NCBI RefSeq assembly: GCF_910592395.1 | Contig: NC_088318.1 | Span: 1,984,001-2,048,000 of the forward strand | Direction of reading: 5' to 3' | Length of the DNA stretch: 64,000 bases | Source: Lineus longissimus | Lineage: Eukaryota; Nemertea; Pilidiophora; Heteronemertea; Lineidae | Shown: positions 1-64,000 of the stretch, one piece after another | How positions within the stretch are numbered: position 1 is the first letter of the stretch | How the letters are laid out: every line of letters begins with the position of its first letter | Program-made: the position numbers and the translations under genes | Notes under the pieces: model-generated | What the model was told of the DNA's origin: nothing | Seen by the model: only the letters and a program-made list of their open reading frames with translations | Databases searched by the model: none

Positions 1-411
1 TTGTTTTTTACGTTTGCATCGTGGTTTTAACCCTTTTGCTGCGGAAGCCATCTAACAACTGCCTTCGTCAAGTTCATTCGAGGTTGAGGAAGATATAACC
101 CTGACCTGTGGTCTCTGTGATAAAGACAGAATTTCATGTCTCAGTGAGAACATATTCCCATGCCGACATGAAAATGACAACAGAAATAGTTTTTCTAAAT
201 TAGAAAGTCTGGATAATCCTTGTTTAAATCTGCTGGTGACAGGCCAAGTAATCCTCTTGGCTCCACTGTCTTGAGACAAGTCAACTAATACTTTATTCTG
301 GTGACAACTGGGACAACTATAAACCGCGTTAATCTAGTTAGATTTGTTCATTAGCTTACACTTGCAGGTACCAGGATCCTCTGTTTCACATTTCATTCAA
401 ACAATGAAGCA

Positions 412-520
412 ATGTTGATTTTGGTGTGTTGCTCAAGGACACAGAGACGAAACAGTGGTGATCATCCCGAGAGCAGAACTAACAACCTCCTGATTATGAG
501 CATGATGCTCAAACAACATG
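412..520 (+). repeat. Dispersed repeat fragment, also seen near 59880-59950
   Basis: The stretch containing TTGCTCAAGGACACAG followed by CAGTGGTGATCATCCC recurs in slightly different form near 59890-59935 (TTGCTCAAGGA, CAGTGGTGATCTATCCC). Two copies more than 59 kb apart in unrelated DNA indicate an interspersed repeat, possibly part of a SINE or LINE tail. The open frame covering it is not a gene. Confidence 0.5.
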
Positions 521-3500
521 TTCAAATGATTCTTCTTACATTGAGAAAATTTATTGAAAGATATGTTGGTAGTGAAGAATGTTTTTGTGCACATGTCCCA
601 CACTTCATAGATGTTGCTGTGAGCTCTTTTCCTGGACCAGTCCTTGTTCAAAGTGCATCGTCATCCCAGAGTATTCCGATGATGTTAAGGAGCAGCTACT
701 TGGTGCTCACTTTCGAACTCTGTAAGGCGAAAGAACTAAGTGCCTTGGAAGGCATTCAAACCAATAACCTCTTGAGGTCAGGGTCTGGTTCTTTAAACAC
801 AGGGCCAGCCACCACACACCCCTGAAGTGCAGAGCCATTGCTGGAAATGTCCAGGAAGGAGATGGTAATGGTGATGGGTCATTCAAAATTTCATTGGTCC
901 AGGTGGATAAATGTGGGTACACATGGGCTAAATTTTGAAAAAGTATGGGATGATTCCTCACGCCAATGTCCGACTCTTTATCACGTTACATGACAGTCTC
1001 TTAGGGATTATTGTCTGACATATGGACATTTGAGTGTATCACTCTCTGACCTTCAAAATAGAGAAAACCTTGTCCAAAGATAGGCTAGTTTAGAGGGAAA
1101 AGCTTTTGAAGCAGCAACTCCCCCTTTGGCATGCTGATCCTTTAGTCAGAGCTGGTCACAAATCTCGGTAATATCAAGAAGAAAGAATGCCTCGACAAAT
1201 GAGAAATACACCAGCACCGTTAAAAAGACGAATGACGCCGGAAATGGTTTTCGTATTCTGACTGATGAGGTACCTATATCAGTTGCTAAGACTATTTGAT
1301 GAATTGTTGAGCTTAGTGACGCCATCATAAGGGAGAGTTAGGATACCAACTCTTGGTGTCAACTGTCAACTGTGACAACTGTCACATGTGTCAGTGAATT
1401 GCTTCAAAAACTTGGCAGTTGGTAAAGGTGAACCTCGTTGGAAACTCGTGTTATGATAATGTATCACTGTCAAGAGTGATCACAAAAACTGATTTATCAA
1501 ACTGAATGATCATGCCTATGATACCATATATGGTGTTGACAGTAAATAAAAATCTTACAATACTGCCAGGTGACACAGAAAAGGTGATATACTTGATTTT
1601 GAATTACTCCCAAAATGAATGTTACTCAAATTGGGAACAGAATTTCTTAATCTCAGCTACATCTGGCAGAAATTTCGTCAACATAAGATTGATATTATGG
1701 GAGTTGTTCAAAATCAAAAGTATATATGATTTTTTGTGTCACCTAGTACATTTGTAGCTGAATCATATCGTTATTAGTGTTGAGTGAATTACAGATTGAT
1801 GGGAATATCTCTTGATATATGAAGACAAACTGGTAACCCAGTGACTGCAAGCAGTCAATTTTTCAAACATTGGGGATGAGGTATATCATTCAGCAATCTC
1901 CAGAAGTGGTTTGAATAATCCTGTTGGCTCCAGAGTTGAACATGAGACAGACAGACTGACTTATTCTTTGATTTAGTGACTAATGAGGCCTAGATTGGAA
2001 ACCGTGGGGGAGGGGGATTGCCGTTGATCTGTAAGAAGAGACTATGGAATACAGTTAAGAAACTTACGGAATCTAGTTTGACAGAAATGTGTGATGGTTT
2101 CTTAAATATTTCAGCAAGAAAAGTTCTGTCAAAAGCTTAAATTTTCTTTGGGTTTGATTGCACCTTAAGGGGTAGTCCCATTGCCATCAGACTGCTTTGA
2201 TAGGTAAGAATGTCCATCAGCGTAAAAACTCAACTGACAATCGGAAATGGCTTTCCTCACATTGAGAGATGACTCGTATCGTTTGTATAATCTGGAGGTG
2301 ACAGTTTGGTTTATTCATACAGCTCTGGAGCCTTGGCATGGGATTTAACTATGACATGTCAATTTGGAAGAAAAATAATCTGTATCCGTTCACAGGCACC
2401 GAGAAGTTGTCCTTCATGTTGCGGCTGCATTCGTTCACATTCACGGGAGAGTTGATCATTTTTGTGAATATAGTTTTTCATGGTAGGCCTACATATATGT
2501 TGAAAACATAAGGTGAACCGGAAATTGAAAAGGTACATTTTCGTGGACAGTAGCATAAAGCACTCCCCTGGTGATGATCTCTTCAAGGTCAACATCAGAG
2601 GAGTTGCTTACTATTGAAAGCCAGGGTTCAATGTGCTTTACATTCCTAAATGAATAGAATGGCTCCTAATGCACTGTACACCAGAATCCAACATGCTTTA
2701 GTAGTGATTTTCGGAAGAAGATTGAAATACATACAGAGACCTTCACTGCTTAGTCTTCTTTGATAGAACATTCTAATAAGAAGATGTGGTAAGGGATGCA
2801 ATATCATTTACTCATTACTTGATGTACAGGTTATATTGGTGCCGAGATCAGGTCACTTATGAATAGGAAAAGGGCTCAGTGGTGCAGAGTTCAGTTAAGC
2901 TGACTCAAGAGGCCCACAGGGACAGCATTAAAGGAGTACATTTTGTGTCATGAAAGAGCCAAGTCTAAATGATGTGTTATTTTTGCCCGTTAACTAATAT
3001 CACTTTTCACTACTTGGGGTAATAAGACCCATTTGAATTTTGTGCCCTTTGAAAACCATTTGAATAACTCCTCCAAGTGCAGAGCGTAATGCTGAATCAG
3101 AGGAAGCTCACAAAATTCTTGGCGCCATTTGAGTATAAACAATAGTATCAAAGCTTGCCAATCTTCGTATCCAATATCTAATAACTAAGTTATGATAACT
3201 TTTCGTGAAGGCCCCTCCTTAATGAGTACTCCCACTATGAATTATAGCATTTAACCTATCATTGTCATTGAGAGGCTGGCCAAGGAAATGAAGTCAATTA
3301 TATCTGATTGGCTTTGAGATGACTTAGATGGTGGCTTTAAAGGCCGACACCATTTTTTTGAAAATTGAATTCGAATTTGAAAGCTTCTTACAGTGTAAAT
3401 ACACACTGAATACAAATTTCAATCGTACCGTTGGGTAGAGAGATATACAATATATAAATACAAAGCTTCAGAAAATTTGCATGAAGAGTAACTGCACTAC

Positions 3501-4932
3501 AGCATTGTGTAACTCTATTTTCCTGAACTACCAGTTGATACAATGAACTGGAAGACAATATCCCTTTAAGGGAATGTCAGAGACTATCTCATTGGGCAGT
3601 ATTAGGCTGGAAACATCCAAGGTCAGTCATTGTTGCAAATTGTTTTCATTTGCTTTTATTTAGCTGTTACTTGGTTCTATGTGATTTACCAGATGGACAG
3701 TATTATGATCTATCATCGGCTGTCAGCATCTGTTAGCCCTTATAGCCAGTGAGCCTAGTAAGTACTACCATTGTCGTAATGATTGTGATCAGAGCAATGG
3801 GCCATTCATATAATAATATAGTGTTATGTCTCTTGACTGAATGACATTCACTGTCTCTCTGATTTGGTAGTATCAGGATGATTTATATTGGGGTCAGCGC
3901 CGGGGTCATATTTGACCAAGGAGTCTCAAAGAAGTTGTTTTTAAGGCAGATTTTGGCTTAAAATATGCAGAAGTGGTGTTCTCGCCCCTTCCCCTCCACG
4001 ACCATAGATCTGATTGCCTTCTTAAGTGCCGAAATGTTTTATTGTGACCAGTGTCAGTCTCTTGTTTTGATATGATTTAAATCATTATTTTTCAATAATT
4101 TAAACAAAATGGCTCCCTTGGCAGCTTGTTTGTGTTTAATGTCACCAGGGTCTTATCCTGTAACAAAGCAAGCGTTACCGCAACATGCACTGATTTATCA
4201 GTATGCGCTATATAATGTAGCGTATTCATTATGAGATAAGTGCCTCGTTATTTGTACTCACCCCATGTCACATCATCCAATCTCTCCTCAGAGACCGGTA
4301 ACAGACACCATTTCAAGTCTTGCTTTCCTGACTTCCTCTCGTTTCTCATACTTAGTTGTCAGGTTGGGCGTATTTAGACGTCTTACCTCCTCTCAAGTCA
4401 TCAGCCAACCGATGTGTCAATTTGGCGGGTAGATATTTATCTGCGCGTTATCAAGGGCGTAGCATGACCGTTTGTAATAGCTTGCGCTGGTGGGATGTTT
4501 TTCAGTGATCGATGTTTTGATTGACAATTCTTGTCTATATGACCTTGGACGGAAATTAGGAGAAATGAGTTAATTTCCTTTCTCTTTGGAGATATGCTAG
4601 TTTCACTATCTAAGACCGGTCCTGAATATTCAATTTGACCTTGATAGAGTGCACATGGTTGAACACTGCTGTTTATCATGTCAGTTTGGATAGACATGGC
4701 ACTCTGAAGCAAGTTGCCTGATGTTATCTCGCGGCTTGGCCTACGATGATATTTCGCTTCATCCCAGCATTTTGAAAAAAACCATCCCCTCCACTGTGAT
4801 TGCATGAGACCTGAAGTTGTTTTCTCTCCACATCTCCTTAATAGAGGGTACTACCAAACTACCAGCTTATACAGTATACCTCTCTTGTCATTCGAAGCAG
4901 AAGTTGTAGGCTTGCGAGACAACTGAACACGC

Positions 4933-5262
4933 AGTTGAAGCCAACCAACTTTCAAGCACTTGGATCTTCAGGATTTGTCATTGAAGGTGGTCGATATATT
5001 CAGCCAAGACGTCTCGTCTCCTTAAGCTCAGAGATATTCTGTCTGCTTCTCAATTTCTGCATGGAAAGGGCAAGTTGCATTTGAAGCCAACCAACTTGTA
5101 AGCAATTGGATCATGATTATTAGTCATTGAAGTTGGTCATGTAAGTCATCCTGGAGAGGCCTCACCTCTCTGAACTAGCTGACAATGAAATAGATAGAAA
5201 TAGATGTGTCTGCTTCCCAATTTCTACACTTTAAGCATTTGAAGCCAACCAAGTTCCAAGTG
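4933..5262. repeat. Tandem repeat, unit about 150 bp, just over two copies
   Basis: The motif TTGAAGCCAACCAA recurs near 4934, 5090 and 5238. The first two copies are each followed by an AAGCA..TTGGATC stretch and a TCATTGAAG.TGGTC stretch. The copies are diverged. No coding function is visible. Confidence 0.55.
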
Positions 5263-5820
5263 AGGGCATTAGTACGATATAATCATCTTCACTAAAATAT
5301 TCAGTTCTACTAACCAACTCGGAAATTGCAAGTTACCTTAATCGTGTCTGTCACAACATTGAAGTGGTTGTGGGTGTTAGAAGCACTCTGGTGTCTCTCC
5401 TAGCCTGTCAGAACGTTTCTTTCATTTGATGTTGTGATAACCAACTGTCGTCTGCTCAGAGACGCACTTTGATGGATTAGAAGTGACACAGCAATTGGGA
5501 AAAAACGTTTTTGAAATTCAAGTTTAATTTAACACTGCATAGGCTCCTCAGCTTTAATGAAAAAGAGGAAGTGATATTGTAGGGCTTTCCATTGATTTCC
5601 TTGATTGTCGGTGATGCCTGAGTCTTTACCACCAGCTCTCGACCTTAGAGTTACGAGGTTCTGTTCGAATTCTATGAGAAACTTTCTGATAATTCTGAGA
5701 AAACGCATTTCTTTAAAAGCAATGTGTCGTCTGCACTAGAACTCAGGCCTCTCAATCACACCAGATGTCGGTGCACCGGGAATAACAATATTAAAAGACT
5801 TCTTTGTTTTGTTTTACCCT

Positions 5821-6100
5821 CCTGGCAGGCGCGGATTTAGGGGGGGGGGCCGGCCCGGCACCGGCCCCCCCTTATTTCTGGGGACCATAGAAAAAAAAGT
5901 GCCGTTTTCATTAACACGCGGTACCATCCCCAGTCCCAGTCACATGCCGTCCCGCTCCGGTCTTTGGCGCCATAATTACTTTCGCTTTCGCTTGAAACGG
6001 AAGCCCCCAGACCCCCGCCAACGCTCACCTGCGGTTCGCATGGTCGGGTTCTGCCCTCTCGGCCCCCCCATCCCAAATTCCTGGATCCGCCCCTGCCTGG
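5821..6100. mobile_element. Non-autonomous DNA transposon (MITE), GC-rich
   Basis: The element has imperfect terminal inverted repeats of about 20 bp. The left end reads CCTGGCAGGCGCGGATTTAG and the right end, read in reverse, begins CCAGGCAGGGGCGGATCCAG. The interior is GC- and C-run-rich, unlike its surroundings. There is no transposase. Open frames in it on both strands are by-products of its composition. Confidence 0.6.
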
Positions 6101-6946
6101 GTCCAGTAGTTCAAAACTACATGTATCGCTATTGCTGACGTAAACTTAACTTGGCATTTAGTGTAACATACCTCACTGAAGGAGATAACTCGCAAGTTAA
6201 TGCCAGAGTAGGTGCATGACAAGACATCTTTTGAAAAAACAGGCATCGGAGCATATTCTAGAAGTTAAAATGGTCAAATCTGCTCCTTAACACCTTGAAT
6301 AGTCGCAGAAAACAAGTTAGTCTTACGATTATCAAAAAAATATAGACCGATGTTTGGCATGAATGCAATGAAAACACAGACAAATAAGCCCATATAGCAG
6401 GGTGTGTCCCAAAAACTTTGGGAACTTAACTTTGACCAGATATCAGTTAGAACCCTGCACTTCTGAAGTAATGAGCCTTGAGTGATTGTTGGCGACAGAA
6501 GGATTCTCCTCTCCACTTCTGCTTATGGAAGCGAGGTTTAATGAAAACTGCATCAGTATCATCAGAGCATGTTGGAATGACTCTTAATACCCTTGGTTGT
6601 GTCATTAAGGGAAGCTTTGATGAGTGTCTTAATAGTGAGCTGTCATCCGCATGACTGCGGTAGCCATCCTGACCTTGTGGATAACGAATGACAGGCACTC
6701 TGGGACATTTAATGACTGTTGCGCTGCTCGGGCCCAGGTCCTCAGGCGTTGATAAGTGTCAACACTATCTTTATTAAAGATGAAGGGACCAATCATCATG
6801 CTTGAGAAACAACCTATCTAGCAGATTTACAAACAACCGGGTTACAAATAAAATATAGCATGGATTGAGCACCTCTCAACTTTGGAGTGACATTTGTTTT
6901 GGTGTAGACGTTGACTTAATATGAGTTCCTCTCTTTCTCTTTCTAG

Positions 6947-8637
6947 GTTGGCGTCAGTGCCAGCTTCAAGCTGTGCTCGAAATCCAATTTTGATAATTTC
7001 AACCTGCTGGTAAGTTGTCTGTTGATGTAAATCTTTCATTTTATTTCCACGCTTCCTTCCACTATACCTTTATTGGAATTCATCAAATCTAAATGAGGGC
7101 CATCTATGAATCTTCTAAAATCAAAATTACTAATTTGCAAACTCTTTACTTTGTCGGTGGTGAATGAACTAGATGCCATTTTACCTAACACTGCAAGGGA
7201 TTTGCTAAAATGTAGTCCAAAACCAAGGTGCATTACTGAGGTCTTGGACTATGAGAGTACAATCGCAGTATCGATGTTTGGCGTAAAAACCAAGGCCAAC
7301 ATTGAGGTCTCGTTTTCCATTCAAAGACACGTCAACTACATGCACTCGGTACCAACCCAAAACCGCTGCTGCCAAAACGAGTTGCAATGTGACAACACTA
7401 CTCTGCAATAAAGGGATCTGGCATTTCAGTCTAAAGAAAAGTGACGTAGGCCTTTGCTCTTTGCAGGTCTTGTCCAAGGGTACCATCGTCTACCAGAAGG
7501 ACTACCAGATAGCTTTGAGCACCTGCTACTTGTTTGACGTGTTGATCACACGGGCCATGGCTCCATCCGCAAAGTTTTTCGTAACATATGTTGGAGGGAG
7601 CGAAATGATTGGCGATTATCTGGAGTTGACCATTGATGGTTCCATGGAGAATTCAGTAAGTTTCTCTATTGTGTGAGTTCACGTTGTGACTTGTAGCATT
7701 TCACCTGAATAAGAAGGAACAGTTCATTTCCAAAGAGTGGGCTTCATAGGATTCATGATGTCACTTCTCACCATCTTGTCATTTCAAGTTGTGTATTGTT
7801 TTCAAGCCTAAGTAATTTAATCAACATGCTTGTGACAAATGACATGTGTTAAATGACAACATGAATTCTGTGTAAACTCATCCCCATGGGTTTCTTGCCA
7901 TGATGTTGTCATGACCATCATCTCGACACTATCTTATCCTGGTATTTTGTGGCCCTGTCTCAAAATGAGACTTGATTGTAATTTGAATGCCGCAGAGGAA
8001 AAACACCCATGGTCCAGCACAGGTTTAGACCCCAGACCTTGGTTTACAAGACAGTAATACTGCCGACCAACCTGAAGGAAAATTCCCTGCAGCCTAGGTT
8101 AGTAGGTAGGATGCTACCACTTAATCATGTCCATGCAATCTAAGACAATGGGTGATATGAATAAAAACGAGCAAATGCTTTTTTAAAACTCCACGTACAT
8201 TTGCACTAGGCCTTTCTGTACAAAATTGAAGTAAAAGCATTTGCTAGTCTTTATTCATATCACCCAATAACATCGATTAGATAGGTGCAGATCAAGTCAA
8301 GTCCACATTCAGCTACTTGGATTGGGTCTGTGGGCTTATAGATTCTGTTGGCTATATCCTGGCAGCACTGTACTGTACAGTAATTGACAAAGTATTCCAA
8401 CAATGACCTTAACCATACTGTACTCTACTGTCATGAATGGCCAACGACACTGAATACTGGTTCCAACAATTCTCTTTTCTTCTCAAGGTTAGTGTCAAGT
8501 TCAACAAGCCCAAGGCTAAGCTCGGTGAGGAAGTCTCCGTAAATGTGAATGCTGCCCCGAAGTCGCATGTTGGCCTCCTCTGCGTTGATAAGAGCGTTCT
8601 CCTCCTGGCAACTGGTAATGACATCACTCAGGACGAT
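6947..8637 (+). CDS. TEP: TEP constant exons, MG5-MG6 region
   Basis: Three phase-0 exons, 6947-7009, 7467-7655 and 8488-8637, each bounded by AG and GT. They encode a beta-rich macroglobulin stretch: VLSKGTIVYQKDYQ, then FFVTYVGGSEMIGDYLEL, then a segment ending GLLCVDKSVLLLATGND. The VDKSVLLL motif is the conserved MG6 strand found across A2M, C3 and CD109. No stop or frameshift is seen. Confidence 0.85.
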
Positions 8638-11600
8638 GTAAGTTTAAGTTACAGTGGATCCATCAAAACATGCTGAGCAGCTGCAGCTTTCCAACAAAAG
8701 GTTGTGTTTATTGGAAGGTGCACCTTTCTGGGTGACTTGTCCAATTTCTGAAGTGATATCTATGTTCCCAAGTATTTCCTTGGTTTGAAGGCTAAACCAG
8801 GCAGGTTACAAAATCTAATTCTTAAGATGGAGTGCATTAGAAATCTCAGAGGTTCCCCGTCAGCTCCTTGTGGTATTTACCTGCCTTCTTCCGAAGTCAC
8901 AAGTATAATCAAGCCTTCGAATATTTTCAGGCAATTGAAGAACAAAGGTCATATGGAAAAAAGATAGGCAATAGTGTCAATGATGAAATCATTCCATTCT
9001 TCTTGTGGCGCTGTGGGCCCATTTCATCCAGGTCTGGGAACATGCACAAGATGATTAAGGTAAGTCTCCCATTTGTCAGTTTTCTAATCTGAATCACTTG
9101 CGTAAAAAATATTTGCTAAAAAATTTAAGAATACCACAAAATGTCATAATACAGTAGAATGTCTCTCTTCAGGACACCCTTGGGACTGACAAATACTGTC
9201 CCTAATTAAGAGGTGTCCTGATTGCATGCAGAGGTCATATTCAATGGAAATGACCAACTCAGGCACCAAATGTGCTGTCCTAAAGAGAGAGGGTGATCTC
9301 TTAGTAGAGAGGTGTCGCTAAGGGAGGTTTCATTGAAGTTGTATTCCTTCCACAGGGACAAATTATCAACTGGCTCGATGTTGGACACAATGCTGATTTG
9401 TATGATGATGATGATGGCACTTCTATAGGACTAAATAAATGCGGTTTCATTGCTCAAAGTACTCCACATCATTAGAATGATTTTGTATTTATTGGTGGTA
9501 TCCCATTTTTTGCAGGATTTGAATCTTGTAGTCATTACTGCGGCCCACATTGAAGGATTCCGCCATCCATTCAACGGGGGAGGTAATGTATCTTATCCAT
9601 ACTCGTTTTTATCTGGAAAATCGCTCTTGCAATGCCATCAAAGGTTGGGGGTTTGGCATCTGTTCCAAGTGTTGGCTATTTAGGTGTATGTCTAAAGAAA
9701 TTGAAGTTGTCATCATTGCACAAACTTCTGGCGGCAAAGTTCCAATAGTTATAGTTAGGAAGAGACCAACAGCACCACGGATTGAAATCTTGCTCTTGCT
9801 CGATAAAAACAGCTGTGTATTAATCACTTTGAAAACTCATGGCGTGGGACTGAAGCTAAAAAAGACTTTCGAGACATGTTATTTGAAGACCTCCCAAAGA
9901 AAAAATGGCTAATGTCTCCATTTGGAGGCCTGTTGTAAGCCTGCGGAATGTCCTCGGATGAAATGTCCTTGTCTTCTGTTTTGAACTCGTACTAAACCCT
10001 GTCTCGGGCTTTGTGTTTAGTATTGATTCCAAACACTGTAGGTATAAAAGCTAGTTGTTTTCTCCTAACATATTCATGAATATCTCAGGTACCACCAAAG
10101 ATGATACAAAAATGGGACGGATGTAGCTTATAACCTAGGCTATATGATTATGTGCATGGGTTCGGGGCAGTGTTATGTGTAAGATAGTTTCTTTCCCATT
10201 TTGAAACAGGTGACATTATGTTTGACTATGAGGACATGGGGATGGATGTAATGAAAAGTGCAGCAGCTGGAAACTCTGGCTCTGATGACCAATCTGAGTC
10301 AGGTTCAAAACCGCGTGCAGAGTTCCCAGAAACTTGGATTTATACTAACGACATTGCTAGGTAGCAATTGAAGTTCTGTTAAGAGTTATTTGTTGATGGC
10401 GTTAGAATGATCTGGGTTGCCCGGAGGGAGGGTTACTCCCATAGAAGGTTTATGCACATCTATGTCTATGTCTAAGGGGATTTCTGAAAGCTGCTGTTTC
10501 AGGCAGGCACTAGCAGGTGGCAGCTTCAACCTGCACCCCAATCTACCAGGTGAGAATATGGGCGGCAGCTTCAACCTGCACCCCAATCTACCAGGTGAGA
10601 ATATGGGCAGCAGCTTCAACCTGCACCCCAATCTACCAGGTGAGAATATGGGCGGCAGCTTCAACCTGCACCCCAATCTACCAGGTGAGAATATGGACGG
10701 CAGCTTCAACCTGCACCCCAATCTACCAGGTGAGAATATGGGCGGCAGCTTCAAACTGCACCCCAATCTACCAGGTGAGAATATGGGCGGCAGCTTCAAC
10801 CTGCACCCCAATCTACCAGGTGAGAATATGGGCGGCAGCTTCAACCTGCACCCCAATCTACCAGGTGAGAATATGGACGGCAGCTTCAACCTGCACCCCA
10901 ATCTACCAGGTGAGAATATGGGCGGCAGCTTCAACCTGCACCCCAATCTACCAGGTGAGAATATGGAGGCATTAGCCAGTATTGAGTGTAATCTGCCTAG
11001 AGTCAGTGTTAAATTGCCACTTGGTTTCAAAGCTGGACCTTCTACGCTCCTCTTGGGTGCCAATATTTGCTTTTAGTAGTTATTAATGCAGCAGAAGGTT
11101 CGTTTATTACGTGGGATTCTACTGAATAGGGGCTTTCGACTGCCCGCACTGGCCCACCAGATTAACAAGAATCAGCAACCTTTGCTGGCTGTGACCAAGA
11201 CATGGATGTGCATACCCAGATTGTTTGAATGACCTCCCTCCCTTAGTTTATATGTTTGCAGTGTTATTTCTGTTGTGTATAACCACTTACATTGTTCAGA
11301 CTACAAATGTCCTTATGCTGAACCAGGTGAGATGATGATTGATTATGAGGAACAAACTGGATATTAGAATGCTGGCTGAAATCCTGGGCTTCAGCCAAGG
11401 AGTAGTTACAGCCAGAAGATAAATCCCTCATAAACATGATAAATGTGAACCATTTTTTCATATATCCTCAATAGCTGGGAGTTGCTGATGATGAATTCCT
11501 GTGAAAAGGTGCTTCCAGTGGCTCATCTGGCCAGAGGAGCTGTGCCGCAAAGCCCAAACCACGGACTGACTTCCCAGAGACTTGGCTTTGGCTTGATAAA

Positions 11601-14600
11601 GAAGCCGGGTGGAGTACATAATCGAAAATCTGGTAGTCACTGTAAATATCACACCTGACAAGATCTGACAATAATGGCGTGCACTGATGGTCTCGCCAAC
11701 AATGACATAATTTTTACTAGCAAAAGTCCAATTTTACAGTTGACAGCATGAGTCCAGGTTTTTGAGAAGTCGTCTTATGGTTTCACACACAGTATTTGAA
11801 GGTGTCGTTTTCACCCAGTGTTGCCCAGAGAAATAAACTGACCTTTCTTTGTAGTTAAAACAATGATGTTTGATGGTGTGATGTTAGAGGAGAATGGGCA
11901 AGGAACAACTGGATCTCAAACGCCAAAGTTGAACCCACGGAAGGAATTTCCAGAGACCTGGCTTTGGCTTGACAAATCAGCTGGGTTGTACTAAATAAAC
12001 AGATTTATAGAAAACCAGTAGTTGGCGTGGTAGTTGTAATTGCTTCAACCAGGCAACTGTAGATAAGCATTTTGTGATCAGGTTCTGTGACACCATTACC
12101 CTAACTGAGACTGCCTTTGCCATACTGTTCTTTTCTGACATGCAAAAGCTTGAGCCAGGTTTCTGGAGGTCTTCAAAACCATCAGCACCCCTCCCCGCCC
12201 CCCCCCCCCCCCGATGTGAGTTAGCTTCAGAGTATTAAATGTTCTAGTTCTTTCTCTAGGTCCCATTATGGAAGATGCAGAGATAATGAGAAAAGAGAAT
12301 AGCGGATCCCAGCCTGCTGACCCAAAACCTAAACCTCGAACCGATTTCCCAGAGACCTGGATCTGGCTAGATAATGTTGCTGGGTTGAGTACTTTAAGGC
12401 TATTGTCATTCTTGGTGTACTCACTCACTCACGTCTTCAAATTCACTGTTGCTTTGCCATGTTGCACTTACTAAAGCGTGGCCATGATTTTTTAGGTCAG
12501 AATGTACTGTTGTGCTTCAAAGCCACAAGCCAGCATTTCAATACACATATGTCATTTACATCCAAAATGAAGTCAATTCTGATGCCACACTGTTATGATG
12601 TCATTTTGGCCTTCATGACTTATTTCTATGACACATGCCCTATTGAAACTCAGCACCACCTATTGAGATGCCAAACTCTATTCCACTTAGATAGAGACAA
12701 TCTGATCTCCAGTTAAAGATATCATTTTGACATCATCGACTGATATCAAAATCAGACATTAGATCATCCAGTTTTTCATGTGTATCTCCCCATCCCTTCT
12801 TCCCCCAAATATTAATTTCTTTCCCTTGCTCATGCAGGAATTATTTTGTGGGCCGATGGAGCTACCAGTGGGAATGGCGGGTCCCAGTCTGCTGGTCCAA
12901 AGCCTAAACCTCGAACAGACTTCCCAGAGACCTGGTTATGGTTTGATAAACCAGCTGGGTTGAGTACTTTACGCTTTTGTTTATAGTCACTGTCAATGTA
13001 CACATGCCATCCAAATCATAATCAGCTTTTCCTTCATTTAATTCGAACCAAGCATGCTGTAATAGTGATCTCTATTATAATTCAAGGTCACTTGGGCATC
13101 GCTCATCAAGCCAGGGTCTCTGCAAATTCATCATCCCCCCTCCCCTCTCTAAAGAGCAGACTCAATAGTCATATTTTTCATGCAGGAGGCATCATCATGG
13201 AGATGGAGAGGGTTCCCGCTGATGTACGACCAGGGTTCATTGTGGAAAAGAAAGGGGACAGTATATCCAAACGTCGGGCAGACTTCCCAGAGACCTGGTT
13301 ATGGCTCGATAAACCAGCTGGGTTGAGTACTTTATGCTCGTGTGTAGTCTCTGTAGATGTACACATGCTAACACAGCTGGCAACCTAACCGGGAGGGGTC
13401 TATGTAGTCAATATGCTTCAAGCCAAGTATAATAGGGCCGTTTAGACGCTTTCCAAAAAGACCGCATAAGACCGCATTCCGATCCGATCCGATCGAACCC
13501 CATTCCAGACCGGATGTGGTCTCATTTTAATGTACCCGTTTAGACGCTAACAGCAATGAGGACTGATGTGGACTAATTTCTTTTGGTTCCACCAATAATC
13601 CGCAGGATGTCGCGGTGGCGTCACCGATTAAGCGCCGCAATGCGGGTTATAATGGTACTAGGCAAGCTCGTTCTTATGGTAGCTGCTGTCTAGCTTCCAC
13701 TGAATGGATTGATCGGTCCAAATATGTATGAGATCGAAAACAACCGTGTCCGTGAACTTATCATTCACCATATTGATATAATGAAAATAAGCCAAGAGAA
13801 AATACTATAAAACTGACAATCAAAACGACATTAATTCCCGCGAAAATACACGTGTTTATAATGAAAGGAAGTATTGCCGAAGTACCATATCCAATACACA
13901 TGCGTGTAGGTAAAAAAATTAGTCCAGATAAGACCGCATTAGGCCCGATCGCGTTTAGACGACCAAATTTGATCCGGATGCATCCGGATTAGCCCCGATG
14001 GAACCAGCAAAAGAGGTGGACCACTTGAAGACCCGATGGGACCACATGAGACCCGATCGGTTTGGGTTTACACCAGGGAAATTTAGACCGCATTCGGATT
14101 CGATCGGATCTCATCGGGCCTTTTTACTGTCGTCTAAACGGCCCTAATGTTTGCATTTGTCGAGAAGAAAAAAAACTCCATCGAACTGACATTTTTTCTT
14201 TTTCAGTTGTTCTCTGGCTATGATTCATGTTCTAGCATTGTGTATCAAGTTAGGTTTCAGAGAGGTCAGACTTGACACCTGACTCCGTATTCCCTCCATT
14301 TACCAAGTTCATTCCCGAGTGTTCATTTTCCAGTTATTTTTCACGACAGGTCATATATGGCAACGTGAAGAAATTCTGTACAGTGCAACTCTAGGAGGAT
14401 CCTCTCCTGGCCCTGGCCCAAAGCCAAAACCACGGACAGAATTCCCAGAGACCTGGATTTGGCTTGATAAAGCTGCTGGGTTGAGTATTGTTATAAAGTG
14501 ATATCCACTTTCTGATTGATCCTGCACCTTGATTGCATTGATTTGCATGTGAGATATCTAGCTCGTTGTTTTTGCGGCAGCATTCCAGATATTTTTTTCG

Positions 14601-17600
14601 AGATGCGGATAGTTCAATCAAATTGGATGGTTATGTTGGATTTGACAGAACATAACAATGGATAAAGTGATTTTTCAGCGTGCTGGTGGGGACACCTTGT
14701 TAAATTCAAGGTCTGCGAATTCAAATTACGCTAGCTTGCTGGGCTTTGGGTTTGGGTCTCCTTTCTAGCTCCGGTCTCAAATTTTGTACATAGACCTAGC
14801 TGCTACACCTTGGTCTGTTGTTATCCTGGTGCTTTCCTTATGTTCTTCTTTATTAATGCTTGTCTTGCTTTGCCTTGTGCCGCTTTGAGCTACAGAGAGG
14901 TTGCACTCTATCCGACTCCCACTCCCACTCTGAGTTTAACTGGTGAATGACCTGAAGATTTCAAGGCTGTCAAGAAGTTTTCGCAAGGGAGTTTACCTAA
15001 CGGGATGGGAAACCCATCTCAACTTATGTCATAGTACACTCAAAGAGCATCAACTTGGAATGGGAGCGTGGGTCAGGTCAGTGCAATCTGCAGAGTACCG
15101 GTGATTATCGCTATAGGGACCAATGGACTAAACATCCCGAGATTCTGTAAAGATTCCATCTTCATTATTTTCAGGTGATTTCAAAATTTTCAAATAAGAA
15201 AAATGCGAGAGCGGCTGATCTGAAGCACCAGATCGTACAAGATATTTTTCTCTGGCCTGAAAGCTGGTTATCTGACTACAGAGTTTGAATATCTCATCCC
15301 CTATCTCAGAATATCTCTGATATAACAGCTTCCCTACACTTTATACAGATAAAATTGTCGCATTACCAGACTTTGAACGACAACCAGTGGCCATGAAAGA
15401 GAGTGCAGCTGGCAGCATTGTGCCTGAGACACCAGTACAGAAACCACGTACAGAGTTTCCAGAGACGTGGATTTGGTCACACGAGATGTCGGGGTAATAG
15501 TCATTGAAAAATAACCTAACAAAAGTTGCAGAAATGTTTCTCTTATATCACCTAACAGTACTGTCTGGTGGTTGCTAATATATTTGTTGGTGTGTTGGTT
15601 TCATTGAATCTGGTATCAAAATTTGATGTTTTAATTTTGCATTGATTGGCTGTTCTCTCTGACAGAAACTCCAGCTTTAGCCGATGACTTTAGGGTGGAT
15701 TAGTCAGTTCCATAAATCAGTTCCATTAAAAACTGATACTCAATGAAGTACGCATTCTAATTATGATGTTCTCTTCATTCATTTTCAGATTATTTTCAGT
15801 TAACCTCATTTTCAGAGACCTGAATATAGGAGTCTTCAGACCTAATACCTTCCAACAACATCCAAGATAATTTGAGTACTCTGAAAATATTTTATGACGG
15901 GGAGGGAGGTGAATTCATGTTGTTACCAATGAATATGACCAACCAAATTGTGCCTGGATCTTAGAAAATAATGTGAATTTCCCATTCACTTGAAACAGAT
16001 GAGTTTTTCCAGCCAGATGTTGCTCTGCTTGGAGGAGTGCAGGAGGCAGGAAGCGCTGCTGAGTTCAAGAACCCAGCGCCCACACCCCGGACAGAATTCC
16101 CAGAAACTTGGATTTGGTTGCACGAAATGTCCAGGTATTATAGTCATTGAGGAATATCCAAAAAATGTTGCATAAGTGTACCCTGGATCCCTTACCTAAT
16201 TATTGTATGGTACATATATTTGTAATTTTAATTGTTTTGATATAATTTGGTGTCATGATTATGTCACTCTTTCTCAAAAGTCCTCCGTCGCAAGTAACAT
16301 CACACGCCCTACTGGTTTTACCAGTTTCACTCCCACTGGTTTCACACTTACTGGTTTCAGGCACTCTTACTGGTTTCATGCACTCCTACTGGTTTCACTC
16401 TTACTGGTTTCATGCACTCCTACTGGTTTCAGGCACTCTTACTGGTTTCATGCACTCCTACTGGTTTCACTCTTACTGGTTTCATGCACTCCTACTGGTT
16501 TCACTACACAACTCCATTGGATCCATTGAAACTTAAGCTGTCTTAATTCCCTCGTTTCATTGCAATTTGGCCAATGTGTGAAATGAGTACGCAGCTATGT
16601 CCCATGTGGTGAACACTAAGATAAAATGTTCAACAATGACTGTTCTGTGTTTTTGATAGTTCTTTGTATAATAATTATCAATTCTTTTGACATTTTCAGA
16701 TAATTCTATCCACCAGTTCTGTGATACCAGTAACTAAAAGAAACACACCAAATCCATGATATTTTCTCTCTTTTGTAGTTCTAAATAGAGACATAGTGTT
16801 TGATGCTGTCCCTGCCTCAGCATGTTATGGAGGAATGAAGGTTTTGATTATGATAGCCGTTGGGATCACTTGTTCGTTCGATGCTGACAAAGTTGGAGCT
16901 TGGTCACTGACCTAAAAAAACCACTACTGTATGTCTCTTTTACTCTATTTGATTTAGGTGACGTTTTAGTGCAGTTTGCTGCTGCTGGAGAGAGAGGACC
17001 AATAATGAGGAAAGGTGGTAGAGGGCCGACTACCGCTCCGGTTAAGTCCAAGCCTCGCGTTGAGTTTCCTGAAACATGGATATGGGCCGATAGCTTGGCT
17101 AGGTAACATCAAACTGAAAAAGCATGGCTTTAGCTTTTATTTTCACTCAATTCTAATCGCATGCCCATTCTTTTGCTTGGCTTATTGTGGCAATATCCAT
17201 CCTCTGGTTTCCCAGTGCAACCCAGTTATCCGTATTCCTCCAACACCTGAACTGGTAGTATTTGGGACGTAGATATCTTTGCGCCTTGTGTGTCATGATG
17301 CTGTAAGCTTGCTGTTTGAATTATTTGACTTTTTGGGACTTTTTCAGCATCTTGACCGGCCCAGGTCTTTGACGTGTCAAGAAGCTCCTCTCAAATATCA
17401 GTTATACAAACTTTGGGGAGTCTGGATGCTTTTTCAGGTGCTTAAAGATGGGTCATTTGCTTTTGCTCAGACAGGCAATGGACGATTAACTATCCATGAC
17501 CGATATGTTGCAGATTGGCGGATTCTGAATTGATTTCAGTTTTCTTTCATAGTAAAAGCCAGGTATTTGAATTCTTGGAGGATGGATAAAGACAATGTTC

Positions 17601-20600
17601 ATGAACAAGCCATACCTTTAGATGATGATATTTCAGATGTTTTTTATTGAATAGTCTGTACAAATAACCCACTTTCTCTCAATATCTTTTTCTTTACATC
17701 ATCAGGAGAGGTTCTCTTCGATGGATTTCGTGAGGATGCTGTCATGAGAAAAACATTGACCAGTTATGTGCAGAACAGACCTGCACCTGAAGTAGTCAAG
17801 GCGAGGGCCGAGTTCCCTGAAACTTGGATATGGTCTGAGAGTGTGGCTAGGTAACATTTAAACCTGTCAGTATAACTCTGGAGATTTTCTTGGTAACAGG
17901 ATATGCATGACATTTCTTTGTTGATTTTGCTCTCTTTTCTATTCTTTTCAATTTTAGGGGGCCTTTTCAGCTGCATTAACAAAGCACATATCTAGACAGG
18001 TCATTGGAGATGACTTACCGATTATTTTCTATTTCATCAGGATTTTGGCCACTTGCAATGATGCCGCGTAGGCCTGTCTTGAGGAAAATGTCTATTCCCA
18101 GTGGAAAGCCTCAAGCCAGTTCTCCAGCAACAAAGATAAAACCACGCGTTGAATTCCCCGAAACGTGGATTTGGGCTGATACCTTGGCTAGGTAACTGGT
18201 TACCCTGTAGTGTGGCTGAGAAGGCTGTCAATGCAGCACATTTTAAACTGGTAGCATTTCAGCCTACATTATATGGCTTATGGCTTTTAGTGCTTTTTTT
18301 CAGCAGTGTTTTGTGAAAATTTTTCGATATTTTAGTTTTAGCTCAGCTCTTGTTTTTGTTCTGTATATATGATATTTAGTTATCGTCTCATTTGTCTAGT
18401 GTAGATAGTGTGCCGCCCCCCCCCCTACCCCTCTGCAGCTAATTAATCGGAACAGGAGAGGTTTTCACCGAACAAAAACCTCTTTGACAAAAACCTCTTT
18501 GAAAAATGCTCACCATTTGCATATAACGTTTATTACAGGAGATGTCTTTTTCGAATATGAAGCCATGGCATTACCGGATGTTGCGGATAAAGTAGCGGCA
18601 CCCGGCGGCGCCAATACCCCTGCGCCAAGACAGGATTTCCCTGAGACTTGGATCTGGGCCGATGCCTTGTCAGGGTAGGCCCTATCAGATGTAGCTATTC
18701 CTTGTTTGGATATCCCCATTCCTGTCTGCTCTATCAGACATCCGGAGAACAATGTGATTTGACTCGGTAACTAGTTGTTTGACGCTATACCCACTCAACA
18801 TTAACCAGACATTTCTTCCAGTCCATCAGAATGTGTGATTCTTGTGTTCATACCTTTCCTCTTTGAACTTACCCTCTTCTAATTATATCTTTACCATAAC
18901 CTTATCAAGGACTAGGTGATACCCATCGAAATTGGTCCTCAACTGCCCACAAATGTCCCTCCAAACAGAACCCCTTTTTAGAGTTGTCCAGCATTTGGCT
19001 CTACGATCATTTGTCCCTACCATCAAAGTTTTATCTTCTTCAGTGCTTATTCTGTCAATTTCTACAAATCTCATCTTTCTTCAAGGCATAGGAATTCGGA
19101 GGAGCAAACATTAATCCTGATATCCTCAGGCATGGAGCATGGAGCCAAATGTTCACTGATCACAAATCTCCACCAAAAATTTTATTCATTGTTTTTCAAC
19201 TTCTCATTCAAAAATTTCTACATTTTATTTTCAGATGACATTGTCTGGCTTTATGATATATTTATATTTTGATAACAATTTTGAGGATTATAATGTTTGA
19301 GAAATTACGAAGTCCCTGACAGAGTGGACTGGCTGGTTTCTAATGTCAAATGTGCATGGAGTGAAAAAGGTTTGCGAAAACTTCCCTGAGCCCTGTTTTT
19401 TAATCAGATAAATAGTAGATTAACCACAGGCTTGTTGGGTAATGCAAGTAGGCAATTGGGCCAGACAAATATCGAAAAAGCAAGGCTTCATTTTCATATT
19501 ACTACAGTAACTTACTGGACTGTTCTTTCAAAAACGCTCCAAGCCCTGAAGGAAAGTCAGATGTCCTTCAGAACCTTTTGGAGAATTTAGTTGTGAAAAC
19601 CTTTATCAATTGTTTTCAGCAACTTCGTTGGGTAGTGGAGATGATTTCCAATATGCATATTATTATGATGCTGACTCTGAGCTAGATGCTGACTCTAATC
19701 TTGATGATTACTATGATTACGGTGGCACTGATCCGGGGGTTCGACCTCGACTCCGACAAGAATTTCCCGAGACTTGGTTATGGCTAGACAGACCTGCAGG
19801 GTTTGATATATTCAATATACTATGCATTGTTGTCTTGATCAGCCACATTCATGAGTAGCATTGCATTACATTACATTACACTGTACATTACATTACTGTT
19901 TGCATGATGTCGCTGACTAGATTCTATTCTAATGATTCAACCTCGAATCTCACAAGAATACCCGAAGGGTAGGTTACAGCAAGATAGACCTATAGTGTGT
20001 CGTATTCTTGTTTCTTTGATTAGCCGCATTGACAAGCATTTTCTCTGGCATCCATGCCAGCATTTGCGACACCGTCCATACATGGGCCTTCTCTGACTTG
20101 ATTCACCCTTGGTCTGTTAGCAAACATCACTTTTGCAGAACTTCATTTCTCTTCTTCGATTGTTGCCATATAATAAGGAAGTGCGGATTTACTGTCAAAT
20201 AAATGCATGTCTCTCAATGCTTGTGCGGAATTTCAGCCAGTTTCTTGAATTACCGATTCTAGGTGACTTCAATATCAAAATGGAGGCAATAAAAGAACCG
20301 GAGTTGGAGAGAAACAGGTTTGATGACACACGAAACCATTTTTTCCGTGGCGGACTGGACGATGATGGTCGTCCTGAAGAGAAACCCACTCCAAGAATCT
20401 GGGATCCTAAGTTCATTACACGGATAAGGTTTCCGGAAGCTTGGCTTTGGGTTGATAAGATGGTCAGGTGACTAGGAGTGATCAGATGAATCACCAGGAT
20501 CGTTGTAGATCAGACAGTCAGGCACTTGGTTTCTCTTTATTCTGAAAGTATTCTGTTGACACATTTCAAAATTTTGGGTGTAGTGCTTTTGGCTGTATAT

Positions 20601-23600
20601 ATTGTTTATAGGCAGTAATGTGCCTTTTAATCATTGCACAAACTGAATGATCTTTGTCCCTGGTACCACGGTTATAAAAGGAAGACAAATTGGAAGCCAG
20701 GTTGCCAAATTCATGATACTGGTGAAGTGTCTGGCTTTGTAACAACAAACCTTGCTTCAAGTCTTGTCAAATAGTGTCCTTTCTAAGTTGTCTCTTTCAT
20801 GTCTAACATGTCTTATGGTATATTTATTGTAGAAGCAGTCATGTTTAGATGTCAAGTTGTCTGTAGGGTGTCTTACCATTCCTCAAATTCTCTCTGCAAA
20901 TGAGGAACTGAACTTTTTATAGATTCCAGAAGATTGTGCTGCAAGTCGGGTACCTTTTCAAGTCCTGAATGGTAGTTTTATCGACAACTACCAAACAGTT
21001 TGCCTGTCTACAGTAACAATAGCTGGGCAAACATGAAAAGAGATTCCTTATCACAGACACAAACACAGAAACAAGATCAGTGTCAAAGTTGCAGGCATTG
21101 GCTACATGACATTAAGTCACTGTTGACTTCTGTCATTTGGTGTGTTCTGCCGATGGAAAATTCTTCTTCGTTCTTGACTTGAAAAGATGCCGTGCCGGAG
21201 TGGCAGCGCCTCCTATAGCTAGCGGGTTCAGTGAGCCACTTCCTCGATACTTAGACAGTGTATCAGCCAATGCACCATGTGCTATTCTTTCGTCCCTAGT
21301 TGGAGTGTAATTTCTAAAAGAAATTAGCATGTAGAATCTTTAATATTTATGTCTTTTTCTCAGATCTCAAGACATATTCGAGGAGAATTACGAACGTGCT
21401 ATCGATATATCTTGTTTGCTTGCTGTCTTTCATTTCGCTACCCGTACTATAAACCGCATAATTTTCACTGGGCTGAAGGTTGTCAAATGTACATATCTAT
21501 TCAATTGGCAGTTGACCGAATTCCGTGTTCACTGCAATAATTTAATGGTCAAAGTTTCAAGTTGAAATATCATGTTAGTGATTGCCTCCCAAATCACGAA
21601 AATAATGCGGTCACGAAAAGTTCCCGGTCTACAGTACTGGTAATTAATTGCCAAATCCTACTTGGCTTTTGCCCTTTCTTGTCTCTTAACCAGTTTTAAC
21701 GCACTTGTATGTAGCTATCAACACATTGGTTTAGCTTTCCTTCAGTTGCTTTCACTTTTGCTGCTTTTGTGATGCCTAGTAATAGCTTGTAGGTTTCCTT
21801 TTCTGTTGCATTTTGAAATATCTGGTTTGTTTTTTATTTGATGAGATTTATGCATTGAGATTCTATATTGTGAGAAGAAAATGTAATTGCTGTAAGCTTT
21901 TTACGTCACTTAGATTAAAGACATTTTAATGTTCATCTGCCATGATAATGATTGATTGATGGAGTCTAATTGATGAGTAGTCTTAAGAAATTAAAACTTT
22001 GATAGAATGTGTCACAACCTAAAAAAAATAGTCTTAAATGATTGAAACCACTTGATAAAACATGATTTAGAATTTGAAATATTCCTTCAAACTGTTGTGT
22101 TTATTTTGTATTCATATTTCTTATAGCTCCAATGGTAATGCTGTATTCCCGGCTAAAGTGCCCGACACCATCACCACATGGGTATGCTCTGCCTTCGCCC
22201 TCCACAAGACCAAGGGGCTTGGCATTGCCCCCAAACCAGCTGAGGTATGATTGAAAGCACTCCTACTGAACTTACAGCAGCACAGGTTGTATAGTCATCC
22301 GTGTTGTAGCAGTGCTGGTACCATATACTTATTAGAGTGGCATCAGTTACAAAATTCTCTCAGAATATTCCTTAAAAGTACATTTCTTGTATAAACAATG
22401 TACCTTCTTCTTCCTGTGTCTTCATTTATAGGCCTTGATGGGCCCATTGACACCCCTGTTCTGATGGAAGTTTTGACCAATCATCCCTATCATTGTTGTA
22501 TTGCACAGAGGAATATTAGGTGGTGATTTATTATCATTATTTCCATCCATCCTAAAATAGTCCAAAAAGGACAAAGTCACAACCAGAATGCAGGATAAGT
22601 TCAAATTTATTTTGAACAGATATGAGGCAGATTACAAATAGTTTTAACACAGAACGAATTTGCGTACCGGTATTTATTTTCAGAATAAAATCGTTTATTA
22701 TGAATTGTTTCTCCACTTTTTTCAGCTCATTGCCAAGAAAGACTTCTTTGTGCAACTTTTGATGCCATACTCGATCAAGAATGAGGAGTCGTTCATACTC
22801 AAGGTTCTGGTACATCGGTACACTCCTGATGCACTGGATAACGTAAGTAGGCCTGAGAAAGTCGGTTTACAGAGGAATCCTGGCTAAAAAATCTTGATGG
22901 TTTCGACGAATTGCAGCTTTTGACCACCAGCCTTGACTGTTTGACATGTAATTAAATCATCTATAGTGATAGACTAGTGTGGAGAGATCATACCAGGCTT
23001 ACTCTTGAGATATACATGTAAAGTCCTCCACCAAATCATTATAGCCATTCAGGACAATGATGTTACATAAAGGAAGAGTTCACTGTGATATTTCTGATGT
23101 AGGGCTGTGGATAAATAGAACCTGTGTGCTGCCCTGGATGAGTAATACAGACCATCCTATTAAGCTACAGAGAAGTCGGTCAGTGGACTCCTTCCTTTGA
23201 TAGAACGAGTCTACCATTGTCCATGGTGGAAGTTAGTTTGCTTCATGACATTGAGAACATGGATGTTGAACGAGATAAAGAGTATACATAAAAATAAACA
23301 GGAAGGATTTTACAGTTAGTCAAAAATGCTGAAATGATCAAGTTTTCTCAAAATTGCTTTAAAATATGCATGAAAACTATTTTATGTTTATTTGTTCACT
23401 CATCTCTGTTAAAGGTACAAGTGACTTTATTGGCATCCACCAAGTTTGAAACCAGCAATGTATTTGCCGCAAATGCAGTGTTCAAGACGAATCAGCCACA
23501 GACCAAATACATTGAGAAGGTATGTTGATTTCTTTGTTTTGAGTAGATGAAAAGATGCACAGTTTCAAAAGCCTTCTGTGTATTATACTGGCCATTTGAT

Positions 23601-26600
23601 TAAAATGTGAAAACAGGAAAGAATTAATAAGGGTTTTGGTCTTGTGATTAGCAATTGCTTAGGCATTCGTATCATTGTTCTTTTCCATTTGAGGTTATGT
23701 GTTTAACAGTGGTTGCTGGCTCCGTCATTCTGCCGAATCTTGGCCGAACTCTTAATTTTGTAACAGAAGAGTTGCTCTGGTGTAGTTCCTTAGACTTAAG
23801 CGGTCCCTGGTTTCAGCCTACAGTCAGCCTTAAGACTCTAGACAAGTCTCTTTTCTAACTTGCCTTATACTTTATATACCTTATACCCAGGTGTACAGCA
23901 ATGATTAGGTTGTAGCACTTACTTCATTGACTCATTTGAGGTCCAGAAAAAGGTGTCAGGATAGACGAGGGATTCAGAATGATGTCAGATGATAACCTCT
24001 ACCTTATTTGATATCAGGCTTAAAACCCCAAACTTTGCTTCATTTCCAGATGAAGGATTCGACCGAGATGGTTGCGTTCCATATTCGCGTCCCTCGAGTA
24101 GGTACGGTAAAGATTCAAGTGGAGGCCAAAGACAAAGCAGTAACGGTATCTGACGCAATTGAGAGGGACCTGAGGGTTGAAGTAAGTATACCCGCTACAG
24201 TCTTCACCTCTCTGCAGATGAGCAATTTTGGCTGGTGGACCTGTAATATCAGCTTCATTAAACTTTTTTCAGAATAGCTTTTAGTCCTGTTAGTGGCTTT
24301 TCCATCTGAACTCTTCTTTTATACTAAAACTGTAATCCAGCTTTTGTTCTTTAGCCGACGGGAGTTCAGCGTACTGTACCGATCACGTTCTTGCTCAGCC
24401 TCAATAGCAGTCATTCTGTATTGACGAAGGAAGTCCCGATTAGATTACCCAGCAGTGGTGTTGTCTCTGGTTCTGAGAAGATTGAGGTTGCAGCGATAGG
24501 TAAGCAGAGCAACGTTGTGTAAACTGGAAAATTTTCGCGAGGATTATTTGTGAATTTCATGGAAGAGCTAGCTGCCAAATGCAAACTTGAAAAGCGTGAA
24601 AATTTGAACTGTCAGGCGTATCCCCAAGATCTATGACACTAATTTGGTGTGATGGTGGGTTACACATAGTCAAGAGTCAAATGAAAAGAACTAAGTTTAG
24701 GAAGAGTTAATTTTTTAAGCTGCGTATACCAGTATGATATATCAAAACACGATTAAAAACATGGGAAAATTGATTAAGAAAATACCATTGCCGGAAATAC
24801 ATTTCATAATTGACCTTGACGACCAATTGTATTTTTTTTTAAATTTCCGCTCCCCTGCACATAGAAATCTGGGCTACGCAAATGGTAATGATGTTTACTC
24901 CTTATGATTTCAGGTGACATCATGGGACCGTCTCTGAAGAACATGGAGGGAATGATAAAGATGCCGTATGGCTGTGGCGAACAGAACATGATCAATTTCG
25001 CACCGGCGATGTTCATCTACAGATACCTTAATGCGACTGATAGCCTGACCCCAGAGACAAATGACAAAGCAATGAAGGTCATGGAAAGGGGTATGTAGAT
25101 AAGTCCTTGGGATGAGGTTTGCTCTGCAGCTTGCTGAACTTGAACTAACTCCAATAGGAGGGGGGGGTTGTTGATTATCATTCAGAGCCTTGTCTTGTCC
25201 AGTAGTGTAAATATTGAAGCAGTGTAATGCCACTGACATGACTGACACTATCAAATCATCAATTTTATATTAGTCATGGGGCAGCGGTAGTGCAGTGGAA
25301 GAGTCGGCCTCATGATCAGGAGGTCGTGGGTTCGACTCCCGGCCGAGTCACTGCTTAGTTCCCCTACTGGTCATGTTCAATTGAGCACCTTCTGGTTGCT
25401 CCTTGAAACCCCTGATTGATTTCTGTGGAGACCGGGGTAATAATATGATATCCCAAAGCGCTTTGAGCGAGAACTATAGTGTCACGGAATTGCGCTATAT
25501 AAAAGACTCATTATATTATTATATATACAATGTATTAGTATGGGATTTCAAAGCACTTTGCTAAATGTTTCTTCTTGTGGTCGAAGAAAGTTTATCCAGC
25601 GATCTTGACCGCTTGGCCTTCAGTTCTGCTCCCTCTGGTCAAACCTTACGCCTTTGGGCTATGAGTCAGGGCAATCCTGTAGTATATGGGCTGGAGTTTG
25701 GAAGGAACTCCTGCACTGGAAAAGTGCTGAACCCACTTCATCAAGTCTCTTTGAATGAGTTCGTAGACCACTGTGTTTTGAGACTTGATTTTGCCGTCCT
25801 TCACCTCTCTGTGCTCCTAATCAATGAAAAAGTTAACTAATTTAGTATTTTGTTTGTTTTTCTGCATGTGTAGGGTACACGAGGGAGTTAACCTTCTTCC
25901 ATACCTGCTGTGATATAGGAAGCGTGAGTGCTTTCGGCGATCACTGTTTTGGTTCCTTTCCTTCCTGCAGTGGCCAGGAGGGCAGCACTTGGTAAGTTCT
26001 GAGAGCGTTAAAGGCTACTTCTTCATTTTCACCACCCTCAGAAATGTTGCCTTCAGTTTTCTATTTGGTCCACAAAGTTGTTTTCAAGGCTCCGTCCGCT
26101 GGCGTGAAGTATATCAAGTTGACTTGGTTCAATCTGCTGAGCACATGCTTCAATTAAAGAATAACCGTAGTGAAATTCCATTGTAATGACTCGTGCATCA
26201 TTTTGGCAGTTTGCTTCATCTTTGTTTTGAAGTCGACTGAGGTGCTGGAAATGAAAAGGGGTTTGACTGTATTTGACAAACGTGAAGTTATTTCATTGCA
26301 GGCTAACAGCTTTTGTGATGAAGAGTTTCGGCCAGGCAGCGAAGTACATTACAATCAGTGAGACTGGTATCTACAAGGGTGTTGATTGGTTACTGAGCTT
26401 ACAGGAGCCAAATGGAAGTTTTCGCCTACGTGGCCGTGTCATTCATAACGACTTTCAGGGTGGGTCGGCAAAAGGCATTGCCCTGGATGCCTATGTGCTC
26501 ATCTCGATGATGGAGTACCCTGAAGGCTTCAAGGACAGGCAACAGGTAGGGCCTCATCCTTTTAAAATGTTGATCAAGAAAAGAGACTTTTTCTAGAGCA

Positions 26601-29600
26601 CCCTTCATCATCAACAAACACTGCAGTATCTATTTCATCAGCAGCTAAACCTGATTCTGTTATGCTATGAATGCCACATCTTTTCCCATCATTTCATTAC
26701 GAGGTGTGACTACAGACAATTTCTGTGGGAGAGCACTCTGACCCCTTTTTCAAAGATTGAACATTCGGTGCTGTCTGGGTGGGGCTGCACCACCTTTTCC
26801 AATACTTTCGTGACTGATCAAGTTTTAAGCAGCATGACATCTTTTGCAGATTGTGAAGACCAAACTGGCAACAACTGCTACCCATTTGGAAAAGTACGCA
26901 AGGGACTTGATGAATAAACTTGTCAACAAGAAACCCACGGACAAGGAACTGTATGACTTGACTATCATCGCATATGCCATAGCTCTGATGGACAACCCGT
27001 ATGCTGATACTCTCTTGACTAAATTGGATGCACTGGCTTCAGTTTCGGATGGTGAGTGAATAACTTTCTTGTGGCCAGATCACATTATTCTCTCTCCTTG
27101 GGTGAATTACAACTGTTTTAGTCCCTTGTTCTCGTAGGTGCCTAAGAGACTTGACGCATGAGGGCCTGTGTATGATGATTATAACCTTGTTCGATCTTCT
27201 TAGAAGATGTGCAATGTAAACACATTGGTCACTGACTGAAGGGGCCTGAAGCCCTTTTGTAGGGGGATTCTTGTGTTATCTGTCAGTGTTTTTGACCCTC
27301 ATATATATACGCAAATGCCGGGAAAAGGCCCTAACAATTCCACGTTGATGGGTCTGCCCATGGTGCATAGAATGAGTGAGGTAAATCATGACATGTCAAA
27401 AAGACGCTTAACTCAGCCTCAGATGATTGAATCTTGGTTTTACATTTCAGGTGAGAAATACTGGAAAATGAGTTCCCCGGCCAAGTGTGATTCTCCATAT
27501 CGATGTTATGATGTGAAGCCTAATCCATCTGAGGTCGAGATTGCCTCATATGCCCTCCTAGCCTATCTGAAGCGTAACAAATGTTCCCAGAATGCTGGTT
27601 GCTCCTACATTTCCAAGTGGATGGCAAAAAAACGTGGAGCCAAAGGGGGATTCTGCTCGACTAAGGTAAGGCTGATGTCCGATGAATGATGTTGGCTTCA
27701 ACGCTTTTCTGGGTAATCTAAGTTGAATAGGAGTGCATATGTCATGCCAAATAGGTCAGTGATGTTGTCAAATTAGACATCCGGAACTGCATCATCTCCT
27801 GGTAGGACAGCTACACCTTAGTCTCTTTAGGCTAAAGCTCAGCCACAGCTTTCTTCACTGTTTAGAGTTCTCAATTTTGTCCCCTGTCCAATTTTCGAAA
27901 TCGTCGTAAAAATAGTTCCTGTTGCGCTTTTCCAGGACACAGTACTTGGTATTCAGGCCATCTCGGCATTTGCTCAGCAACAAAGTCTGGCTCCTCCCAA
28001 CTTCTCGGCTGATTTCACCTACGCTAGCCAGTCGGCTATATTCGGAGTGGGGAAGTTAAACGACAAGATCTTTCAGGAGAAAGAGGTATGTATGTGAATT
28101 AAAGTGTTTTCAGATAGATCTGGCCAAAGGTACTTTTCTGACCTTGTGTCTCTAAACTGTAATAGTGTGATCACAAATAGGAATGGTACACAGTCCATGG
28201 CAGCCGGTGTCATAGTTGACCAGCTTTAGACAAACACTTAAAGGATAACTCGTGTCAAATTTCACCATATAATGTTTTAGCTGTTTTTGACAAATGACAA
28301 CGTCAGTTTCTCATAAATCGGTAAGGTTTTCGAATCGAAATGCACATTTTCTAGAAATTGATGGTAATCCCGCCCGGACGGCTCGCTTTGATGCCATTTG
28401 ACGTCACAACATGAACATTTCCGCGGTCGCGGTGGTTTACATTCAGCGATTTTATAATAAATCTAATCAAAAATGGAAAATTTGAGCTTTACATTTGTGA
28501 TCAACAATTAAAAACGGACGTATTGCCGCAAAGTTGTAAATCACATCATAGTAGCACTTTAATGCTGTATTTCATCTTTCAGTTTAACTACCAACCAAAA
28601 CAGTCTGTGAATATCCGCGTGAACGGTTCCGGTAGTGGCCTCGCCCTGGTCAACTACATATACAATGAGGTGACCATCACCAAGTACACGGACAAGCTTG
28701 ACATTGATAAGGACGTCTCGTGTTCCAAGCTGGGCACTGGCGAACAAGTGTGCACCATCAAACTTTGCATCAGGTAGTTGTTGATGTTATTTCTATTGGC
28801 ATGTAGTGCCATGCCATCATATTTCATAAATAACACTTGACCTTAGAAGCAAGTGCGATAGGGCACCCATTGCTGGAGTTCTGTATCATCATAGTTACAT
28901 ATTTGTGCAGGTGGATCTGCTCGTCAACAATAAGGGGTCGTTGTGTGGTGGTCCTGCAGCCTTCAGTTGTGACCTCTTCCTCTTTTGCTCGAGTGATACT
29001 GCAGTTATACATTATGAAGGCGACAAGCTAGGTCTTTAACTTGAAGAAAGCGAGTCATACCCTGTATAATGACATCAGGGATGATGCCAGTCACGCTGGA
29101 CATATGTTGTAGCCTGCAATACACAGAGCCCTTTAGTGGCAAGAGAGGTGTCAACGCCGACTGCTGAGGACCGAATGCCTGGAGGGATGTTGCACAGTTG
29201 ACATAGAAATGTCAAATTGTAGTATTGAGTGACCATGTGTGGGGTCTTGATCTAATCGTCTGGCCTGAACTTGGGTTAAAGAGATATTCGAAAGGAGATT
29301 GGTACACATGTCTTATGTATGTTGCTTTAATTTGATGATAGTTGCAACTTTGTTTATAGCTATATCTTTTGTTTTCAGCCAACAAAGTGATGTGATCAAA
29401 GGCATGTCGCTCGTAGAATCAAGCTGTCTGTCGGGATTTGAGCCGTACGGAGAAGTCAAATGCGACGGATGCTCTAGCATGAAGCTCAACAAATATGAAG
29501 TCGATGAAGCCAAGTTTGTTGCCTATCTGAATTTTGTAAGTAAAGCCAGCGTGGACTTCTGTACTTGTTCTTCTGAGAGGAAAATGTGCAAGCAGTTGGT

Positions 29601-30680
29601 TTGAAAATGATGGAGAGCCAATTGGTGGCTCATGGTAGAGGATAGCCGGGCTGATGTACAGTTTTACCAGGGCAAACATCACCGCAGATTTTTAGGGGTG
29701 GCATACGTGTCGCCCTGCCATTTCCAGCTCAGTTCACGGTCAATGACTCTGACTGTGGGGGAGTGATAAGACATTGGTGTCCAAAGCTAGCTAGTTGGGT
29801 CCGGGAAGGGAATTTGAGGACTGAAACAGAAATATTGCAAGATTCCTTGTTGTGTGATGTATGTCGGAGCAACTCATACTTTATGTTACTATATATATGC
29901 TGCTTTCCTTCCAGGTGTCCAGCAACAAGCAGTGTCTCATAATGACATGCATACAGAAACAGGTTGTCACATATTTCCAACCAGCTGTCATCACGTTTGC
30001 TGATTACTATTCCACTGGTGAGCTTTGTTACCTTTCCCGCCAATCTTTTTGTACTTTCAAAGAAAGGCTATAGGCAACTCGAGAATGGATTAGTGTTTGC
30101 CTCATGACCAATAGGTGTCTCTAATGTCAAGAAGAACAAGAAGAACTTTTCACACGTGTACATTGAGTCTTTTGATCATTGGTCACACTACATTTGTCAT
30201 TGTCAGTCTCACTTGTCAGGCCAGGTTTACATGTGTTTACATAGGTTTACATAGCCTGTCACTTGTCACGTTTGGGCTTGAAAACATGTCATGACATGAC
30301 AGGAGGGTGGAGGTGACATGATTGACATCTAGGATCCCATTCTTTCGAAATGTCTTGTTCCTTCATATCACCAGTGACATGTGAAAAGCAAGTGACAACC
30401 ACATCAAACTTTATGTAAATCTTAAGTGTGAGATTCAAATCTGAAGTGAACTCTATGTGAATCAAATTAAAACGTTAAATTCTTTTGACCCTTTTCAGAT
30501 GTGCGCACAGAAGTGATGTACAGCGCTCCGCAGTCATTGATGGATCAAAACGCGTGCAAGGAATGTGGCGTTGCTTGTGGGTGCGTTAAAGGACCGCTGG
30601 AAGGCAATTCGGCTGCTTGGACGACTCCAATGATTTTCCTCACTACTTGCATGCTCGTGCTCGCCAGGATGATGATCTGA
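6947..30680 (+). CDS. TEP: Thioester-containing protein, CD109-like, 5' partial, with alternative bait exons
   Basis: Member of the alpha-2-macroglobulin/complement C3/CD109 family, which traps proteases or tags microbes through an internal thioester. Constant exons (phase checked): 6947-7009, 7467-7655, 8488-8637, 8931-9059, 9516-9582, one cassette from 10210-20467, then 22127-22244, 22726-22842, 23415-23519, 24050-24181, 24355-24499, 24914-25090, 25874-25991, 26302-26545, 26850-27051, 27451-27665, 27936-28085, 28583-28773, 29379-29535, 29915-30017 and 30499-30680 (stop TGA). These give about 1030 residues against about 1450-1500 for the family, so MG1-MG4 lie off the window. Visible hallmarks are VDKSVLLL in MG6, FPETWIW at the bait/MG7 junction, VPDTITTW in MG7, GCGEQN in the thioester domain and a hydrophobic C-terminus. 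The GPI-like tail favours CD109/insect-TEP type over A2M or C3. Confidence 0.9.
8149..8266. mobile_element. Short hairpin MITE in a TEP intron
   Basis: Near-perfect inverted repeat of about 33 bp per arm. The left arm begins GGGTGATATGAATAAA and the right arm ends TTTATTCATATCACCC, with a short loop. No coding capacity. Confidence 0.65.
8931..9582 (+). CDS. TEP: TEP constant exons just before the bait array
   Basis: Exon 8931-9059 (43 codons, phase 0) encodes AIEEQRSYGKKIG onward and has little family similarity by eye. Exon 9516-9582 (67 nt) encodes DLNLVVITAAHIEGFRHPFN, matching the DL..aGL.v.t strand that precedes the bait region in CD109. The second exon ends with one leftover base (G), setting the phase-1 entry shared by every cassette downstream. 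A MITE lies in the intron between them. Confidence 0.75.
9152..9335. mobile_element. MITE with 25-bp imperfect inverted ends
   Basis: The left end CAGTAGAATGTCTCTCTTCA mirrors the right end read in reverse (CAATGAAACCTCCCTTAGCG), both followed by GACACC. The internal GGTGTCC and AGGTGTCG motifs also mirror each other. It lies in the intron between the last two constant exons before the bait array. Confidence 0.6.
10210..10360 (+). CDS. TEP: TEP alternative bait exon A1
   Basis: Acceptor GAAACAG and donor GTAGCA flank 151 nt, phase 1 in and 2 out. It encodes GDIMFDYEDMGMDVMKS, a Ser/Gly-rich stretch, then KPRAEFPETWIYTNDIAR. The variable first 30 or so residues are the protease bait; FPETW starts MG7. 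It has a Tyr where nearly all other cassettes have Trp (WIY rather than WIW). Confidence 0.85.
10518..10968 (+). repeat. 45-bp minisatellite, about 10 units, inside the bait array
   Basis: Ten near-identical 45-bp units (GGCAGCTTCAACCTGCACCC, then CAATCTACCAGGTGAGAATA, then TGGGC or TGGAC). The unit is a multiple of three and lacks stops, so several frames stay open on both strands. In the frame used by the cassettes it reads as a repeat of GGSFNLHPNLPGENM. Each unit carries CCAG followed by GTGAGAATATG, resembling a cassette acceptor and first codons. It has no FPETW, so I call it a repeat, not an exon. Confidence 0.8.
11327..11367 (+). pseudogene. Decayed bait cassette head
   Basis: After an ACCAG acceptor the cassette frame reads GEMMIDYEEQTGY and then a stop. 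This closely parallels the head of cassette A1 (GDIMFDYED). No FPETW tail follows in frame and there is no donor, so it looks like a broken cassette, perhaps the former head of the short cassette at 11509. Confidence 0.5.
11509..11608 (+). CDS. TEP: TEP alternative bait exon A2 (short, doubtful)
   Basis: A 100-nt stretch in the right phase (1 in, 2 out) ending PKPRTDFPETWLWLDKEAG with donor GTGGAG. The only usable acceptor (GTGAAAAG) has a poor pyrimidine tract, and upstream of it the frame meets a stop. The tail is intact, so either this is a very short bait isoform of 33 residues or a cassette whose 5' half was lost (see 11327-11367). Confidence 0.5.
11855..11984 (+). CDS. TEP: TEP alternative bait exon A3
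   Basis: 130 nt between acceptor TTTGTAG and donor GTTGTA, phase 1 to 2. It encodes VKTMMFDGVMLEENGQGTTG, then KLNPRKEFPETWLWLDKSAG. Entry codon is Val rather than Gly because the exon starts TT. Lys and Arg before FPETW offer trypsin-like cleavage sites. Confidence 0.85.
12260..12383 (+). CDS. TEP: TEP alternative bait exon A4
   Basis: 124 nt between TTTCTCTAG and GTTGAG, phase 1 to 2. It encodes GPIMEDAEIMRKENSGSQPA, then KPKPRTDFPETWIWLDNVAG. The tail and GTTGAGTAC donor are almost identical to A5, A6 and A7, marking a recently expanded subfamily. Confidence 0.88.
12838..12958 (+). CDS. TEP: TEP alternative bait exon A5
   Basis: 121 nt after CATGCAG with donor GTTGAG, phase 1 to 2. It encodes GIILWADGATSGNGGSQSAG, then PKPKPRTDFPETWLWFDKPAG in part (FPETWLW seen). 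The bait is short, Gly/Ser-rich and nearly uncharged until KPKPRTD. Close relative of A4 and A7. Confidence 0.88.
13186..13321 (+). CDS. TEP: TEP alternative bait exon A6
   Basis: 136 nt after TTTTTCATGCAG with donor GTTGAG, phase 1 to 2. It encodes GGIIMEMERVPADVRPGFIV, then a basic stretch and KRRADFPETWLWLDKPAG. The dibasic KRR just before FPETW could be a furin- or trypsin-type site. Confidence 0.88.
13433..14146. mobile_element. 714-bp non-autonomous DNA transposon inside the bait array
   Basis: Perfect 16-bp terminal inverted repeats: TAGGGCCGTTTAGACG at the left and CGTCTAAACGGCCCTA at the right, consistent with a TA target duplication. Subterminal GACCGCAT and GATCGGAT motifs repeat inward on both sides. 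No transposase. It sits in the intron between cassettes A6 and A7 and enlarges that gap. Confidence 0.8.
14350..14479 (+). CDS. TEP: TEP alternative bait exon A7
   Basis: 130 nt after CACGACAG with donor GTTGAG, phase 1 to 2. It encodes GHIWQREEILYSATLGGSS, a Pro/Gly linker, then KPKPRTEFPETWIWLDKAAG. Same tail group as A4 and A5, with a different head. Confidence 0.88.
15349..15493 (+). CDS. TEP: TEP alternative bait exon A8
   Basis: 145 nt after TTATACAG with donor GTAATA, phase 1 to 2. It encodes DKIVALPDFERQPVAMKESA, then KPRTEFPETWIWSHEMSG. The HEMS ending is shared only with A9, marking a second subfamily. Entry codon is GAT (Asp). Confidence 0.88.
15666..15703 (+). pseudogene. Possible decayed bait cassette head
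   Basis: After a CTCTGACAG acceptor the cassette frame reads ETPALADDFRVD and then a stop; no FPETW or donor follows. The position between A8 and A9 and the acidic start fit a dead cassette, but the match is short and may be chance. Confidence 0.25.
15999..16134 (+). CDS. TEP: TEP alternative bait exon A9
   Basis: 136 nt after GAAACAG with donor GTATTA, phase 1 to 2. It encodes DEFFQPDVALLGGVQEAG, then TPRTEFPETWIWLHEMSR. Sister of A8 by the HEMS tail and Asp entry codon. The bait is hydrophobic and acidic with few basic residues. Confidence 0.88.
16309..16507. repeat. Minisatellite of CTACTGGTTTCA-type units
   Basis: Short units built on (C/T)TACTGGTTTCA with TGCACTCC or CTCT spacers repeat about a dozen times between cassettes A9 and A10. 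The long open frames over it come from the periodicity. Confidence 0.75.
16779..16915 (+). pseudogene. Possible decayed bait cassette
   Basis: After a good acceptor (TTTTCTCTCTTTTGTAG) the cassette frame runs VLNRDIVFDAVPASACYGGM and stays open to a stop at 16915, with no FPETW and no donor. VFDAV resembles the MFDGV head of A3. It reads as a cassette that lost its tail just upstream of A10. Confidence 0.4.
16958..17102 (+). CDS. TEP: TEP alternative bait exon A10
   Basis: 145 nt after TTTGATTTAG with donor GTAACA, phase 1 to 2. It encodes GDVLVQFAAAGERGPIMRKG, a basic Gly/Pro stretch, then KPRVEFPETWIWADSLAR. The ADSLAR tail groups it with A12 and, less closely, A11 and A13. Several Arg and Lys residues make it a trypsin-like bait. 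Confidence 0.88.
17706..17850 (+). CDS. TEP: TEP alternative bait exon A11
   Basis: 145 nt after TTTACATCATCAG with donor GTAACA, phase 1 to 2. It encodes GEVLFDGFREDAVMRKTLTS, then VVKARAEFPETWIWSESVAR. Same donor as A10 and A12. Confidence 0.88.
18041..18191 (+). CDS. TEP: TEP alternative bait exon A12 (basic)
   Basis: 151 nt after ATTTCATCAG with donor GTAACT, phase 1 to 2. It encodes GFWPLAMMPRRPVLRKMSIP, a Ser/Pro/Lys stretch, then KPRVEFPETWIWADTLAR. The bait is strongly basic, including PRRPVLRK, the opposite of A14. Confidence 0.88.
18539..18674 (+). CDS. TEP: TEP alternative bait exon A13
   Basis: 136 nt after TTTATTACAG with donor GTAGGC, phase 1 to 2. It encodes GDVFFEYEAMALPDVADKVA, an Ala/Pro/Gly-rich linker, then PRQDFPETWIWADALSG. 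It is more GC-rich than its neighbours. Confidence 0.87.
19235..19272 (+). pseudogene. Possible decayed bait cassette head
   Basis: After ATTTTATTTTCAG the cassette frame reads DDIVWLYDIFIF and a stop. The D-x-I-V start matches live cassette heads (A8 DKIV, A10 GDVLV). No FPETW tail or donor follows before A14. Confidence 0.35.
19620..19800 (+). CDS. TEP: TEP alternative bait exon A14 (acidic, tyrosine-rich)
   Basis: 181 nt after TGTTTTCAG with donor GTTTGA, phase 1 to 2. The bait is very acidic: DDFQYAYYYDADSELDADS and LDDYYDYGG, followed by RPRLRQEFPETWLWLDRPAG. Tyr flanked by Asp suggests tyrosine sulfation (inference). It differs from every other cassette in charge, length and head, so it is likely an old lineage. 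Confidence 0.87.
20263..20467 (+). CDS. TEP: TEP alternative bait exon A15 (longest, divergent)
   Basis: 205 nt after GATTCTAG with donor GTGACT, phase 1 to 2; the last cassette before the constant MG7 exon. It encodes GDFNIKMEAIKEPELERNRF, a mixed-charge stretch, then RIRFPEAWLWVDKMVR. FPEAW replaces FPETW. Position and divergence suggest it could be the ancestral or default exon. Confidence 0.82.
20468..22126 (+). other. Intron between the bait array and constant MG7 exon
   Basis: No further FPETW-like exon or phase-correct cassette was found here. This intron is the place to look for the docking or selector sequence that would pair with cassette introns if mutually exclusive splicing uses RNA base pairing. 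Confidence 0.6.
22127..22842 (+). CDS. TEP: TEP constant exons, MG7
   Basis: Exon 22127-22244 starts in phase 2: its first base (C) completes AG or GG from the cassette, giving Ser or Gly. It reads SNGNAVFPAKVPDTITTW, then GLGIAPKPAE, the MG7 signature. Exon 22726-22842 reads LIAKKDFFVQLLMPYSIKNE, matching the PYSv.rgE motif. Both are intact. Confidence 0.9.
23415..24499 (+). CDS. TEP: TEP constant exons, end of MG7 and CUB first half
   Basis: Exons 23415-23519, 24050-24181 and 24355-24499 join in phase 0, 0 and 1. They encode VQVTLLASTKFETSNVF, FHIRVPRVGTVKIQVEAK and LTKEVPIRLPSSGVV, the beta strands leading into the thioester domain. Confidence 0.85.
24914..25090 (+). CDS. TEP: TEP thioester exon (GCGEQN)
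   Basis: 177 nt after GATTTCAG with donor GTATGT. It encodes GDIMGPSLKNMEGMIKMPYG followed by the thioester motif GCGEQN at 24970-24987, where the Cys and Gln side chains form the reactive bond. This is the complete canonical motif, so the protein should be thioester-active, unlike several insect TEPs and vertebrate C5. Confidence 0.95.
25276..25523 (+). mobile_element. tRNA-derived SINE in a TEP intron
   Basis: It begins with a tRNA-like head holding an A box (TAGTGCAGTGG at 25288) and a B box (GGTTCGACTCC at 25329). An unrelated body follows, then a tail AGCGCTTTGAG ... GCGCTATATAAAAGACTC and a TTATTATT-like run. It lies in the intron after the thioester exon. Pol III promoter boxes plus body and tail make this a SINE rather than a functional tRNA. 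Confidence 0.85.
25874..28085 (+). CDS. TEP: TEP constant exons, rest of the thioester domain
   Basis: Exons 25874-25991, 26302-26545, 26850-27051, 27451-27665 and 27936-28085. The first reads YTRELTFFHTCC and ends SGQEGSTW; it carries five Cys, more than usual here. The second reads WLTAFVMKSFGQAAKYI and holds GRVIHNDFQGG, where the His (codon 26444-26446) aligns with the catalytic His of C3. The remaining exons give alpha-helical TED repeats such as VEIASYALLAYLK and DTVLGIQAISAFAQ. Confidence 0.9.
28583..28773 (+). CDS. TEP: TEP constant exon, CUB second half
   Basis: 191 nt, phase 0 to 2, encoding FNYQPKQSVNIRVNGSGSGL, then ALVNYIYNEVTITKYTDK and a Cys-containing end. The G.G.aL.q..y.yn pattern is the CUB strand that follows the thioester domain. 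Confidence 0.85.
29379..30680 (+). CDS. TEP: TEP constant exons, MG8 and probable GPI-anchor tail
   Basis: Exons 29379-29535, 29915-30017 and 30499-30680. GMSLVESSCLSGFEPYGEV and FADYYSTG are MG8 signatures. The last exon has a CKECGVACGCVKG cluster and ends with a small-residue stretch (EGNSAAW) then a hydrophobic tail MIFLTTCMLVLARMMI and stop. That layout fits GPI attachment, as in CD109; a short transmembrane anchor is the alternative. Confidence 0.88.
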
Positions 30681-30718
30681 GCAGGCTGCAGCACCGATAG
30701 GGTGTGATGGAATGGACT

Positions 30719-30724
30719 AATAAA
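30719..30724 (+). terminator. Polyadenylation signal of the TEP gene
   Basis: AATAAA lies 39 bases after the TEP stop codon. A second AATAAA near 30880 is a possible distal site. Confidence 0.65.
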
Positions 30725-31063
30725 CTTTGCATAATCACAAACATGATGGCCGATCCTTTACATTGTATTTGAGTTGTCGAAATTCTGGATTAAAATCTGA
30801 ATGCTTTTCAAGATTTTATATAAACTACTCCATTTTGTATCACTTAACCAACCGCCCAAGAGGGAATCACTGCTCCTAAATAAAATTTGAGATTTGTTTG
30901 ACCTGTGATAGAGTGAGATCTGGAACTTTGTGAATCGGTTTTTACGTATTCCGTCACAAATACAGAAGACTTCTGTCCTTAAGCGTAAATTTTCCGAGTT
31001 AAATATTTATTATTCAGGTGTGAATATTTTTTTCAAACTTCGCTTTTCCTAGCCTGTATTTGT

Positions 31064-31186
31064 ATTGATTGTCTCACCATCACTTGGGTTAAGCTAAAAT
31101 GTTGTCCAAAACCTTGGCTCCGCCTCAGTTTTGGTCAACATTTTAGCTCCACCCAAGTGATGGTTTTGGTGAGAAAATCAATTAGT
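31064..31186. mobile_element. Hairpin MITE
   Basis: Inverted repeat with arms of about 45-50 bp. The left arm carries CACTTGGGTTAAGCTAAAAT and the right arm carries ATTTTAGCTCCACCCAAGTG. Confidence 0.6.
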
Positions 31187-32879
31187 TAGGCAACCAATAC
31201 CTCCAGTTCGGTATCAATTCCTTAATTATGAAATGTATTGTACATACTGCACCCATAGCCTGTGCTTTTAAAATGACCTTGTAATGGTTGTTAGCCTAAT
31301 TCTTAGTATCATGTAGCTGTTTTTTATCATGTAGCTGTCTGTTTTCATGTAGCTGTCTGTTATTATGAAGGTGACTGTTGCCAAGCATGCCAAGTATAGA
31401 TTTACTAATTTGTTAGAATCATGGAACTGTCTGTTACCATCACAAAGAACTGGCACTGGGACTTCTGACAAATTTAGGCAGAGGCCTTTAAAAACACCTC
31501 TGAGGTTTCCTTAAATCTAAATTGCCCTCGCTACTAACCATTTGGCATTTGCAATGGTTGGTATTAAGGCAAGACCAGTGCAAACAAAATGATACCTTTC
31601 TCAACTTCATATTTGCTATAAAAAGTGAGCTACTCTGATTTTTGTAAAAGGGAAAAATTATGTAAATCTATGTAAGTCTATTTTACTGGTACTTGAATGT
31701 GATTTTGTGTTAGATTCAAGATGGGTAGTGCCCCATTCTTTGATAATGCCCTTTCATTGTAGGATTAGCACTTATTTAATGGGTTGACAAAAGACAGTTA
31801 AAACCACTTCACATAGGCAACTGTATAAATCATTTCTGCACATCATTTCACTACCATCATAAAATCAATGATGGGAGATTTGAAATAAAAAGTGATTTCT
31901 ACATGAAAGTCATCATAAAATCAACCGTATGGCCCATCCATGATTCTATAATGGAATAGCTTGATGTGATGCCCATTTGAAGTGAGCTTTGTGTCAAGAC
32001 ACGTCAGGCTTTTAGAAGGACGAAAATGATGGAAGTGTGTGCAAGTTTTCTTGAAATTTTATAAACATTTGTTTACAAAGTTATGATTTATTTTAAAACA
32101 AAGTTGTGATGGACATTGAAACAAACACTTCGAATCAGATATGTATAATGCAGTGCACCATGTCTAATTTGTCAAAATACTTGTTGCTTTATATTTTTTT
32201 AACTATCAGGTAAGTCAAGTGCCTGACTGGGCATCAATTGTAACCTAATGTTCTCTAATTCAGTTAAGCCCAGTAAACTTAATGTCAGGTTAATTGAAGC
32301 ATCAGGTTCGTGACAGCTATTTTAAACTATTGGGCCCTGATTATATTTCTACATTTTCTGTAATATTTTGATGCAATAAACACCATTTTCACTAATTGTT
32401 TTTAGGTTTTTAGTCTTGAACAAATAGATCATCGTGATTGTCCTCCAGTCAAGCACTGAGAACTAAAGTTAGTTCTGAGTGCCTCCCCAGTAGCTATGGA
32501 CAAGGTTGTTGTGACTCAGGCCTGATGTCGGAGTGAATGAGAGCGATTTTTGATTGTTTTGGTCAGTCTGTGGGGCTTGATGTTGTCCGAGGTACAGGAG
32601 ATGAGTTGCATGAGGTTCGCCTTCAGGATCTCCATGGACAGTCTGGGTCTGTCTTCAAGTGCGGGATGAAATCTCTGCCAATCCTCAAGAAAGTTTTGTT
32701 CATATTCACCATGGTAAAAGCCACTATTCAACCGGGTAAATTGACACCAAATGACCATGGTGGCATGTTGAATGATCTTCAGTCAGGTTGTGATTGGCTC
32801 AAGAGCAGTGAGACGGAAGCTTTTCCAAAAGCAGACCATGGTAAACGCTGAATTCATCATGGTGAGCATGGTAAACCCA

Positions 32880-33160
32880 TGCCACATGTCCCTTGGGTAG
32901 GGACCCCATCCCAACCCAAGGTCCAACCCTGTCTCTGTAGTATTGGACGAGATATGCCACATGTCCCGGAGTGCTCTCATATTGGTCTTTCTCTCTCGGC
33001 ATCAAAAACCATCCTTGGGTAGGGACCCGATCCCTACCCAAGGTACAACCCTGTCTCTGTAGTATTGGACGAGATATGTCCCTGAGTGCTCTGGTATTGA
33101 TCTTTTTCTCTCGGTGTCCTTGGCCCTTGGATAGGGACCCGATCCCTACACAAGGACAAG
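32880..33160. repeat. Tandem repeat, unit about 120 bp, 2-3 copies
   Basis: The block CCTTGG.TAGGGACCC.ATCC, CAACCCTGTCTCTGTAGTAT, TGGACGAGATATG and GAGTGCTCT..TATTG recurs near 32890, 33010 and, in part, 33120. Confidence 0.65.
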
Positions 33161-33390
33161 GATGTGTTACAGCCCTCTTTGAGATCTGATGCTTGTGGAG
33201 TGGTCAGATAGGGTAATAGCTGTCTCATGTATTCTGGTTGTGAAGTGCTGCCTTGCTTGGAGCTATATCTGTGATCCGAAGTTGCAAAAAAAGGAACATA
33301 CAATTGATAGGCAGCGATTCCAGACAGAGGGGGTTAATTTTGAGAAAAAAAGGTATATCCATTTCATAAGCCAGAGAAATTTAGCAACCA

Positions 33391-33570
33391 AAAAATATTC
33401 CCACGGTCAGAGCCAAACGGGATGAGAGGGTTAATGGAAACCTTGTTCCTAGGAAAAAGTTCAAAATTTCTTGATACATTATACCTGCAATTTTCATTTT
33501 TTGATCCTGGGCACAAGGTCGTTTATTAACCCTTGCAGCCCGTTTGGCTCAGACCGTGGGAATATTTTTT
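33391..33570. mobile_element. Hairpin MITE
   Basis: Inverted repeat of about 45 bp per arm. AAAAAATATTCCCACGGTC and GAGCCAAACGGG at the left are mirrored at 33539-33570 with one or two mismatches; GGGTTAA marks the inner edge of both arms. Confidence 0.7.
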
Positions 33571-34257
33571 TCAAAGGAATGTTCATCATTTGGGAGAGTA
33601 TTGAACTTTTGTGGTGATATTAACCCTACTGGGCTGGTGGTCTCTACTATACTGTCTATACTATACTGTCTGTCAAGATATGCTGTATTGAGTGATGCAG
33701 CATCCTCCTCCTCAGAACCAGGACCTGGAGTAGTAGGGTACTTGAGCACATCTTCTAGTGAACAGCAGATAGAGGGAATGTTTACAGAAGGAAGTTCTGC
33801 TTGAGGCAGAAGGGTCACGATGTTGTCCCAAGGACCAAGCAGAAGTGGCCACAAGTCGTCTCTCTTTATGATCACTGTGGTGACAGAGTAAAGATGTTTC
33901 CATCTGGCAAGGCTTTATCAAAGTCAGAAGTCTAGAAATTCGAATAAGAAAAAAAACAGATGGACATTCTACAGTTAGGTTTTTATTGCACACATAAATG
34001 GCACAAATTTCTTTAGCAATGAAGAAAGAAGCTGCAGACATGATTACATCAATACCTAATATAGCAAAAGCATCAATAATTCTCTTGGCACTCAACTAAA
34101 TGTTTTATCAACCCTTCCCTAAAGCTACGGAGCTCGACCTGTACTACGATTAAAAACTGCTATAGATTGCTGTCACCAAGAGCTGATATCATGATATGGA
34201 AAAAAAGTGTTCAAAACTGATACTTTTTGTTATACACTAAACTCTCTTACTTAATCC

Positions 34258-34488
34258 TCTTCTGAGCGATATTGGCACATAAGGCATCCACTCGTGCTCG
34301 CCATCTCCCCCTATCCTGGGCCAATGTGGTGATGCTGTCCCATGTCATTCCATCAGTTGTCCAACGTAGGGCAACCCTTGTATGGCTGTTAGGTGGCACA
34401 CAGCAGACATGTTCAATCCACATCCAGCGCCTCCTTCTTACCACAGTGGTCATCGGTACGCAGCTGGTTCTCTGAAGCAGTTCTTGAT
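34258..34488 (-). mobile_element. LINE reverse-transcriptase tail remnant, 3' piece
   Basis: Minus-strand translation reads RRRRWMWIEHVCCVPPNSHT and VALRWTTDG, then DRGRWRARVDALCA. This is the C-terminal signature of RTE/CR1-type LINE polymerases found in many invertebrate genomes. It is truncated. The matching upstream piece lies at 35029-35218, separated by an inserted element. Confidence 0.7.
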
Positions 34489-35028
34489 GGTAACCGGAAA
34501 AACGCCGACCGACCGACTGACCTGTGAACCTACCATCATTAATGCAGTATCCCTTTCGCTTTCGTATCTGTGTAGTGCCTAGCGCAATGGACGTGATGGA
34601 GTCCGACGTGTCTGACAGCAGCATCTCCAGTCAATTATACCGGGAAAACGAGCCCACGCGGTAAGGAACTGATAACGATACTCTAAAGATATGCTTTGTC
34701 TACATGGTCGGTGGATATAAAAACATGATTTGGGCCTAATCTATGCACTGTAGTTTTTCTACTCGAGTGTCTCGACCGATGCAATGCATGAACTGCAACG
34801 CGCAATATGCATTTGTTGTCATTTGAACAGCGCACGTGCGCTTGTTTACAATTTCATTTCACATGACCTGCTGCTGTCCGACACGTCGGACTCCATCATG
34901 TCCATTGCGCTGGGCACTTCACAGATACATGTGCTATAGAGAAGCGAAAGGGATACTGCATATGACGGTAGGTTGGCAGGTCAGTCGGTCGGTCGGTCGG
35001 TCGGTCGGTCGGCGTTTTTCCGGTTGCC
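34489..35028. mobile_element. 540-bp MULE-like MITE inserted in the LINE
   Basis: Long inverted repeats of about 135-160 bp begin GGTAACCGGAAAAACGCCGA at the left and end with the mirror CGTTTTTCCGGTTGCC at the right. Both ends are flanked by an identical 9-bp direct repeat, GTTCTTGAT (34480-34488 and 35029-35037). A 9-bp target duplication is typical of Mutator-like elements. The right arm has extra CGGT copies. Confidence 0.8.
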
Positions 35029-35218
35029 GTTCTTGATTGCTGATGGTGTTAGGACAGTAGATATTCACGATGTTACATAGGCATTTGTTTTGAAAAGTCT
35101 CAAGCTTGTGTGGGAGATTGTTCGTCACCTTCCAGCATTCGACGCCACACAGGAGAACACTGAGTACGTTAACTCTAACATTACTGTTGTACAATAAGTG
35201 CATTGATAAGTTACACAA
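35029..35218 (-). mobile_element. LINE reverse-transcriptase tail remnant, 5' piece
   Basis: Minus-strand translation reads LYNSNVRVNVLSVLLCGVEC, then WKVTNNLPHKLETFQNKCL and NTISN, the segment that precedes the RRRRW tail in the same LINE family. It is interrupted exactly where the MULE-like element starts, so the two pieces were one element. Confidence 0.65.
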
Positions 35219-35498
35219 TATGTTTCACCGGTGGTTAATAGGGAAGGGTTGAATGATTCAAACATTCTATAAGTTGGCAATGAGTTTGGCACAATATATA
35301 ATTGGATACACTGGAATAAAACTTGGATATGACTCATATCACGATGTAATAGCAAAGGTTAGAAGCGTCTGCAGGTTGATACAAATAGGTTGAACACCTT
35401 GGGTTGAACATGTGCATGGCAAAATAAGATGTAGAGCATGAAAGTGGTGACACAGTACAATTCTTGATCACCCGAGTTTTGGTCGAAGGGGTACGGTG

Positions 35499-36113
35499 GC
35501 CCATAGAGGACATGCGTTTATTTTCAATATATTAGAATTTTTTTTTTACAATGCGTTTTTTTTCTCTCGAATTACAACCGCCGTCGGATTTATTTCTCAC
35601 CGCCGAAAAAATAATTCCCACAGCCGGGTTAAAAATAATAATTCCCACCACCGCCAAGGAAAATAATATCCACCGCGGTGGATATTAATATCCACCGCCA
35701 AGGAAAATAATATCCACCGCGGTGGAAATTAATATCCACCGCGGTGGAAATAATATCCACCCGGTGTCAATAACGAATTAGCTCCCGCTCCGATCTTTCT
35801 CATGTTGTTACTCTCCTTGACCTGATACTAGTCCAGCCACAATCGTGGTTGTAAACATATTTTTTCCACCGCGGTGGATATTAATTCCACCGCGGTGGAT
35901 ATTAATTTCCACTGCGGTGGATATTAATATCCACCGCGGTGGATATTATTTTCCTTGGCGGTGGTGGGAATTATTATTTTTTACCCGGCGGTGGGAATTA
36001 TTTTTTCGGCGGTGAGAAATAAATCCGACGGCGGTTGTAATTCGAGAGAAAAAAATCGCATTGTAAAAAAAAAATTCTAATATATTGAAAATAAACGCAT
36101 GTCCTCTATAGGC
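35499..36113. mobile_element. 615-bp foldback element rich in CCACCGCGGTGG palindromes
   Basis: The outer arms (GGCCCATAGAGGACATGCG at left; CGCATGTCCTCTATAGGCC at right) mirror each other for about 200 bp or more, including CAACCGCCGTCGGATTTATT and its reverse. The centre carries repeated self-complementary GGTGGATATTAATATCCACC blocks. It would form an extensive cruciform. No coding capacity. Confidence 0.8.
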
Positions 36114-36473
36114 CAGCGTAAAGGGGCCATCAATAGATTAATCCCTATTGTCCAATGTATTGAGATAAATCCTCGTCCTGAGCTGAGATATCTAGCATTT
36201 TGCTCCGCGATTGTCAGTAGATATTTACCCTAATTGCATATGTGAGGTTGTGGACATATTGCCAGCTGACTTTGCCTGGGGCTTGGGTACTGACGCTGGA
36301 TCCGCTAGTTGCATATGTGATTTTAACTATTCTTTTGTATGTTACCTTTGTGTCATCATTTCCTCTCCAGGTATTAAAGCAAGTATTTTTCTTAGGCAAA
36401 ACCGATACATTTATCAGTGTCACCTGGTCCCTGACAACATGTCCATAAGTGTTGTCTTCGACAGGGCCCAGCC

Positions 36474-38277
36474 TCATTCTAGCTGCAGGTGACCATTTTC
36501 CTTCTTTATCTCCTCTTTGACCTTTTCAAGAATGGTCTTGGCCAGGTAACCGTCTGTTATTTCGTTGTCTGAAATATAAAATGAATTGGTCAAAATCCTT
36601 TGAAGCAAAGAGAAACAAACTCTACTAAGTGACATTTAAGTCTTGAGGTTGGTTCTGGGTCCTTAACTTCTGATTTATCATTGATTGGGACTTGGCACCT
36701 CAAGGGCAGTTTGGGCTGTCTATGTTGACGAAAATATGAGAATAAAAATGACTTCTAAAGATAACGTCACACCTTGGCCTATTTGAAGACTAAAGATTTC
36801 ACCACCAAAACTGTTAAAGCTAAATCTGATTGTCAAATCGAATTATTGATAAAAGCCAAATTCTTATGGAGTTTGACTGTAGGTCTACCTAATCAGAGAA
36901 TAGAATATGAACAAGCTTACCATCATATCTGATGATCTGCATGCGGTTTTTGCAGTCAAATGGTTCCCTTGGATGCCCGATGAGTTGGTTCAGCTTGTTA
37001 GAGAAACGTTCCCATTCGGCAGAGAGTAGCGCCTCATCGAGGAAGCCTTCTTTCATCATCCTGCGTAAGGTTTCTGCTTGAGTGTTGTACTCAACGAAGA
37101 CAAAATACTGAAATACAAAGTGACCTGTGAGAGTAGCAAAAGCTTCTGCCAGGACCAGCGTGATCAAAGTTTTCTTAGTTCTTGCCTCCAATTGAGCTAG
37201 GGTGCTGAATGTTTATAGTTGAAAGAGTAGCCAAATACTGGTATCTTAGTCTTACATGCCCTGGACCAATGGGTTAGCTAACTGGCATAGAGAGCTCAGA
37301 GCATCAGAGAACATAAGCAGGAGAACATTGGTTCAACTTTCGAATGATCATTTCACCTCAGTGTACTTCAGCAAACACCAACCCCTACATTATTAATCGG
37401 CAACAACATGCTAATTGTAAGAAATCATCCAATCTGCTAGGAAAGTGAGTCTGTGATCGAGGGAAGTCATACTCCTTGTAACCTAAAGCTATAGTGTTAC
37501 AAAAACCAGGATAAGCTCCAGCCAGATAGTCACTTGTTGGCTTGTCAAATAGACTGTTCAATTCCAAATATTACACAAATTATAGGCCTGTGTTATTAAA
37601 AATGTAGGCCTACCTTTTTCCTTGTGGCGGGGTCAACAATGCTGCTCATCTTTGGTGAATAAACACGCCGATCATGGGTGATGTCTTTGAACGTGATATT
37701 CCTCAGTTCTTCATCATCGTCTCTGTCTATGATGTTTGAATCTGCATCTGACACCTTCTTTTGAACTTGACAAGTATGGGGGTGGAGAATGAAAAGCTTG
37801 TACGACATCAAGCGATCTTCGAATTTCTGCATAAGTTCCGGTGTCCCCGCTACGACGTTTTTCATAGCTGTAGAGTAAATTTAGTTGTATTATTACGTCA
37901 GTTGGTGTGTCTAGAATCAAACAATACATTTTGCACTATTCACACTTGTACAAGGAACTTTTTTATAGCATATTCAAATTAGACCCGATCCCTTATGGAG
38001 ACCATCATTAGACCACACTTCCTCTCGACCTTCACTGGCTTCAGGCCACAGATCTACTGCAAATCTACGACACCGTTCATGTCTTCCTTTCACTTTCATG
38101 ACAATGCTTCACCATGGAGCTGGAAAGCTTCTTCGATGGACCAGTATCGCTGTCTAAAGGGATAATAATGAAACTTGCATGGAATCTTTAAGTGGAGATA
38201 TCCATAGTAGAAACTCAAGGCAAACCCAGCTCCAATGTTGTGGAACATCAGGTCATAGGTGATTTCCTGTGAAACAC
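36474..38277 (-). CDS. STING: Copy A exons 9-12: second STING domain
   Basis: MFHNIGAGFALSFYYGYLHF parallels the STING dimer helix. RLMSYKLFILHPHTC is the next strand. HDRRVYSPKMSSIV keeps RVYS exactly as in human STING (Arg238, Tyr240, Ser241). FVEYNTQAETLRRM keeps the Glu260 and Thr263 positions; NRMQIIRYD is the last strand. An acidic insert (IIDRDDDEELRN) precedes the lid. The protein ends soon after, without the TBK1-binding tail of vertebrates. Confidence 0.85.
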
Positions 38278-41200
38278 CTGGAAAAGTTACAAGGACGAAA
38301 ACATTTTTTTATCTATCACGTTACATGATCATGGAAATAAAAATATTTTGATTCAGTTCTGGGGAATCAGAAAATATCGACAAATCTTCTACAATCCATG
38401 TGCACATATGTGGATGTCATCTGTAGTCCCTTACACAGGGTAAAAGGGCAAAATTACGTTGGCCAAGTTCGAGTTGGCCCTTTGCGTCTAGGTTCTTTGT
38501 CTCCCCAAATCAAAATGGTTTTTGGTATCCCACTGAGAGAGTATTCAGCCAAACAACTGAGACATATAGTTGATATAGTTTCTGGGATGTACATATAGAA
38601 CCTGGGACACTTGGAACCCAGGATTTACCCAGAAACCCATCTATGCCAGGAACTGACCTTCAAGTTCTGTCTTGACCTTGTGCTCCCATTCTGGATCACT
38701 GTAACTGATGCGCTTGAAAAGCAAGAGCAGCTGCAGTGCTGGGTGACTGGCAGTAGCACTGGTTAGACAATCCAAACACACCAGCAACCTGAAGTTGAAA
38801 AAGACAAATTGCTGACTAAAATGTCTATACTCAAATAACACATGTTGCTTCGAGTCCTGTCAGAACTAGAAATGACTATCCTCCTCCAAGGGAGACTAAA
38901 GGCAGGAACAGGGTAGGTCAGATTATGCTACAAAGTTGTCCATAGCGTTCTCTCCAATGACACATTACTTCCAAACTATTCACGATTGCATTTGAAATAT
39001 GAAAATTGTAAAAATGTACACCCTTCCAAGCTTATGTGGTCAAAACGTATATATATATGGTCAAAACGTATATACAATGTATATGTATCTACCCTTCCAA
39101 GCTTAGGTTTGACTCCCAGAAGGACCACATCATTAAACCTCATTGGATGTCTTTGGGCAAGAAATTTGGCTCTAACTGATGAGTGTTGAGCTTGTAATCT
39201 TACCGCCTGTCATTCACATCGTAACCATGACGCAGAATAGTGTAGAAAATGTCTTCGAATCTGTCTGAGGTGACCAATTCATCTGTGAGCACCATGAAGA
39301 CCTTCTTTAATTTGTGAAGTGTTGAATCGAATTCCTGCTCAGCAAGGAGGTCCCTGGTTGAAGCTCCATCTTGCAATTCCCTTACAAATCTCTTGATGAC
39401 ATCTTCAACACGTGGCAGGCAGATGATTCCAATTTCTTCTGTGGGAACCTCGCCAGCAGCTGTGGGAGGGGATCTGGGGCGACAGGCTTCTTTTGTCCTT
39501 TGAAAAAGGTCTTCCACCAGCTGGTCCTCAGAGGTTTCCCCTATAAAGCAATTAATATCTGCCAGTTGTGGTTCTTCACATGGCGATGTAAGAAACTGGT
39601 ACACATACATACATCGAAAATACTATTTTTCAACTGTTAATTCAAATGGTAACCTCATACCACTTTTCAAAATCGATGGCAATTAAAATTACTTACGGGG
39701 GGTGTCGTAGCTCATCAGCTGAAACTTTGAAGGATGGATGTTGTATTTCTCGTTGTATTTCCGCATACATCCACCGTACAGAAATAGCCACAATCTCTCC
39801 CTGAAGTATTTGCCTTGTTTCACCATCATTTCTTCACTCATGTCAAATAACCCAATCGATACACCATGATCGCGTAGCTTTATCAGCATTTGCAAACAGT
39901 TGGCATAGTCTGCAATACCATAGTACGTCTTGAAATGGAACAGAGAGAAAAGTTTGAAAATACATGTATACCTTCAAAATTGCCTTTTAGACCACCATTG
40001 AAGTCTGAAAAATTGAAGTACCCTAAAGCTATTATGTAATCTTGATGAATCTTGAATCGTCCATGAAGATACTAACCTCTGTTTGATCTTGTGACTTCAC
40101 CTCCCTGATGTCAATCTCGTACCTCCTGTCAATTCCTGCTCTATTCACTTGTACCTCATTCTTGTGAAATATCAAGCGGCCAAGACTGAGGTCCCTTTTC
40201 ATGATCTCAACCTTGGGATAAATCAGCATTTTCTTTGAAATATTCTCCACTGGGACATCTTTGCCAACTCCTCTGCGCCAGGGCGATTCCATGATGATTT
40301 TCTCCAAATCTGTTATCGAGAAATTAGACAAACTTACTGACACAAAATTTTGTCAAAATCTGCAATTAAAAAATGAGACAATCGTTCCAAGAATTACCCA
40401 AAAGATTTTTAAATAGAGTTAGAGCAAGGAGGTCAACTTGAACAGTCATAAAATCTGCCTGAAGTAAGGGGATTGCTCGCAACACAAACAAATCATTCTC
40501 TATTGACCTTTGCTTCAAATGAATAAACTTTGAATTTTTTGTATCTTACCTGGCAGCATGGGTGAGAGATATCCAAAAAAGTATGACCAGGCGAGGCCAT
40601 TGCCAAAATTCAGGAAGGCAAGGTTTAGGTCTTCTGGGTCATCTGCAAATATTCATCATCATCATTATCTTAGTCAATGTTTTAGTCCTGACAAACTTGG
40701 CCAATTTCAAAGGTTTAGATATTTTTGAATCGTGTACTTACTTATGTGTTAAGTTGTGCATGCAATTTTTTAATTTTTTTCATTTGTAAATGGCAGGAAT
40801 GTTGGGGGGGGGGGATTTTCCATTAAACCACCTTGCAACAATGGTAAAATCATTTATTAGAGATCGGCTACTCTGGCGGCGCATGGTGGTGGGTAGCGGT
40901 ATTATCCACCTGACCTGCTAAATCCCATGCCTATTTTGTCCCTTTACTTTGAAAGAGATGAGGCTATCTCGGACTACCAGTCAGGCAAAAACCACTTTCA
41001 CTTTCAACAATGCATAATCAAAGTGTAAAAATCTAATACAACGGTCTGCTGCATGCTCCTCCCCTTGCACACATATTGAGCTCGTCAAGTGCCGAGTGAA
41101 AAGCTCAGGATGAGGTAATTAAAAACTACAAATAAACTCAAGTACATGTATAGTTCCTGCTTCTAAAGCTCTTCATACTACAATGTAATTACCTTCATTT

Positions 41201-43738
41201 TCTTTGAAGTTTTTTCACTTGCCCTGTCTTCACTTAGCTGGGAAGAATGCCAGGTTATATCACAGAAATATTACCTTCTATAAAATGCTTAAGCTCAATT
41301 GCTATCTTGCTCCTAGTTTTCATGATCGGGTCTACCATTATCCTTCGGATGTTGCACTCCTGGAGCTCCTGAGGAAACTCTATGTATTCCTTATGATACA
41401 AGATGACTGTCACAAATGCGCGCTGGCGCTTCATCATCTAAAGGAAGTGAAGAACTTGAAATAGAGTCATTTTATCACATTGTTTCATATAAAGAGGCAA
41501 TATAAGAGGATTTTAAGTGGATATAGTGCCACTGAACAGGGCTTGAGCTGTTAGATTAATCTCGGCCTACCCAGAGTCTTCAAGATAACTATTAATTTGA
41601 AAGACTCTGGCTTCCCCAAGGACATGAAACACGTTACCCAACTTTAGAGTCTGTTTTCTTGCAGGCTATACGAATTTCATGAAATATCCATACATTTGCA
41701 AGCAATATCTTACCCTTATTGTGCATTTCCAGACTGAAACCAATGGTCACAATATATTATTGTTAAGTTGCCATTGATTAATTGTTAAGTTGCCATTGAT
41801 TAGACCAAATGTAAAAAAGACGGAAAACTATTTTTCTCGGATGCTCGTTACAAAATGAAGGAATTTTCACCCCCAAATGGTGCCTGAATAAACTCTAGGG
41901 CAGAAGAGAAGTGTTTTTTAAAAGTTCCCCCAAAGTTTTAACTGGCAAATCGGCCTAACTGCTTTTTTTGGGGGGGGGGGATACGTTGTGGAGTATACCA
42001 AGGGAGCATCTCAAAATGCCAAAAAGCCCAAAATTGATCTTTTTTAATATTCCCTAAGCAAAAGTATATATAAATACCATGTTAATTGCCTGTACCAGCT
42101 GAGCTTGTTGAAAAGACCCAGGAAAAGCTAGAATGACTCGATCATAGTTGTCCAAGAGCTGCTGAAATGTTGCCAATTTCTTTACATCAGGAACCTGCAC
42201 TCCAACGTCCCTCATGTCCAATAAAACAACACCAAGCCTTTTTTCCAAGTCACGAAGTAATTCCCATTCTTTTGGTTTCAATTCTGACTGATGCAGGATA
42301 AGGCCGCAGCCCCGTAGACCTTCCTGTGAGAAATAAAAAAATAATTTTTAATAAGACCCCCTTTAGGAGGGGCTCTTAAGATACACGTGTGTGCGGGAGT
42401 ATATAATGTAAATGAAGTGAAATAAAGAGAGTAAATATTGTATATCCAACAAACAATTTTTTTTGGTTTTTCAAAATGGCGCTGAATAAATAAATCAGAC
42501 CAGTTGTAGCGCTGAATTATAAATCAGACCAGTTGTAACAGGTTACGAGAACATCTAATTTAAATCTTCATGGGAATTCGCTACATATGCCTAAGAAATT
42601 GGCCAATTATATTGATATTTTTATTAGAGAAATATCCGTCCTAAATAATGACAGAAAAGGGTGGTTTATTTCAATTTTGTGTCGACATGGTCGAGGTCAC
42701 GTGACATAAACAAAACAATCGCGCACACCCGTCCAAAAAAGGCACTTTAAGAAAAACAAATACGTTTTTCCTGCTTAAAACCACACTGACGACTAAGTTA
42801 TATTGGTCTACTGCCCAAATCTGAAGTATCAAATTGAATCACAAACTAGAACTAGCTCTATTCAGCAATAGTTGCGTGAAAAATTCGGGTGAGCGACATT
42901 CTGCACCCTAGCGGCCAATAAATAAACTACTTTCAGCCGTCTGCTCCGGTCTCGTTAGGGAGTTTTTCCCAGTTTTCCCGCGATGATGACGTGGCCCATT
43001 AACAGGACGTAACATCTATTTTAAAATGCGTTTCCAAAGTGAATGCATGAGGACAACCCATTCGTGTCGTATATCACTGGAAACGCCCGATTCCCGTGAA
43101 TAAGGACAATCACAATGTATTACATTACCAAAACAAAACTGTGTCGGAAGGAACTATATTGATGGTCTCATCGCACCCCCCCCTCCAGCAGTATGACACA
43201 GAAGGGCTAGTTGACTGTCCACCGGGGGGGTTTGGGGGGAGCTTCCCCCCAACGCACTGGTCAAAACCTATGTCGACGGAGGGGGGTTTGGGGGGTGTCC
43301 CCCCATTGTAACAGCTGTAGTTGTTAGAGCTTGCACTCAACATATGCTCGTCGGGGGGTTCGGGGGAGCTCCCCCGACCTAAAGGGGGGCTCACTAAGTC
43401 CTTGACTTTACATATTACATCTGAAAATATCAAACAATAAGAACAACAGCTTTTTCATTTACTTAGTATGTCCGCCGATAGCCAGGGTGTAACGATTAAC
43501 ACGCATGGCCCCGCCTATAGATCCTGAGCTTAATTGCATAAAGAGATAAATAACATGCATGGGAGATCGATGAGCCCGTATTCGAACGCCAAGCACACCT
43601 TTCAGGCTTATTGACAACGCTCAGAAATTATCATTTGATCCCTTAAAATGCAGGTGTGCTTGTCGTTCGATTCTCCCATGTTACATATCTCTTTATGTTC
43701 ACGGGCCAGTGGTCTCTTTATCATGTTATACTCACCAT
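36474..43738 (-). CDS. STING: TIR-STING-TIR-STING protein, copy A
   Basis: Innate-immune sensor built of two TIR-like and two STING cyclic-dinucleotide-binding domains, about 690 residues. Coding exons in transcript order: 43738-43736 (ATG only), 42323-42078, 41437-41275, 40642-40550, 40309-40077, 39928-39697, 39540-39204, 38788-38658, 38277-38179, 37867-37614, 37107-36921 and 36568-36474 (TGA). All phases agree and total 691 codons. TIR1 is about 1-137, STING1 138-323, TIR2 324-480, STING2 481-690. No signal peptide or membrane segment is seen, unlike vertebrate STING. Intron 9 begins GC rather than GT. The start is inferred: an ATG is the last codon of the exon ending at donor GTGAGT and joins exon 2 in phase. 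It faces copy B head to head. Confidence 0.85.
38658..39540 (-). CDS. STING: Copy A exons 7-8: second TIR-like domain
   Basis: A linker (SEDQLVEDLFQRTKEACRP) leads into EIGIICLPRVEDVIKRFVRE, LKKVFMVLTDELVTSDRFED, then RRLLVCLDCLTSATASHP. Strand-VLT.E-.TSD is the TIR pattern that precedes the catalytic helix, but Trp-Cys and a clear active Glu are not seen. It joins STING1 and STING2. Confidence 0.6.
39697..40642 (-). CDS. STING: Copy A exons 4-6: first STING domain
   Basis: LAFLNFGNGLAWSYFFGYL aligns with the human STING dimer helix GLAWSYYIGYL, keeping Ser162, Tyr163, Gly166 and Tyr167 positions. KKMLIYPKVEI matches the RLYILLPLDC strand. NRAGIDRRYEIDIREV matches DRAG.K.RVY with the Arg238-x-Tyr240 pair. 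YYGIADYANCLQMLIKLRDH matches LEYATPLQTL, with Asn at the Thr263 position. Introns are nearly identical to copy B. Confidence 0.85.
41275..43738 (-). CDS. STING: Copy A exons 1-3: first TIR-like domain
   Basis: Exon 2 reads GCGLILHQSELKPKEW, LRDLEKRLGVVLLDMRDVGV, then NYDRVILAFPGSFQQAQLVQ; exon 3 reads RAFVTVILYHKEYIEFPQEL. The order beta-A, LE..G, RD.G (box-2-like), strand-FPGSF, strand-IEFP follows a TIR fold. The usual WCxxE segment with the NADase glutamate is replaced by QAQLVQAINM. The TIR call rests on pattern, not on a profile search. Confidence 0.65.
43190..43390. repeat. G/C-run-rich repeat in copy A intron 1
   Basis: Runs such as GGGGGGTTTGGGGGGAGCTT and GGGGTTTGGGGGGTGTCCCC recur three times, separated by about 60 bp. 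They could form G-quadruplexes or hairpins. Probably part of a repeat family; no gene. Confidence 0.5.
43539..43697. mobile_element. Inverted-repeat element in copy A intron 1
   Basis: CATAAAGAGATAAATAACAT, GGGAGATCGA and CGCCAAGCACACC at the left are mirrored by GGTGTGCTTG, TCGATTCTCCC and ATGTTACATATCTCTTTATG at the right, giving imperfect arms of about 60-70 bp. It lies 39 bp beyond the exon 1 donor. Confidence 0.5.
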
Positions 43739-43896
43739 ATCGAGCACGCCCACCAACCCTTCGAAAATCGGGAGATAAGAATTGATCGCGCAACAGCAAT
43801 CGTCCACCACAATTACTTAAAAGGTATCATGAGTCACACGGATTCATAGAACCTGAATGTATAAAGTGCGTGCTTCTATCTATCTGTAAACAATAT

Positions 43897-43947
43897 CTTT
43901 TTATATTTTGCGGGGAAGTTATGTGGGAATCACCGGGGGGAAATCCC
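43897..43947 (-). promoter_or_regulatory. Predicted promoter of STING copy A (TATA and kappaB-like site)
   Basis: On the minus strand TATAAAAAG (43905-43897) lies about 27-30 bp before the likely transcript start near 43870. A kappaB consensus, GGGAAATCCC (43938-43947), lies 32 bp further upstream. Exon 1 would run from about 43870 to donor GTGAGT at 43735 and carries two short upstream ATGs before the main start. Confidence 0.5.
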
Positions 43948-45229
43948 ACGTGGTGTATCGGCTGCCAAGAATTATCACTTTTCGCCGCGCCAGACACAGC
44001 ATCCCGACAATATCAGGCCATTTCACTCCGGATTACATGTATATTGAAAATCACTGGTTGTGCCACTGCCGCCAGTGCTATTGGTTTTTGCAAGTCGCGT
44101 TAACGGTTTCTCGTTCAGTTAAACCCACAGCATGAACATACTGCATTAAAGTAACAGTCGGCTTTTTATTGCAGTAGGTCTGTTCTTCTTCTGGTTCATT
44201 ATTCTGAACGTGTTATGCTTTTCCAATTTTGTTTCAGCTCTTAGATAGTAGAAAAACGCGTTATTCGTTATCTTCAGTACGCGCAGTCTTGGCGCGAAAT
44301 ACCTTTCCCGCCATGTAAGTCACCCCGTTATTAAGACGCTACGTCATTTCCATTTATCGTCGCAGTTGCGGGGTAATCAAGCGCCATCAGCGTGACGTCG
44401 GAAAAATCGATATCAGCACCATGACGTCAAGGGTAGATCCTAGCTCCAGGAAACGTTCCACGTGGAAAGAGTCGATTCTTGGAGAGCAGTAACGACAGCT
44501 GGGTAATGTTGCCCTTACTGCAAATTGTCCTATGTTGTTTTGAACAACCCAGCCCAGAGATGGACACGACCATACTGAACTTCCAGCGGCAGTATCGCCT
44601 CTGTTGCCTCTGTCCACTGAGGGCCAAGATGCGACACGACCGTCATGTCGATTAATTCAATTGACAAGACGTCTTCGTTGCAATATGTAAACTTTTCGGT
44701 CAACCGGCGTCGTCGCTATAAGAGAAATGCCATCGCCTCGAGCCTTGTCATGGCCAAATCTAATGTGGACTTGCCAAAACCAACATTGATATTATTCTAA
44801 CGGATTAGTGTAATGAAGTCTATTAATCCTTGCAACAGAGCGAAAGTTTCCAGTTTACTTTCACAAGACCAGGCAAGTTCACAATCAAGAATTCGTGATA
44901 GCAAATTTGAAAACTTTTAAGGTTTATTGTTTTTGGTGAGAGCAAAATGTGTGTGTCCTTATAAAGTTTGATGTGTGGAATGTGACAAAAATTGCCATTG
45001 ATTCTGGTTAAACAGGATGTTCAGGGGGGCATTGTGTTGACGTGCCCTTATACGTATCAGCGCAGTTGCAGAAAAGTGGTGGAGACGAGCGGTAAAGTAA
45101 GTTCAATTGTCGGCACCTCATATGCTGGATCATCCAAATTTACTGTGCAAAGCCGCTGACCTTCCGGCTTGCCGACAGCAGTCCTGCATTGTAGATTCGG
45201 AAGTCTTGTAGGCCTAATTAACTTCAGAG

Positions 45230-45345
45230 GTCTTGCACTTGGATTCGGAGTTCTTGCACTTGGATTCGGAGGGCTTGTACTTGGACTCGGAGGGATTGCA
45301 CTTGGATTCGGAGGTCTTGTACTTGGATTCAGAGGTTTTGTTCCC
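45230..45345. repeat. 21-bp minisatellite, about five units
   Basis: Units follow GGTCTTGCACTTGGATTCGG with small changes. Because 21 is a multiple of three, open frames persist on both strands (proline-rich one way, Gly/Leu-rich the other). Confidence 0.75.
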
Positions 45346-45624
45346 CCAAATGTTGATGAACCAGTGTCGCCTGAGCCCCAGGTTGTGCCATCGACATTTT
45401 CGCACCAATATTGTTCGAATGTCTTGAGACGGTCCATGTCAGTCAGTGTCCAGCAGGTTTAGAAGTCTGATGACGCACTGTTTGAGAACAAACACATCAG
45501 CCGTGAATTGTGGTAATAATCAATAGTAATGACTTATTGATTATGGGGTTTAGTCTTCATTTGGTCTTAGGTATGCCTCCAGAGATTTTCTTGAACCAGT
45601 GTACATAAAGTTCGGGGGGAACAC

Positions 45625-45753
45625 TAGGGAGTTTTCGCAAATCTCCCGAAACGCCAACGTGGACGCCTATCTCATTGTTTGACCTCCTGATGAAGTCGAA
45701 CAATGCGATAGGCGTTAACGTGGACGTTTCGGGAGCTTTGCGAAAACTCCCTA
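45625..45753. mobile_element. Hairpin MITE upstream of GST
   Basis: Near-perfect inverted repeat with arms of about 60 bp: TAGGGAGTTTTCGCAAA at the left, TTTGCGAAAACTCCCTA at the right, with GATAGGCGT-type inner motifs mirrored. It lies about 170 bp before the GST start codon. Confidence 0.7.
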
Positions 45754-45921
45754 CGTATACTCGGGGGTAAGTGTCGAAGGATCGTATATATTTGTGACAC
45801 ATTCAAGGCAGCAGATGGTCGGCTTATGTTTAATTTTACCAGAGTTTTGACTGACTATAGTTACCACAGATCTTGACGAGCGACGGGACAACCAGCTTCA
45901 CCCGCCAAGGTTCCCCAGGAA

Positions 45922-48900
45922 ATGGCGAGTGCCATCACCCCGCCGGGTAGCACCGGCAGCGGAGACGGCGGCAAGAAAGTACTAAAGAAACCCGTGGAAT
46001 TATACTTGGTCAGGATTTATCCGCCTTGCAGAGCTGTTTGGCTATATCTTTTACAGGTAAGAACCCGTCCTGGCCTTATTTTTCATTTTTAGGCCACGTC
46101 GTCAATATATTGTCATGTGTCCCCTTAAGGTCATATACCGACTTGATAAAAATTGATATAATGGTACAAATTTGATGTATGTCTTTACTGGGTCAACAGT
46201 TAAGATTTATTCAATGTGTATTTATTGTTAAAGGCCTCCGCCGTTTGTTAAATATATGAAATTTGTTATTAAATTTGAGAATTTCTATTGCGTAAATGCG
46301 TCTAAATATAAATTTCGACATATCCCGTTGTGAAGACAGATGTACAAATACTATTCACACCTCGGTTCAGCAAAGTAAGTTGTATACGTCATGACTGCAT
46401 GCACTATACGGCATTTAGCATAACTGCGTGTGCTCTATCTCCTGTCGGCGTGAAATCTCGAATCCAATTTCCAAAAATATAATGTGTTGATCGAAATGTG
46501 TTTACGACCGATTATACTTGGTAGACAGACAAAAAAACAACGTTAACCCAAGATAACTAGATAAATTTTTTTAATGTATCCAAAAAGATAACAAGAACAT
46601 ATTATTATGAGCCTTGAGAGTTTTTCGAATGACACGATTCTTTTTCTCACTCGTTACACTTTACAGAACCAGATCCCCCATAAACTCATCGACGTAGACT
46701 TCACCAAAGGCGAAGAGACCACGCCTGAGTTCATCCAGAAAAATCCTCACCAGGAAGTCCCCATACTGGTTGATGGGGATGTGGTCGTCTTTGAAGGGTG
46801 AGAGTCGGTGAGGGTCTTCTCGATCGTGGGGTGTGCACGGAGCTCCCACGCGGTACTGATACAGTCCGGACGCAGTTGACCGGCCTCGTCCTGTCTCCCG
46901 GTACATAAGGAGATCCAATTAGGATGCTGCAATGGGCTGCCACAGGAGTCTTGGCCTTATTGGTGGAAAGTTTACATAGAATTTTATTTTGGAGCTCGAG
47001 AAACCGGAGGGTCATTAGATGTCTGTTGTGTAAACAGAAGGTAACATGTATTGGTGAGGGATTATGCGGGTTTGGGATGGTCGGTCCACTGTAAAAAGCA
47101 TAACTTTTACTGAGCTTGAGAAACCTAACGAGTACCATGAGCCTGCATGTAGTAGTGTCAGTATCTGCATGAGATGAGTAAAAAGAGCAGACATATGTAG
47201 AAAAGGCATTGTTCTTTGAATATATTCCGACTATATAGGCCTAGTATGTGGCGAGAGCAGTACACGCACGTTATCGTTTTCTGCGGCGTCAAAGATCATC
47301 GATGGATCCAGAGTATTTTGTGATCAAGCGAGGGTGGGGTGGGGGGGGGGGGGGGGGGGGGGGCGTGGTCTGCATTCCCCCATGTGTGGTCATAGTAGAC
47401 CCTAAGTACTTTTGACGTGCTGGTTCGGATAGCATGGTTGATAATGGTGTTTTTCGTTTCAGCCAAGCAATCCTACGGTATCTGGCATCGGAGTACACCA
47501 ATCATAAATATTATGGCCATAACACATCAACGAGGTTCCTCTGTGAGTCCATGATAAGCTGGGCAAACTCAGATCTACACCGGTAAGATTATACTTGAAC
47601 CATTAAGTGAAGTTGGCGACCCGATAGTGTCAAAAAAATATTGTCTTTAAACTGATGGGCAACCAAAGACAAGGTGCACATACTCTCAAGGGATTGATCC
47701 TAAAGCACCAAGCACCAAGCCTATAATCATCACTGCCGCATTATATTTCTTTTTCTAACGCTTCATTGAAGTTAATGTGTCAGTTCAAACCTGGGTAGTG
47801 ATGTGTTTATCGAGAAAAATTAAAACGACCATATTGGAGTGTTTGTCTTCGGGTGTGGTTGTTCCTCTACCGTATAGAGTGTCCCGGCCGGGGAGGAACC
47901 GCTCTCCTCAGTAATTGTGATCCACCCCGGCCGCGAGTTTTGTTTTTTTTACAGGTATAGGTTCGTACCATTGTGTACATTGACAGCCAATCAGAGCTCA
48001 GTAACTTCGCCTGACGTCATCAAATAAGAAACGCACGTGTTGTTAGTCAGTAAACAAGATCAGCGATGCACATTGACAAATGGTGCGAGTTCAATCTCGG
48101 AAGGACCCAAAAAATTATGCCCTTTTGCATAATTATGCGCAGAATGTACACAATGGTACGAACCTACCTGTAAAAAAAACTCGCGGCCGGGGGGAACCGC
48201 TCTCCTCAGAAATTGTGATCCACCCCGGCCGGGACACAGCAGAGGTACAACCACCCCCGAAGACAAACAAATACTTTCTGCTGCAGGGTGGTTGGATACC
48301 GGTACACATACCCCCAGTTTCTGGAGAAATTCCGACTACCAACCGATTCTGCCAATGAGGCCCTGATCGAATCCGGCATTAAACAACTGACAAAACATCT
48401 GGAAACTATAGAAAGGCGATATTTAGAGAAGGGCAGGTAAGATGCAGCTTGATCCTCAGTATATTGACATTGCTCAGTGAGGCAATACCGCTGGAAGTTC
48501 AGTATGGGAATACGTCGGTGAGGGTCATGCAGTAAAATTGCTGACTGCGTGTAAAAGAATCTAACGTAGTTCATCCGAAGAGTTGGGTGGATCACATCCC
48601 CCTCCCATTTGTTGAAAGATTGAGAAACTGACGATCTTATAGGCCTACATGTAGAAGCGTTTGTTCGTTGGACTATATTTCGTGGATCTAAGATACCCTT
48701 TCAAACCGGTCAGTTAGACCAAATCTTGGGAATAGCTCATTGACACCCATAGATTTTGTGGAACTGTCTCGCTAAATGTTATTCGTCACTTTTCAGATTT
48801 CTTTGCGGAGACAAGATGACAGTTGCGGATTCGTACGTGGCGACTATTCTGGTTCAGATGGAATGGGTGGGGTTTAAGTTCTCTATGTGGCCAAAGCTAG

Positions 48901-49007
48901 AAGACTGGCTGAGTCGAGTGAAGAGACAGGACTTTTGGAATGAGGTGCATGCTGCACATAATGCTTTTGTGACAGAATTAGAAGGTGCCAATTACATGTT
49001 TGATTGA
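45922..49007 (+). CDS. GSTT: Glutathione S-transferase, theta class
   Basis: Cytosolic enzyme that conjugates glutathione to electrophiles. Exons 45922-46056, 46667-46797, 47463-47582, 48287-48436 and 48797-49007 (TGA) join in phase to 248 residues, normal for the theta class (about 240). Residues 25-45 (VELYLVRIYPPCRAVWLYLL) are the thioredoxin-fold first strand and helix; theta enzymes use a Ser here, and this copy shows the stretch RIYPPCRAV instead of the usual S.PsRav. KNPHQEVPILVDGD is the glutathione-binding cis-Pro loop, QAILRYLA the next helix, and DKMTVADSYVAT the C-terminal N-capping box. The N-terminus has a 20-residue low-complexity extension. It lies between the two STING genes. 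Confidence 0.9.
47339..47363. repeat. Poly-G tract in GST intron 2
   Basis: An almost uninterrupted run of more than 20 G lies in the intron. The opposite-strand open frame it creates is poly-proline and not a gene. Length is likely variable and prone to sequencing error. Confidence 0.7.
47841..48268. mobile_element. 428-bp MITE next to the GST exon 4 acceptor
   Basis: Inverted repeats begin GTTTGTCTTCGGGTGTGGTT and end ACCACCCCCGAAGACAAAC; inner blocks CCGGCCGGG, GAACCGCTCTCCTCAG and GGTTCGTACCATTGTGTACA are also mirrored. The right end stops 18 bp before exon 4, so it supplies part of the acceptor region. Confidence 0.75.
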
Positions 49008-49043
49008 AAATTTGACCTGCTTTGTAAAATGTAACAATTTGAA

Positions 49044-49049
49044 AATAAA
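49044..49049 (+). terminator. Polyadenylation signal of GST
   Basis: AATAAA lies 36 bases after the GST stop codon. Confidence 0.65.
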
Positions 49050-49813
49050 AATGAAGGATGTTTTCTTTTATATGGAGTGTTCTGATACCTTGCATAGCCT
49101 AATTCACTTCCAGATGTATACTAGAACTTGAGTCTGCAGGCTTCGGAAGTAAATATTCAGCGTTGTTCGTTCCCACTTGAGCAGGCTATGCTGCGCATGG
49201 GACGGTCCAGTGCCGGTCTAAGTATGCGTGCATCTACATTTAGAGCCATGCATGGTAGGCTATGGCGGCCGACTCCAAAAGAACCCTGAATCGGCATATA
49301 CCCCCCCCCCCTTTTGGCTTGTCAGAAGTAAATTTTGAGTGTTGAGGAAATGAGAGGCAAGAGTGTCATCAAATTTTGCTCTAAAGCGCCGGGAAATCCA
49401 TGATCCTGAAGCACAGCCCAACACTCGGCACTATCGTGCGAGGGGAGGATCGATCGAACCTCATGGATTGTCGAGGATGCGGGAAATCGCGAAAAAGCAT
49501 TCTTTACTTTTTTTCTCAGGCCCCCTCCTTGATCCCCCGCCGGCGCTCGCAGTTCCGGTCTTCGGGCTTCAAATGTCATCTTGACCCTCAAGCCTTGGAT
49601 CCACTCCGCCGACCCGGACTCCGTTGGGGAGGTAACGTACCGATTAACTCTGATGGTTGAGAATGTCAAATGTCAGAAACATCTGCCCCTCCCCCTCCCT
49701 CCCCCCTCCCCCTCCCCCCAACTCCAGGATGTTCCTGCGACCCTGCATCTCTCATCCAAAGCAGCGCCATCTGTCGCAATCAGGCTGTTCTATTAGACAA
49801 ACGCGGCAAAACT

Positions 49814-49934
49814 GGGGAATCCCAATTTCCATGAAATGTAATTTCACAGTCACCACGTTGGTTGGAAGCGCGTGGGCTATGCAAGGAGTCGTAGTTACCA
49901 GGAACCCGCGAACAGGCCATTGGCCTATATAAAT
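49814..49934 (+). promoter_or_regulatory. Predicted promoter of STING copy B (kappaB site and TATA)
   Basis: GGGGAATCCC (49814-49823) matches the NF-kappaB consensus, and TATATAAAT (49926-49934) is a good TATA box about 100 bp further on. A non-coding exon would start near 49958 and end at 50009, at the strong donor GTGG followed by GTAAGT. NF-kappaB control would fit an inducible immune gene; this is inference. Confidence 0.5.
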
Positions 49935-49957
49935 CGTATGTCGGGTGTGTTTTAAAC

Positions 49958-50009
49958 AGCGGTTTTTAGCTGGAATCAGTCTGGGCTCATCTCTCAGCGG
50001 CATCTGTGG
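49958..50009 (+). other. Predicted 5' non-coding exon of STING copy B
   Basis: Placed about 24-30 bp after the TATA box and ended by a consensus donor. The next exon begins at 50509 after TTTCACTTTTTGTAG and reaches the start codon at 50550. The exact start is a guess. Confidence 0.4.
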
Positions 50010-50549
50010 GTAAGTAACCAAGTTGGAGAATGTAACCAAGGTACAAAAGAAAATTTGGGAAGCAAGGCTCCGGTGAATGATCCATCTGTGAGTCTGAAAT
50101 AATATTGGTCATTATCTAGGCCTACCCGATGACTGGGCCACTTTTTCGGAAAGGCCGGGGTCCTTGCACAACGGATGGGTTACCCTCTTTTCCTGGGTTA
50201 TCCTATTGCGTAGCCCGATAATCCCGCTAACTAGGCTTCAGGGGACTGTGAGAATAGGACTTTTTTGTGCTCGTTAACATTGTCTAACCAGTACCCCCCC
50301 CCCCCCGTTAGCACTAATAATCCTGTGGGAAGAGTAACTGAAAGAGGGGCTGGTGCCAGATGGGCAGCAGAGACTAAATCTTATGATCCCATTGAAATTT
50401 TCAAAAATATTTTCATTGAAGTCAAAAAGCAATCATCAAATTTAATTCACTCTCTGTCTAAATTTTTTGTTTCACTTTTTGTTTCACTTTTTGTTTCACT
50501 TTTTGTAGGTTCAAGGGCTGATTTCTGATTTTCTTGAGCTGTACCAACC

Positions 50550-51985
50550 ATGGCTCATCAACAGGCTGCGGATGATAAGGTAAAAAGTTATCAATTAGTT
50601 GTTAGCAGTAGCTGAGTAGGCCATGTGTTTCCCAGTATGTGTGTTTCCAAGTACTTATATGGCCAAGTAACCAGGTACCTGTGTTTCCCAATAGGGCCTA
50701 CCTATATTTTCCAGTACCTATATGGCCAAGTAACCAGGTACCTGTGTTTCCCAGTATGTGTGTTTCCAAGTACATGTACTTATATGGCCAAGTAACCAGG
50801 TACCTGTGTTTCCCAGTAGGGCCTACCTATATTTTCCAGTACCTATATGGCCAAGTAACCAGTACCTATGTTTCCCAGTAACTATAATGCCCAGTAACCA
50901 GGTACCTGTGTTTCCCAGTAGGGCCTACCTATATTTTCCAGTACCTATATGGCCAAGTAACCAGGTACCTGTGTTTCCCAGTAACTATAATGCCCAGTAA
51001 CCAGGTACCTGTGTTTCCCAGTAACTATAATGCCCAGTAACCAGGTACCTATGTTTCCCAGTATCTGTGTTTCCCAGTACCTATATATATATATATATTT
51101 ATATTATTGCTTTTCTTTACAGCATACGGTTCGCCGCAGTGGTCTTATCTTACATCCATCAGATTATTCTAGAGAAGAACGTCCCCAGACACCTGAACCA
51201 CAGCTGGATAAAGAGCGTAAATTTGTTGGATGCTTAAAGGATGAACTTTTAAGGCAAAACATTAACCTTAAAACATTGCAATGGACGCCGGAGACTGGGG
51301 TAGATAACCCTGAACATGTGAAGAAATTGGTAGAAATCCAGGAACACCATGACCACAACGAGCGAATCATTCTCGCATTCCCTGGATCATTTGTAAAGGC
51401 TCAGCTGGTACAGGCAGTTAACATGGTAATTGTGGCAGTATGATATTGATATAGAAGAATAACATATTTAGCAGAATGTTTCCTTTGATGTTTTATTATA
51501 GTTATTGTGTACTTTTCTATCAGTCCGACACTCTCAATTTTGGAAAGGTTGTACGTATAAAATTTATGAAGAAAAAACTATGAAATTTGCATCACATGTC
51601 TAAAGAAGGAGTGTCCCTGGACCAGTCCAGCACTAAAGAAATTTGTTGAGATCGATTCTGTGATTGTCGGAAAATATGCACTAATCAGGGGTATAGCTTG
51701 GGGGGCAGGGGGAAAATGTTGTCCCCCCAGAAGTCACCAAAATACACAAATACAATTAAAACCTGTACTGTAATTGATTGGTCTGTCATTGACTCTTTAT
51801 GTTCTTAACATTTTCCATTTAGATAGTGAAACGTAAGTGTGCCTTTGTGACAGTCATAATGTATCAGAATGAATACATTGAATTCCCCCATGACCTTGAC
51901 GCATTCAAAGTGCAAAGGATTTTGGTCAACAGGCCTATGAAAGATATTGAGGGGATAGTCGGCGAACTGAAGAATTTCATTATAG
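50550..51985 (+). CDS. STING: Copy B exons 1-3: first TIR-like domain
   Basis: RRSGLILHPSDYS, then FVGCLKDELLRQNINLKTLQ, ERIILAFPGSFVKAQLVQAV and CAFVTVIMYQNEYIEFPHDL. It has the same secondary-structure order as copy A but is only roughly 40-50 % identical by eye and has 19 more residues in exon 2. The catalytic-Glu helix is again KAQLVQAVNM. This is the fast-evolving part of the pair. Confidence 0.65.
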
Positions 51986-54900
51986 GTATTTATTGACATA
52001 ATATTGTTGACATGGAACCAACCCATATGGCAGCAACTCTAGATATCATTTCTGGCCTAGACCTTGAAGAACGGTAGCATTAGGAGCAGATGCTACATGA
52101 TGTTATTCAATTGTAGTTTTTAATCCCCCCATCCTAAGATTTTCACACGAGCTCAGTATGTGTGCAAGGGGAGGAGCATGAAGCTGACTCAGTTACTCGA
52201 GGTTGCAATTACCAAAATGATTTCAATTACTCTTTAAATATACTTTTGTAAAAGTGAAATTTGTTTTAGCTAAACCGGTAGTTCGAGAAGGTCTTCATCT
52301 CTTTGAAGTAAAGGGACAGTATATGTGTGGGATGTAGGTGGTCAGGAGGATAATTCCGCTGCCCTCCACCATGGGCCGCCAGTAGTATTACAATAAAGTA
52401 GATTTCTAACAAACGTTTTTTGCTTTTAGTTGCAATTTTGCCAACTATGAATAAAAAATCCAACATGTCTCATGCCCAACTACGTATTTGTATTCACAAA
52501 ATATCTAAACCTTTGAAATCAGCTGCTTTTTCTGGATACAAAACTTAAGATGATATATATTTGCAGATAACCCAGAGGACCTAAAGCTTGCCTTCCTCAA
52601 TTTTGGCAATGGCCTCGCCTGGTCATACTTTTTTGGATATCTCTCACCCATGCTACCAGGTAAGATACAAAAATTAGAAGTTTATTCAAATAAAGCAAAG
52701 GCCTTTATACCACACAATAAAGAATGATTTGTTTGTGTTTTGTGCAATCCCCTTACTCTTGGCCAAGTTGACGTTCTTCTGGTTAGTGTAGACAAAAAAT
52801 CTCGTAATTTTTCGTACTTTTTGGAACGATTGTCTAATTTTTCTAATCGTGTGTCAGTAAGTTTGTCTAATTTCTCGATAACAGATTTGGAGAACATCAT
52901 TATGCAATCGCCCTGGCGCAAAGGAGTTGGCAAAGATGTCCCAGTGGAGACTATTTCAAAGAAAATGCTGATTTATCCCAAGGTTGAGATCAAGAAAGGG
53001 GACCTCAGTCTTGGCCGCTTGATATTTCACAAGAATGAGGTACAAGTGAATAGAGCAGGAATTGACAGGAGGTACGAGATTGACATCAGGGAGGTGAAGT
53101 CACAAGATCAAACAGAGGTTAGTATCTTCATGGACGATTCAAGATTCATCAAGATTACATAATAGCTTTAGGGTACTTCAACTTTTCAGACTTCAATGGT
53201 GGTCTAAAAGGAATATTGAAGGTATACATGTATTTTCAACATTTTTTCTCTCTTCCATTTCAAGACTTACTATGGTATTGCAGACTATGCCAAATGTTTG
53301 CAAATGCTGATAAAGCTACGCGGTGGGTTATTTGACATGAGTGAAGAAATGATGGTGAAACAAGGCAAATACTTCAGGGAGAGATTGTGGCTATTTCTGT
53401 ACGGAGGATGTATGCGGAAATACAACGAGAAATACAACATCCATCCTTCAAAGTTTCAGCTGATGAGCTACGACACCCCCCGTAAGTAATTTTAATTGCC
53501 ATCGATTTTGAAAAGTGGTATGAGGTTACCATTTGAATTAACAGTTGAAAAATAGTATTTTCGATGTATGTATGTGTACCAGTTTCTTACATCGCCATGT
53601 GAAGAACCACAACTGGCAGATATTAAGTGTCAGTCCATGATACCACCATGCAGAGGGTGGCAAGGTGGGGGTCAACCGTTTTTAACGAGATTAGGTATGC
53701 AAGATCCTTCCACTAAGACATCATTACACAGCAATTGATGACTCTCAAAAATCACTAGCAACCGAGTTAGGGGCAGGCCTAGTTAGGGGGCTTGTTTTAG
53801 CTTTTTTACCCCTATTTTTGTGTATTTTTGGGTCAATGTTGGGCACTCCTGCAGAGACTAAAAAAAATAGCTGGATTTTCCCCCTTTGTATGATGGAAGT
53901 ATTTGATGAGATCTTCCATTCTGCAACAGGTCATTCAGTAACACTTCATACTTTGGTCGTGCTAGGCCTAGTAATTATGCATACCTAGGGGCAGTGCTTA
54001 GGAAGAGCTCTCTATCGACGCTCATATCTCCAACACTGCAGGTCTTTGAATGCTGTGGCTTGCACATGATAAAGGTAATGATACCAACTTTCAAAATCAG
54101 AAATAAAATTTCCGGCCGCTTTTACTGTTTTCCCAGGATAAACCAAGGAAAAAGTGTTATTTTCCACCAAAATGACACTCATTGGCTAGTGCTGCCACCT
54201 TGTGTACACTTGATGAATTATAAAATAAATGCATAATGAACACATAATTTATGCTTGGTGCTGGCCATGAGGATTAGTAGTTACTGTCAACCACCATGAT
54301 CACCCCCCCCCCCCCCCCCCCCCCCATGCCTAGGCCTACTAACCTATTTTAAGGCCTACCGGTAAATAACTCCACTTGCATTTTCCCCCAAAAAAGAACA
54401 AGCTCATCACTACAAATTTGCCCTTGATGAAAGCCCTTTGGGGAATTAGGCCCCATAGGTCCTGAAATGCTGATTTGAATTTCAAATAACATTTCGGCCT
54501 TGGCCTACCTGATGGCAACGTAATTGAATAAGCTACATGTAGGCCTTCTTACAGTCCGAAAACCTAAAGAAACCCCCCTGTTGGTGAGGATGCTAATGTT
54601 GACCCATCATTAGCCTGTGTCATGCTGCCAGAGCATGTTGTAAGGGTTGGACCCCCCCCCCCCATGGCTAAGGCACCTGAAGGGCATGTGGTATGACCTA
54701 CTAATACATCTTTATCAACCCATGCAGGGATCATCCCGTTCCTAAGAACCTAGCAGAAGTGCTCATTTCACATACTAGTAACACCTTCCATTGCTAAGGA
54801 GCCAATTGACCAAAGGTGCAGTTCCTACTGTAATTACTGTTTGATGAGGACAACCCTGCAGTTGGCTGCACCGTCAGAGTACTGCTATTGGAAGTTTTTA

Positions 54901-57900
54901 GCTCCTTGGTTGGCGGTGAAATGTTCTCCTGGAGTTGCTCTAGCATTGGCTAAATTGTACATATACATGTACTTGAATGGAGAAGTTTTTCATGAACTGA
55001 GTTATGGTACTGTCCAGTCCCTTAGGAGAGATCACAACTTTCCACATGCTACACTTGTACCTGTCTGCAGAGGACAGTGCTGCCACCTAAGAAGCAGGGA
55101 CACTTTTTTTTTACAAATGGGTGATTTATTTACAAGCTAATATAATGATACATAGAAAAAGGCTATTTTGCAGACAATAGCCAAACCACTACTAACCACT
55201 ACTAGGGAGGGACCAATACTAGTAACACCTCATTTACGGTACTACATGTCAGGCCCAAGTGCAGGATAGTATCAGGAGAGAGTCCCACTTTCCAGTAGCA
55301 GGCTTGGTTGTTCAAAACTGACATTAGCGCTACTAAGTATACTGACATTAAAAATCTATCTTGGCATTTACAATTGTTTACTGAAAGCCAAAGTTCAAAT
55401 TTATCCCAAGATATCGCTATAAAATCATTTTTTAACCAAGCCCCGCATTTTACCTGATGAACCATCCGCTAGATATACTAGAACATCAAATCTGGATGTC
55501 CTTCATATTGCAGGTTATGTTAGTCAAGGGAGACAAAAACACACTATGTAACAGTTTTAGGAAATTCACCATGCATTTTTTTTAGAAAAAGAGAGATGTA
55601 TTGCAGAATGCGAACAATGCATTTGCAATCAATGGCGTGGAAAATCTCAGGTCAAGCCTGATGAATGTACATCCAATAAAGTCGTACCCTTTCATTCTAA
55701 ATCAAGAATTCTTGATGTGTAGCTGACAACTTTCACTGGGCTAATTCTGCCCAGTCATGACTCAAAGACCAACATTTCAGAAAATCTGTCTCCACCCTCT
55801 TATCATTTCTCTCTCCCAGCTCAAGAGTGCTTGATCAGCAGTCCTTATGATACTGTTGCAACAACATTACCCATCAAATTTGCCCTTCTGTCCCGTCTGC
55901 TGGGTTTTCTAAGGCGTCGGCTGGTTGAACAGAGGAAGAGGCAACAGCGGACTGGAAAAAGATATTGATGGAGAATCAGGTTTGGCTTAGAATCCCTCAT
56001 TGCCAAGGAGATGGGAGCCAGAATGGCACCAAGGTTTTCAGCTTAGTCCCTCCTCTCTCATCAGTGACCTTCTTACAATCAGTCGCTGAAAGGCAGAATT
56101 AACCAATATTCACTTTGGCTTGCCCCGAATCTTCTCCCCTTTTTTTCATTCAACTCACCTCTGTATCCATGGGTGCTGGTTCTACTTCTGGTTCTACATT
56201 TGCCACAGATACTCGATGTTTAGCCTCACATCCTTTACACAGAGCTGAAAAGGCACCAGATTATGGGGGTAATGATTAATGATGTGCAATATAATAGTGT
56301 GAGGACATGATGATGATGATAGACTTGTTTTGATAATGCGACCGGCCATGCTGATTTTGTACGGCAGTGAAGCATCACCTCCAGTGGCACTGGCAGGGAA
56401 TCATAACTGGGACTTCCTGATCATCAAGCCAAGGCTCAAATCAACTTTCTAGGAAGAACACAAGTGAAGTGGTAAATCGTTATCACTCAGTTGGTTTTGC
56501 ACCAAAGTTAGGTTTAGTCAGAGTGGGTATCATTACAGGCCTACTGCTTCTTTTCTACTTCAGTGATTTTGAGACTGATCCCTTACCTGAGCCAACTGGG
56601 ACAAAAACTCCCCATGATGTATATTTCCCGAGACATCACTCGATGAACTGAACCACCATCTTTTCTGGGCTTCCGACTTGTTTTAGAGGGTTGATGAAGT
56701 GGGTGCTGGCATCTCCTTTGCTGATTCCATGATAAACTCAACTTGTATCGGTGGTTCGGGCATATTGTGGTGTCCAGAACTGGAGAACTCATATCAAACA
56801 CGCCAGCACGAAGTGCTATGAGCTCCCATTCACTTTTGACTTGACTGGCTTTCCTGGAGGACATCCAACGCATCAAATGGGAGTGCACGTCCTTCTTACA
56901 TTATTTCAAGGGGATCACACTCTTGTCATTGGGGTATGAAGCGTCAGTACCACACTCGATATCCTTGGATATGACAGCAAATCCACATTTCAACTGTGAT
57001 TTTTCAGGTTCCATTTTCAATAGACTATCACACAATGTACACGTGCATGTACACAATGCATTGTAACTGTAACTGTTGTTGTTGTTGTCGTTGCTGGTGT
57101 ACGTTTCCGCCTAGACCGCTAAGCCTCCACAGGGGCAATAAAGGCCTCTAGGTTGTTTGAGGGAGTGTGTGGGAGGGGCAAGGGAGAGGGGGGTTCACTA
57201 ACATCTAAAAATGTAATTTTATTTGGAAAGCATGTGTATTTCGTCAGTTATCTGAGGGAATGGGCAAGAAATGGGCACCAGTGAGAAGGGCGCGACTCGA
57301 CCCCCTCACCGGAAAACCGTAAGGGCGGCCGGATTTTTTTCTTTTGCAAATTAAAAAACAGCACTCTGACTTCCTTACCTGGAAGTGGCATCACCTAAAA
57401 AACTGCAGTGTTGGAGCTAAAGGAGAGTTAAAATTGCCTTTTTACTGAAATTTGAGATTGCATTGTTTTTGGGACGTACTGTACCTGTCATTAAAATGTA
57501 CCTGGGGCAAAACAAAAGGCATGAAAAGGTAGCTCAGATCATGTACTTTCAATTTCAATAGGCGGTCTTTAGTGATAATTCTGTTTGATGCACAAAAATT
57601 GACAAAAGACTTAGCCTAATTTGAGGGATAATGCATGTTTTTTTAAAAGGAAAATGAGTAGGAAATGGTTAACAGCCGTACCCCAAAACTGTGGGGTTAT
57701 TTTCGAAACCAATCCACCAGCCTCCATAGTACCCTAGGACAGGTCTGTGGTAGAAATTACAACTAGATCTGTTGACCCCCCACCTTGCCACCATTTGCAT
57801 GATCCTGCATGGTGGTATCATGGACTGACACTTAATTGCTTTATAGGGAAAGCCTCTGAAGACCAGCTGGTGGAAGACCTTTTTCAAAGGACAAAAGAAG

Positions 57901-60512
57901 CCTGTCGCCCAAGATCCCCTCCCACGGCTGCTGGTGAGGTTCCCACAGAAGAAATTGGAATCATCTGCCTGCCACATGTTAAAGATGTCATCAAGAGATT
58001 TGTAGGGGAATTGCAAGATGGAGCTTCAACCAGGGACCTCCTTGCTGAGCAGGAATTCGATTCAACACTTCACAAATTAAAGAAGGTCTTCATGGTGCTC
58101 ACAGATGAATTGGTCACCTCAGACAGATTCGAAGACATTTTCTACACTATTCTGCGTCATGGTTACGATGTGAATGACAGGCGGTAAGATTACAAGCTCA
58201 ACTCTCATCAGTTAGAGCCAAATGTCTGGCCCAAAGACATCCAATGAGGTTTAATGATGTGGTCCTTCTGGGAGTCAAACCTAAGCTTGGAAGGGTATAC
58301 ATATATATACGTTTTGACCATATATATATACGTTTTGACCACATAAGCTTGGAAGGGTGTACATTTTTACAATTTTCATATTTCAAATGCAATCGTGAAT
58401 AGTTTGGAAGTAATGTGTCATTGGAGAGAACGCTATGGACAACTTTGTAGCATAATCTGACCTACCCTGTTCCTGCCTTTAGTCTCCCTTGGAGGAGGAT
58501 AGTCATTTCTAGTTCTGACAGGACTCGAAGCAACATGTGTTATTTGAGTATAGACATTTTAGTCAGCAATTTGTCTTTTTCAACTTCAGGTTGCTGGTGT
58601 GTTTGGATTGTCTAACCAGTGCTACTGCCAGTCACCCAGCACTGCAGCTGCTCTTGCTTTTCAAGCGCATCAGTTTCAGTGATCCAGAATGGGAGCACAA
58701 GGTCAAGACAGAACTTGAAGGTCAGTTCCTGGCATGGATGGGTTTCTGGGTAAATCCTGGGTTCCAAGTGTCCCAGGTTCTATATGTACATCCCAGAAAC
58801 TATATCAACTATATGTCTCAGTTGTTTGGCTGAATACTCTCTCAGTGGGATACCAAAAACCATTTTGATTTGGGGAGACAAAGAACCTAGACGCAAAGGG
58901 CCAACTCGAACTTGGCCAACGTAATTTTGCCCTTTTACCCTGTGTAAGGGACTACAGATGACATCCACATATGTGCACATGGATTGTAGAAAATTTGTCA
59001 ATATTTTCTGATTCCCCAGAACTGAATCAAAATAATTGTTATATTCATGATCATGTAACGTGATTGATAAGAAAATGTTTTCGTCCTTGTAACTTTTCCA
59101 GGTGTTTCACAGGAAATCACCTATGACCTGATGTTCCACAACATTGGAGCTGGGTTTGCCTTGAGTTTCTACTATGGATACCTCCACTTTAAGATTCCAT
59201 GTAAGTTTCATTCCTTTAGACAGCCATACTGGTCCATCGAAGAAGCTTTCCAGCTCCTTGGCCTGAAGCTGGTGAAGGTCGAGGGGAAGTTTGGTCTAAT
59301 GATGGTCTCCATAAGGGATCGGGTCTAATTTGAATATGCTATAAAAAAGTTCCTTGTACAAGTGTGAATAGTGCAAAATGTATTGTGCGATTTTAGACAC
59401 ACCAACTGACGTAATAATACGACTAATTTTACTTTCCAGCCATGAAAAACGTCGTAGCGGAGACACCGGAACTTCGAAAGAAATTCGAAGATCGCTTGAT
59501 GTCGTACAAGCTTTTCATTCTCCACCCCCATACTTGTCAAGTTCAAAAGAAGGTGTCAGATGCAGATTCAAACATCATAGACAGAGACGATGATGAAGAA
59601 CTGAAGAATATCACGTTCAAAGACATCACCCATGATCGGCGTGATTATTCACCAAAGATGAGCAGCATTGTTGACCCCGCCACAGGGAAAAAAGTAGGCC
59701 TAGAGTTTTATTAACACAGGCCTATCATTTATGCAATGATATTTGAAAAGTTGAAGTTGAAGTCTATTATGCTCAATTTGGGAGGTTGCATTTAGTGACT
59801 AGGAGTTCACTCCCTTGAATAGTATGGAATTCACTACAGGCCAGATGGCTTTCCATTTAAAACATGTGGGAGAAAAATGTAGGTGTAGGTGCCTTGCTCA
59901 AGGATGAAGAGCTGACAGTGGTGATCTATCCCAGAGTATATGGTAAATGGTTCTATTGAAGCCATAACCTTCAATCAGTGATCAAAAGGGCATAGAATAC
60001 ATTATTCCCCAGGCATTCTATCCGAGGACATTTCAAACTTTTACGCGGTCTAAAGAGAAACTTTTGCTACTCTTTTTGTTTCAGTATTTTGTCTTCGTTG
60101 AGTACAACACTCAAGCAGAAACCTTACGCAGGATGATGAAAGAAGGCTTCCTCGATGAGGCGCTACTCTCTGCCGAATGGGAACGTTTCTCTAACAAGCT
60201 GAACCAACTCATTGTGCACCCAAATGAAACACTTGGCTGCAAAAACCGCATGCAGATCATCAGATATGATGGTAAGCTTGTTCATATTCTATTCTCTGAT
60301 CAGGTAGACCTACAGTCAAACTTCATAAGAATTTACAGAAGCACTCTGGGTTACGAAGGCGCTGTTGCAAGTCACCCACTCACTCCATGACATTAATAAA
60401 GTGATTATGATCAATTCATACTTCAGACACAACTGTGACAGACCTCGCCGAGACCATTCTTGACAAGGTCAAACAAGAGATACAGAAGGAAAATGGTGTC
60501 CTGGACCTGTAA
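50550..60512 (+). CDS. STING: TIR-STING-TIR-STING protein, copy B
   Basis: Paralogue of copy A in opposite orientation. Coding exons: 50550-50579, 51123-51425, 51823-51985, 52567-52659, 52885-53117, 53265-53481, 57847-58183, 58590-58720, 59102-59200, 59440-59693, 60085-60271 and 60427-60512 (TAA). They total 711 codons with all phases consistent and no stops. The start ACCATGG is a strong Kozak context and gives MAHQQAADDK. Domains: TIR1 about 11-165, STING1 166-346, TIR2 347-503, STING2 504-710. No membrane segment. Intron 6 holds a 4.2-kb transposon absent from copy A. Exon 6 is 15 nt shorter than in copy A. The presumed role is cyclic-dinucleotide sensing and signalling in the cytosol. Confidence 0.88.
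50634..51085. repeat. Minisatellite in intron 1 of STING copy B
   Basis: Units built on AGTAACCAGGTACCTGTGTT, TCCCAGTA, GGGCCTACCTATATTTTCCA and GTACCTATATGGCCA repeat about seven times with internal variation. A TATATATA run closes it just before exon 2. Open frames across it are artefacts. Confidence 0.8.
52567..53481 (+). CDS. STING: Copy B exons 4-6: first STING domain
   Basis: LAFLNFGNGLAWSYFFGYL, KKMLIYPKVEIKKGDLSL, NRAGIDRRYEIDIREVKS and TYYGIADYAKCLQMLIKLR give the ordered STING motifs, with Lys at the Thr263 position. It ends RKYNEKYNIHPSKFQLMSYD, matching the CRLIAYQ strand. Five residues present in copy A after KLR (within DHGVSIG) are missing. Confidence 0.85.
53627..57831. mobile_element. 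4.2-kb TTAA-flanked DNA transposon (piggyBac-like) in copy B intron 6
   Basis: Starts GTGTCAGTCCATGATACCAC and ends with the exact mirror; 27 bp are perfect and similarity continues inward (GGTGGCAAGGTGGGGGTCAA). It is flanked by TTAA on both sides (53623-53626, 57832-57835). Copy A has the empty site, a single TTAA in the same sequence context. TTAA duplication is the hallmark of piggyBac. I see no intact transposase; open frames inside (53994-54236, 54841-55140, 56583-56888) are short and unrecognised. A poly-C run lies near 54303-54325. Confidence 0.85.
57847..58720 (+). CDS. STING: Copy B exons 7-8: second TIR-like domain
   Basis: SEDQLVEDLFQRTKEACRP linker, EIGIICLPHVKDVIKRFVGE, LKKVFMVLTDELVTSDRFED and LLVCLDCLTSATASHPALQL. 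Nearly identical to copy A. The exon 7 acceptor lies 11 bp after the transposon's flanking TTAA. Confidence 0.6.
59102..60512 (+). CDS. STING: Copy B exons 9-12: second STING domain
   Basis: MFHNIGAGFALSFYYGYLHF, RLMSYKLFILHPHTC, HDRRDYSPKMSSIV (Val239 position changed to Asp; Arg and Tyr kept), YFVFVEYNTQAETLRRM and NRMQIIRYD. Exon 9 ends with a normal GTAAGT donor, unlike copy A. The C-terminus is KVKQEIQKENGVLDL and lacks a TBK1-binding tail. Confidence 0.85.
59880..59950 (+). repeat. Dispersed repeat fragment, related to 412-520
   Basis: TTGCTCAAGGA and CAGTGGTGATCTATCCC match the copy at the start of the window. It lies in intron 10 of STING copy B and is absent from the shorter homologous part of copy A. 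Confidence 0.45.
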
Positions 60513-62942
60513 TGTTGTGAGGAGGCGAACGTTTGCATCGAGGTTTACCATCGGAGTTGCATCTCTATATTCCTTGCACCTTTGTTGGCCGGTTTGATAT
60601 GGCGATCCGATGCGGTCACAATTGTCCCATTTCAGTTGAACTGAAATTATTTTAAGTTGAACTGAAATTATTTTAAGTTGAACCTAAATTATTTTAAGTT
60701 TAACTGAAACTAATTTTAGTATAACTCTGCAACTGGAATCATTTTGTACTAAAAATATAGTGACTGCTGAATTTACTTCCCCAAATCTGCTATTTGGGAA
60801 TCTTCTGAAACAAAATGTTCGAACAAATTCCCACTGGTTGAAGAAATTCCCACTGATGAAGAAACAATGCCTAGAATGTCACCGGAGATCCCCGAGAATT
60901 TAAGTACATGTATAACTAGATGTATCCGTATTGTCAGTCAAACTCATATTAATTTTAGTTGAACTGAAATTATTTCAAGTTAAAGTTATGTCTGGTAATT
61001 GTGACCGCTTCGAAGCGCCAAAGGTTTACTGTATCACACTCTCCAAGTAATGAGAGACATGCAGCCATCCAGCCAGCCACTGTGTTTGCACCATTGGTAA
61101 GGTTCCCATACACCTTTCCAGAAATGGGGCGCTGAGTGTCCCAAATAGTGATGTCATAAGGGGAAACTAGGCCTTATGGTGGAGGGACAAAGGAGATAGT
61201 CATGGTTGACCAACACACTTGAATGCCTTTAATGACGGACAAGGGGGAAAAAGTTAGTTCCAATGCAAGCCACCAATTTCGGGAAGCATGTATAGCAACC
61301 TCAATCGAAGCCTTTTCAACTTCATTGGTGAACAATTTAAGCTGCTTTTTCACACATTTACTCATTAAACCAGTATTCTTATGTGCCTTTACTGTTCACA
61401 GTTGGCACCTTTAAGCAAGACATTTGTTAGATATATAGTTTGTCACTGTGTCCACATCTTCTTTGCTTGAAATAATTGTCCATTGTTGAAATGGCGTCAG
61501 TTACTGTTGTGTCGTACTGTTGAAGACGGGTCGACTATGGCTTGGACGAAGGACTCCTATGACGCGGCAATTTCGAGCAAACAATGTTCTCGATCTGGAT
61601 GTATAAAGAAACAGGATTAAAAAACTTGGACAAATAAGCAAAGCCTTCCTTTCCATTTGTTTCCGTTACCAAGCAACCCGGACCACCTTTTACAGGCAGA
61701 ATTTCAAAAATACCACTTCATGCTTTCAATGCAATAATCAGCTCTACAGTCAATCAGGTAACAATCAAGGAACTTCAGCAGTGCACGAGCTTGGATTCAT
61801 TGACAGTACACACGGACGACTAAGCACCTACTGGGTCAGTAGTGCACACAGACGACTAGACGACTTGACGACTGATTTTGTTATAAGGTGACTGTGGTCA
61901 GCACGTCCACTCCTGCTTTTCCCTTTAGCGACCAAAGCTATGAGAGATCAAGTCACCACGACACCACTTTGACTCCTCACGCCATCTCCTCCTATCGCCA
62001 CGATGGGAATGGCCAGTCCCTTGGATCGCGCTAAAGTCAAGAGAACAGGACAAACAATATGACCATGAAAACAATGTTGTCGCAACTTGCCCTTTAATTT
62101 TACCAATTCAATAAATATGTAATCAATGAAAGTAAGGTTGATAGCTTCATGTTTTTATTGTGTGTAAATAAATATCTATAACCTCAACATTTATACAAGG
62201 TGAACACACGTGATACTATCAATAATATGTCACTGTTTCACCTTGTTAAAAAATCAAGCGAATTCTTCACGAAGAAGATGACATGAGCGTTTATATAACT
62301 TTCATAAATGCAACCATGACACTTCAATTGGAAAACCCTACTACAGGTAAAATCATGCAAATATTTCTTAACAAACTCAATTTTTCCAAAATATATCCAG
62401 TTTTGATCTCTAGTTCTGTAAGTACAATCTCCCTTTGATTATCATGATGTCATAGAAGGCAATGACCATAAGTGAGATCATGATAATCTAGGGCCTTGCC
62501 GGGGAAATTTCACCTTTTCTATCAAAAAGATCATGTTATAACGACCCTGCTGACATAATGTTAATTTAGCACCTTGTCTTCTACAAGCGACGCTTTATCA
62601 TGCAAATATTGAAATACTGTTGTTCAATGCAACAGAGTGACCTTGAGCCTGGACTTTGATCTTTTCAGAGCTGACAACAAAAGTGATTACCGGTATGTCT
62701 TTCCTTAATACATGGCATAGGTATTTTGAGTGGCATAAAGTGATAGTCTTTAAAAGTACAAATTCAGGCTTTGAAAAGGTCCCTTTGTTGTATTTGAACT
62801 TGGAGCATATTAGGTAGAAACTACACCATAATTCTGAAAAAATATGATTGTCCAGAATTGACTATCACAAAATGGTTGGCTTTCAGATGCCACTCTATGT
62901 CCAATTCTACCACCAAACCTTGCACCAGCAGTCACAATAAGT
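60513..62942. other. Intergenic region between STING copy B and NIT2
   Basis: No gene recognised. It contains a 21-bp AT-rich tandem repeat (about 60640-60725). An AATAAA near 62109 may serve copy B, and a TTTATT near 62153 may be the minus-strand polyadenylation signal of NIT2, though both would imply long 3' UTRs. Confidence 0.5.
60640..60725. repeat. AT-rich tandem repeat, about 21-bp unit
   Basis: AACTGAAATTATTTTAAGTTG repeats about four times with drift. A related single unit appears near 60955-60985. Confidence 0.65.
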
Positions 62943-64000
62943 CTACGTCCCCTTTACATTGTAGAGATCGGTCCGTTTTTGAAACGTGATTGGAACTTGT
63001 TGTCTCACTTGGGACATGTATGCCAAGTCTGCAAGAAGTCGAGACGAATCGGATTAAGATTTGCATGTATACAAGGAAATACAGAGAAGAGAAATAAAAC
63101 GTTGATGCAAGACTATTAGACAAGGTACTCAGGGGATCTAACAGTTGCACATTCACAGCTCATTTCTGTACGACATTGGCAAACAAAAAGATGAGCAGAC
63201 ACCAGTCTGAATCAGGTCAATCTAACACCGACATACTTCACACCAGTAACCACTGGCTGCCCTTTGGTTGAATAAAGTTGACCAAAAGAAAATTAATGCA
63301 AGCCAAAATTGCATAATGGGCATGGCTGGTACACTCTCATAATCTACCTTACACCTCAAGGACCACCTACCTATATCACTGTAAACTATCTTTTCATCAG
63401 CTTCTGCGGTCTCCAACACTGTCCCCCTGGAAGAAACAATATCATGAATTAACAACTCTTCTCTAAATCAACTCTTTGAAAATGTTAATGAAGCTGCCAT
63501 CGACCAGACCACACTATCACACAGATGCCCAGCCTGTACATACCATGGATCCACTAGCATACTGTGACCCCACGCTACATACGAAGCCTTCTCATCTCGG
63601 GCAGGTGCAATCATGCCGACATAGCACTGGTTATCGACCGCTCTAGCCTTGGCCAGCATCTCCCAGTGGGCAGGCCCTGTTGTCATATTGAAAGCACCGG
63701 GGTAGAGCAACAAGTTGCAGCCTGAAAAACAACAGAGAGGCGTCGTCAAATCTGTGATGCAAATTCACAGTCAGAATCATATAGGAGTTCCAATGGATAC
63801 CACTTCAATCATACAGAAGTTGGTACTAATGTTTGAGGAACTACTGTATATCAAAGTCAGCTCAGCCCATCTCAGCAGACACAGACATAAACGTGATGCA
63901 AAACAACTTTGGTGTCATTATTGGAATCAATACCAGCTTTCTTAACAAACAATACTATCGCTGCAATAGCTTACCATTCTTGGCATAAATCTGCGCCATT
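62943..64000 (-). CDS. NIT2: Omega-amidase NIT2, 3' exons (5' partial)
   Basis: Nitrilase-family enzyme that hydrolyses alpha-ketoglutaramate and alpha-ketosuccinamate, closing the glutamine transaminase cycle. Exons in transcript order: 64000-63975 (partial; MAQIYAKN), 63721-63544, 63426-63371 and 63028-62943 (TAG). The second reads [20 protein letters not shown] and [15 protein letters not shown], the third [18 protein letters not shown], the last [19 protein letters not shown]. All match NIT2 closely and all phases fit. The catalytic Glu, Lys and Cys lie on exons beyond the window edge. Confidence 0.93.

Follow-up and report, generated by a model that had tools for sequence, protein, structure and literature searches.

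Vertebrate-type STING is a homodimer that binds one ligand on its two-fold axis. This protein has membrane helices, one STING domain and no TIR. In the oyster Crassostrea gigas, an animal STING ligand-binding domain instead lies behind an N-terminal TIR, with a single TIR and a single STING per chain and without a membrane segment (PDB 6WT6/6WT7). Bacteria have comparable fusions, such as SfSTING of Sphingobacterium faecium, a single TIR-then-STING unit with a STING of the bacterial class, and an NADase with a catalytic Glu. Ligand-driven stacking of STING dimers into filaments is described for proteins of this type in PMC9402430. Convergence is regarded in PMC10732462 as the origin of the similar fusions in animals and bacteria.

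We compared these systems with a locus of the nemertean Lineus longissimus, located in a window of 64,000 nucleotides (the whole stretch of DNA analysed). Its proteins share the STING ligand-binding domain and the R238- and Y240-equivalents with vertebrate-type STING, the animal STING domain behind a putative TIR, without a membrane segment, with the oyster protein (PDB sequence match, E 5.2e-10) and the order of putative TIR followed by STING with SfSTING. Unlike all three, each Lineus chain has two STING domains and two TIR positions.

Two inverted double genes and their paralogues

The window contains two inverted genes, copy A on the minus strand (42323 to 36474, with a one-codon first exon outside this placed span) and copy B on the plus strand (50550 to 60512). 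Both are listed as uncharacterized proteins, LOC135496214 (A, 690 aa) and LOC135495498 (B, 710 aa). Our splice models were letter-for-letter identical to the listed proteins from residue 2 on in A (689 aa) and from residue 11 on in B (700 aa). In each gene a single open frame runs through TIR1-STING1-TIR2-STING2, which agrees with the double unit in one chain proposed by the first-pass annotation.

The splice model of A, on the minus strand, starts with the TIR1 exons 42078..42323, which the unplaced one-codon exon precedes, and 41275..41437. STING1 follows in exons a (40550..40642), b (40077..40309, with the R232-, R238- and Y240-equivalents) and c (39697..39928). The final STING1 helix is encoded together with the first half of TIR2 in a junction exon (39204..39540), and TIR2 is completed by 38658..38788. 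STING2 occupies exons a (38179..38277, with a GC donor), b (37614..37867, with D at the R232-equivalent), c (36921..37107) and d (36474..36568, with the stop). On the plus strand, B begins with a coding exon for 10 residues (50550..50579). Its splice model continues with TIR1 exons at 51123..51425 and 51823..51985, STING1 exons a to c at 52567..52659, 52885..53117 and 53265..53481, the junction exon at 57847..58183 and the second TIR2 exon at 58590..58720. The STING2 exons of B are a (59102..59200), b (59440..59693, again with D at the R232-equivalent), c (60085..60271) and d (60427..60512, with the stop).

A family search with PF15009, in which 10 candidates were scored, found one exon, overlapping STING1 exon a of B. 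Each domain was scored alone against STING_LBD (PF15009; Pfam curated cut-off 27 bits). All four domains of A and B exceeded the cut-off (E 4.6e-13 to 5.8e-22), so that each chain has two complete STING domains, as had been claimed. In both proteins STING2 scored above STING1 (77.9 versus 53.6 bits in A, 78.4 versus 49.4 bits in B). The predicted lack of a membrane anchor also held up: no membrane segment was found in A or B, whose 19-residue Kyte-Doolittle maxima were 1.04 and 1.29, compared with 2.19-2.88 in four membrane STINGs.

The Lineus genome has at least four double TIR-STING genes. The two further complete ones, C16 and C9, are 39-43% identical to A, and the four genes are pairwise 38.6-47.7% identical, the A-B pair excepted. 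C16 and C9 each contain two PF15009 stretches. The same eleven exons occur in the same order in all four genes; for C16 and C9, splice pairs in the phase of A and B were sought and found for every exon, with sites chosen to keep that phase. Chance or artefact can be ruled out as a source of these STING domains, which are above curated cut-offs and recur in four genes. The STING1s and STING2s of Lineus formed separate clades (support 100/100 and 100/99). This indicates that the fusion is older than the Lineus gene family, whose duplications took in the complete double unit.

The TIR positions

The first-pass annotation had placed a TIR-like domain before each STING and proposed STING and TIR profiles as a check. 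The STING half of that check succeeded for all four domains; the TIR half failed for A and B. Neither window protein matched the TIR models of Pfam or of PADLOC at E up to 1, and the Pfam TIR profiles likewise found nothing in C16. Profile-profile comparison (hhalign) of the Lineus positions with our own TIR set gave non-significant probabilities of at most 2.6%. Pairwise shuffling, in 32 comparisons, never gave a z above 2.9, compared with 9-27 for chiton-oyster controls. A four-sequence TIR1 profile had zero matches in the PDB, and a three-sequence TIR2 profile had four, all to pheromone-binding proteins (E at least 0.19) and none to a TIR.

Paralogue C9 gave a clearer signal. Its whole protein matched Pfam TIR_2 over two stretches with E 3.8e-5, at 24.6 bits (below the cut-off of 28), and TIR_2 was the top Pfam model for both segments taken alone (E 0.026 and 0.012). 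On our own TIR profile, C9 TIR2 scored 17.0 bits, which none of 1000 shuffles reached. The TIR2 scores of A and B were reached by 20 and 22 of 1000 shuffles, and those of TIR1 by 354 and 417 of 1000, which gives TIR1 no support. The TIR-like assignment in A and B is thus indirect, coming through C9 for TIR2 and mainly from position for TIR1.

Judged by eye from alignments in which the Lineus register is unsure, the catalytic-Glu position in helix C is occupied by another residue in seven of the eight Lineus TIRs. C16 TIR1 is the eighth, with a Glu by gap-free counting, which together with the unsure register makes NAD cleavage a possibility. By the same kind of inspection, oysters have E, chiton TIR1 has E and chiton TIR2 has Q. 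AlphaFold models, made because the first-pass annotation had also proposed structure prediction, reached pLDDT 32.7 (3-row alignment) and 36.5 (8-row alignment), and neither was usable. Strands and helices of TIR1 alternate in a TIR-like manner in the 8-row model, which at pLDDT 36.5 we do not count as evidence.

Pocket residues and a related chiton protein

We number the pocket arginines after their human counterparts R232 and R238, and the dimer-contact Trp as W161. The roles of R232 and R238 in STING are those given in PMC10219357. Among the four Lineus genes and a chiton gene, all five STING1s have the R232-equivalent Arg and none of the five STING2s does. The Arg was present in all 31 single STINGs compared, a set collected through words shared with an oyster STING and thus favouring conserved ones. 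The R238- and Y240-equivalents occur in all ten STING domains of the double proteins. STING1 also has the Y167-equivalent, and its E260- and T263-equivalents are altered. In A and B it departs from the canonical pocket by D at E260 and by N or K at T263. All four STING2s of Lineus have L or M at the W161 position, where the chiton STING2 and four of the five STING1s have W and the fifth, C9 STING1, has S. The lid loop is shortened in STING2 of C16 and C9. On these residues, the best reading is a near-canonical first STING and an altered second one. The loss of the R232-equivalent, a ligand-contacting residue, from the second STINGs speaks for unlike halves, whatever their mode of pairing, and suggests that they do different jobs.

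The chiton protein is the uncharacterized LOC135479118 isoform X2 of Liolophura sinensis (740 aa), which has TIR-STING-TIR-STING in one chain and is 23% identical to A. The occurrence of this order in a chiton is new, as are the C16 and C9 double genes. Like the Lineus proteins, it has R232 in the first STING and has lost it in the second. Unlike them, it has two plain TIRs (TIR_2 E 3.2e-28, two stretches) and a longer linker between STING1 and TIR2. Pfam also recognises the TIR of the oyster-group proteins examined, which have R232, whereas those of A and B go unrecognised.

In the STING tree, joining chiton and Lineus sequences into first and second clades gave AU p 0.34 and 0.38, values that neither establish nor rule out a shared origin of the fusion. 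The second STINGs of chiton and Lineus shared 3 private residues and crossed pairings 2 and 3-4, so there was no excess. A protein search with chiton STING1 found the chiton protein alone among 214 candidates. We tentatively, and with rather low confidence, consider that the tandem may predate the mollusc-nemertean split. STING2 would then have lost R232 in a spiralian asymmetric receptor, in which a hetero-pocket or ready-made stack, built from the unlike STINGs of a single chain or of two parallel ones, would replace ligand-found homodimerisation.

A proposed double receptor and competing readings

The reading we favour, to which we give even chances, is a soluble double TIR-STING receptor for cyclic dinucleotides. 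A cyclic dinucleotide, perhaps made by a worm Mab-21/cGAS-like protein, would reach the receptor and be bound mainly through STING1. STING2 would be a specialised partner, either with an altered ligand or as a mostly structural half. Binding would lead to oligomerisation, and the TIR domains would then be docking surfaces for cytosolic adaptors and not NAD-cleaving enzymes. The two STINGs of a chain could form an internal STING1:STING2 pseudo-dimer, or two parallel chains could form a pair of dimers, one stacked on the other, that would already be the beginning of a filament-type STING stack.

A competing reading is that the annotation wrongly fused two adjacent single TIR-STING genes. This is highly improbable, even though 4.2 kb separate STING1c from TIR2a in B and an in-frame ATG inside an intron of A makes an alternative start formally possible. 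What separates the two exons in B is an insertion resembling a mobile element (53622..57836, within the STING1c/STING1d intron) that has perfect 32-nt inverted ends, is flanked by TTAA at both edges and is missing from A. The corresponding intron of A, where the ATG lies, has 156 nt and no polyA signal. In all four genes STING1 ends and TIR2 begins within one exon (39204-39540 in A, 57847-58183 in B), which makes two separate genes unlikely, in line with the single-gene view of the first-pass annotation. The first Met in the junction exon of B is residue 82, and the chiton protein has the identical domain order. Alternatively, the segments before the STINGs could be a different, Rossmann-like alpha/beta domain, as the failure of all TIR profiles on A, B and C16 and the PDB searches without a TIR would allow. 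We regard this as improbable given both C9 segments with TIR_2 as top model, the C9 TIR2 score above all 1000 shuffles and the plain TIRs at the same places in the chiton.

If STING1 and STING2 of one chain paired, the resulting single-chain pseudo-dimer would have an asymmetric pocket with one R232- and two R238-equivalents, and would respond without a partner chain or favour an asymmetric dinucleotide. The first-pass annotation had put forward such a pre-formed pseudo-dimer or, as another option, the binding of two different ligands. Pairing within one chain is possible though rather unlikely. It fits the R232 asymmetry, whose direction does not vary among five genes from two phyla, the R238 and Y240 of both halves and the short linker that joins STING1 to TIR2 in A and B, judged by eye to have about 15 residues. 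However, two parallel chains explain the data equally well, neither predicted structure supports the pairing and the mixed W161 pattern implies that the interface was not uniformly rebuilt. That only STING1 works, with STING2 and both TIRs a decaying relic of tandem duplication, is distinctly improbable. Hardly recognisable TIRs, the lost R232 and the shortened lid loops agree with decay, but the eleven exons are open in four deeply diverged genes (C16 and C9 by phase-keeping splice sites) and STING2 outscores STING1 on the STING profile. Moreover, dN/dS between A and B is below 1, both for TIR1 (0.25) and for the stretch that begins with STING1 and includes exon c of STING2 (0.48), with Fisher p 0.026.

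If true, the asymmetric spiralian receptor would let nature answer whether a symmetric dimer is required for STING signalling. With two STINGs per chain and the second without the ligand Arg, the half-sites are genetically separated. One could thus test, half by half, whether symmetry is needed, what each arginine contributes and in which order dimerisation and stacking occur. The findings also suggest that TIR-STING fusions, rare in animals, have a greater age or more independent origins than oyster data alone imply. On the side of possible ligand sources, the Lineus genome has 66 over-cut-off matches to the Mab-21_C profile, a count of profile matches.

Exon structure of two inverted TIR-STING genes

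Genes A (42323–36474, minus strand) and B (50550–60512, plus strand) lie inverted about 8 kb apart in the window (C11:1984001–2048000), and their domains follow the order TIR1, STING1, TIR2 and STING2. A protein search matched their products of 690 and 710 amino acids to the uncharacterized Lineus longissimus proteins LOC135496214 and LOC135495498. Our gene models, built from splice sites and open frames, match these database sequences exactly, starting at residue 2 in A and at residue 11 in B, and the end points proposed in the first-pass annotation, 36474 and 60512, are exactly the final bases of the two stop codons. In each gene, 11 main coding exons follow a small first exon, which is 50550–50579 in B. 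In A it is one Met codon, with four candidate positions that include 43738–43736 (ATG followed by GTGAGT). The donor after STING2 exon a in A is GC, not GT. Exon start phases from the first TIR1 exon are the same in A and B (0,0,1,1,0,1,2,1,1,0,1), and the introns of STING1 and STING2 have matching phases (1, 1, 0, 1), as expected for a duplicated unit. Glutathione S-transferase exons (GST_N, GST_C; 46592–49007) are located between the inverted copies. Minisatellite arrays were found in intron 1 of B (50624–51092) and at 10516–10971, the latter with a 45-base unit open in several frames. At the window end, the minus strand carries a carbon-nitrogen hydrolase exon of the nitrilase family (63468–63764).

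A reading as separate genes, split between STING1 and TIR2, was judged unlikely because a single junction exon (A 39540–39204; B 57847–58183) is common to both domains, opening with the last STING1 helix and continuing into the first half of TIR2. The 156-nt intron preceding it in A lacks a polyA signal, and the first Met of the B junction exon is found only at residue 82. This intron of A does contain one in-frame ATG, at which a shorter product could in principle start. The wide gap in B is due to a 4.2-kb insertion in the intron before the junction exon (53622–57836), which is absent from A. The insertion has 32-nt inverted ends that match perfectly and a TTAA at either edge, and it looks like a TTAA-type DNA transposon.

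Paralogues and divergence

Searching the protein of A against the Lineus genome (391,118,348 bases) yielded 31 exon matches at E ≤ 0.001, including 21 in the window, six on contig C16 and four on contig C9. When spliced, the latter two sets formed two further complete double genes with the exon order and junction exon of A and B: C16 (5739873–5733957; 786 aa) and C9 (12257654–12270570; 730 aa), both lengths excluding the first exon. Splice sites were sought that kept the A/B phases, one being picked where two fitted, and the equal phases are thus a consistency check rather than an independent finding. C16 and C9 share 42.6% and 39.2% identity with A, respectively, and 47.7% with each other. 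The last exon of C16, alone among the four double genes, adds about 85 C-terminal residues, and much of this tail is Pro/Ala/Glu-rich.

A tree was built from 28 STING domains, leaving out four long-branch rows of an earlier tree. Here the four Lineus STING1s formed a clade (100/100), as did the four STING2s (100/99). This indicates that the double unit predates the parting of the four genes. The two clades were joined at 86/83, where the program warns of long branches meeting, and this joining may be false.

Divergence between A and B changes in sharp steps. Exons STING1a to STING2c are 95–99% identical, compared with roughly 67–69% for the TIR1 exons and 78% for the last exon. Values of dS are 0.052 from STING1 to STING2 exon c, 1.55 in TIR1 and 0.30 in the last exon. 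The dN/dS ratio is 0.25 for TIR1 and 0.81 for the last exon, and the middle has a ratio of 0.48 (Fisher p 0.026). The steps in divergence suggest that the middle was gene-converted and both ends were left diverging.

STING domains and TIR positions

Scored singly against Pfam (cut-off 27 bits), all four STING domains of A (53.6 and 77.9) and B (49.4 and 78.4) exceeded the cut-off, in agreement with the proposal of two complete STING domains per copy. By sequence, the nearest solved structures were those of STING proteins, together with 6WT6 of oyster TIR-STING (best three E 3e-10 to 5e-10). The proposed lack of a membrane anchor also held, as neither protein has a hydrophobic stretch of the membrane-STING kind.

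A TIR-like domain had likewise been proposed before each STING. This gained support for TIR2 by way of C9, but not for A and B directly, which matched no TIR model in profile searches. PDB searches with their single TIR segments had no TIR among the matches, profile comparisons and pairwise shuffles against TIRs were not significant, and profiles of the Lineus TIR segments retrieved no TIR from the PDB. Pfam TIR_2 matched C9 twice (whole-protein E 3.8e-5; 24.6 bits, below the curated 28) and was the best model for its TIR1 and TIR2 segments alone (E 0.026 and 0.012). C16 had no Pfam TIR match, either as a whole protein or by segment. We also built a profile from eight TIRs (five from the oyster group, two from the chiton and one unnamed) and set scores against 1000 shuffles. 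C9 TIR2 scored 17.0 bits, which no shuffle reached, while the TIR2 scores of A, B and C16 were reached by 20, 22 and 25 shuffles. For TIR1, these numbers were 38 (C16), 60 (C9), 354 (A) and 417 (B). We take Lineus TIR2 to be TIR-derived, and TIR1 probably is too, judging by where it lies and by the match in C9. The two AlphaFold predictions made had confidence too low for reading a fold (mean pLDDT 32.7 and 36.5).

Pocket asymmetry, the chiton protein and possible function

A search with an oyster sequence returned 33 proteins, one of which is a 740-aa double protein of the chiton Liolophura sinensis (TIR_2 twice, E 3.2e-28; STING_LBD twice, E 1.3e-67). Its domain order is the one proposed for the Lineus proteins, but its TIRs are recognised by Pfam. 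No further double protein was among the matches listed in these searches or in one from the chiton STING1. All worked by short exact shared words with capped lengths and candidate numbers and can miss distant relatives; the search from the Lineus protein missed C16 and C9 as well. Among the matches listed from mostly open-access literature on duplicated STING or TIR-STING and on nemertean and mollusc STING, we found no double TIR-STING protein described, nor is one described in the accessible parts of PMC9980059, PMC8204762, PMC12424679, PMC10732462, PMC9402430, PMC5869526, PMC6723221, PMC8218723, PMC13142454, PMC9334734, PMC5549309 and PMC10219357.

The two STINGs of a double protein differ in the binding pocket. 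Positions were set by motif on the bird row of the alignment, in what we take to be human numbering. Of 32 single STINGs examined, one has a gap at the R232-equivalent and the other 31 all have Arg; the sample was collected by word matches to an oyster STING, which favours conserved ones. In three alignment modes the residue is also Arg in the first STING of all five double proteins and in the second STING of none. The second STINGs have D (A and B), A (chiton), K (C9) and, in C16, H by alignment or K by eye, the column there being unsure owing to a shortened loop. Gly occupies the G166-equivalent in all 31 singles and all five first STINGs, and Arg does so in three of five second STINGs, including the chiton's. 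R238- and Y240-equivalents are kept in all ten STINGs of double proteins. STING1 is not wholly canonical, with D at the E260-equivalent and N or K at the T263-equivalent in A and B, and S at the W161-equivalent in C9.

Private residues common to chiton and Lineus number three in second STINGs and one in first STINGs. Since crossed pairings share about equally many (two and 3–4), this counts against reading the R232 asymmetry as shared ancestry. Trees joining chiton and Lineus had AU p-values of 0.34 (first with first) and 0.38 (second with second), compared to 0.11 and 0.20 in the earlier tree that lacked C16 and C9, and thus neither show nor reject one origin.

TIR-STING fusions, as the first-pass annotation noted, are known from bacteria and oyster. 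According to the sources, the bacterial dimer binds c-di-GMP and stacks into filaments, thereby activating the TIR NADase (PMC9402430); the oyster protein, a fusion rarely seen in animals, is considered to be of separate origin and has an unclear TIR role (PMC10732462); and fusions occur in oyster and Capitella (PMC6723221). The Lineus genome contains 66 Mab-21_C matches over the cut-off, so possible dinucleotide makers are present. The catalytic Glu is absent from seven of eight Lineus TIRs by eye in alignments of unsure register. Based on these precedents, the Mab-21_C matches and the apparently missing Glu, we favour a putative arrangement in which STING1 would mainly sense the ligand, STING2 would be specialised and the TIRs would serve a docking role. 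STING1 and STING2 may pair inside one chain, or two parallel chains may pair. The Mab-21_C matches appear to represent a large gene family of cGAS-like or Mab-21-like members; several are clustered on C17, C16, C20 and C8, and one lies on the window's own contig, C11, some 76 kb past the window.
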